From assembly GCA_003599195.1 (NCBI GenBank), contig QZIZ01000131.1, positions 1 through 33,563 on the forward strand: DNA of 33,563 nucleotides. The letters are read 5' to 3'. The first letter of the stretch is position 1, and each line of letters begins with the position of its first letter. This document shows positions 1 through 33,563 of the stretch, one piece after another. This DNA is from Deltaproteobacteria bacterium (GTDB lineage: Bacteria > Desulfobacterota > Desulfobaccia > Desulfobaccales > 0-14-0-80-60-11). Position numbers and translations under genes: made by a program. Under the pieces are notes generated by a model. The model saw nothing but the letters and a program-made list of their open reading frames with translations, ran no database searches and was not told the DNA's origin.

Positions 1-1
1 C

Positions 2-466
2 TTTTGCCCGGAGATGCGGGCGAGCCTGTTGGAGGGTCTTAAAGGCGTCCCCTTTAAGGTCTATGATCAAGGAGTCTACGTGGCCACTACCGGCCCCAGG
101 TTGGAGACCGCGGCGGAGATTAAGAAATTCATCCTGTTAGGCGGCGATCTGGTGGGCCAGACCCTGGTGCCCGAGGTCTTTTTGGCCCGGGAACTGGAGC
201 TTTGCTACGTCGGCCTCACTTATGTGGTCAATTACGCCGAAGGCCTGCTGGACCGCCCCTACCAACCCGGAGTCCTCTTCGAGGGCCTGGCCACGCCCAA
301 GGAGATGGCCCAAGTGGCCGTGGTGGAGGCGGCCTTTCCGGAAATTATCCTGAAGGCGCTCCCGGCCCTGGCCGCCGCGCCTCGGGCCTGCCCCTGCCCC
401 CGGCTGCTGGAACGCTACCGTCTCCGGGGGGACCTCGGCGAGGATTGGCGCACATGGGTGAGATAA
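2..466 (+). CDS. MTA/MTI phosphorylase family protein, C-terminal part (5' end outside window)
   Basis: This is the C-terminal part of a purine nucleoside phosphorylase of the MTAP/PNP family. The reading frame is open from base 2 and begins FCPEMR, so the gene starts upstream of the window. The visible part contains the family segment TTGPRLETAAEI and then TLVPEVFLARELELCYVGL. The purine-binding segment reads VVNYAEG, with an asparagine at 230-232. MTAP enzymes that bind 6-aminopurines usually have aspartates here (ATDYD), whereas 6-oxopurine enzymes such as PNP and methylthioinosine phosphorylase have Asn. I therefore infer preference for an inosine-type nucleoside. The stop codon overlaps the start of the deaminase gene by 13 nt, which implies co-translation. 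Candidate substrates are methylthioinosine, futalosine or 5'-deoxyinosine; the sequence does not decide among them. Confidence 0.85.
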   Translation, partial: FCPEMRASLLEGLKGVPFKVYDQGVYVATTGPRLETAAEIKKFILLGGDLVGQTLVPEVFLARELELCYVGLTYVVNYAEGLLDRPYQPGVLFEGLATPKEMAQVAVVEAAFPEIILKALPALAAAPRACPCPRLLERYRLRGDLGEDWRTWVR

Positions 467-1662
467 CGGCCCACGTTGCACGCTGGGTGCTGCCGGTGAG
501 CGGCCCTCCCATCGAAGACGGCGCGGTCCTGGTGTCCGGGGACCGGATTATGGCCGTGGGCCCGGCCGCGGAAATTCTCCGGGGCTTTACCGGAAAGGTC
601 TCGGACCACGGTCCCGGAGCCATCCTCCCGGGTCTGGTCAATTGCCATACCCACCTGGAATTCTCCGCCCTGGCCGGGAAGATTCCTCCTCAGGAGCATT
701 GGCAGGAGTGGCTGCAAAAGACCCTGGACGCCTTTCTCGAGGTTACTCCCCGGGAGAGGGAAACAGGCATCCGCCAGGGCATTGCCGCCCTGAGAAATAG
801 CGGCGCGGCCCTGGTGGGGGATATCAGCAACACCGGGGAAAGCCTGCGACATCTGGCGGCGTCTCCCCTGGGGTATCAGCTTTTTCTTGAGTGCCTGGGC
901 TTTAATCTGGTGGACCTGGGCCCCCTGGAGGAGGCTTTTCCCTTTTTTGCCGCGTCCCGGGCCGACGCCAACCCCTCCATCTCGGCCGCAGCCCATGCCC
1001 CTTACTCCGTCTCCCCGGCCCTGTTTAAGGCCATCAAGCGCTGGAACCGGTCCCGCAAGCGCCCCCAAAGCGTCCACCTGGCGGAGTCCGGAGCGGAAGG
1101 GGAATTTTTGGCGCAAGGCGACGGCTTTTTCAAGGAGCTGTTACAAAAGCGGGGCCGCTGGGTTTCGGAGTTCCGGCCTCCCGGCTTAAGCCCCGCGGCC
1201 TACCTGCACTCCCTGGGTTTCCTGGGGGAAAACACCCTGGCCGTTCACGGCGTCTGGCTCGATAACGTCGACTGCGCCCTGTTGGCCCGCACCCGCACCT
1301 GGGTCATTCTCTGCCCCCGGGCCAATGCCTACACCGCCGCGGGCGCGGCGCCGGTAGCGGAGTTAATGCGGGCCGGAGTGCCCCTGGCCCTGGGCACCGA
1401 CTCCCTGGCGGGCAACCACGACCTGAACCTCTTCGGGGAGATGCTCTGGCTGTATCAAAACTACCCCCAATACCCCGAAGGCCTCTGGCTGCGCCTGGGA
1501 ACCCTTCGAGGAGCCCAAACACTGCAACGGGAAAACGACTTCGGCAGCCTGGAGCCCGGCAAAAAAGCGGCCTTGGGCTTCCTGCCGCTCTCCGGGGAAA
1601 AGGACTATTGGGAAGAACTCTATACCCGCGGCGCCGCAGGTGAGTGGCAGTGGCTTAATTAA
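454..1662 (+). CDS. mqnX: Aminodeoxyfutalosine/MTA deaminase-type amidohydrolase
   Basis: The product is a 402-residue metal-dependent amidohydrolase of the nucleoside deaminase group (COG0402 type). The metal and catalytic motifs are present in order: H65-x-H67 in NCHTHLE, H181 in HAPYS, H208 in HLAES, H265 in VHGVWLD and D316 in GTDSLAGN. In the futalosine menaquinone route MqnX deaminates aminodeoxyfutalosine to futalosine. Close relatives deaminate methylthioadenosine or S-adenosylhomocysteine. Placement beside mqnA and ubiD/ubiX-type genes favours the menaquinone role. I chose ATG 454 because it gives the normal family N-terminus (a short beta-strand domain before NCHTHLE). The frame is open further upstream, but that part lies inside the phosphorylase gene. 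It overlaps that gene by 13 nt, so the two are probably translationally coupled. Substrate choice between aminodeoxyfutalosine and MTA is an inference. Confidence 0.85.
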   Translation: MGEITAHVARWVLPVSGPPIEDGAVLVSGDRIMAVGPAAEILRGFTGKVSDHGPGAILPGLVNCHTHLEFSALAGKIPPQEHWQEWLQKTLDAFLEVTPRERETGIRQGIAALRNSGAALVGDISNTGESLRHLAASPLGYQLFLECLGFNLVDLGPLEEAFPFFAASRADANPSISAAAHAPYSVSPALFKAIKRWNRSRKRPQSVHLAESGAEGEFLAQGDGFFKELLQKRGRWVSEFRPPGLSPAAYLHSLGFLGENTLAVHGVWLDNVDCALLARTRTWVILCPRANAYTAAGAAPVAELMRAGVPLALGTDSLAGNHDLNLFGEMLWLYQNYPQYPEGLWLRLGTLRGAQTLQRENDFGSLEPGKKAALGFLPLSGEKDYWEELYTRGAAGEWQWLN

Positions 1663-1677
1663 GGAAAATCTTGCTTT

Positions 1678-1708
1678 TAACTCGTAACTCGTAACTCGTA
1701 ACCCGTAA
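1678..1708. repeat. Heptamer tandem array (CTCGTAA)n before mqnA
   Basis: Four units with a 7-bp period are visible: CTCGTAA at 1681, 1688 and 1695, and CCCGTAA at 1702, with a partial unit before them. The array fills most of the 66-nt gap between the deaminase gene and mqnA and ends about 20 nt before the mqnA start. A CAGGAG ribosome binding site (1718-1723) lies between the array and ATG 1729. Confidence 0.9.
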
Positions 1709-1728
1709 CTCTTCTAACAGGAGCAACC

Positions 1729-2556
1729 ATGGCCGCTAAAGTACGTCTAGGCCGGATTCAATATCTCAACGTCCTGCCCATTTATTTTGCCCTGGAAAAT
1801 CTCTTCGGGGAGAACGGCTTTGAGCTGGTCTCCGGCACCCCCGCGGACCTGAATGCCGCCTTGTGCCGGGGCCGGGTGGATCTGGGCTCCATCTCGGCCA
1901 TGGAGTACGGCCGCGGCTCGCAGGATTATCTGCTGCTGCCCGATCTTTCCATCAGTTCCCGGGGACCGGTGGGAAGTGTCCTCCTCTTCAGCCGGGTCCC
2001 CCCGGCTAAACTGCACGGCCGCCCCCTCCTGGTGAGCGCCCATTCCGCCAGCGGGGCCGCGCTTCTTAAAGTCTTGATGTCCGAGCTTTACGGCGTTCAA
2101 CCCGTCTACCGCCAGGGGCCGGTGGCGGAGGCCGCGTCCGCGGCAGATTCCGGGGTCCTGGCCATCGGCGACGAGGCTTTGCAATTGCAGCTCCAGGGGA
2201 GTTGGAACTATGTTTTGGACCTGGGCGCGGCCTGGCAGGAGTGGATCGGCCTGCCCTTTGTCTTCGGGGTCTGGGCCGTGCGCCGGGATTATGCCGCGGC
2301 CTGGCCCGAGAAGACCGCGGCCATGCACTATCTCCTGCTGCGCTCCCGGGACTGGGGGATCAAGGCCTTGCCGGAACTCAGCCGCCTGGCTGCGGCCCAC
2401 CTGGGCCGCCCGGCCCCGGAACTGCTCTCCTATTTCCAGCAACTGGATTATTCCCTGACCCCGGAACATGAAAAAGGCTTACAGATCTTCTTTAATCTTT
2501 TGTATAAACAGGGAGAACTTGCCGAAGTGCCGCCCTTAACCTATTTTCAGGAGTGA
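1729..2556 (+). CDS. mqnA: Chorismate dehydratase MqnA
   Basis: The product is a 275-residue protein of the MqnA family, which has a periplasmic-binding-protein fold and is cytoplasmic. MqnA dehydrates chorismate to 3-enolpyruvylbenzoate, the first committed step of the futalosine menaquinone pathway. Recognisable segments are the N-terminal RLGRIQYLNVLPIYFAL, the AALCRGRVDLGSISAMEYG stretch and LSISSRGPVGSVLLFS. The length is normal for the family, with no signal peptide, as expected for a cytoplasmic enzyme. ATG 1729 follows a CAGGAG ribosome binding site at 6-nt spacing. It belongs to the same strand group as the deaminase upstream and the UbiD/UbiX pair downstream, although heptamer arrays separate it from both. 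Confidence in the family is high. Confidence 0.93.
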   Translation: MAAKVRLGRIQYLNVLPIYFALENLFGENGFELVSGTPADLNAALCRGRVDLGSISAMEYGRGSQDYLLLPDLSISSRGPVGSVLLFSRVPPAKLHGRPLLVSAHSASGAALLKVLMSELYGVQPVYRQGPVAEAASAADSGVLAIGDEALQLQLQGSWNYVLDLGAAWQEWIGLPFVFGVWAVRRDYAAAWPEKTAAMHYLLLRSRDWGIKALPELSRLAAAHLGRPAPELLSYFQQLDYSLTPEHEKGLQIFFNLLYKQGELAEVPPLTYFQE

Positions 2557-2585
2557 AGGGCTGATGGAGGAGAAGACGTAAAATA

Positions 2586-2662
2586 ATCAGTGATCAGTCA
2601 TCAGTGAACAGTAATCAGTTGTTTTTCTGGCTACTGGCCACTGATTACTGATCGCTGATCAC
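2586..2662. repeat. Two facing heptamer arrays forming an inverted repeat before the ubiD-type gene
   Basis: The first array has five 7-bp units related to ATCAGTG (2586-2620). The second has five units related to CTGATCA (2627-2661). The two arrays are approximate reverse complements, so a transcript could fold into a stem of about 30 bp with mismatches and a loop around GTTTTTCTGG. No U-tract follows, so it is not a classical terminator. It lies 35 nt before the ubiD-type start. Confidence 0.88.
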
Positions 2663-2696
2663 TCTCTCAATCTCTTTCCTCAATAAGGATATTCAC

Positions 2697-4142
2697 ATGG
2701 GATACCGCCACTTGCAAGACTTCATCCGCCGCCTGGACCAGGCCGGGGAACTGGTGCGCATCAAGGAGCCGGTGAGCCCTTACCTGGAGATTACCGAGAT
2801 CACCGACCGGGTCTGCAAGGCCGGAGGGCCTGCCCTTCTTTTCGAGCAGGTCCCGGGTTACGACCTGCCGGTCTTGATGAACGCCTTCGGCTCCATGAAG
2901 CGCATGTGCCTGGCTTTGGAGGTGAACTCCCTGGACGATATTGCTGCGGAGCTTCTCTCCTTCATGGAGGCTGAGGCCAACACCTTGATGAAGAAACTGC
3001 AGCTCCTTCCCAAGCTGGCGCGGCTGGGCCGTATGTTTCCCAAGACCGTATCCCGGGCCCCCTGCCAGGAAGTGGTTTTTACCGGCGAGCAGGTCAACCT
3101 CAGGAGTCTGCCGGTTCTCCACTGCTGGCCCGAAGACGGCGGTCCCTTCATCACCCTGCCCGGGGTCATCAGCCATCATCCGGAGACCGGCAAGCGCAAT
3201 GTGGGCATGTACCGCCTCCAGGTCTACGACGCCCGCACCACCGGCATGCACTGGCACCGGCACAAAGGCGGCGCCCAGCACTACCGGGTGGCTTCGGCCA
3301 GGGGGGAAAACCTGCCGGTGGCGGTGTCCATCGGCGCCGATCCCGCGGTAATTTACGCGGGCACCGCGCCTTTGCCGGAAGACATCGACGAAATCATCTT
3401 CGCCGGTTTTTTACGGGGGGAGCCGGTGGAGATGGTCAACTGCCTCACCCAGCCGGTGATGGTCCCCGCGGAGAGCCAGATCGTCCTGGAAGGCTACGTG
3501 GCCCCGGGTGAGCTGCGCCGGGAAGGCCCCTTCGGCGATCATACCGGCTACTATTCCCTGGCCGACGACTACCCTGTGTTTCACGTCACCGCCCTGACGC
3601 GGCGCCGGGACGCGGTCTATCCCGCCACCATCGTGGGGCGGCCTCCCATGGAGGATTGCTTCATCGCCAAGGCCACGGAGCGCATCTTTCTGCCCTTGAT
3701 GAAAAAGACACTGCCGGAGATCGTGGATCTCAACCTGCCGGTGGAAGGGGTCTTCCATAACCTGGCCTTCGTCAGCATCGACAAACGCTATCCCGGCCAT
3801 GCCCGCAAGGTGATGCACGCCCTCTGGGGCCTGGGGCAGATGATGTTCACCAAGATCATCATTGTTTTCGACCGGGAAGTGGATGTCCAGGATATTAGTC
3901 AGGTCCTCTGGCGCCTGGGAAACAACGTGGACCCGAAGCGGGATATAGTCTTTGCCGAGGGGCCGGTGGACGTGTTGGACCACGCCTCGCCGCTGCCCCA
4001 TTACGGCTCCAAGATGGGCATCGACGCCACCCGCAAGGGACCGGAGGAAGGCTTCACCCGGGAATGGCCCCCGGTCATCGACATGGACCCGGAAGTCAAA
4101 CGCAGGGTGGACGAGCTGTGGCCGAAGCTGGGACTGCCATGA
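2697..4142 (+). CDS. mqnL: UbiD-family prenylated-FMN decarboxylase (menaquinone, MqnL type)
   Basis: The product is a 481-residue UbiD family decarboxylase, close in length to E. coli UbiD. These enzymes use prenylated FMN to decarboxylate aromatic acids. In futalosine-pathway genomes a UbiD-type enzyme is thought to remove the carboxyl group of the prenylated 1,4-dihydroxy-6-naphthoate. Seen in the sequence are the N-terminal MGYRHLQDFIRRLDQAGEL, the cofactor segment NVGMYRLQVYD...MHWHRHKGGAQHY, and the acidic active-site stretch ELRREGPFGDHTGYYS. The C-terminal segment FAEGPVDVLDHASP is also typical. ATG 2697 follows an AAGGA-like site. The stop overlaps the ubiX-type start as ATGA, so the decarboxylase and its cofactor enzyme are translationally coupled. 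The name mqnL is given from context; ubiD is the family name. Confidence 0.9.
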   Translation: MGYRHLQDFIRRLDQAGELVRIKEPVSPYLEITEITDRVCKAGGPALLFEQVPGYDLPVLMNAFGSMKRMCLALEVNSLDDIAAELLSFMEAEANTLMKKLQLLPKLARLGRMFPKTVSRAPCQEVVFTGEQVNLRSLPVLHCWPEDGGPFITLPGVISHHPETGKRNVGMYRLQVYDARTTGMHWHRHKGGAQHYRVASARGENLPVAVSIGADPAVIYAGTAPLPEDIDEIIFAGFLRGEPVEMVNCLTQPVMVPAESQIVLEGYVAPGELRREGPFGDHTGYYSLADDYPVFHVTALTRRRDAVYPATIVGRPPMEDCFIAKATERIFLPLMKKTLPEIVDLNLPVEGVFHNLAFVSIDKRYPGHARKVMHALWGLGQMMFTKIIIVFDREVDVQDISQVLWRLGNNVDPKRDIVFAEGPVDVLDHASPLPHYGSKMGIDATRKGPEEGFTREWPPVIDMDPEVKRRVDELWPKLGLP

Positions 4143-4705
4143 ACCGCTACGTGGTGGCCGTCACCGGGGCCTCCGGCATGATCTACGCCCGGGAGCTGTG
4201 CCGTTATTTTGCGGCCCGGCCGGACCTGGAGCTGCATGCGGTAATTTCCTCCGCCGGGGAGCAGGTGCTCTCCCTGGAATTGGGGCTGACCCCCGGGGAT
4301 CTGGCGCCCCACGCCATCTGGCACCGGGTGGATGATTTCACCTCTTCCCTGGCCAGCGGCTCGTTCCGGGCCCGGGCCATGGTGGTGATTCCCTGCACCA
4401 TGGGCACTATGGGAGCCATCGCCCAGGGGGTGGGCCGCAACCTGATCCACCGGGCCGGAGAAGTCTGCTTGAAAGAGAAGCGGCCCCTGATCCTGGTGGT
4501 CCGGGAAACTCCCTTTAGTCTCATCCACCTTAAGAACCTGACCCGGGCCGCGGCTGCAGGGGCCACCATCTTCCCGGCGTGCCCCGGGTTCTACCACCGC
4601 CCCCAAACTCTGGAAGAGTTGGCCCGGCAACTGGTGGGCCGTATCCTGGACCACCTGGGTCTGGAGCATCGGCTGGGGCCGCGTTGGGGAGAAAAGAATG
4701 ATTAA
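4139..4705 (+). CDS. ubiX: UbiX-family flavin prenyltransferase
   Basis: The product is a 188-residue UbiX/Pad1 family protein. It transfers a dimethylallyl group to reduced FMN to make prenylated FMN, the cofactor of UbiD enzymes. The N-terminal flavin-binding VAVTGASGMIYARELCRYF, the ISSAGEQV segment, the central VVIPCTMGTMGAIAQGVGRNLIHRAGEV segment and the REKP-like LVVRETPFSLIHLKNL are all visible. ATG 4139 overlaps the UbiD stop (ATGA), which fixes the start; the frame is open upstream but inside the ubiD-type gene. The function in this place is to supply cofactor to the neighbouring decarboxylase for menaquinone synthesis. Confidence 0.93.
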   Translation: MNRYVVAVTGASGMIYARELCRYFAARPDLELHAVISSAGEQVLSLELGLTPGDLAPHAIWHRVDDFTSSLASGSFRARAMVVIPCTMGTMGAIAQGVGRNLIHRAGEVCLKEKRPLILVVRETPFSLIHLKNLTRAAAAGATIFPACPGFYHRPQTLEELARQLVGRILDHLGLEHRLGPRWGEKND

Positions 4706-4742
4706 CCGCAGAGGCGCAGAGGACCGCGGAGATACGCAGAGA
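4705..4742. repeat. Dispersed CCGCAGAG-type repeat, single arm
   Basis: The stretch ACCGCAGAGGCGCAGAGGAC and its continuation resemble the second arm of the repeat at 14613-14674 (ACCGCAGAGTCACAGAGGAC). It directly follows the ubiX stop codon. Confidence 0.6.
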
Positions 4743-4807
4743 AATTTTTATTTATGGGCTCGGCTGCGCCGGGACTAGATGTAAGGCATATTGATCAACA
4801 GACCAAA

Positions 4808-4844
4808 AAAGGCAGCCGCACTGTCGGCGCGGCTGCCTTTTGGT
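4808..4844. terminator. Probable bidirectional intrinsic terminator
   Basis: Perfect 9-bp arms GGCAGCCGC (4811-4819) and GCGGCTGCC (4829-4837) are flanked by an A-run on the left and a T-run on the right. The element sits between the convergent ubiX and di-heme peroxidase genes, so it can stop both transcripts. Confidence 0.88.
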
Positions 4845-4859
4845 TAATGGATTAACAGC

Positions 4860-7016
4860 TTATCGAGGTTCGAAGGGATCCCGGTTCAGGAAGAGAGCGA
4901 TGGCATCCGGATTCCCTGCTGCGCCCACCGGCGGGTGGATGTAAAACGGCTTGACCGGTTCCACAATCGTCGCATTGATATTGGTTGTGGAATTTTGCCG
5001 CAAGAACTTGTTCCTGGCGGTATCGGTGGCCCCTTGGACGTTGGGAGCCGCGCCGGTCTGGGGAATAAACAGTTCCGGGTGGTCAAAGGGAGCGCGTTCG
5101 AAAACCACTCTCTCATCAGTCAGACCCCGGACCAGGAAAGCAATCAGGTCATCCATATTGGTCTGGCCAGCGGGCAGCACGAACTCCGGAATGGCAGCGA
5201 TGTCCGCATCCAGGAAGGGCCGGTTCGTGGCCGGGAAGTTGCCGCCCCGGGTGTAGAACTCGATGGCCTGGCGCAGGGTGGAGTCGCCGCCGTCATGGAA
5301 GTAGGGGCCGGTGAAGGGCAGGTTGCGCAGGCTGGCGGCCTTGAACGCCCCCTGGACAACCTTCCGTTCGATGATGGGAGGTTGTAAACCGAAGTTCACC
5401 GGATTCCCGGCTTCGTCGAACGCGTTGTTGGGCACGAATTTGCCCACATCATTCGGCAACTGATTGTTCCTCTTCATGAAAAACAGTTCCGTGTAGGACA
5501 GCGGCAGCCCGTTGGGGAAGCCCTGCGTGGGAGGCGCATTGCCGCCCCGGCCGATATCCTCCTCGGTGGGCCGCCGGGAAATGTTGTACATGCCATTGTC
5601 ATAAAAGCCGGCTTGGCCGTCACCCAGAACCATTAATTCGACGATGTCCTGGGGAATGCCCCGGGAGTCCGCGCCCACGTTACGGAAGGAGTGGTTGGTG
5701 GTCTCCGGCAGCCGGTGGCAATTGTTGCAGCGGCCTTCAACGATGAAGAGGTCCAGCCCCCGGCGGGGGTTGCCCCTTTCCCCGGGAAGGGGATTCAGAT
5801 CGGGGGGATTCGGGTCCCCCTGGTTTCTTTTGGTCATAAAGCGGTCGAAGGGAGTGTCGTCGGCAATCAGGGTCTTCTCATATTCCTGAACCGCCAGCCC
5901 GAAGAACAGGGCGAAGTTCGTCTCCATCAAGGTGAAGCCGTTGATCAGCGTGTTGCTCGGGTCCTTCCAATATGCCTGTTTGAAGGCCTTTTGGATCAGT
6001 TTCAGGTAGGTGGTTTTCAGACCGGGTAAAGGATCCCGTGAGAGCGGACCCAGCAGGCTGTCCGTGGTCGACACTTTCTGGTAACCCAGGGGCCGCAAGC
6101 CCAGCATTTTTTTGCCGAGAGCCGGAAAGCTGCGGCCGCGCCAGGACATCTCGAATTCACTCAGGGGCGGTCCCACCGCCTGGGAGGCCAGGCTGCTGTT
6201 GGGGATGCGGATGAGTTGCTGCTGCAAGACTCCGCCCACGTTTCTCCAGACCATCGAGGTCCGGTCCCGGAAACCGAAGGGATTGACGCCGTTAAAGATG
6301 GCGCTGGCCCGGCCGTCCCAGAAGTTGTCGAAGTTGAACGCGGCGTTGATCGCAGTGGGAGCGTTTCTGGGCTCCACCCGGCGGATGCCGGTAAACCCCG
6401 GGATGGGATCGGGGGTGATGACCGTGCCCAGGTCCACCGGCCCGTCGATTCCCTGGAATTGAGTCAGGACCACGCCCATGGAACTGAAGACGTCATTGGT
6501 GTCCTTCTTGAGGGTCTCCAACTCGTTGGCAGGATCATTCTGGTCCACCGGAGCGGTGCGCGGGCTCCGTAAATGGAAGGGGAAGTCGGGCGAGGCGGCG
6601 CTGAAGTCCGGGGCGAAATTGGGATGCCCGGGCACCCCCTCGAAGTTGTTCCCGAAAATGACGTCTCCTGCGAGAGTAGCGGGGTTGAGCATGTTGCGGC
6701 GGCGGATGTCGGCGCCCGCGTTCCAGTGGCAGGAGGCGCAGGCCTGGATGCCGTCGGAACCCACCTGCATGTCCCAGAAGAGGGCCTTGCCCAATTGTTT
6801 CAGGGCATTGAAGTCCCTGACAAACTGGCCGATGTTGGCGGGGACGATGAGGGGGACGTCCTTAAGCGACAGTGGGTCAATAATATCGATGGGGTTCGCC
6901 GGTTCGGGAGGCTCAACCTGAGCCTTGATTGGCGCCGGCATCATGATCAAACCGGCCAGGACCGGCAACAGCAGCCACCGGCTGAATTGACCTCGGGCGA
7001 ATTTTTTCATCACCAT
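4860..7016 (-). CDS. Exported di-heme cytochrome c peroxidase / MauG family protein, long form
   Basis: The product is a 718-residue c-type cytochrome with two CxxCH heme motifs, CASCH at residues 93-97 and CNNCH at 430-434. The N-terminus has a basic start and a hydrophobic segment (WLLLPVLAGLIMMP) ending near KAQ, a Sec signal peptide. The C-terminal half has peroxidase/MauG-type segments such as GRCNNCHRLPETTNHSFRNVG and KAASLRNLPFTGPYFHDGG. The fold and order match bacterial di-heme peroxidases. The protein is about twice their usual length, however, and its hemes lie about 335 residues apart instead of roughly 145. ATG 7016 was chosen because GGAGG at 7023-7027 lies 6 nt before it; ATG 7010 would be too far away. 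It probably acts in the periplasm, reducing peroxide or oxidising a protein or metal partner. The partner is unknown. Possible co-regulation with the multicopper oxidase gene is discussed in the findings. Confidence 0.85.
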   Translation of the reverse strand: MVMKKFARGQFSRWLLLPVLAGLIMMPAPIKAQVEPPEPANPIDIIDPLSLKDVPLIVPANIGQFVRDFNALKQLGKALFWDMQVGSDGIQACASCHWNAGADIRRRNMLNPATLAGDVIFGNNFEGVPGHPNFAPDFSAASPDFPFHLRSPRTAPVDQNDPANELETLKKDTNDVFSSMGVVLTQFQGIDGPVDLGTVITPDPIPGFTGIRRVEPRNAPTAINAAFNFDNFWDGRASAIFNGVNPFGFRDRTSMVWRNVGGVLQQQLIRIPNSSLASQAVGPPLSEFEMSWRGRSFPALGKKMLGLRPLGYQKVSTTDSLLGPLSRDPLPGLKTTYLKLIQKAFKQAYWKDPSNTLINGFTLMETNFALFFGLAVQEYEKTLIADDTPFDRFMTKRNQGDPNPPDLNPLPGERGNPRRGLDLFIVEGRCNNCHRLPETTNHSFRNVGADSRGIPQDIVELMVLGDGQAGFYDNGMYNISRRPTEEDIGRGGNAPPTQGFPNGLPLSYTELFFMKRNNQLPNDVGKFVPNNAFDEAGNPVNFGLQPPIIERKVVQGAFKAASLRNLPFTGPYFHDGGDSTLRQAIEFYTRGGNFPATNRPFLDADIAAIPEFVLPAGQTNMDDLIAFLVRGLTDERVVFERAPFDHPELFIPQTGAAPNVQGATDTARNKFLRQNSTTNINATIVEPVKPFYIHPPVGAAGNPDAIALFLNRDPFEPR

Positions 7017-7632
7017 GATTTTTCCTCCAAATTAAGAGTTACGGTAATCGGCCAACTCGATTCCCAAATTAAGAATGAAGAAGAGTTGGTAAGATAAGTT
7101 CTGGGCGCTCAAAGGATAACGGGTCGCCTCCTGTTGCGGGATTCCCTTTTGGCAGCTATTTTCAGAGATCAAAGGTCAATGGCCCCGATATCCGACAGAA
7201 ACAATATATAAAGCAAGATCGTGGCTGCGGACTTTATTCCAGGGCGAAGGCATGAGATCGGCAACCGCACAGAGGACAAGGCTTTGGTAGCAAGTATTAC
7301 GGTTCCGGCATTTCATCCCTCCTTCCTTAACAAAATTATTTCAAAGCTTTCATATAAAAATTAGCGATCTTGCTTTGTCGTTACAATAGGCTTAATTACC
7401 TAATTTTAAATAATTATTTTCAAAAGTTACTTTTGTGTTTTTCTTATTATTCAGTGAAATATCTTTAGTAATAGTGGTCTGATTGCCTACCGTAAATAGG
7501 CAAAGATACCTATTTGAGGATACTAATCGCTCTTATTTCGATGCCTGAAAATTTACTGTACTGGACAGGTTAAAATCAGGTTGGCTTGGTTCATTCCGGT
7601 TCTACCCGGATCGAGCGCCTTGGAGGGCTTTT
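7017..7632. other. AT-rich divergent intergenic region
   Basis: No gene is visible in this 616-base gap between the divergent peroxidase and prenyltransferase genes. Base composition drops sharply to AT-rich between about 7320 and 7560. It contains a perfect 12-bp inverted repeat (7210-7221 and 7365-7376), a candidate minus-strand promoter (7358-7386), a local inverted repeat GCCTAC...ATAGGC around 7484-7501, and an ATAGGTAT element in minus orientation near 7505-7513. The leader of the peroxidase gene would be long, more than 300 nt, if the candidate promoter is right. Confidence 0.7.
7358..7386 (-). promoter_or_regulatory. Candidate promoter of the peroxidase gene
   Basis: Read on the minus strand, TTGTAA (7381-7386) and TAATTT (7358-7363) are separated by 17 nt. 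The -35 part is embedded in CCTATTGTAACG, which resembles CCTATTGAACCG before the multicopper oxidase gene, also with a 17-nt spacer. The match to consensus is weak. Confidence 0.35.
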
Positions 7633-8493
7633 ATGCGTCAGTTTTTTCAAAATGTCTGGGAAATTTTGGACATGATCAAGATCGGACATAGCGTCCTGGC
7701 CCTGCCCTTTGCCTTCATGGGGGCCATGCTCGCGGCCCGGGGCTGGCCGGACCTGAGAACCACCATCTTCATCCTCCTGGCCATGGTGGCCGCCCGGAGC
7801 GCGGCCATGGCCTTTAACCGCCTGACGGACGCCGCCTTTGACGCCGCCAATCCCCGGACCGCATCCCGCTCTCTGCCCCAGGGGCGGCTGCAAAAGGGAG
7901 CGGTGCGCATCTTTGTGGCGGTGAATTGCCTGCTCTTTGTCTGGGCCGCGGGACAACTCAACCGGGTCTGCTTGCTTCTCTCTCCCCTGGCCCTGGCCGT
8001 GGTCCTGGGTTATTCCCTCACCAAAAGATTTACTGCCGCGACCCATTTTATCCTGGGCCTGGGTCTGGGTCTGGCCCCGGTGGGAGGCTGGCTGGCGGTG
8101 CGGGGCGACCTGAGCCTTCAGGTCCTGGTGTTGGGGGTGGCGGTCCTTTTTTGGGTGGCCGGCTTCGACATCCTTTATGCCCTTCAGGATGAGGAGTTCG
8201 ACCGGCGCACCGGGCTGTGGTCCCTGCCGGCCAAGGTGGGTTCCTCCCGGGCCCGGGCCCTGGCGGCAGGATGCCACCTGGCCGCGGCCATCGGCTTTTT
8301 TATTACCGGCCGGCTGGCGGGATTGCAGGGAGCATACCCGGCGGCGGTGGTTTTGGGAGCCATGCTTCTGGCCGGGCAACATGTGCTCCTGGTCTGGCGG
8401 GGAGCCACACGGCTGCCTCCCGCTTTTTTTACCATCAACGCCCTGGTGGGGGTGGGGTTGGGCCTCGCGGCCTGGTTGAGCCTTATCTCCTAA
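7633..8493 (+). CDS. mqnP: UbiA-family prenyltransferase, MqnP type
   Basis: The product is a 286-residue integral membrane prenyltransferase of the UbiA superfamily with about eight or nine hydrophobic segments. The first Asp-rich motif is N62RLTD66AAFD70AANPRTASR, and the second is YALQD186EEFD190. Both bind Mg-diphosphate of the polyprenyl donor. The NPRT-containing version is typical of UbiA and MqnP enzymes. In the futalosine route MqnP prenylates 1,4-dihydroxy-6-naphthoate in the inner membrane. It lies near mqnX, mqnA, the ubiD-type gene and ubiX on the same strand, but the oppositely oriented peroxidase gene is inserted between. ATG 7633 follows GGAGGG at suitable spacing. 4-Hydroxybenzoate as acceptor (UbiA proper) is less likely because no other ubiquinone genes are seen. 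Confidence 0.88.
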   Translation: MRQFFQNVWEILDMIKIGHSVLALPFAFMGAMLAARGWPDLRTTIFILLAMVAARSAAMAFNRLTDAAFDAANPRTASRSLPQGRLQKGAVRIFVAVNCLLFVWAAGQLNRVCLLLSPLALAVVLGYSLTKRFTAATHFILGLGLGLAPVGGWLAVRGDLSLQVLVLGVAVLFWVAGFDILYALQDEEFDRRTGLWSLPAKVGSSRARALAAGCHLAAAIGFFITGRLAGLQGAYPAAVVLGAMLLAGQHVLLVWRGATRLPPAFFTINALVGVGLGLAAWLSLIS

Positions 8494-8529
8494 ATCTTGT
8501 TCTTTTTTCTGCCGAAGATGATTTTATCC

Positions 8530-8559
8530 TTGACAAAAAAAATGCTGAGCGCTTAAAAT
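8530..8559 (+). promoter_or_regulatory. Sigma-70-like promoter of the outer-membrane protein gene
   Basis: A perfect -35 TTGACA (8530-8535) and a -10 TAAAAT (8554-8559) are separated by 18 nt. The predicted transcript would start about 120 nt before ATG 8688. Confidence 0.65.
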
Positions 8560-8687
8560 GGGGTTGCCTTGAAAAGGAGAAAGGATTGGTCTTGAAAATT
8601 CTGGAAAGGAGGGATGGGGGAAACTTAAAACAGGTGTAATTCAAGGCCCAACCAACATTTCTTCAAAGATTAAGGGGGGATAATCTA

Positions 8688-9488
8688 ATGAAAAAAAGCT
8701 ATGCTGTTGCCGGAATCATGATTCTGGCAGCCGTCCTGTTGGTCCTGCCTGTCGGGGCCAAGGCGGAGATGTACGTGGAAGCCTACCTGGGCGCCAGCCT
8801 TCCGGATAACATGAACGATAGGACTGCTATCGTGGCGCACAACTTTGGTCAGGTTGCGGCGGGTAATTTCCCCGGACATCCCCAGCCTGCGGTTATCGGT
8901 GGCGTGAAGATCGGCACCTGGTTTGTCAAAGAGGGGTTCCTGGGCTACAACTACCCTGATTGGATGAAGTATCTCGGTTTTTACCTGGATTTCTCCTATC
9001 ATCGCCTGGATCTCAAAAACCAGAATTTTAATACCGGCATCTTCGCCGGCGGCGCTTTAGTCGGCTTCAACAACACCGATTTCAGATCCGAAGGCACGGC
9101 GGCCACCCTGGCCTTCATGTTTGCCGCCCGCTATGGCTTCTTCAAGGATAGCGAAGTTCCCTTCGGCCGCTTGCAGCCTTATATCGGCGTAGGCCCGGCC
9201 ATCATGTGGACCACCCAGGAACCGAAGGTCACCTTCCGTTCCACCGGTCATAACGTTGACTTTGATTCCGAGGGCTCCACCAACATCGCCCTGGCCGTTG
9301 ACGCCGGCGTCCGTTACATGGCCCTCAAGAACGTCTCTCTCGACCTGTCTTTCAGATACCGTTATACCAACCCCAGCTACAGCTATACCGGCGTTATCTC
9401 TGGCCCGGGACAGTCTACGGCCAGCTTCAGGTATGAACCGACTTTGAACCTGTTCAGCGTCCAGTTGGGTGCGGCGTACCACTTCTAA
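8688..9488 (+). CDS. Outer-membrane beta-barrel protein
   Basis: The product is a 266-residue exported protein. Residues 1-26 form a clear Sec signal peptide (MKKSYAVAGIMILAAVLLVL, cleavage after AKA). The mature part alternates polar and aromatic residues in strands such as FYLDFSYHRLDL, LQPYIGVGPAIMWT and VSLDLSFRYRYTNPSYSY. It ends in AAYHF, with the terminal aromatic residue used as the BAM recognition signal, so an 8-stranded barrel of the OmpA/OmpW-like class is likely. It has its own promoter and terminator and is therefore monocistronic. A good AGGGGG-type ribosome binding site precedes ATG 8688. Codon and base use are less GC-extreme than in neighbouring genes, which often goes with high expression. 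Its ligand or exact role cannot be told. Confidence 0.85.
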   Translation: MKKSYAVAGIMILAAVLLVLPVGAKAEMYVEAYLGASLPDNMNDRTAIVAHNFGQVAAGNFPGHPQPAVIGGVKIGTWFVKEGFLGYNYPDWMKYLGFYLDFSYHRLDLKNQNFNTGIFAGGALVGFNNTDFRSEGTAATLAFMFAARYGFFKDSEVPFGRLQPYIGVGPAIMWTTQEPKVTFRSTGHNVDFDSEGSTNIALAVDAGVRYMALKNVSLDLSFRYRYTNPSYSYTGVISGPGQSTASFRYEPTLNLFSVQLGAAYHF

Positions 9489-9509
9489 GAAGAACTTGTA
9501 GCTCATCCA

Positions 9510-9536
9510 AAGGCGGCCTCTGGGCCGCCTTTTTTA
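9510..9536 (+). terminator. Intrinsic terminator after the outer-membrane protein gene
   Basis: Arms GGCGGCC (9512-9518) and GGCCGCC (9523-9529) enclose a 4-nt loop and are followed by six T residues. Confidence 0.93.
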
Positions 9537-9611
9537 TTGGCGCGGCTCCTTAACCGCCGGGACGCCCTTGTCTCCCCATACCCAATTTGATATGTTGTGG
9601 CGCGAATATTC

Positions 9612-9646
9612 AAAAACTAAAAACTAAAAACTAAAAACTAATAACT
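9612..9646. repeat. Heptamer tandem array (AAAAACT)n before livH
   Basis: Four perfect AAAAACT units and one AATAACT unit are contiguous. The array ends 5 nt before the livH ATG, so the place of a normal Shine-Dalgarno sequence is taken by the repeat. Confidence 0.93.
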
Positions 9647-9651
9647 GCCTT

Positions 9652-10512
9652 ATGTTCCTCCAACAACTCCTCAATGGCCTCACCGCCGGCGCCGTCTACG
9701 CCCTCATCGCCTTGGGCTATACCATGATTTACGGCATTCTGGGCCTCATCAATTTCGCCCAGGGGGAGATTTACATGTTCGGGGCCTTTGTGGCGGTCCT
9801 ACTCCTGGGCGCCGGGGTTAATTTCTTTCTGGCTTTTATCGGGGGCATGGGGGCCGCGGCCTTGCTTGGTGTGGCCCTGGAGAGAGTGGCCTTCCGGCCC
9901 TTGCGGGGTTCCCACCCCCTGGTCCCCTTGATCAGCGCCATCGGCGCCTCCATTTTCCTCCAGAGCCTGGCCTTGCTGCTCTTCGGCCCCAATGACCGGC
10001 CTTTTCCCATCCAGTTTACCTTCAGCACCATCACCATCGCCGGGCTGCCTCTCTCCAGTCTGCAGGGGGCGATTTTGCTCGCGGCCCTGGGCTTCATGGC
10101 CCTGCTGGTGGTCTTTGTGCGTTACACCCGCTACGGCAAGGCCATCGTCGCCTGCGCCCTGGACCGGGATACGGCCCGGCTGATGGGCGTCAACGTCGAC
10201 CGCATGGTGGCCCTCACTTTTCTCATCGGCTCCGCGCTGAGCGGCGCCGCGGGCATCATGATGGCCATTTATTACAACGCCACCTATCCCCGCATGGGCC
10301 TGCTCCCCGGCCTCAAGGCCTTCAGCGCCGCCATCCTCGGGGGAGTGGGGTCCATCCCCGGGGCCATTCTCGGGGGTTTGCTCCTGGGGGTGGCGGAGAG
10401 CCTGGGCGCGGCCTATTTTTCTTCCGGATATAAAGACGCCATCGCCTTTGCCATCCTCATCCTGGTGCTCCTCTTCAGGCCCCAGGGAATTCTCAAGGGC
10501 CGGGGAGACTGA
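9652..10512 (+). CDS. livH: Branched-chain amino acid-type ABC transporter permease LivH
   Basis: The product is a 286-residue membrane permease of the LivH family, with about eight hydrophobic segments. Typical segments are the N-terminal LLNGLTAGAVYALIALGYTMIYG, INFAQGEIYMFGAF, the cytoplasmic coupling region ALDRDTARLMGVNVDRM and the C-terminal KAFSAAILGGVGSIPGAILGG. It pairs with LivM to form the channel of a HAAT-type importer for hydrophobic amino acids or related carboxylates. ATG 9652 is directly preceded by the AAAAACT array and no Shine-Dalgarno sequence is visible. The stop codon lies 1 nt before livM, so livH and livM form one transcription unit. The substrate cannot be read from the permease. 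Confidence 0.93.
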   Translation: MFLQQLLNGLTAGAVYALIALGYTMIYGILGLINFAQGEIYMFGAFVAVLLLGAGVNFFLAFIGGMGAAALLGVALERVAFRPLRGSHPLVPLISAIGASIFLQSLALLLFGPNDRPFPIQFTFSTITIAGLPLSSLQGAILLAALGFMALLVVFVRYTRYGKAIVACALDRDTARLMGVNVDRMVALTFLIGSALSGAAGIMMAIYYNATYPRMGLLPGLKAFSAAILGGVGSIPGAILGGLLLGVAESLGAAYFSSGYKDAIAFAILILVLLFRPQGILKGRGD

Positions 10513-10513
10513 G

Positions 10514-11383
10514 ATGTCCGCCTACTTACTGCACCTGGCCATCCTGGGGGGGATTTACGTCATCCTGGCCATCAGCCTGAACCTGATCATCGGCTACGCC
10601 GGCCAGGTCTCCCTGGGGCACGCCGCGTTTTTCGGCATCGGCGCCTACGTCTCCGCGCTCACCTCCCTGCACTTAAACTTTCCCTTTCCCCTGGCGGCCT
10701 TGAGCGCCATTCTCTTTTCCGGCGGCTGCGGCTTCTTGCTGGGACTGCCCACCCTGCGCCTCAAGGAGGATTATCTGGCCATCGTCACCCTGGGCTTCGG
10801 GGTGATCGTGGACCTGGTCTTCCTCAACCTGGAGATCACCGGCGGCCCGGATGGTCTGGCGGGCATCGCCCCGCCCCGCATTTTGGGAGTGAGTTTCCGG
10901 GCGCCGGGCATGTATCTTCTCCTGGTCCTGCTGGCGGTGATACTCACCTTGATCCTCACCTACCGGCTGGTCAATTCGTATCACGGCCGGGCCTTGCGGG
11001 CCATCCGGGACCATGAGGTCACCGCCCAGGTGATGGGAATCAACACCCCGGCCTACAAGGTGGCCATTTTTACCCTGGCCGCGGCCCTGGCCGGGATGGC
11101 CGGCTCGTTGTACGCCCACTATATTACTTTTATCAATCCCGAGTCCTTCGGCCTCCACACCTCCATCCTGGCCCTGTGCATGGTGGTCCTGGGGGGCATG
11201 GGGTCCATTGCCGGCGCGGTGGTGGGCGCGCTGGCCCTCACCGTCCTGCCGGAGATGCTGCGCCAGTTCAAGGCCTACCAGGACCTGATTTACGGCGGTC
11301 TGCTGGTCGCCCTCCTCATATGGCGGCCGGAGGGCCTCTTGGGCAAAGGCAAGCTGAGTTTGAAGTTTATCAGCAGGGAGTGA
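10514..11383 (+). CDS. livM: Branched-chain amino acid-type ABC transporter permease LivM
   Basis: The product is a 289-residue membrane permease of the LivM family. It shows the family start AISLNLIIGYAGQVSLGHAAFFGIGAY, the segment LRLKEDYLAIVTLGFG, the coupling region RALRAIRDHEVTAQVMGIN and the C-terminal MVVLGGMGSIAGAVVGA. It is the second membrane subunit of the importer with LivH. ATG 10514 was chosen because it follows a GGGGAG site and starts one base after the livH stop; the open frame further upstream lies within livH. After livM comes a palindromic repeat and then livF. Confidence 0.93.
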   Translation: MSAYLLHLAILGGIYVILAISLNLIIGYAGQVSLGHAAFFGIGAYVSALTSLHLNFPFPLAALSAILFSGGCGFLLGLPTLRLKEDYLAIVTLGFGVIVDLVFLNLEITGGPDGLAGIAPPRILGVSFRAPGMYLLLVLLAVILTLILTYRLVNSYHGRALRAIRDHEVTAQVMGINTPAYKVAIFTLAAALAGMAGSLYAHYITFINPESFGLHTSILALCMVVLGGMGSIAGAVVGALALTVLPEMLRQFKAYQDLIYGGLLVALLIWRPEGLLGKGKLSLKFISRE

Positions 11384-11394
11384 GGATTAACTGG

Positions 11395-11421
11395 TGGAGC
11401 GGGCCTCCGTGCCCGCTCCCA
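11395..11421. repeat. Dispersed palindrome with CTCCGT loop, copy 1
   Basis: Arms TGGAGCGGGC (11395-11404) and GCCCGCTCCCA (11411-11421) surround the loop CTCCGT, with one bulged base. A second copy with the same loop and GGGC/GCCC core is at 33398-33425. It lies between livM and livF. Confidence 0.75.
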
Positions 11422-11463
11422 CGAGATATTATTTCCTCGGATTCCCAAATGAGAGCTTGAACG

Positions 11464-11491
11464 AAAAACGCAAAACGAGACAACAAAACCA
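11464..11491. repeat. Degenerate heptamer array before livF
   Basis: AAAAACG, CAAAACG, AGACAAC and AAAACCA follow one another at 7-bp spacing. Only the first two units are clearly alike, so this is the weakest of the arrays. Confidence 0.4.
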
Positions 11492-11501
11492 AAATTTCAC
11501 C

Positions 11502-12227
11502 GTGCTTACTTTAAAAAGCGTCCAGGCCGGCTACGGCAAATTAATGGTCCTCAAGGGAGTCTCCCTACATGTGCGCGCCGGCGAGGTGGTGACCCTGATC
11601 GGCGGCAACGGCGCGGGGAAAAGCACCACTCTGCGGGCCATTTCCGGTTTGCTGCCGCCTTTTAGGGGCGTGGTGGAATTTAACGGCGCGGACCTGACCC
11701 GGCTGCCGCCGGAGCGCATCGTCACCTTAGGCCTGGCCCTGGTGCCGGAGGGCCGCCGGGTTTTCGCCACTCTCAGCGTCACCGCCAACCTGGAGTTGGG
11801 GGCCTTTCACCGCCGGGACCAGAAACAGGCCCGGAAGGATTTGGAAGAAATCCAGGAGCGTTTTCCTCTGCTCAAAGAGCGGGCCTCGCAGCCCGCGGGC
11901 ACTTTAAGCGGCGGTGAACAGCAAATCCTGGCCATCTGCCGGGCCTTGATGTCCCGGCCCCGGCTTTTGATGCTGGATGAGCCTTCCATGGGCCTGGCCC
12001 CCCTGATGGTGAGCCGGGTCTACGACATCCTCCGGGAACTGAAGGAGGAAGGCACCACCCTGCTGCTCATCGAGCAGAACGCCCGCGCGGCCCTGAAACT
12101 GGCGGACCGGGGCTACGTCCTGGAGACCGGCCGCATCATCCTGGACGGCTCCGCCGCGGAGCTCCGGGACGACCCGGAAGTACAACGAGCTTATTTGGGT
12201 AAAGGCTACCGGGAAGTTTGGGAATGA
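11502..12227 (+). CDS. livF: Branched-chain amino acid-type ABC transporter ATPase LivF
   Basis: The product is a 241-residue ABC ATPase of the LivF family. Seen in order are Walker A GGNGAGKSTT, the Q-loop region VPEGRRVFATLSV, the signature LSGGEQQ, Walker B RLLMLDEPSMGLAP and the switch histidine position filled by LLLIEQNA. The LIEQN form is characteristic of LivF. I chose GTG 11502 because it reproduces the usual family start (VLTLKSVQAGYGKLMVLKGVSL). The frame is open to an earlier ATG at 11394, but that would translate a palindromic repeat and a heptamer-like array. No clear Shine-Dalgarno sequence precedes the GTG. It acts with LivG as the motor of the importer. LivF preceding LivG is the reverse of the usual order. 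Confidence 0.9.
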   Translation: MLTLKSVQAGYGKLMVLKGVSLHVRAGEVVTLIGGNGAGKSTTLRAISGLLPPFRGVVEFNGADLTRLPPERIVTLGLALVPEGRRVFATLSVTANLELGAFHRRDQKQARKDLEEIQERFPLLKERASQPAGTLSGGEQQILAICRALMSRPRLLMLDEPSMGLAPLMVSRVYDILRELKEEGTTLLLIEQNARAALKLADRGYVLETGRIILDGSAAELRDDPEVQRAYLGKGYREVWE

Positions 12228-12228
12228 G

Positions 12229-12287
12229 ACCGCCGATGAACGCCGATACACACTGATGATCTCCGTTTATCGGCGTGCATCGGCGGT
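12229..12287. repeat. Palindromic repeat with 20-bp arms between livF and livG
   Basis: The arm at 12229-12248 (ACCGCCGATGAACGCCGATA) and the arm at 12268-12287 are reverse complements with one mismatch in 20. The 19-nt loop contains CACACTGATGATC. Each arm itself contains the submotif CGCCGAT twice. It occupies almost the whole intergenic space. Confidence 0.88.
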
Positions 12288-12307
12288 TAAAATAGATTTG
12301 TGACGAT

Positions 12308-13069
12308 ATGGAATTATTAACAGTCAATCATCTCACCAAACACTTCGGCGGCGTCAAAGCCGTGGACGGGGTCTCCTTTGCCGTCGAGCCCGGCGAGATC
12401 ATCGGCCTCATCGGTCCCAACGGCGCGGGCAAGACCACCTGCTTCAACCTCATCAGCGGCCTTATTCCCCCCACCGGCGGCGAAGTCAGCCTGCAAGGGG
12501 AAAGCCTGGGGACCCTGGCCCCCTACTACCGGGCCCGCCGCGGCCTGGCCCGCACCTTCCAGAACATCCAGCTCTTCTCCGGCATGACGGTCCTGGAAAA
12601 CGTTCTCACCGGCTGCCATCAGCGCCAGGAGGTGGGCGGGCTGAGGGCTTTGTGGCCCGGGGCCAAGGCGCGGCGGGCCGAAGCCCGGGCGGAAGAACTG
12701 GCCCGGGAACTGCTGGAGTTGGTGGGACTGGCGGAGAAGGGGGATTTTCCCGCGGACGCCCTGGCCTACGGCGAGCAGCGTCGCCTGGAAATCGCCCGGG
12801 CCTTGGCCCAGGAACCCCAATTGCTCATGCTGGATGAGCCTGCCGCGGGCCTCAACTCCCGGGAGACCGAAGACCTCATGACCCTGCTCACCCAACTCCG
12901 GGAGCGGGGTATTACTTTGCTGATCATCGAACACGACATGACCCTCATCATGGGTCTCTGCCACCGGGTGGTGGTCCTGGACCACGGCCAGGTCATCGCC
13001 GTGGGCCCGCCCGCAACGATCCGCCGCGACCCCCGGGTGATCGAGGCCTACCTGGGCCGGGAGGATTAA
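12308..13069 (+). CDS. livG: Branched-chain amino acid-type ABC transporter ATPase LivG
   Basis: The product is a 253-residue ABC ATPase of the LivG family. Walker A is GPNGAGKTT, the Q-loop region is LARTFQNIQLFSGMTVLENV, the signature is atypical in form (LAYGEQRRLEIAR) as in LivG proteins, Walker B is LLMLDEPAAGLN and the H-loop is LLIIEHDM. The RTFQN and YGEQR segments separate LivG from LivF. It is the partner ATPase of LivF on the LivHM permease. ATG 12308 gives the usual N-terminus. No gene for the periplasmic binding protein LivK follows it in this window. Confidence 0.93.
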   Translation: MELLTVNHLTKHFGGVKAVDGVSFAVEPGEIIGLIGPNGAGKTTCFNLISGLIPPTGGEVSLQGESLGTLAPYYRARRGLARTFQNIQLFSGMTVLENVLTGCHQRQEVGGLRALWPGAKARRAEARAEELARELLELVGLAEKGDFPADALAYGEQRRLEIARALAQEPQLLMLDEPAAGLNSRETEDLMTLLTQLRERGITLLIIEHDMTLIMGLCHRVVVLDHGQVIAVGPPATIRRDPRVIEAYLGRED

Positions 13070-13162
13070 AGGATCGGTTTCTGGGTTTGGTTTTTGAGTC
13101 TCTTATAAAAATTTTGTCCGATAAGTTTTTTTCTTTATGAGGGAGCGAAGCGACCGAAAAGT

Positions 13163-13200
13163 CCCCTCCCCCTTGAGGGGGGAGGGTTAGGGTGGGGGTG
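13163..13200. repeat. CCCTCCCC-type dispersed palindrome
   Basis: CCCTCCCCC and GGGGGGAGGG form a hairpin around TTGA, followed by TTAGGGTGGGGG. Related elements occur at 26160-26215 and 32331-32410. Confidence 0.65.
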
Positions 13201-13233
13201 GCGTCTTTTGGGGAGCTTTAGGGCCGCACCCGC

Positions 13234-13254
13234 CAAAACGTAAAACGCAAAACG
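13234..13254. repeat. Heptamer array (YAAAACG)3 before the PaaK-like gene
   Basis: Three units CAAAACG, TAAAACG and CAAAACG are contiguous at 7-bp period. The array ends 9 nt before ATG 13264. Confidence 0.75.
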
Positions 13255-13263
13255 GGGCATAAA

Positions 13264-14562
13264 ATGGCGATCTTTGACAGCGACGCGGAACTGATGGACC
13301 GCCGGGACCTGGCGCAACTGCAGCTCGAGCGCCTCCAGGCCACCCTCCACCGGGTGTATAAAAACGTCAAGTTCTACAAAAAGAAATTCGACGAAGTCAA
13401 GTTCCTGCCGGAGGATTGCCAGTCCCTGGAGGATTTGTCCCGCCTCCCCTTCACCACCCGCCGGGACCTGGCCGAGAGCTACCCTTATGAAATGTTCGCG
13501 GTGCCCCTGCGGGAGGTGGTGCGCATCCATTCCTCCACCGGCAGCCCCGGCGCGCCCATCGTCATGGGCTACACCGCCCGGGACTTGCGCAACTGGGCGA
13601 AACTCGCGGCCCGGGTCCTCACCGCCGCTGGGGTGGACCGGGATGACGTGGTCCAGGTGACCTTGAGCTACGGCCTGCTCACCAGCGCCTTCGGCCTCCA
13701 TTACGGCGTGGAGCTTTTGGGCGCGTCGGTGATCCCCACCGGCCCCGGCGGCACCGCCCGGCAGGTGGGGATCATGCGGGACTACCGCACCACCGTGCTG
13801 GTGTCCACCCCCTCCTACGCCCAGGTGCTGGCGGACCAGATGGAGGCCCAGGGGGTGGACGCCAAAAATATGCACCTGAAGCTGGCGCTGCTCGCGGGAG
13901 AGCCCTGGACCGAGGAGCAGCGCCGGGAGATCGAGTCCCGGCTCTACCTCACCGCCCTGGACCACTACGCCCTGTCCGAGGCCATGGGTCCGGGGGTGGC
14001 GGGCGAGTGCGAACACCGCCGGGGCATGCACCTCCAGGAGGACCACTTCTTCCCGGAGGTCATCGACCCCAAAAGCGGCGCGATCCTGCCTGCCGGGGAG
14101 TTAGGGGAACTGGTCCTCACCACCATCACCAAGGAGGCCGTGCCCCTGGTGCGCTTCCGCACCGGCGACCTCTGCCGCCTGCAATACGAACCCTGCCCCT
14201 GCGGCCGCACCCTGGCCCGCATCAGCCGCATCCAGGGCCGATCCGACGCAGTGGTCATCGTTAAGGGCATCAATATCTTCCCAGGCCGGGTGGGGCAGAT
14301 CCTGGCCGGCATCCTGGGAGACGAGCCTTTGTACCAACTGGTCATCGGCCGGGAGGGCCACCTGGACTATCTGGAAGTGAAGATCGAAGTGCGGGAAGGT
14401 CTCTTCTTCGACAAGATGACCCAGCAGCGGGAATTCCTCCTGCAACTCACCCGCAAACTGGCCGAAGCCATCGGCGTCCAACCCCGGGTCAAACTGGTGG
14501 AGCCGAACTCCATCGCCCGGGACCGGGAGACCTCGCCGTTGGTGATTGATTTAAGGAAGTGA
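13264..14562 (+). CDS. PaaK-like phenylacetate-CoA ligase family protein with altered lysines
   Basis: The product is a 432-residue member of the PaaK branch of adenylate-forming enzymes, of normal length. Family landmarks are the SLEDLSRLPFTTRRDLAESYP region, the substrate segment LSYGLLTSAFGLHYG, the ALSEAMGPGVAGEC motif, the Cys-rich CPCGRT zinc-type turn, FRTGDLC, and RSDAVVIVKGINIFP. Two usual residues differ. The phosphate loop, usually SSGTTGKP, is SSTGSPGAP (residues 90-98), with Ala in place of Lys. The C-terminal segment, usually RSEGKA before the final V-D, reads RDRETSP, placing Thr423 where the catalytic lysine is expected. PaaK enzymes activate phenylacetate or other aryl acids to CoA thioesters, and liv-paaK neighbourhoods are common. 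Because of the changes, adenylation may be altered or absent. Substrate unknown. Confidence 0.82.
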   Translation: MAIFDSDAELMDRRDLAQLQLERLQATLHRVYKNVKFYKKKFDEVKFLPEDCQSLEDLSRLPFTTRRDLAESYPYEMFAVPLREVVRIHSSTGSPGAPIVMGYTARDLRNWAKLAARVLTAAGVDRDDVVQVTLSYGLLTSAFGLHYGVELLGASVIPTGPGGTARQVGIMRDYRTTVLVSTPSYAQVLADQMEAQGVDAKNMHLKLALLAGEPWTEEQRREIESRLYLTALDHYALSEAMGPGVAGECEHRRGMHLQEDHFFPEVIDPKSGAILPAGELGELVLTTITKEAVPLVRFRTGDLCRLQYEPCPCGRTLARISRIQGRSDAVVIVKGINIFPGRVGQILAGILGDEPLYQLVIGREGHLDYLEVKIEVREGLFFDKMTQQREFLLQLTRKLAEAIGVQPRVKLVEPNSIARDRETSPLVIDLRK

Positions 14563-14612
14563 GTCTTTCACGATAATCTGCAGGGCGTCATAAATAATTG
14601 CAGATCCTGAAC

Positions 14613-14674
14613 CTCTGCGCTCTCTGCGTCTCTGCGGGAAAAAGAATCACCGCAGAGTCACAGAGGACGCAGAG
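14613..14674. repeat. CTCTGCG / CGCAGAG inverted repeat
   Basis: A 25-nt arm (14613-14637) built of CTCTGCG-like units faces a 25-nt arm (14650-14674) of CGCAGAG-like units. The arms pair at 21 of 25 positions. A single-arm relative lies at 4705-4742. Confidence 0.8.
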
Positions 14675-14916
14675 AATGATCACCTCCTCCAGGAAGAAGA
14701 ACCCCTGGAAACCCGGCGGATGCTGTAAAACTTCCTATAATCGAACTTCCTGTTTTTCCTTTATTCCCCATAGTCATCACCAAACGTAGCCCATAGATTA
14801 ATATTTATTCGACTAAACAAAAAGAAGTATAGGGATAGGTATTTTTACTAGCTCTGTAAAAGATTTTAAAAAGGAATTTCGGCAAATTAAACCCACTATT
14901 TAGGCCTTTTGTCCTA

Positions 14917-14945
14917 TTGAACCGTATTTAGTTGAGCATTAAAAA
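14917..14945 (+). promoter_or_regulatory. Candidate promoter of the multicopper oxidase gene
   Basis: TTGAAC (14917-14922) and TAAAAA (14940-14945) are spaced by 17 nt within AT-rich sequence. The -35 context CCTATTGAACCG resembles that of the peroxidase promoter. Each hexamer matches consensus at four of six bases. Confidence 0.35.
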
Positions 14946-15076
14946 TAAGACCAAATATTTTCAGCATTATGCCGTTGCCACGGGGAACTTAAATTCTGCT
15001 CTTTCCCAAAGAAGTAACCTTTGAAGAACTCCTTAATTTTGAATCAATTGCTAACCTTTCAAAGGGAGGAACTATC

Positions 15077-17053
15077 ATGTGTAGGTCGAAAAGCTCAATG
15101 TTGACTCTGTTGGCGGCCTTGGCCGTCCTCACCGCCGGGCTGGCGGCCGGGGCCCAAGCCGCGGCCTTGCCGGGCGGGTCCCTGGACCCGACCGCTATTC
15201 CGAAGTATGCGGAACCATTAACTATCCCGCCGGTAATGCCCAAAAGCACCGCGCCTAAAAGGGGCATCGATTATTACGAGATCGCAGTGCGCCAGTTCCA
15301 ACAGCAGGTCCTGCCCACGGGTTTTCCCACGACCAAAGTATGGGGCTATGGTTCCCGCACCGCTCCCACGAACACCTTCAGCTACCCCGCCTACACCATC
15401 GAGTCCAAAGTGAACCGCCCGGTCAGGGTCAAGTGGATCAACGAGCTGAAGGATCTCGATCCCAATTCCCCCACCTTCGGTAATTTCCTCCCCCACATTC
15501 TGCCGGTGGACCAGACCCTGCATTGGGCCAACCCCACCCGGGTGGGCAACGACGGCGCCATCGACAGCCGCCCGGATTTCACCGGGTTAGGGACCCCCGG
15601 TCCTTATACCGGCCCGGTGCCCATGGTGGCCCATCTGCATGGCGCCCACGTGGGCGAGGAAAGCGACGGTTTCCCCCAGGCCTGGTGGCTGCCTGCAGCC
15701 AACAATCTCGGGGACGCCACCACCAAGGGCACCAATTACGGCCAGTTTGACCCCGCCAATACCGAGCCCGGCACCGCGGTCTTTCAATATCCCAACACCC
15801 AGCGGGCCGCCACTCTCTGGTTCCATGACCATAGCGTAGGCATGACCCGGGTGAACGTCTATGCCGGGCCTGCGGGTTTCTATCTCCTGCGGGGCGGCAT
15901 TTCCGACCTCCCCCCGGGTGTGGTTCCGGAAGGAAAATATGAGGTTCCCCTGGTTGTCCAGGACCGCGCCTTCAACCTGGACGGCTCCCTGTTCTTCCCG
16001 GACAGCCGGGCCTTCTTCGATGGTTTCGAGGGGCCGTTCATCCCTGACAGCGACATGGCCCCCATCCATAACCCGGAATTCTTCGGCAACACCATGGTGG
16101 TGAACGGCAAAACCTGGCCGGTGATGGAGGTGGAGAGACACCGGTACCGCTTCCGCTTCCTGAACGCCTCCAATTCCCGGTTCCTCATCCTGAAACTGGT
16201 GGCCGCCGACCCCGGCCAGAATGACGCCAGCGTCCAACCGGCTCTGCCCATCTGGCAGATCGGCGCGGATGGCGGCTTCCTCCCCGGTGTGGTCCGGCCC
16301 AGGTACCAGGGGGTGAACCAACTCCTCATCGGCTTGGCGGAACGGGCTGACGTCATTATCGACTTCAGAGGCTTCCCGGTGGGCACGGAACTCTATCTGG
16401 CCAACCTGGGGCCGGACGAACCCTTCGGCGGGGGCGTCCCGGGCGTGGATTTTCCCATCTCCGATCCCGGCACCACCGGCCAGGTGATGAAGTTCAAGGT
16501 GGTGGCTGCGACCGCCCCGGATACCACCACCCCGCCCGGCAGGCTGGCCCTGCCCAGGTTTGACAACTGTGGACCGGTTAACAGAGTCAGGAGGGTTTCT
16601 TTGAACGAATTCGATTCCGACATCCTTCCGGGGGTGGGTCCCCGGACGGCCCTCCTGGGCATTTTGGACAGTGGCCTGAATCCGGTGGGGAAGATGTTTG
16701 CCGAGCCTGTCACCGAGAAGCCGAAACTCAATACCACGGAGTTGTGGGAGATCTATAACTTTACCGCTGACGCCCATCCCATCCACCTGCACCAGGTGCA
16801 GTTCGAGGTGGTCAACCGTCAACCCTTGGTAACCGATGAAGAAGGGGTTGCTGTCGCTCCCGCCACTCTGGCCGGCCCCAGAATAAATCGTGAATCCTGG
16901 GAAAGGGGGACCAAGGACACCGTTATCGCCTATCCGGGCATGGTCACCAGGCTCAAGGCCAGATTCGATATCCCGGGCCTGTACGTCTGGCACTGCCACA
17001 TTCTGGACCACGAAGACAACGAGATGATGCGTCCCATCCAGGTCGTTCCTTGA
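15077..17053 (+). CDS. Exported multicopper oxidase (CotA/bilirubin oxidase-like)
   Basis: The product is a 658-residue three-domain cupredoxin oxidase. All copper sites are present: H186-L-H188 in HLHGAH, H250-D-H252 in WFHDHSVG, H567-x2-H570-x-H572 in HPIHLHQ, and H639-C640-H641 with H645 and the type-1 axial Met650 in WHCHILDHEDNEMM. The N-terminus (residues 1-29) is a Sec signal peptide with a long hydrophobic core and AQA cleavage region. The protein is longer than Bacillus CotA (about 513 residues). It oxidises a substrate such as Mn(II), Fe(II), Cu(I) or a phenolic compound with reduction of O2; which one cannot be told. ATG 15077 follows GGGAGGAACTATC. It is monocistronic, with its own AT-rich leader and a terminator. 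In Geobacter, related exported oxidases participate in metal respiration, which is context only. Confidence 0.93.
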   Translation: MCRSKSSMLTLLAALAVLTAGLAAGAQAAALPGGSLDPTAIPKYAEPLTIPPVMPKSTAPKRGIDYYEIAVRQFQQQVLPTGFPTTKVWGYGSRTAPTNTFSYPAYTIESKVNRPVRVKWINELKDLDPNSPTFGNFLPHILPVDQTLHWANPTRVGNDGAIDSRPDFTGLGTPGPYTGPVPMVAHLHGAHVGEESDGFPQAWWLPAANNLGDATTKGTNYGQFDPANTEPGTAVFQYPNTQRAATLWFHDHSVGMTRVNVYAGPAGFYLLRGGISDLPPGVVPEGKYEVPLVVQDRAFNLDGSLFFPDSRAFFDGFEGPFIPDSDMAPIHNPEFFGNTMVVNGKTWPVMEVERHRYRFRFLNASNSRFLILKLVAADPGQNDASVQPALPIWQIGADGGFLPGVVRPRYQGVNQLLIGLAERADVIIDFRGFPVGTELYLANLGPDEPFGGGVPGVDFPISDPGTTGQVMKFKVVAATAPDTTTPPGRLALPRFDNCGPVNRVRRVSLNEFDSDILPGVGPRTALLGILDSGLNPVGKMFAEPVTEKPKLNTTELWEIYNFTADAHPIHLHQVQFEVVNRQPLVTDEEGVAVAPATLAGPRINRESWERGTKDTVIAYPGMVTRLKARFDIPGLYVWHCHILDHEDNEMMRPIQVVP

Positions 17054-17078
17054 GCTTACCGGGAATGCTTGACTCAAA

Positions 17079-17107
17079 AAGGGCCGCCCCGAGCGGCCCT
17101 TAATCTT
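17079..17107 (+). terminator. Intrinsic terminator after the multicopper oxidase gene
   Basis: Arms GGGCCGC (17081-17087) and GCGGCCC (17093-17099) enclose a 5-nt loop. They are followed by TTAATCTTT and preceded by an A-run. Confidence 0.85.
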
Positions 17108-17110
17108 TGG

Positions 17111-17133
17111 AGGGGCGGGTTCCCGCTCCCCTG
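17111..17133. repeat. Small palindrome, GGGGCGGG-TTC-CCGCTCCCC type
   Basis: AGGGGCGGG and CCCGCTCCCCT can pair with one wobble or bulge around a short TT loop. It may be a diverged member of the GGGC-loop-GCCC palindromes seen at 11395 and 33398. Confidence 0.45.
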
Positions 17134-17206
17134 CATCCAATCCGTCCTTGAAGTGAAAGTAATAAAAAGATATATTGAAAATAACTACAATTTTTATTAA
17201 CTTAGA

Positions 17207-18031
17207 ATGCATATGCCGGAATGCCCCTACTGCCAGGAGCCTGTTGAGGAAAACGCCCTTTTCTGCCGGTCTTGCGGGGCCAGTCTGAAACTGCCGGAGT
17301 ACGACCGGGCTTTCTGCCCCCATTGCGGCGCCCGGGTCAGCGCCCGGCAGGAGTTCTGCCATGAATGCCATTGGTCCCTGGTGAAACTCCCGGCGGAGGA
17401 ACCGGCCTCCGGGGCTCCGCCAGCTCCGGCCAAGGCTTCTCCTTGGAAGAAACCCTGGGTTTGGGGCCTGCTCGCAGGTGCCGGCTTGCTCATCGCCCTC
17501 CTCCCCTGGCTCTTTATCTCCGGCAGTCCCCCTCCTCCTGCTGTTCCTGTGCCGGTCGGCCCAAAAGCCGCCGCGCCCAAGACAGTCCCGGCGGCGCCCG
17601 TCCCTGTTCCGGCTCCACCTGCGCTCCCGGCCCCGGAGAAAGGCGTCCCCCCCCTATCCGCAACGCCTTCGAACACCGCAGCCCTTAAGGATCAATTGAC
17701 GGAGCTGCTCAATCAGTTGCGGGAGGCCCAACTCAAGAAGGACATCTCCCTGTACAGCCAGGCCTTCTCCCCCAATTTCCCTGATTTCGACCAGAGGCGC
17801 CTAAGAACTCTGGCCGTCTGGGATGCCTATGATTACTCCGGGTTGGACTTCGAGGTGACGGAGGTTAACCTCCTGGATGCGGATCAGGCCCAGGCCACAG
17901 TGACCTGGAAGCTCGAGATCCGGCAGAAAGCAACCCAGAACGGGAAATCCGAAACCCAGTCTTATAACGTCCGCTTTTCCAAGGACGGGGGCAAGTGGCG
18001 CATCAGCAACCTGGAGCGCAAACCCGGTTAA
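17207..18031 (+). CDS. Double zinc-ribbon, single-pass membrane protein with C-terminal NTF2-like domain
   Basis: The product has 274 residues and no named family that I recognise. Two zinc ribbons stand at the N-terminus: C6-x2-C9 with C20-x2-C23, and C37-x2-C40 with C51-x2-C54. A transmembrane helix follows at about 83-104 (WVWGLLAGAGLLIALLPWLF). Then comes a Pro/Ala/Val-rich linker (about 105-155), and the C-terminal 110 residues look like an NTF2/SnoaL-type fold (LYSQAFSPNFPDFDQRR... DGGKWRISNLERKPG). The topology suggests cytoplasmic ribbons and a periplasmic C-terminal domain. It is directly followed by an SH3-repeat lipoprotein gene 14 nt downstream, so the two are likely co-transcribed and may act together at the envelope. 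ATG 17207 or ATG 17213 could be the start; no strong ribosome binding site decides. Confidence 0.75.
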   Translation: MHMPECPYCQEPVEENALFCRSCGASLKLPEYDRAFCPHCGARVSARQEFCHECHWSLVKLPAEEPASGAPPAPAKASPWKKPWVWGLLAGAGLLIALLPWLFISGSPPPPAVPVPVGPKAAAPKTVPAAPVPVPAPPALPAPEKGVPPLSATPSNTAALKDQLTELLNQLREAQLKKDISLYSQAFSPNFPDFDQRRLRTLAVWDAYDYSGLDFEVTEVNLLDADQAQATVTWKLEIRQKATQNGKSETQSYNVRFSKDGGKWRISNLERKPG

Positions 18032-18045
18032 GAAGGAAGAACCGT

Positions 18046-18870
18046 ATGCAGAGGCCTTGGAGTCGGTCCGGTATCATCCCCCTATTCCTTATCGCTCTAA
18101 TCGCCGCATCCTGCGCCCCTCCGCCGGTGGAAACCAAGCCCACCGTTTACTATGTCACCCCGGTGATCACTTACCTGAAGGACTGTCCCGGTTATGACTG
18201 CAAGGTAGTGGGCCAGCTTTACCGGGCCGACCGGGTGGAGCAACTGGAAGTCCAAGGCAACTGGTGGCGGGTGCGCCTGGATAAGGGCACGCTCGCCGGC
18301 TGGCTGCAGGCGGAGCTGTTAAGCCCCACCCCCGTGGAAGCTCCATATTTTTATGTGGCCGCAGACAGCCTGGAACTGCGGGAATGCCCCAGCCCGGATT
18401 GCCCTTTCCGGAAGATCCTCTTAAAAGGCGACCGGGTGCAAAGGATTGCCGAGAACGACCAGGGCTGGCTCCGGGTGCTGGTGGAAAAGGACGCCAGCCT
18501 CGGTTGGGTCCTTGCCGCCCAGGTCTCCGATCAGGCCCCGAAACCCGAAGCCAAGCCTGCCGCGGAAACCGAATATTTTTATACCGCCGCGGCCACGGTC
18601 AATCTTTACTCCCTGCCCCTGTTCAGCTCCAAGGTGGTGAAGTCCCTGCCCCTCAATGAAAAGTTGGAGAAACTGGCGCAGCACGGCCGGGACTGGTTTA
18701 AAGTGCGCCATCCGGCCAGCGGCGCGGAGGGCTGGGCCGCGGCCAAAGACCTGAAGACCTCCCCGGTGGCCGCCGAACCCCTCAAGCCCAAGAAAAAATT
18801 CCGCCGGAAACCCGCGGCCAAGCCGCTGCCGCAGGTGGAAGAAGCGCCTTTAGAGCCTGAAGCGATGTAA
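18046..18870 (+). CDS. Lipoprotein with three bacterial SH3-type repeats
   Basis: The product has 274 residues. It starts with a lipoprotein signal: basic residues, a hydrophobic core GIIPLFLIALIAASC and a lipobox AASC with Cys at about residue 24. Three SH3b-type repeats follow, each opening with a Y-Y/F-V/T motif and ending in a Gly-Trp segment: about 34-92 (TYLKDCPGYDCKVVGQL... GWLQAEL), 100-165 (LELRECPSPDCPFRKIL... GWVLAAQV) and 180-245 (NLYSLPLFSSKVVKSL... GWAAAKDL). The C-terminus is Lys/Arg/Pro-rich. Such repeats usually bind peptidoglycan or envelope proteins. ATG 18046 was preferred because a GGAAG site precedes it and it gives a complete lipoprotein signal; an earlier in-frame start would add a charged extension inside the preceding gene. 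Confidence 0.85.
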   Translation: MQRPWSRSGIIPLFLIALIAASCAPPPVETKPTVYYVTPVITYLKDCPGYDCKVVGQLYRADRVEQLEVQGNWWRVRLDKGTLAGWLQAELLSPTPVEAPYFYVAADSLELRECPSPDCPFRKILLKGDRVQRIAENDQGWLRVLVEKDASLGWVLAAQVSDQAPKPEAKPAAETEYFYTAAATVNLYSLPLFSSKVVKSLPLNEKLEKLAQHGRDWFKVRHPASGAEGWAAAKDLKTSPVAAEPLKPKKKFRRKPAAKPLPQVEEAPLEPEAM

Positions 18871-18895
18871 GTTCTGGAGCAAATGGGATATTGAG

Positions 18896-19072
18896 ATGGG
18901 TTACCTTCCTGAAACCGATAGAGACCTTTTGCTGCTTGACGAAATCCGCTGGCAGGAGGCCTTCGACCGTTCCTAGAATATTCTTGCCGCTTTGGCTGCG
19001 GCAGCCTTGAAGGAGTTTCGGGAAGGGAAAACGATTCCTTTGTACCCTTTGCCTTTAAATGTTGTAAGCTAA
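18896..19072 (+). pseudogene. Small antitoxin-like gene interrupted by an in-frame amber codon
   Basis: Reading from ATG 18896 gives a 58-codon frame to TAA 19070-19072 with one internal TAG at 18974-18976 (codon 27). The conceptual product begins MGYLPETDRDLLLLDEIRW and has WQEAFDRS before the stop, then NILAALAAAALKEFREGKT and IPLYPLP. The pattern W-x2-AF-x2-S...L-x-x-LA-x-x-A-x2-E-x-x-x-GKT-x-PL resembles small antitoxins of type II toxin-antitoxin pairs. No toxin gene is next to it. I read it as a decayed orphan antitoxin, with moderate certainty about the frame and low certainty about the family. Confidence 0.5.
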
Positions 19073-19112
19073 GACGAGGCTGGGTGAGAATTAAACAACA
19101 AAAAGCCCGGTG

Positions 19113-19133
19113 GCACAGGCGTCTCGCCTGTGC
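19113..19133. repeat. Dispersed palindrome GCACAGGCG/CGCCTGTGC, copy 1
   Basis: Perfect 9-bp arms surround the loop TCT. A copy in opposite orientation lies at 23085-23105, and flanking bases (GTGG before, C/T-rich after) also agree. A T-run follows at 19138, so it could act as a terminator before the DAHP synthase fusion gene. Confidence 0.88.
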
Positions 19134-19176
19134 ATTCTTTTTTGATCTTTGATTCTAAATTTTCGAGAGGTCCGCC

Positions 19177-21114
19177 ATGATCCTGGTACTGAGCCAAGGC
19201 ATCACCAGGGAAGAAAAGGAACGCCTGCTGGAAACCCTGCGTGCCGAAGGCAATCTGGTTAAAGAAATTCAAGGAGAGGAAGAGACCATTCTGGGAGTGG
19301 TGGGGAAGATTCGCAAGGACATCGGCTATTACGAGTCCCTGCCCGGCGTGGCCAAGGCCATTCCCATTTCCTCCCCCTACAAGCTGGTGAGCCGCCAGCT
19401 CCATCCGGCCCCGTCCACCATCAAGATCGGCGAAGTGGCCATCGGCGGCGACCGCCTGGTGGTCATCGCCGGCCCCTGCGGCGTCGAAGACCGGCAGCGC
19501 ACCCTGGAGATCGCCTGGATGGTGCGCAAATACGGGGCCGTCCTCTTTAGGGGCGGCGCGTTCAAGCCCCGCACTTCCCCCTACTCCTTCCAGGGTCTGG
19601 GCGAGGAAGGCTTGAAGATCCTCAAGGAGGTTCGTGAGGAAACCGGCCTGGGCGTGGTCACCGAGATGACCTCCCCCAGCCAGGCCGATCTCATGGTGAA
19701 ATACGTGGACGTCATCCAGATCGGGGCCCGGAACATGCAGAACTTCGAGCTCCTCAAGTGCGTCGGCCGCATCGGCAAACCCGTGCTTCTAAAAAGAGGG
19801 CTGGCGGCCACCATCGAGGAATGGCTCATGTCCGCGGAATATATCCTCTCCGAAGGCAACGACCAGGTGATCCTCTGCGAACGGGGCATCCGCACCTTCG
19901 AGCCTTACACCCGTAACACCCTGGACCTCACCGCCGTACCCATCATCAAGAAGCTGACCCATCTGCCCATCATCGTCGATCCCAGCCATGCCACGGGCTT
20001 AAGGGACAAGGTGAGCCCCATGGCCCGGGCCGCGGTGGCCGCGGGCGCGGACGGGTTGATCATCGAGGTGCACACCGAGCCGGACAAGGCCCTGTCCGAT
20101 GGCCCCCAGAGCCTCTATCCCGGCCAGTTCGAGCAATTGATGCGGGACCTCTACGTCATCGGCCCGGTGGTGGGCAAGCAGTTGGATTACACTTATCTGG
20201 AAAAGGCCAGGATGATCCGGCGGCTCCACGAGCCGGGGAGGGTCCCGGCGCAGGCCGCCTACCGCGGGGTGCCCGGCTCCTGGAGCCATAAGGCCTGCCA
20301 GCAGTTCTTCGGCGGGGATATGCCTTTAAAAGAGTGCTCTTCCTTCCGGGAGGTCTTCGACCTGGTGGACCGCGGGCAAGCGGCCTTCGGGGTCCTGCCT
20401 TTGGAAAACAGCCTCACCGGCAGTTTCCATGAAAACTACGACTTGTTGTTGGATTACGACCTCCAAATCGTGGGTGAAGTGACTCTCCGGATTAAGCACA
20501 ACCTCATCGGCCATCCGGGGGCCACCATGGAGGGAATCGAGAGGATCTACTCCCATCCCCAGGTCTTCCAGCAATGCAAAGAGTTTGTGGCCAGGCATCC
20601 TAAATGGGATCACATCGCCTGCCAGAACACGGCCGCCTGTGTCTCCAGGGTCAAGGAAAATAAAGACCCCAAGGAAGCGGCCATTGCCGGGGAGGAGGCG
20701 GCGGAGCTGCACCAGTTGGCGGTGTTGAAGGAAGGCATCGAGATGAACCCCCGCAACTTTACCCGCTTTGTGGTGATCTCCAAAAATAGCCTCCTGCCGG
20801 GCGAAAAGAATAAGTCTTCCCTCATCTTCTCGGTGGGGGACCACCCGGGGGCTTTAGTGGCGCCACTCCAGGTCTTTGCCGCCAACAACATCAATCTGGT
20901 CAAACTGGAATCCCGGCCGCGGCCCGACCGCCCCTGGGAGTACCTCTTTTACGTGGACGTGGAGTTGGATATGCTGGCCGCAAAGAATAAAGGCCTTCTG
21001 GACCAGTTGCAGGGAAAAACCGAGTTCTTTAAATATCTCGGGAGCTATCAGAAAGGGGGAGCCGCGGCGACCGCGGTCCCAACAGAGGAACCGGGTGCCA
21101 TTTCCGGAGACTGA
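19177..21114 (+). CDS. DAHP synthase - prephenate dehydratase fusion with ACT domain
   Basis: The product has 645 residues in four parts. Residues 1-70 form the ferredoxin-like regulatory domain found on type I-beta DAHP synthases. Residues about 80-340 are the DAHP synthase barrel ([76 protein letters not shown]). Residues about 357-535 are prephenate dehydratase ([34 protein letters not shown] with the T529-R-F motif). Residues 546-625 are an ACT domain with the GALV and ESRP phenylalanine-binding motifs. It joins the first step of the shikimate pathway (erythrose 4-phosphate + phosphoenolpyruvate) with the step from prephenate to phenylpyruvate. There is no chorismate mutase domain; the junction is only about 25 residues. 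The ACT domain suggests Phe feedback. A terminator follows. Confidence 0.92.
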
Positions 21115-21141
21115 TTAACAGTAGGTAATTATTGAAAGACC

Positions 21142-21180
21142 AGGTGGCACCGGCGATTAGGGCTGTGCCACCTTTTTTTC
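21142..21180 (+). terminator. Intrinsic terminator after the DAHP synthase fusion gene
   Basis: Arms AGGTGGCAC (21142-21150) and GTGCCACCT (21165-21173) enclose a 14-nt loop and are followed by a T-run. It lies between convergent genes. Confidence 0.88.
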
Positions 21181-21181
21181 C

Positions 21182-21216
21182 GGAAAACGGAAAGGAAAAC
21201 AGAAAACGGTAAACGG
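21182..21216. repeat. Heptamer array related to (AAAACGG)n
   Basis: Five contiguous 7-bp units GGAAAAC, GGAAAGG, AAAACAG, AAAACGG and TAAACGG are present between the terminator and the end of the HD-GYP gene. The units are degenerate but the period holds. Confidence 0.6.
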
Positions 21217-21229
21217 CACTTGCTGCCCT

Positions 21230-22759
21230 TTATTCGAAATTAAACCCTTTCTCGGTAAACAGCCTGACGCAGGCCTCCACCACTTCCGGGTCAAAGTGGC
21301 TGCCCTTCTTGTTCGTTACTTCCTTTAAGGCTGTCTCTATTCCCAACCCGGGGCGGTAAGGCCGGTGGCTGGACATGGCCTCCACCACGTCGGCCACCGC
21401 CAGGATGCGGGCCTGCAACAGGATTTCCGGCCCCGAGAGGCCCTTGGGGTAACCGGAGCCGTCCAACCGCTCGTGATGCTGGGCAATGGACTCGGCCACC
21501 GGGCAGGGAAAATCGATCTCCTTCAGGATATCGAACCCGGCCTCCGCGTGCATCTTGATCAGGGAAAATTCATGCGCGTTGATCCTCCCGGGTTTGGTAA
21601 GGATTTCCGCGGGCACCGCGATCTTGCCGATGTCATGGAGGAAGCCGATCATCCTCATCCCTTCGATCTGTTCCCCGGAAAGCCCCAATTCCTTGCCGAT
21701 GGCGCAGGCCAGTTGGGCCACCCGCCGCTGATGGCCGGAGGTATACGGGTCCCGCATTTCCAGGGCGGACCCCAGGGCCTTCACAGTTCCGCGCAAAGTT
21801 TTTTGCAGTTGCTCAAAGCTCTTCTTCAGGGCCTCCTCGCCCCGCTTGCGCCGGGAAATGTCGAACAGGACCCCGCTGATATAGTCGATTTTCCCTGCCC
21901 GGTTCAGGACAATCTGGCTGCGCTCCTGAATCCAAAGGGTTTTTTCCTCGCGGGAATTGATGCGGTATTCCCGGACATAGGACTTAAGGCCTTTTAAAGC
22001 CTTGATAAATTGTGCCCGGGTTTCGCCTCTATCCTCTTCTATAATCAAGTCCGTCCACTTCAACTTTCTGGATTCAAAATCCCCTCGCGCATATCCGGTC
22101 ATCTCTTCGACTCTGTCATCGAAAAAATTCGCCGCACCGTCCGCATACCCTTTGAACACCAAAGCCGGCACATTTTTTAACAGCAGATGGAATTCCCGTT
22201 CACTCTTGAGGCGCGCCTCTTCCGCTTCCCGGCGGGCGATGATGCCCGCCAGGGTATTGGCTACCGATGATAAGAATTCCTCATCTATGGGATGCCGCAC
22301 ATGGCCCGCTTTGACATAGAGGTTCATCACCCCCAGGAGGCGGCCGTTCAGCAAAATGGGGACGCAATAATGGCCGTGGCGTGGCATTCCTTCAAAATGA
22401 ACCTGATGGCGGTCATCGAGATCCGCGGCAAACTGGATCTGCCTGGTGGAGGCAGCCAATCCGCATAAACAGAAGCCGAAGGGAACCCGGCTGCACGTGG
22501 CCAGAAGCTCTTCGCCCAACCCTTTTTGGGCCTGGAGCACCAGGACTTCCTGTCCATGATTTTCCACCGAAAAGACGGCTCCTTTTGACAACAGCCCGAT
22601 CCAGGGAATGGAGGTCAGCAAATCCAAAGTGAGTTCCAGGGGCTCTCGCAGCGGCAGGTTCTCCAGGGAAAGTCGCAGCAGGGAATTGATGACCTCCAGG
22701 TTTTTGTGGCTCCGGCCTGATTGCTGGTCCATTTCATCCAATTTCTGCGCGGTCTCCAC
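21230..22759 (-). CDS. GAF-PAS-HD-GYP protein, probable c-di-GMP phosphodiesterase
   Basis: The product has 509 residues and no transmembrane segment. Residues about 30-180 form a GAF domain (VPFGFCLCGLAAST, HGHYCVPILLNGRLLGVMNLYV). Residues about 190-305 form a PAS domain with its PAC end (YREYRINSREEKTLWIQERSQ, GVLFDISRRKRGEEAL). Residues about 315-509 form an HD-GYP domain with H375-D376 in FLHDIGKIAVP, HHERLDGSGYP with G436-Y437-P438, and VADVVEAMSSHRPYRPGL. All metal-binding residues needed for activity appear present. It is expected to hydrolyse c-di-GMP in the cytoplasm in response to a signal bound by GAF or PAS. The start is GTG at 22757-22759, preceded by GGGAGG at ideal distance. 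It stands alone, convergent with the DAHP synthase fusion. Confidence 0.92.
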   Translation of the reverse strand: METAQKLDEMDQQSGRSHKNLEVINSLLRLSLENLPLREPLELTLDLLTSIPWIGLLSKGAVFSVENHGQEVLVLQAQKGLGEELLATCSRVPFGFCLCGLAASTRQIQFAADLDDRHQVHFEGMPRHGHYCVPILLNGRLLGVMNLYVKAGHVRHPIDEEFLSSVANTLAGIIARREAEEARLKSEREFHLLLKNVPALVFKGYADGAANFFDDRVEEMTGYARGDFESRKLKWTDLIIEEDRGETRAQFIKALKGLKSYVREYRINSREEKTLWIQERSQIVLNRAGKIDYISGVLFDISRRKRGEEALKKSFEQLQKTLRGTVKALGSALEMRDPYTSGHQRRVAQLACAIGKELGLSGEQIEGMRMIGFLHDIGKIAVPAEILTKPGRINAHEFSLIKMHAEAGFDILKEIDFPCPVAESIAQHHERLDGSGYPKGLSGPEILLQARILAVADVVEAMSSHRPYRPGLGIETALKEVTNKKGSHFDPEVVEACVRLFTEKGFNFE

Positions 22760-22979
22760 CGGTTCCTCCCAAAGGGAATTTCAGAGATAGGCAAATTGAA
22801 GGGGTTTGCCCAGGCATTAAACATTTAAATTTTTTCTGCACTAATGTACTTTATCGGCTTGGAATTGGGGGAAAATAAATTTCCACTCTTACCTTCTTGA
22901 AGTTAAGAAGCACCTACTGCCTCCAGCATATGAATCTGCAAAATATTCTGGTTTAATAACCTGCAATTATTTAAAATGA

Positions 22980-23081
22980 ATGGAGCCAAGCCAGGGAGGG
23001 GTGTCATCTATCAAAAATGAATTAGCCGGAAATCCCGAAGATTACCCCTGGCTCTATGATAAGGTGATTGAAGAAAGATAA
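22980..23081 (+). CDS. Possible 33-residue small protein or gene remnant
   Basis: ATG 22980 opens a frame of 33 codons to TAA 23079-23081. The product contains IKNELAGNPEDYPWLYDKVI and ends in EER. An internal GTG at 23001 is preceded by GGGAGGG, but too closely for good initiation. The composition looks protein-like, but I recognise no family. It may be a remnant of a longer gene. Confidence 0.2.
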   Translation: MEPSQGGVSSIKNELAGNPEDYPWLYDKVIEER

Positions 23082-23084
23082 AGC

Positions 23085-23105
23085 GCACAGGCGAGACGCC
23101 TGTGC
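23085..23105. repeat. Dispersed palindrome GCACAGGCG/CGCCTGTGC, copy 2 (inverted)
   Basis: Arms are identical to those at 19113-19133, with loop AGA instead of TCT because the copy is inverted. It ends 16 nt before the dCMP deaminase start, so it would be in that gene's leader. Confidence 0.88.
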
Positions 23106-23121
23106 CACAAAAGAGCAAACC

Positions 23122-23727
23122 ATGCGCCCTTCCTGGGATGAATACTTCCTGCTCATCGCCAAGCTGGTGAGCACCCGCTCCACCTGCAACTCCCGGCCCA
23201 CCGGCGCGGTGCTGGTCAAAGACAAGCAGATTCTGGCCACCGGCTACAACGGCTCCATGCCCGGCGCGGAACACTGCCTGGACCAGACCATGCCGGACGG
23301 CTCGCCCTACTGCCACCGCCGGGCCTTGCAGATCGCGGACGTGGACAAATACAACTACTGCCGGGCCTCCCATGCCGAGGCCAACGCCATTGCCCAGGCG
23401 GCCCGCTACGGTGTGGCCATCAAGGGCGCGACCCTTTATGTCACCCTGGAGCCCTGCCTGGTCTGCATCAAACTCCTGGCCACGGCCCAGATCACCCGAG
23501 TTTATTTCGAGATGCCCTATGAGTCCAAGGATCATGCCCGGGACCGGTTCTGGCGGGACGCGGTCCGGGATGCGGGCATTGAAGTATACCAACAACTCGC
23601 CATCTCCCCGGAGAGTCTGGATTATATCCTGCCCAGTTTGACGGGCATAACCTCGGCCCGGCGCCTGGCCGCCACCGGCCCCGCGGCCGCGCCCCGCCCC
23701 CTGCCAGGCGCGGTGGAGTCGGATTAG
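23122..23727 (+). CDS. dCMP deaminase family protein (ComEB-like)
   Basis: The product is a 201-residue zinc deaminase of the dCMP/cytidine deaminase superfamily. The zinc and catalytic motif is H84-A-E86 in SHAEANAI, with C112-x2-C115 in EPCLVCIKLL. The N-terminal RPSWDEYFLLIAKLVSTRSTCNSRP and GYNGSMPGAEHC segments are typical of bacterial dCMP deaminases, which turn dCMP into dUMP for thymidylate synthesis. I chose ATG 23122 because the family begins at this RPSWDEYF segment; an earlier in-frame start would run through the palindromic repeat at 23085-23105. The C-terminal 30 residues are Ala/Pro-rich and not conserved. It stands before ftsK with a repeat between. Confidence 0.9.
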   Translation: MRPSWDEYFLLIAKLVSTRSTCNSRPTGAVLVKDKQILATGYNGSMPGAEHCLDQTMPDGSPYCHRRALQIADVDKYNYCRASHAEANAIAQAARYGVAIKGATLYVTLEPCLVCIKLLATAQITRVYFEMPYESKDHARDRFWRDAVRDAGIEVYQQLAISPESLDYILPSLTGITSARRLAATGPAAAPRPLPGAVESD

Positions 23728-23790
23728 AAGCTGAACAAGGATAATTTGAGTCTTACTACCGGCAATCCGGGATGAAGGACAGCTTCTTAG

Positions 23791-23829
23791 GTCCCCCTTT
23801 TTAAAAGGGGATTTAGGGGGATTTTGGGG
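23791..23829. repeat. Dispersed repeat CCCCCTTTTTAAAAGGGG with GGGGGATTTT tail
   Basis: A short hairpin CCCC-TTTT/AAAA-GGGG is followed by ATTTAGGGGGATTTTGGGG. This type of element is widespread in bacterial intergenic regions. It ends 18 nt before the ftsK start and fills the leader. Confidence 0.7.
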
Positions 23830-23846
23830 CTGAAAAAGAGTACCTA

Positions 23847-26087
23847 ATGGGCAAAACGCCAAAAAAGAATAACGCCGCCACCCGCAAGGGCAAATCCGGG
23901 GCCTCCTCTTTATCCCCCGAGCCGCCCCCCTGGTCGACACGGTTGGCCCGGGAAATGGTCGCGGTCCTGCTCCTGGGTCTGGCCCTGTTCTTTGTCTTGG
24001 CCCTGTCCAGTTATTCCCCCTTTGATCCCCAGGGCCTGATCGAGGCCTGGAACGCCGCGCAGGCCCGCAATTGGGCGGGGAAGGCGGGCGCGGTCCTGGC
24101 TGCAGCCTTGATGAAAAGTTTCGGCCTGGCCGCGTTTCTGCTGCCCTTGTGCGTTCTGGGCCTGGCCTGGAAGTCCCACCGCCAGGGCCTGGAAACCCTA
24201 TCCCCCTGGCAGTTCCTGGCGGGTTTCGGCATTTTTGCGGCTGCCGCGGGCTTGCTGACCCTGGGTTGGGGCTCCATCCGCTGGGGCGGCGGCCATCTGC
24301 AGTCCGGGGGAGTGGTGGGGCAAGTCCTCAACCGCAGCCTCCTGGCCAATTTCAACCCCCCCGGCGCGGCCCTGGCCCTGGGGATGATCCTGTTGCTCAG
24401 TATCATGGGTGCGACCCGCCTCTCGTTCGTGGGCCTTCTGGCGTTGCTGGGCCGCATGATAAAAGGATTGGCATCCCTGGCCTGGCCCCGGCGCCGGGAA
24501 GAGGAACTCCCGCCGCCCAGGTCGCGGCGGCCGGCGGCTACCCGGCCCCTGGTCAACCGCAACGGCGGCGAAACTCCGGAGTTGGTTATCACCCCAGCAC
24601 CCCCGCCGCCCCCCGAACCCGCTACTGCTGCCCCCAAGACCCGGCGGGGTGGGGCCGCGGGTTTTACTCTCCCGCCCCTGGACCTCCTGGACCAGGTGCC
24701 CCCCTGGGATCACCAGGTGCATGAAGGCATGATGGTGGCCCAGGCGGACAAGCTGGAAGACACCCTGCGCCACTTCGGGGTGGAGGGCAAGGTGGCCTCC
24801 ATCACCACCGGCCCGGTGGTGAGCCGCTTTGAATTGGAGCCCGCGCCGGGGGTGAAAATCAGCAAGGTCACCGGGCTGGCCGACGACCTGGCCCTGGCCT
24901 TGAAGGCCCTGTCCATCCGTATTGTCGCGCCGGTGCCCGGCAAGGCGGTCATCGGCATCGAGGTGCCCAATCCCAAGCGCCAGGTGGTGGGGCTTCGGGA
25001 AATCCTGGCGGACGCCGCCTACCGCAAGTCCCTCTCCCGCCTGACCATCGCCCTGGGCAAAGACATCATGGGCCAGCCGGTGGTCAACGATCTGGCCAAG
25101 ATGCCGCATTTGCTCATCGCCGGGGCCACCGGCAGCGGCAAGAGCGTGGGCCTCAACGCCATGATCCTCAGCATTCTCTATAAGGCCACGCCTGGGGAGG
25201 TGCGTTTCCTCCTCATCGATCCCAAGCGCATCGAACTCTCCACCTACGAGGGCATCCCCCACCTGCTGCACCCGGTAGTGGTCAACCCTAAGGAAGCCAC
25301 CGTGGCCCTGCATTGGGCCGTGGCGGAGATGGAGCGCCGCTACGCTTTGCTCTCCGACGCCGGGGTGCGGAACATCGACGGCTACAATCAGAAAGTGGCC
25401 AAAAACGCCAGGGAAAAGCCCGCGCCGGGGGAGGATCCCCCCCGGCCCCTGCCATATATCGTCATCGTCATCGATGAGTTGGCGGATCTGATGCTGGTCT
25501 CCTCCCGGGACACAGAAGAATACCTGATCAGGTTGGCCCAGAAGGCCCGGGCCTCGGGCATGCATCTGTTGGTGGCCACCCAGCGGCCCTCGGTGGACGT
25601 GATTACCGGCCTGATCAAGGCCAACTTCCCCACCCGCGTCTCCTACCAGGTCTCTGCCAAACCCGATTCCCGGGTCATCCTGGACACCGTGGGCGCGGAA
25701 CGCCTTCTGGGCATGGGCGATCTGCTCTTTTTGCCCCCAGGCACCTCCCGGCTGAAACGCATTCACGGGGCTTTTGTCTCCGACGCGGAAGTCACCCGGG
25801 TGGTGGAGTACTTGAAGGCCCAACAGACTCCGGAGTTCGAGCCAGGCATCCTGGAAATGCAGGAAAAGGAAGTGGAAGAAGGAGAGATGGGGGAAAAAGA
25901 CGAGAAATGGGACGCGGCCGTGGAATTGGTGGCCGAGACCCGGAACGCCTCCATCTCCATGCTGCAGCGCCGTCTGCGCATCGGCTACAACCGCGCCGCC
26001 CGCATCATCGAAACCATGGAAAGCGAGGGTCTCATCGGCCCCTCCGACGGCCTCAAGCCCCGGGAGGTTTACGTCCCCCGGCGGTGA
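23847..26087 (+). CDS. ftsK: DNA translocase FtsK
   Basis: The product has 746 residues. The N-terminus carries about four transmembrane segments (roughly 35-60, 80-105, 115-140, 165-190), then a Pro/Arg-rich linker (about 210-275). The alpha/beta motor domain contains Walker A GATGSGKS near residue 427 and Walker B IVIVIDELADLM, together with the FtsK segments FLLIDPKRIELSTYEGIPHLL and LLVATQRPSVDVITGLIKANFPTRVSY. The C-terminal winged-helix gamma domain (WDAAVELVAETRNASISMLQ... GYNRAARIIETMESEGLIGPSDG) recognises KOPS/SRS-type sequences. It pumps DNA at the division septum and activates dif recombination. The length is typical of short-linker FtsK/SpoIIIE proteins. ATG 23847 lacks a strong ribosome binding site. 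An acidic, Glu-rich stretch precedes the gamma domain. Confidence 0.96.
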   Translation: MGKTPKKNNAATRKGKSGASSLSPEPPPWSTRLAREMVAVLLLGLALFFVLALSSYSPFDPQGLIEAWNAAQARNWAGKAGAVLAAALMKSFGLAAFLLPLCVLGLAWKSHRQGLETLSPWQFLAGFGIFAAAAGLLTLGWGSIRWGGGHLQSGGVVGQVLNRSLLANFNPPGAALALGMILLLSIMGATRLSFVGLLALLGRMIKGLASLAWPRRREEELPPPRSRRPAATRPLVNRNGGETPELVITPAPPPPPEPATAAPKTRRGGAAGFTLPPLDLLDQVPPWDHQVHEGMMVAQADKLEDTLRHFGVEGKVASITTGPVVSRFELEPAPGVKISKVTGLADDLALALKALSIRIVAPVPGKAVIGIEVPNPKRQVVGLREILADAAYRKSLSRLTIALGKDIMGQPVVNDLAKMPHLLIAGATGSGKSVGLNAMILSILYKATPGEVRFLLIDPKRIELSTYEGIPHLLHPVVVNPKEATVALHWAVAEMERRYALLSDAGVRNIDGYNQKVAKNAREKPAPGEDPPRPLPYIVIVIDELADLMLVSSRDTEEYLIRLAQKARASGMHLLVATQRPSVDVITGLIKANFPTRVSYQVSAKPDSRVILDTVGAERLLGMGDLLFLPPGTSRLKRIHGAFVSDAEVTRVVEYLKAQQTPEFEPGILEMQEKEVEEGEMGEKDEKWDAAVELVAETRNASISMLQRRLRIGYNRAARIIETMESEGLIGPSDGLKPREVYVPRR

Positions 26088-26159
26088 TTATTCAGTTCCC
26101 TCTCCTCTCAGGGGTTAATCATTACCCACAAGTTTATATCTCTTGGATATGTCAAGTAT

Positions 26160-26310
26160 TTCCCCTCTCCCCCCGGAGGGTGGGAAGAGGGCAGGGGGAG
26201 GGGGGCGCGAGGACCGCAAATTCGCTGTCCCAAGTAATTATCAATTTCCCCCCTCATTTGTGGATAATAATCCGCCTCTGGGGGGAGAGTGTTCGGTGAG
26301 GGGGGCTGGC
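26160..26310. repeat. CCCTCTCCCC/GGGGAG-type repeat cluster between ftsK and the GGDEF gene
   Basis: The 256-base gap between the convergent ftsK and diguanylate cyclase genes has no gene. It contains CCCCTCTCCCCCC...GGAGGG, GGGCAGGGGGAGGGGGGCGCG and GGGGGGAGAG...GGTGAGGGGGG, recalling the repeats at 13163 and 32331. TAATTATCAATTTCCCCCC and a similar TAATCATTACC stretch also recur in it. Confidence 0.5.
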
Positions 26311-26343
26311 CCTCAATTGCCTTAAGTAAATTTCACTCCCCCG

Positions 26344-28035
26344 TCATTTCTCCGCTCCTGCAACCACCACCCGGTTCCGCCCCCCCTCTTTGGCCCGGTA
26401 AAGGGCGCTGTCCGCGGCCCGGATCAAAGCCTCCCCATTGGCGCCATGATCGGGGAATACCGCCACCCCCAGGGACACGTTGATCGGTCCCAGGGGCCGG
26501 TCCTGATATGCCACCTGGAGTTCCTGCACCTGTTGGCGCAGCAGTTCCGCCCGGTCCGCGGTGATTTGGAGCAGGGCCTCCGGCAGGATAATGATAAATT
26601 CCTCCCCGCCGTAACGGCAGGCGATGTCCTCCCGGCGGATATTGCGGCGCACCAGGCCGGCCAGGGCCTGCAGCAGGGTGTCTCCCCCTTCGTGGCCGAA
26701 GGTGTCGTTGAAATGCTTGAAATGATCCAGGTCCAGCATGATAATCCCCAGAGGGGCGCGCTTGCGCCGGACCCGGAAGATCTCCCGATCCAGCATTTCT
26801 TCCATGTACCGCCGGTTGAACAGGCCGGTTAAGGGATCACGGATAGCCTGCTCCTGCAGGGAATTTCTCAGGTTGAGGTTGGCCAGGGAGAGGGCGATCT
26901 GCTTGGCCGCGGTGATGGCCAACTTCTTTTTGGAATCGGCCAGGGTTTCTTCAGGAAAGTTTTCCTGGGGGTTCTTGAGAAACGTTAGCAGTCCCAGGAT
27001 TTCCCCGTGGGCGATCATGGGGACGCACATATAACCCCGGGTGAAACCCGTTAAGTGCCCGCACTGCGAATCGGAGCCGGTTTCCTGGACCAGGTGCTCC
27101 TTTCCGGTCCTTAAGGCCCAACAGTCATCAGGCGGAAAAATCGCCGCTCCGGTTTGGGGGTCTCCCCAATGCGCCACCGCCTCCACGACATGCTTCTCGG
27201 CGTTAAACATGAATAATGTCCCTGATAAATCGGGGAACATGCGGGAGGCGAACCGGCTTACTCCCGCATAACCTTCCTCGAGGGTGCGGCAGGCCTGGAG
27301 ATGGTCCCCCATTTCATTGAGCAGGGTGATATCCTTGTTGCGGTGGCTGAATTCATAAACCCAAACCTTAAGTTCTTCGTTGGCCTTAAACAGTTCTTCT
27401 TCGGTACGCCGGCGCTCGGTAATATCTTCCAATACCAGCATCACCCCGTCCAAGTTACCCTGGTGGGAGCCATGCAGGGGGGACATGGAGAAACTGATAT
27501 CCAGGGTTATGCCGTTGCGGTGCCGGCAGGACGCCACTCCGCCCACCGGCTCGCCTTGCAAACCCCGGGAATATATTTCCTGGAATTCCGGTTGGGGGTT
27601 ATCAGTAAGGAAAGGCGGCTGCTGCCCCACGGTCTGGGAGGCCTGCCAGCCGAAGATGCTCGTAGCCGCCGGATTCCACAGGCGCACGCAGCCCCGGGCA
27701 TCCAGGGCGATGATGGCCAGCGGCGAGGCCTCAATCAATGCCTCCAGTGTGCGGTTGGCCTCCAGAAGTTCCAGTTCCATCCGCTGCTGCCGGGTTAAAC
27801 TTTTGTCCAGGCGCGCCGCCGCCAGGAAGATTCCCCCCAACCCCAAAAGCCACAGGACGCCGTGGATCATCCAGATCGTGATGACATACTGTAGGCAGAG
27901 GTTGGCGGCCAGGGATAAGATCATCACCCCGGTCCAGACGGCCGCCAGCAGCGCCACATATCGGCGCAGGGAAATGGCAGGGGGCCGCTCTTTCAGAGAC
28001 GCATCCGGCTCCCGGGATAACTGGACATCTGTCAA
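26344..28035 (-). CDS. Membrane-anchored PAS-GAF-GGDEF diguanylate cyclase
   Basis: The product has 563 residues. Two transmembrane helices lie near residues 27-48 and 52-74, followed by a short coiled-coil. Residues about 95-212 form a PAS domain with PAC end (LIEASPLAIIALDARGCVRLWN, VLEDITERRRTEEEL), and residues about 235-385 form a GAF domain (TRGYMCVPMIAHGEILGLLTF). Residues about 395-560 form a GGDEF domain with DPLTGLFNRRYMEEML, the active site GGEEF at 476-480 and an RxxD inhibitory site (RRED) directly before it. It should make c-di-GMP and be product-inhibited. The start appears to be TTG at 28033-28035, because no ATG or GTG lies between it and an upstream stop codon and the first downstream ATG would cut the membrane segment. 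It stands alone between ftsK (convergent) and bioB (divergent). Confidence 0.92.
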   Translation of the reverse strand: MTDVQLSREPDASLKERPPAISLRRYVALLAAVWTGVMILSLAANLCLQYVITIWMIHGVLWLLGLGGIFLAAARLDKSLTRQQRMELELLEANRTLEALIEASPLAIIALDARGCVRLWNPAATSIFGWQASQTVGQQPPFLTDNPQPEFQEIYSRGLQGEPVGGVASCRHRNGITLDISFSMSPLHGSHQGNLDGVMLVLEDITERRRTEEELFKANEELKVWVYEFSHRNKDITLLNEMGDHLQACRTLEEGYAGVSRFASRMFPDLSGTLFMFNAEKHVVEAVAHWGDPQTGAAIFPPDDCWALRTGKEHLVQETGSDSQCGHLTGFTRGYMCVPMIAHGEILGLLTFLKNPQENFPEETLADSKKKLAITAAKQIALSLANLNLRNSLQEQAIRDPLTGLFNRRYMEEMLDREIFRVRRKRAPLGIIMLDLDHFKHFNDTFGHEGGDTLLQALAGLVRRNIRREDIACRYGGEEFIIILPEALLQITADRAELLRQQVQELQVAYQDRPLGPINVSLGVAVFPDHGANGEALIRAADSALYRAKEGGRNRVVVAGAEK

Positions 28036-28208
28036 ATTAGCTGCCTTAATTGATGCAGTAGAAGTTGATACAGACTTATCACTCTTTTATCGGTTTTTGG
28101 GCCGAAGAAATTGAGCACAAATGACTACAAAATTTTTTCCAAAGGAATCTCACTCCCCGTTCCTAAACTCCGCTTCTATTCCCCGTCCCCAACTCCCGCT
28201 CCCGCCCT

Positions 28209-28260
28209 CGTTCCCAAGCTTCGCTTGGGAACGGAAATTTTAGTCCAGGCTCTGCCTGGA
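28209..28260. repeat. Tandem pair of dispersed palindromes
   Basis: CGTTCCCAAGC and GCTTGGGAACG pair perfectly over 11 bp around TTC (28209-28233). TCCAGGC and GCCTGGA pair over 7 bp around TCT (28244-28260). The first type is a common intergenic repeat in many bacteria. Confidence 0.8.
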
Positions 28261-28323
28261 CACCTTTAAAAGGCTTTTGACCGTGGCCATTCTTGGGAAC
28301 ATTGAACTTTTAAATCAAAGGCA

Positions 28324-28357
28324 ATTGTTAACTTCAGTTTTTAATATGGTTGACAAT
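28324..28357 (+). promoter_or_regulatory. BirA-type biotin operator upstream of bioB
   Basis: The inverted repeat ATTGTTAAC (28324-28332) and GTTGACAAT (28349-28357) is separated by 16 nt. This matches the known BirA operator TTGTTAAC-N14-16-GTTWACAA with a single change. A -10-like TAATAT (28342-28347) lies between the half-sites, so bound BirA-biotinyl-AMP would block the promoter. It lies 29 nt before bioB. Confidence 0.88.
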
Positions 28358-28386
28358 GCCCCCTTTTTAAGAGATGCTTTCCAGGT

Positions 28387-29322
28387 ATGCCATCCCTCAG
28401 CCAAAATGAATTTGCGGATATTTTTCACCGGGACTGGGCCGGTATGTGGCCCCTGATGGCGGAGGCCCAGCGTCTCCGGGAGCACCATTTCGGCCGGCAG
28501 GTCAGTTTCTGCGTCATCACCAACGCCAAATCCGGATTATGTTCCGAAGATTGCGCCTTCTGTTCCCAGGCGGCCGGCGCCGGGGGAGATGTGCCTCGCT
28601 ATCCTCTGCTGGCGCAAGAAGACATGGTCGAAGCCGCAACCCGGGCGGCCGCAGCCGGCGCCGCCCGCTTTTCCCTGGTGACTTCCGGCCGGGGCGTCAT
28701 CTCCGGCAAGGAGCAAGAGGCCTTGCTCCAAACGGTGGCCGCCATCGTCGATAAGGTCCCCATTCAGGTCTGCGCCTCCCTTGGGATTGTGGAACCGGGC
28801 TTCCTGAAAGAGCTGAAAGCCGCGGGCGCCTCCCGCTATCATCACAACCTGGAAGCCGCGGCCTCCTTCTTTCCCCAAATCTGCACCACCCACACTTACG
28901 CCGAGCGGGTGGCCACCATTGAGGCGGCCAGGGAAGCGGGGCTTTCCGTGTGCGCCGGAGGCATCCTGGGATTGGGGGAGACCATCGGCCAACGCTGGGA
29001 ACTGGCCCAGGCCCTGAAAGAATTGGCCGTGGACGCCATTCCTCTAAATTTCCTGCACCCCTTGCCCGGCACCGGCCTTTATGGCCGACCCTTGTTGACG
29101 CCTCTGGAGGCCCTGCAAAGCATCGTCGCCTTCCGCCTCCATTTTCCGGACCGGCCGATCATCATCTGCGGCGGCCGCCAGGTGACTCTGCGTTCGCTCA
29201 CGCCCCTGATCTTCGCCGCGGGGGCCAACTGCCTGATGACCGGGGACTATCTGACCACCAAGGGCCGCCTCCCCGAAGAAGACCGGCAGATGCTGGCCGA
29301 CCTGGACCTGAAGCTAGTGTAG
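28387..29322 (+). CDS. bioB: Biotin synthase BioB, variant auxiliary-cluster ligand
   Basis: The product is a 311-residue radical SAM enzyme. The SAM [4Fe-4S] motif is C52-x3-C56-x2-C59 in CSEDCAFC. It inserts sulfur into dethiobiotin, the last step of biotin synthesis. Other family marks are YHHNLEAA, VCAGGILGLGET and NFLHPLPGTGL. Against E. coli BioB the auxiliary-cluster ligands are C129 (for C128), C189 (for C188) and R264 in CGGRQVTLR (for R260). The position of C97, however, is S96 in RFSLVTSGRG. An extra cysteine, C261, lies next to GGR. This places the enzyme with non-canonical BioB proteins that may hold a different auxiliary cluster. It is the first gene after the BirA operator. ATG 28387 has only a weak AGGT site. 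Confidence 0.93.
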   Translation: MPSLSQNEFADIFHRDWAGMWPLMAEAQRLREHHFGRQVSFCVITNAKSGLCSEDCAFCSQAAGAGGDVPRYPLLAQEDMVEAATRAAAAGAARFSLVTSGRGVISGKEQEALLQTVAAIVDKVPIQVCASLGIVEPGFLKELKAAGASRYHHNLEAAASFFPQICTTHTYAERVATIEAAREAGLSVCAGGILGLGETIGQRWELAQALKELAVDAIPLNFLHPLPGTGLYGRPLLTPLEALQSIVAFRLHFPDRPIIICGGRQVTLRSLTPLIFAAGANCLMTGDYLTTKGRLPEEDRQMLADLDLKLV

Positions 29323-29339
29323 GGTGCGTTCCACGCACC
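29323..29339. repeat. Small palindrome GGTGCGT/ACGCACC after bioB
   Basis: Perfect 7-bp arms around TTC begin immediately after the bioB stop codon. No T-run follows, so termination is unlikely. Confidence 0.75.
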
Positions 29340-29347
29340 AAATAAGG

Positions 29348-29395
29348 CAGGGGTCAGGGGCCAGGGGCCAGGGATTAGGGGTAGGGATCAGGACA
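29348..29395. repeat. Heptamer array (CAGGGGC)n between bioB and bioD
   Basis: Units CAGGGGT, CAGGGGC, CAGGGGC, CAGGGAT and TAGGGGT follow in register at 7 bp, then a degenerate AGGGATCAGG. Confidence 0.85.
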
Positions 29396-29448
29396 TTATT
29401 GGCGTTAACTTAGAAATATGACAAGTGGGGGACTTCTGCAGAGATCTC

Positions 29449-29490
29449 AACTTGGAACTCGGAACTCGGAACCTTGAACCTTGAACTTTG
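29449..29490. repeat. Heptamer array (AACTCGG/AACCTTG)n before bioD
   Basis: Six contiguous 7-bp units are present: AACTTGG, AACTCGG twice, AACCTTG twice and AACTTTG. The unit drifts step by step along the array. It ends 10 nt before the bioD start. Confidence 0.92.
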
Positions 29491-29500
29491 ACTAGGACCG

Positions 29501-30277
29501 ATGAACCTCAATCTCCCTGAAATCCCCAAAATTAGAGGGATCTTTATAACCGGCACCGACACCGACGTGGGCAAGACCCTGGTGGCCGCGGGCCTCACCG
29601 CGGCCCTTAGGCAGCGGGGAGTGAAAGCGGGGTATTTCAAACCCGTGCAGAGCGGCTGCCCGGAGGAAAACGGGCGGCTCATTCCCGCCGATGCCAGGCG
29701 GGTCCGGGATCTGGCGGAACTGCCGGAACCTCTGGACCTGCTCACCCCCGTCACCCTGCGGCTGCCCCTGGCCCCGGGCGTGGCCGCGGCCCGGGAAGGG
29801 GTCAAGGTGGACCTGGAAAAGGTGGCCGCAGCTTTCCGGGAACTGTCCTCCCGCTACGATTTCCTGGTGGTGGAGGGCGCGGGCGGCCTTTACGTGCCCC
29901 TGGCCGATACCAATTTCCTGGTCCTGGACCTGGCCCGCTGGCTCAGACTCCCCCTCCTGGTGGTGGCCCGGGCCGGCCTGGGGACCATCAACCACACGGC
30001 CCTCACGGTCCTGGCCGCGCGTCACGCCGGGCTGCCGGTGGCCGGGGTGATACTCAACCGCTGCTCCGCCGCCCCGGGTTTGGCGGAGCAAACCAACCCC
30101 GGGGTGATCGAGGCCCTCACCCGCGTCCCCATCCTGGGAAAGGTCCCGGAAGTCCCCGACGTGGAATCCCCGGAAGGCAGGAATTTTTTTTTCACAGCAA
30201 TGCACGATATCTGTTCTCACGCAGATATTTTTAAAAATATGCAGGAGGGTGGAGCAGGAGTAATCAGTAATCAGTAA
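29501..30277 (+). CDS. bioD: Dethiobiotin synthetase BioD
   Basis: The product has 258 residues. The P-loop is G18TDTDVGKT26 in FITGTDTDVGKTLVAAGL; the FKPVQSG and VVEGAGGLYVPL segments are also characteristic. The enzyme closes the ureido ring of 7,8-diaminopelargonate with ATP and CO2 to give dethiobiotin, the BioB substrate. The core ends near PILGKVPEVPDVESPEG. About 35 further residues (RNFFFTAMHDICSHADIF...) form a tail of unknown role, and the last codons (VISNQ-stop) lie within the AGTAATC heptamer array, so the repeat supplies the stop codon. ATG 29501 is preceded by TAGGA and the AACTCGG array. It follows bioB after a gap filled with repeats. Confidence 0.93.
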   Translation: MNLNLPEIPKIRGIFITGTDTDVGKTLVAAGLTAALRQRGVKAGYFKPVQSGCPEENGRLIPADARRVRDLAELPEPLDLLTPVTLRLPLAPGVAAAREGVKVDLEKVAAAFRELSSRYDFLVVEGAGGLYVPLADTNFLVLDLARWLRLPLLVVARAGLGTINHTALTVLAARHAGLPVAGVILNRCSAAPGLAEQTNPGVIEALTRVPILGKVPEVPDVESPEGRNFFFTAMHDICSHADIFKNMQEGGAGVISNQ

Positions 30278-30355
30278 TCAGTGAATACCAGATAATCCCA
30301 TGGACATCTTCTTTTTTACGGATCACTGATCACTGATTACTGATCACTGGCCATC
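30259..30355. repeat. Facing heptamer arrays between bioD and bioF
   Basis: Array one has AGTAATC three times and AGTGAAT (30259-30286). Array two has GATCACT twice, GATTACT and GATCACT (30321-30348), then a degenerate GGCCATC. The two are approximately inverted relative to each other, as in the pair at 2586-2662. Array one begins inside the bioD coding sequence. Confidence 0.9.
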
Positions 30356-30371
30356 GACTATAAACAAACCT

Positions 30372-31544
30372 ATGCTTCCAGAGCTCACTCAAGAACTGGC
30401 GGCCCTAGAGGCCCAATCCCAGCGCCGCCGCCTCCAGGTGGTGGAAGAGGTTTTGCCCGGCGGTAAGGTGCGGGTGGGGGGCCGGGTGTTGTTAAACCTC
30501 TCCTCCAACGATTACCTGGGACTGGCCCAGGACCCCCGGCTCATCAAGGGGGCCCGGGAAGCCGCGGCCCGCTGGGGCGCGGGAGCCGGGGCCTCCCGCC
30601 TGGTGGTGGGCCATTTGGGGTTGCACGAGGAAGTCGAAACGGAGCTGGCCGCGTTCAAAGGCACGGAGGCCGCGGTCATCTTCTCCACCGGATACATGGC
30701 CAATGTGGGTACGATTGCCGCACTCGCGGGGCCGGGGGACGCCATCTTCAGCGACCGGCTCAACCATGCCAGCATCATGGACGGCATCAAGCTTTCCGGG
30801 GCCGACCTGGAGCGGTTTCCCCACCGGGACCTGAACCGGCTGGAGAAGATGCTCAAGCAGGCTCCGGCGGGCAAAAGGCGTCTCATCATCACCGATTCGG
30901 TCTTTTCGGTGGATGGGGACCTGGCTCCCTTAAAAGAATTGGTGGCATTGAAAGAGCGTTACGCCGCTTGGCTGATGATCGACGAGGCCCACGCCACCGG
31001 CGTTCTGGGTCCCGGAGGCGCGGGCCTGGCCCAGGCCCTGGGCCTGACGGACGCGGTGGACATCCACATGGGCACCTTTTCCAAGGCCCTCGGGTCCCTG
31101 GGGGGCTACGTGGCCGGGGACCAGCGGCTGATTGATTATCTGCACAACCGGGCCCGCTCCTTTATTTACTCCACGGCCCTGCCGCCGCCGGTTCTGGGAG
31201 CCATCGCCGCGGCCCTGGCCGTGGTCCGGGAGGAGCCGGAGCGCAGACATGGTCTCATGGAGAAAGCCGCGCATTTCCGCCAGGGCTTGGATAAAGCGGG
31301 CTTCGACACCCTGGGGAGCGAAACCCAGATCGTGCCCGCGCTGGTGGGAAAAAACGAACCCACCCTCAGATTTGCCGCAGCCTTGCGGGAGAAGGACCTG
31401 ATGGCGGTGGGCTTAAGGCCCCCCACGGTGCCCCCGGGGAAGGCCCGGGTCCGTTTCTCCCTGTCCGCGGCCCACGGAGCCGCGGACTTGAGCCAGGCCC
31501 TGGAGACCATCGTGGCCACGGGCCGGGAGATGGGACTGGTTTGA
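30372..31544 (+). CDS. bioF: 8-amino-7-oxononanoate synthase BioF
   Basis: The product is a 390-residue PLP enzyme of the alpha-oxoamine synthase family. It condenses pimeloyl-ACP (or -CoA) with L-alanine. Visible motifs are NLSSNDYLGLAQDPRL, GAGASRLVVGHLGLHEEVE, FSTGYMANVG, IIDEAHATG-type MIDEAHATGVLGPGG, and the PLP lysine K238 in GTFSKALGSLGGY. Length and start are usual for BioF. The stop overlaps the TTG start of the next gene (TTGA), so the pair is translationally coupled. It continues the bio group. No strong Shine-Dalgarno sequence is seen before ATG 30372. Confidence 0.95.
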   Translation: MLPELTQELAALEAQSQRRRLQVVEEVLPGGKVRVGGRVLLNLSSNDYLGLAQDPRLIKGAREAAARWGAGAGASRLVVGHLGLHEEVETELAAFKGTEAAVIFSTGYMANVGTIAALAGPGDAIFSDRLNHASIMDGIKLSGADLERFPHRDLNRLEKMLKQAPAGKRRLIITDSVFSVDGDLAPLKELVALKERYAAWLMIDEAHATGVLGPGGAGLAQALGLTDAVDIHMGTFSKALGSLGGYVAGDQRLIDYLHNRARSFIYSTALPPPVLGAIAAALAVVREEPERRHGLMEKAAHFRQGLDKAGFDTLGSETQIVPALVGKNEPTLRFAAALREKDLMAVGLRPPTVPPGKARVRFSLSAAHGAADLSQALETIVATGREMGLV

Positions 31545-32248
31545 TAAAGACTATTATATTCCTCCACGGCTGGGGCGCGGACGCGGCTGTCTGGCAAAAG
31601 CAGACCCAGGCTTTCCAGGCGCGGTTTGAGGTGCAGGCCCCCGCCATCTCCACCTGGGACCCGGCTTGGCTGGAGGAGTATCTGAAAAAATTCTCCCTGG
31701 CGGATTGCCTGCTCGTGGGTTGGTCCCTGGGAGGGATGCTGCTGCTGGAGGTTTTGGCCCGGCAATCCGCGGCCGTAGGCGGCCTGGTACTGGCGGGCGC
31801 GGCCCCGGTCTTCTGTTCTCAGGCCGATCATCCTTGGGGCCAGCCACCAGCCGCAGTGCGGGCCATGCGCCGGGCCTTGAAAAGCAACCCCAAGAAGGTG
31901 CTGCAGGATTTTGCCGGGAGCTGTCTGGCCCCCGGGGAAGAAGCTTTTCAAGGTGAGACTGCCGCCTTATTCAGCGGCGGCAACGCCGCGGATTTGGCTA
32001 CTGGCCTTGATTACTTGCTAAATCAAGACCTGCGGCCCCTGCTGCCCCATTTCCCGGCGCCCCCGGTGATCATCCAGGGATCCCAAGACCGCATCGTGCC
32101 GCCGGAGCAGGGCCGTTTTTTGCATGAACACCTCCCCGGCTCCAGCCTGCATCTCCTGAAGGGCGCAGGCCACCTGCCATTTTGGACTAAGGCGGAAAGG
32201 TTCAACGAGATTTTGGAAAAGATTGTGGATAGAGAGCCGGAGAGTTAG
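31541..32248 (+). CDS. bioH: Alpha/beta hydrolase, probable BioH-type pimeloyl-ACP methyl esterase
   Basis: The product is a 235-residue alpha/beta hydrolase. It opens with TIIFLHGWGADAAVW, which forms the oxyanion-hole HGW. The nucleophile is S62 in GWSLGG, the acid is D183 in GSQDRIVPP and the base is H211 in GAGHLPFW. Located between bioF and bioC, it most likely removes the methyl group from pimeloyl-ACP methyl ester, ending the BioC-initiated chain. It is somewhat shorter than E. coli BioH (256). Several unrelated or distantly related esterases (BioG, BioK, BioJ, BioV) fill the same slot in other genomes, so the name is by function. The start is TTG 31541, overlapping the bioF stop by 4 nt; no alternative ATG precedes FLHGW. 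Confidence 0.85.
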   Translation: MIKTIIFLHGWGADAAVWQKQTQAFQARFEVQAPAISTWDPAWLEEYLKKFSLADCLLVGWSLGGMLLLEVLARQSAAVGGLVLAGAAPVFCSQADHPWGQPPAAVRAMRRALKSNPKKVLQDFAGSCLAPGEEAFQGETAALFSGGNAADLATGLDYLLNQDLRPLLPHFPAPPVIIQGSQDRIVPPEQGRFLHEHLPGSSLHLLKGAGHLPFWTKAERFNEILEKIVDREPES

Positions 32249-32307
32249 CGATCAGCGATCAGCTATCACTAGTCGTCGAAAGGTTGCAGTGGCCAGTAGC
32301 CAGTAAA
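32248..32307. repeat. Two short heptamer arrays after the bioH-like gene
   Basis: GCGATCA twice and GCTATCA (32248-32268), then CAGTGGC, CAGTAGC and CAGTAAA (32287-32307), each at 7-bp period. The first array begins with the last base of the bioH-like stop codon. Confidence 0.8.
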
Positions 32308-32330
32308 AACCAAGGCATGCCAAGGATTTA

Positions 32331-32410
32331 CTCCCTCTCCCCCCGCCCCCGGCGGTATCCTTTCGCCCTGCCGCTAACTGGCGGGGGGAGAGGGCTGGGG
32401 TGAGGGGGGA
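32331..32410. repeat. CCCTCTCCCC/GGGGAGAGGGCTGGGGTGAGGG repeat
   Basis: CTCCCTCTCCCCCCGCC and GGCGGGGGGAGAGGG pair over about 15 bp. The loop includes the further palindrome CCGGCGG...CCGCTAACTGGCGG. The tail CTGGGGTGAGGGGGG is typical of this dispersed family. Confidence 0.7.
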
Positions 32411-32487
32411 CTAGGCTTTTCAAGATTTACGGGTGGGCCATAGGCCCATGAGCGATTGCTCTAACTAATCCAGGTTTTTCTCTTTTT

Positions 32488-32508
32488 GCTGAAAGCTGAA
32501 AGCTATTC
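32488..32508. repeat. Short heptamer array (GCTGAAA)2-3 before bioC
   Basis: GCTGAAA, GCTGAAA and GCTATTC follow at 7-bp period. They end 13 nt before ATG 32522. Confidence 0.6.
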
Positions 32509-32521
32509 ATTACGCCAAAAC

Positions 32522-33316
32522 ATGGACATCAAACAAAGCATCCGCCGTAATTTCGCCCGCCGCGCCGAGTCCTATGACCGGCATGCGGGAGTGCAGCGCC
32601 TCATGGCCCGGAGTCTGCTGGCGCGGGTACAGGCCGAACTCCCCCGGCCCCGGCGCATCCTGGAGATCGGCTGCGGTACCGGTTACTTCACCGCTTTGTT
32701 GCGCCGGATTCACCCCGAAGCGGAGCTGTTCGCCCTGGACCTGGACGCGGCCTTGATCGACCAGGCCCGCCGCCGCCTGGGAGCGGACTCGAAAGTGAGT
32801 TGGCTGGTTGCCGACGGCGAGGCGGTCTGCGGCCGCGGCTTCGACCTCATCATCTCCAACGCCACTTTTCAGTGGTTTACCGCTCCCGGGGCAACCCTGA
32901 AAGCCTATTGGCAGTCCCTGCTGCCGGGAGGCTGCCTGGCTTTTGCCACCCTGGGGCCTCAGACCTTTCATGAACTGGATGCCGCTTTAAGGCAGGCAGC
33001 GGCCGCGGTGAATCTGGCGGAAGCACCGGAAATCCCGGCCCGCCGGTTTTCCACCCTCGGAAATTGGGAAAGTTTCCTGAAGCTGGGGGGATACTCTCAA
33101 CTCCGGTTGAGCCGGGAGATGCTCGAAGCCCATTTCCCCAACGTGCCGGAGTTCTTGAAGGCCCTCAAGGCCATGGGAGCCGGCAATCCCCGGCCCCGCC
33201 CCTTTACCCCCAGGCTGCTCAACGCCCTGGTCCGGGCCTACGACGCCAGCTTCCGGCAGAACGGCACCATCCCCGTCACCTACGAAATCATCTGGGCCCT
33301 GGCCCGGAAGGAGTAA
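32522..33316 (+). CDS. bioC: Malonyl-ACP O-methyltransferase BioC
   Basis: The product is a 264-residue SAM-dependent methyltransferase. It methylates the free carboxyl of malonyl-ACP so that the fatty acid machinery can elongate it toward pimelate. The N-terminus IKQSIRRNFARRAESYDRHA matches the BioC family start. The SAM site is ILEIGCGTGYFTALL, followed by ALDLDAALIDQAR and LIISNATFQWF. The C-terminal half contains GPQTFHEL and TYEIIWALARK, typical of BioC. I chose ATG 32522 because an earlier in-frame TTG would translate the heptamer array and the family starts at this point. It ends the visible biotin block. bioA is not present. Confidence 0.93.
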   Translation: MDIKQSIRRNFARRAESYDRHAGVQRLMARSLLARVQAELPRPRRILEIGCGTGYFTALLRRIHPEAELFALDLDAALIDQARRRLGADSKVSWLVADGEAVCGRGFDLIISNATFQWFTAPGATLKAYWQSLLPGGCLAFATLGPQTFHELDAALRQAAAAVNLAEAPEIPARRFSTLGNWESFLKLGGYSQLRLSREMLEAHFPNVPEFLKALKAMGAGNPRPRPFTPRLLNALVRAYDASFRQNGTIPVTYEIIWALARKE

Positions 33317-33369
33317 TGGCGTTTTGCGTTTTTCGAGAGTCGGAAACATGCGAATTTTGAATTCGCCCA

Positions 33370-33390
33370 AAGCATCTATAAAAGATGCTT
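33370..33390. other. Small hairpin after bioC
   Basis: AAGCATC and GATGCTT pair over 7 bp around TATAAAA, about 55 nt after the bioC stop. No T-run follows, so it is a weak candidate for a transcript end. Confidence 0.4.
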
Positions 33391-33397
33391 ATTAATG

Positions 33398-33425
33398 GTT
33401 GGGCGGGCCTCCGTGCCCGCCCAAC
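33398..33425. repeat. Dispersed palindrome with CTCCGT loop, copy 2
   Basis: GTTGGGCGGGC and GCCCGCCCAAC pair perfectly over 11 bp around CTCCGT. The loop and inner stem equal those of the copy at 11395-11421. Confidence 0.85.
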
Positions 33426-33493
33426 TCACATTTTTCCGTAGCGGACCTCTGCGAGTATACCCTAATACTAAGTTGCGATCAAACAAGTAAAAT

Positions 33494-33563
33494 TGTCATT
33501 CTGAGCGCAGCGAAGAATCCCAGGGCCGTGGCAAAAACAAGATTCTTCACTCCGCTGCGCTCC
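33494..33563. repeat. Dispersed inverted repeat GAGCGCAGCGAAGAATC type, cut by window end
   Basis: TGTCATTCTGAGCGCAGCG and AAGAATC (33494-33519) face GATTCTTCACTCCGCTGCGC and TC (33541-33562). The arms pair except for a short insertion in the second. Sequences of this kind recur in many bacterial genomes. The right end lies outside the window. Confidence 0.8.

What the first reader, a model, noticed from the sequence alone, without database searches (positions are those of the whole stretch)
1678..32508. Many unrelated intergenic arrays share one strict 7-bp period
At least ten arrays in this window repeat every 7 bp, yet their units differ: CTCGTAA (1681), ATCAGTG/CTGATCA (2586-2661), AAAAACT (9612), YAAAACG (13234), AAAACGG (21182), CAGGGGC (29348), AACTCGG (29449), AGTAATC/GATCACT (30259-30348), GCGATCA and CAGTAGC (32248-32307), GCTGAAA (32488). 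Units drift gradually along some arrays. The sequence is not conserved, only the length is. Simple slippage would not be expected to prefer 7 bp each time. Heptanucleotide short tandem repeats (STRRs) are known from heterocystous cyanobacteria, where the units are few and conserved. Here a length-measuring mechanism, or selection on spacing, may be at work. Most arrays lie just before start codons.
Basis: partly seen in the sequence, partly recalled or inferred. Interest (0 to 1): 0.75.

Follow-up and report, generated by a model that had tools for sequence, protein, structure and literature searches.

The report
Seven-base repeat arms beside genes
In an uncultured Desulfobacca-like bacterium, gaps between genes are often edged by short stretches of DNA that repeat every seven bases, have a preferred length of 31 bases and mostly face the same way, which looks like the trace of a DNA-building or inserting process rather than a gene switch.

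Summary
The 7-bp arrays are real. In 1.23 Mb (31%) of this Desulfobaccales-like MAG I found 253 period-7 arrays: 235 intergenic, against 50 for period 8, 5 for period 6 and none in Markov controls.

New rules. (1) Handedness: the GT-rich strand runs from the gene edge into the gap (193 of 224), at starts and stops, in every gene orientation. (2) The modal length is 31 bp, four heptads plus three bases. (3) 122 of 232 have an inverted same-family partner in the same gap (25 expected), yet partners are not mirror copies and show no G-U bias. (4) Relatives often lack the array, sometimes with only a 1-22 bp gap.

Heptamer dominance is already published and called unexplained; one Xanthomonas/Nostoc family shares orientation and about four units, related there to G-quadruplexes. 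Only 8 of 253 arrays here could form one. Best reading: arms of inserted or repaired DNA made by repeat-adding synthesis. The agent is unknown, and slippage remains a strong rival.

The parts
1678..1709 (+). AC-type arm before the mqnA-like gene (1729): TAACTCG family, 32 bp
2586..2619 (-). GT-type arm after the stop at 2556: CAGTNAT family, 34 bp (AC strand is minus)
2639..2663 (+). AC-type inverted partner (CACTGAT family) of 2586-2619, before the ubiD-family decarboxylase gene at 2697; 2586-2663 folds as one stem-loop (-42.0 kcal/mol as RNA, no shuffle control)
9612..9646 (+). AC-type arm AAAAACT x5 before the livH-like gene (9652), 35 bp; absent from the same gap in G001, G002, G003 and G004
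11460..11478 (+). weak AACGAAA array inside the called 5' end of the ABC-transporter ATPase gene (11394); in G001, G003, G004 and G005 the gap just before this gene carries GT-type arrays of the same B family
13234..13254 (+). AC-type arm YAAAACG x3 before the paaK-like gene (13264); G002, G003 and G004 have a 1-bp gap here
21181..21216 (+). degenerate AC-type arm (GAAAACGG) between convergent genes
29348..29392 (-). GT-type arm CAGGGGY, after bioB
29449..29491 (+). AC-type arm AACTCGG drifting to GAACCTT/GAACTTT, before bioD (29501)
30259..30282 (-). GT-type arm AGTAATC x3 + AGT, overlapping the called 3' end of bioD
30321..30349 (+). AC-type inverted partner GATCACT before bioF (30372)
32247..32268 (-). 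GT-type arm (AGCGATC) at the stop of the alpha/beta hydrolase gene; not typed by my AC/GT count, orientation read by eye
32287..32305 (-). GT-type array CAGTAGC, second array in the same gap
32488..32504 (+). AC-type arm GCTGAAA before the bioC-like gene (32522)

Best explanation
The arrays are the outward-facing arms of DNA added between genes. Shown: an arm is a run of heptads with a modal length of 31 bp (3 + 4x7); in most arms the GT-rich strand reads 5'->3' from the gene edge into the gap, so the two ends of a gap tend to carry inverted arms, often of one unit family. Inferred: arms arise in a short burst of reiterative, microhomology-primed synthesis that extends 3' ends from a gene edge into a break or gap (a 3-nt anchor, then about four 7-nt steps), followed by joining, sometimes with other DNA between, and later by unit drift and small gains or losses. 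Gene function and translation are not the target; arrays persist between genes because insertions inside genes are removed by selection. The polymerase and the origin of the unit sequences are unknown.
For: Handedness: 193 of 224 typed arrays with a gene on both sides have the GT strand running inward (5 untyped arrays and 6 without a gene on one side left out), in all four gene-orientation classes; it holds for 56 of 62 arrays that are alone in their gap and without a detectable partner. Inverted same-family partners: 122 of 232 at score 14 against 25.0 expected from other array-bearing gaps; 37 of 68 adjacent pairs against a permuted mean of 13.1 and maximum of 20. Arms are independent, not mirror copies: identity 0.915 within 37 pairs and 0.915 in 307 cross-locus same-family comparisons. 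Length: 42 arrays of 31 bp and 33 of 32 bp out of 253, while 28, 29 and 30 bp have 11, 11 and 8. The series from 31 to 37 bp is 42, 33, 15, 9, 7, 5, 1, as expected for a true length of 31 with chance extension; a random-cut control gave a much flatter residue spread. Inner ends carry TTTT on the AC strand in 72 of 230, against 8.3% background. Insertion: at window 2557-2696 the gap is 140 bp here but 3 and 22 bp in G005 and G002; at 13070-13263 it is 194 bp here and 1 bp in G002, G003 and G004. Arrays per gap are similar for the four gene orientations (++, --, +-, -+): 94 over 317, 92 over 267, 23 over 76, 23 over 88 (array counts, gap counts). Stem mismatches in codirectional gaps are 20 G-U, 23 A-C and 31 other, so there is no sign of selection on an RNA stem.
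Against: No enzyme was found: no reverse transcriptase (RVT_1) match in array-bearing G007, G008, G010, G013 and G018, no Ku match in G002, G004 and G005. 110 of 232 arrays have no inverted partner at score 14, 31 of 224 break the handedness rule, 178 of 253 arrays are not 31-32 bp long, and 158 of 230 have no inner TTTT. Equal triplets at both ends of 31-bp arrays (39 of 42) follow largely from period and length and are not independent evidence. Per base, divergent gaps have fewer arrays than codirectional ones (23 over 36.7 kb, against 186 over 155.7 kb). At one junction (29323-29500) all four relatives compared have arrays, so some arrays are old and drift in place. Adjacent identical units are more frequent than in shuffles (229 of 603 against 201.5, sd 7.9), which points to some unit-by-unit duplication. 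Family D units have a position-specific order, which looks like copying. No birth event was observed, and a shorter gap in a relative could in some cases be a deletion. In other lineages the handedness is weaker, 24 obeying and 10 not.
Confidence: 0.38

Rival explanations
1. Replication slippage with a polymerase-set preference for 7 bp (the proposal attributed to Mrazek et al. 2007): arrays arise in place from chance sequence and grow or shrink one heptad at a time, tolerated only between genes.
For: Published proposal as reported in PMC4679880 and PMC4692102. Period 7 also leads in stretches of other families of the phylum (46 arrays in 6 of 11 chosen genomes). Orthologous arrays differ in length and unit. 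Excess of identical neighbouring units (229 of 603 against 201.5).
Against: Does not predict handedness (193 of 224), few unit families, same-family inverted partners or a sharp 31-bp peak in place of a falling length series. No position-specific order of unit variants was seen in four of five families.
Confidence: 0.3
2. Mobile palindromic elements (REP/REPIN- or MITE-like): the pair of heptad arms with its loop moves as a unit into gene gaps, and single arms are decayed copies.
For: Presence/absence between relatives; hairpin geometry and handedness; Y1_Tnp matches, many weak, in 23 of 29 genomes of the order; other palindromic families are dispersed in gene gaps of this genome, including an octamer-armed hairpin; family D has a position-specific order.
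Against: Spacers are not a shared family: with arrays masked, 53 of 164 array gaps (32%) have any BLAST hit, against 206 of 748 (28%) of all gaps. No sign of copies of a master arm in families A, B, C and C2. Spacers of the 37 good pairs run from 4 to 737 bp. G010 has 56 GAACTTT matches and no Y1_Tnp match.
Confidence: 0.17
3. Selected structures: the arrays act as regulators, as G-quadruplexes, RNA stem-loops, terminators or translation signals.
For: Placement close to gene ends; G-rich members such as CAGGGGY; the two window pairs fold into long stems (-42.0 and -34.7 kcal/mol, no shuffle control); fewer arrays per base in divergent gaps; published functional suggestions (PMC4679880, PMC4692102).
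Against: Starts and stops alike and all gene orientations alike in handedness; 8 of 253 arrays could form a G-quadruplex; no G-U over A-C preference (20 against 23); T-runs lie inside the stem-loop, not after it (TTTT inner 72, outer 24 of 230); arrays missing in many relatives; no Rfam match at gathering score in the window.
Confidence: 0.1
4. A telomerase-like reverse transcriptase (as in DRT10) adds the heptads from RNA templates to broken 3' ends.
For: A triplet anchor plus whole heptads, with the GT-rich strand as the extended 3' strand, is what template-translocating addition would leave (inference); a bacterial RT making tandem-repeat DNA has been described (PMC12632851, abstract).
Against: No RVT_1 match in several array-bearing genomes, including G010 (100% complete) and G007 and G008 (99%); five or more unit families would need as many templates.
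Confidence: 0.05

Closest known systems
GGGNATC heptamer repeats of Xanthomonas and Nostoc (Rehm et al. 2015, PMC4692102; abstract and sections 3, 10, 13, 14, 16 read)
   Same: Intergenic heptads; G-rich strand after stops on the coding strand and before starts on the non-coding strand; preference for four units; convergent inverted pairs (70 cases in Xcc); close to gene ends; length and sequence variation between relatives.
   Different: One G-rich unit type there, discussed in terms of G-quadruplexes; here about five families, with 8 of 253 arrays able to form a quadruplex, and neither GGGAATC x2 nor GGGGAYT x2 in the 1.23-Mb sample. In Xcc/Xac 83% of repeats are kept in the same gene context; here 12 of 30 relative gaps compared have an array.
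TAACTGA direct repeats of marine Beggiatoaceae (MacGregor 2015, PMC4679880; abstract and sections 3 and 7 read)
   Same: Intergenic heptads next to gene ends; ACTGATA on the coding strand before starts resembles family A here (ACTGATC/T).
   Different: There one unit, 147 of 170 sets toward a start codon and 12 toward stops, one inverted repeat; here many units, starts and stops alike, many inverted pairs; TAACTGA x2 occurs 0 times in 1.23 Mb.
Heptanucleotide long simple sequence repeats (Mrazek et al. 2007, known to me through PMC4679880 and PMC4692102) and intergenic heptamers in 7006 prokaryote genomes (PMC6344855, passages read)
   Same: Period 7 as the commonest repeat class between genes.
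   Different: The passages I read report abundance and no handedness or fixed 31-bp length.
STRRs of heterocystous cyanobacteria
   Same: Heptanucleotide tandem repeats between genes.
   Different: Few conserved units (recalled; no call tested cyanobacterial genomes).
REP/REPIN elements with RAYT transposases (recalled; PMC3116915 seen only in a search listing)
   Same: Intergenic palindromic units; weak Y1_Tnp matches are present in this genome.
   Different: Arms here have no fixed sequence and arms of a pair are not copies of each other.

Membership tests
Intergenic heptanucleotide repeat class (Mrazek; SPADE survey) | Period 7 dominates tandem repeats between genes | tested here: met
   235 intergenic at period 7, 50 at 8, 5 or fewer at each other period below 14
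GGGNATC repeats (Rehm et al.) | Unit GGGNATC / GGGGAYT | tested here: not met
   0 tandem doubles of GGGAATC or GGGGAYT in 1.23 Mb
GGGNATC repeats (Rehm et al.) | Potential to form a G-quadruplex | tested here: not met
   8 of 253 arrays have four runs of three G on either strand
GGGNATC repeats (Rehm et al.) | G-rich strand after stops / antisense before starts | tested here: met
   193 of 224 for the GT-rich strand
GGGNATC repeats (Rehm et al.) | Preference for about four units | tested here: met
   peak at 31-32 bp, 75 of 253; 72 of the 245 arrays that cannot form a quadruplex
GGGNATC repeats (Rehm et al.) | Convergent inverted pairs | tested here: met
   122 of 232 with inverted partner against 25.0 expected
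TAACTGA repeats (MacGregor) | Unit TAACTGA in tandem | tested here: not met
   0 in 1.23 Mb
TAACTGA repeats (MacGregor) | Mostly before start codons | tested here: not met
   107 nearer starts, 125 nearer stops
REP/REPIN | Arms of one conserved sequence (recalled) | tested here: not met
   within-pair identity equals cross-locus identity; no position-specific variant order in four of five families
REP/REPIN | Y1 (RAYT) transposase in the genome (recalled) | tested here: inconclusive
   three weak matches in G000; none in G010, which has GAACTTT arrays
Phase-variable SSR | Copy number varies among strains | not testable with these tools
   one genome per species is held
Telomerase-like addition (DRT10) | Reverse transcriptase gene present in array-bearing genomes | tested here: not met
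   no RVT_1 match in G007, G008, G010, G013, G018

The most novel reading that the evidence does not exclude
Many bacteria carry an undescribed DNA end-building activity that heals or fills breaks between genes by adding, to each 3' end, a 3-nt-anchored run of about four heptads (31 bp) from a small set of degenerate units, often followed by a short A-run, before joining. The outward-facing heptad arms seen in many genomes would be its scars, and its step size and processivity would explain why 7 is the commonest repeat period between bacterial genes.
Probability: 0.12. Interest if true: 0.9.

Novelty: new variant of a known kind. Interest (0 to 1): 0.6.

Why it matters
The excess of 7-bp repeats between bacterial genes has been reported since 2007 (as told in PMC4679880), and the 2018 survey of 7006 prokaryote genomes says there is no clear clue to the function of this prime-number periodicity (PMC6344855, passage). 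The rules found here (inward GT strand at both gene ends, a preferred 31-bp length, same-family but non-mirrored partners, small or array-free gaps in relatives) limit the possible causes. They argue against start-codon regulation and against quadruplex formation as the general reason for four units, and they can be checked in any complete genome. If the arms are products of one end-extension or insertion process, that process would be a widespread and unrecognised source of new intergenic DNA.

Tried and rejected
Rejected or weakened: (1) chance (Markov controls). (2) Start-codon or ribosome signal: stops equally affected. (3) Intrinsic terminators: T-runs are on the inner side. (4) RNA stem under selection: 20 G-U against 23 A-C mismatches. 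(5) G-quadruplex: 8 of 253. (6) Mirror-copied (snap-back) hairpins: arms no more alike within than between loci. (7) One mobile family with a shared loop: BLAST hits in 53 of 164 array gaps against 206 of 748 of all gaps. (8) Ku, RVT_1 or Y1_Tnp as a required gene: each without a match in some array-bearing genome, with the caveat that MAGs are incomplete. (9) Cross-phylum sharing of the CAACYCG unit: one Omnitrophota contig showed a similar short run, but its genome has 1 match against 1 in the reversed control, so I dropped it. (10) BLAST of TAACTGA repeats against plasmids to reach cyanobacterial records: no match; the tool's low-complexity filter is on.

Limits: gene calls come from my own codon-score caller; it puts 18 arrays inside genes, some at gene ends such as window 30259. 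The sample is 31% of one MAG (81% complete). Array types were assigned by AC/GT dinucleotide counts. Family labels come from my motif list; family E (CCCCTG) is undercounted because words such as CTGGCC were credited to A. In the comparison of other lineages I chose 11 genomes mostly for high GAACTTT counts; arrays were found in 6 of them (46 arrays, 12 of 31-32 bp). Of these 46, 34 entered the handedness count (24 obeying, 10 not); the other 12 were inside ORFs, untyped or without an ORF on one side. ORFs there were taken longest first. The GAACTTT pattern also matches its reversed control in some genomes, more than the pattern itself in G073.

Literature: eight searches of open-licence PMC papers only. 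In them I did not find a report of heptad arrays in Desulfobaccales, of a 31-bp length, or of this orientation across several unit families; subscription journals are not covered. Seen: PMC4692102 and PMC4679880 (abstracts and named sections), PMC6344855 (passages), PMC12632851 (abstract and outline), PMC4060949 and PMC12699852 (term look-ups only, no use made). Mrazek 2007, the cyanobacterial STRR papers and RAYT papers were not read.
Full report
What was checked. The window is contig 27 of a 3.92-Mb, 179-contig, 81% complete assembly. By record titles its nearest named relatives are Desulfobacca, Desulfobaccales, Deltaproteobacteria and Syntrophales MAGs. Genes around the arrays are ordinary: menaquinone biosynthesis decarboxylase (TIGR03701), bioB, bioD and bioF match above their cut-offs; LivH-, PaaK- and BioC-like genes match below theirs; the MqnA-like gene has no NCBIfam match and is named by my own recognition.

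Period. I took 60 further stretches, with the window 1,232,396 bp, and called 1,115 genes with a codon-score caller. Intergenic arrays at score >=12: period 7, 235; period 14, 119; period 8, 50; period 21, 30; period 6, 5; each other period below 14, at most 3. Coding arrays: 18 at period 7, 15 at period 6. Five runs of order-2 Markov intergenic DNA gave none at period 7. The octamers (CTTTGCGT and CCTTTTCC types) do not overlap the heptads, so they are a second class.

Units. Written with the AC-rich strand, the units fall into families: A ACTGATC/ACTGGCC (101 arrays), B ACYGAAA/ACGGAAA/ACTAAAA (67), C GAACYTT/AACTTGG (40), C2 AACYCGY (13), D GCTGANA (16), E CCCCTG (2, undercounted in favour of A), other 14 (labels from a motif list of mine). 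Family A has 542 near-matches in the whole genome and 0 in the reversed control. The distribution is patchy: G014, another genus of the family, has 246 family A matches, while for example G010, G016 and G024 have none. The GAACTTT unit matches in 56 of 148 genomes across the phylum, some of which also match the reversed control. The C2 unit has 79 matches here and none in G014 and G024. So units are shared within a lineage and by some distant ones, but not generally.

Handedness. Among 224 typed intergenic arrays with genes on both sides, 98 are AC-type next to the right gene and 95 GT-type next to the left gene; 17 and 14 break the rule. The rule holds in ++, --, +- and -+ gaps. Put differently, the GT-rich strand runs from the gene into the gap, whether the gene end is a start (98 of 105) or a stop (99 of 122), and for 56 of 62 solitary arrays without a partner. 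Starts and stops behave as mirror images, which points to DNA geometry, not to a message for ribosomes (inference).

Length. Arrays peak at 31 bp (42) and 32 bp (33) of 253, with 11, 11 and 8 at 28, 29 and 30 bp. From 31 to 37 bp the counts fall 42, 33, 15, 9, 7, 5, 1, which is what a true length of 31 bp extended by chance matches would give; cutting the same arrays at random and re-detecting them gave a much flatter spread of residues modulo 7. In stretches of relatives 20 of 69 arrays are 31-32 bp, and in other lineages 12 of 46. Of 42 arrays of exactly 31 bp, 39 begin and end with the same triplet, though this largely follows from a period of 7 and a length of 31. Octamers do not share this length; they peak at 24 bp.

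Pairs. 122 of 232 arrays have an inverted partner of the same family in their gap (score >=14); 25.0 would be expected from other array-bearing gaps, and 33 have a direct partner. Of 68 neighbouring array pairs 37 are inverted and alike, against a permuted mean of 13.1 and maximum of 20. Yet the two arms of a pair are no more alike (0.915) than arms of one family at different loci (0.915), and mismatches in codirectional gaps are 20 G-U, 23 A-C and 31 other. Hence the arms were probably not made by copying each other and are not held in register by RNA selection. Variant order along an array is not position-specific in families A, B, C and C2 but is in D; neighbouring units are identical more often than in shuffles (229 of 603 against 201.5, sd 7.9).

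Flanks. On the AC strand the inner side is T-rich (TTTT in 72 of 230, AAAA in 24, background 8.3% each), the outer side G-poor with TTTT in 24. Terminator T-runs would lie on the outer side. Repeated spacers are little commoner in gaps with arrays (53 of 164) than in all gaps (206 of 748).

Relatives. At seven window junctions I could compare 30 relative gaps: 12 have an array of any family at the lower threshold (score 9), 18 do not; for an eighth junction (21115-21229) no relative gap was recovered. Examples: of five genomes with the gap upstream of the livH-like gene only this one has an array; between the mqnA-like and ubiD-family genes this genome has a 140-bp gap with a hairpin, G005 a 3-bp gap, G003 a 222-bp gap with other units; at 13070-13263 three relatives have a 1-bp gap and G001 has arrays of the same family; at 29323-29500 all four relatives have arrays, with changed units and lengths. 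So arrays come and go within the genus, and old ones drift.

Other lineages. In 20 stretches (358,156 bp) of 11 genomes chosen mostly for many GAACTTT matches, period 7 again leads (46; next 6 at period 9, and 22 at the multiple 14). The arrays come from 6 of the 11 genomes, in four families; handedness was obeyed by 24 and broken by 10 (kinship). Other units appear there (ATTAAAC, ACCTATG, AACTCAA).

Candidate agents. In 29 genomes of the order RVT_1, Y1_Tnp and Ku each have no match in some array-bearing genome, so none is a clear requirement.

Reading. Period-7 excess between genes is known (PMC6344855, passages; PMC4679880 and PMC4692102, named sections). Rehm et al. already describe orientation, four units, convergent pairs and nearness to gene ends for one G-rich unit type, and note that four units is the minimum for a quadruplex; they say a functional role remains to be elucidated. 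Here a like architecture holds for units that cannot form quadruplexes (245 of 253 arrays), so the architecture probably has another cause. Whole heptads on a 3-nt remainder, inward GT strand, same family but independent arms, and small or array-free gaps in relatives fit reiterative extension of 3' ends into a gap or break, or an insertion process that ends in such arms. Slippage in place remains the main rival and may act afterwards. The mechanism is inferred; no birth event and no enzyme has been shown.

Noticed in passing
1.23-Mb sample of G000, e.g. L019 18126-18198, L025 8845-8925, L158 17619-17700: A separate class of octamer arrays (ACGCAAAG/CTTTGCGT and GGGGAAAA/CCTTTTCC), in places as inverted pairs; 51 arrays.
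   Followed up: partly
G000 intergenic regions: A dispersed hairpin of about 80 bp with CACAGAG...CTCTGTG outer arms and an inner stem that differs on both sides between copies (e.g. GGCGGGTTCCCCGCC, GGCGCCGGGTGCC), as if the stem and not its sequence were kept; not tested.
   Followed up: no
window 29323-29342 and gaps of relatives: Other short palindromes such as GGTGCGTTCCACGCACC, GTAGGGCGGGCGTCCCCGCCCGCC and GCACAGGCTGGAAAGCCTGTGC sit in the same gaps; some begin with GTAG, recalled as typical of RAYT-linked REPs.
   Followed up: no
29 genomes of the order: Several divergent Y1_Tnp matches per genome in many of the order, in frames of often 180-200 aa and weak to PF01797; possibly RAYTs.
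   Followed up: no
window 14579-14690: CTCTGCG / CGCAGAG inverted octamer-like repeat between the paaK-like and multicopper oxidase genes; many G005 contigs match this stretch.
   Followed up: no
window 29323-29500 and orthologues: All four relatives compared have heptad arrays in the bioB-bioD gap although units and lengths changed; a good site for dating turnover.
   Followed up: partly
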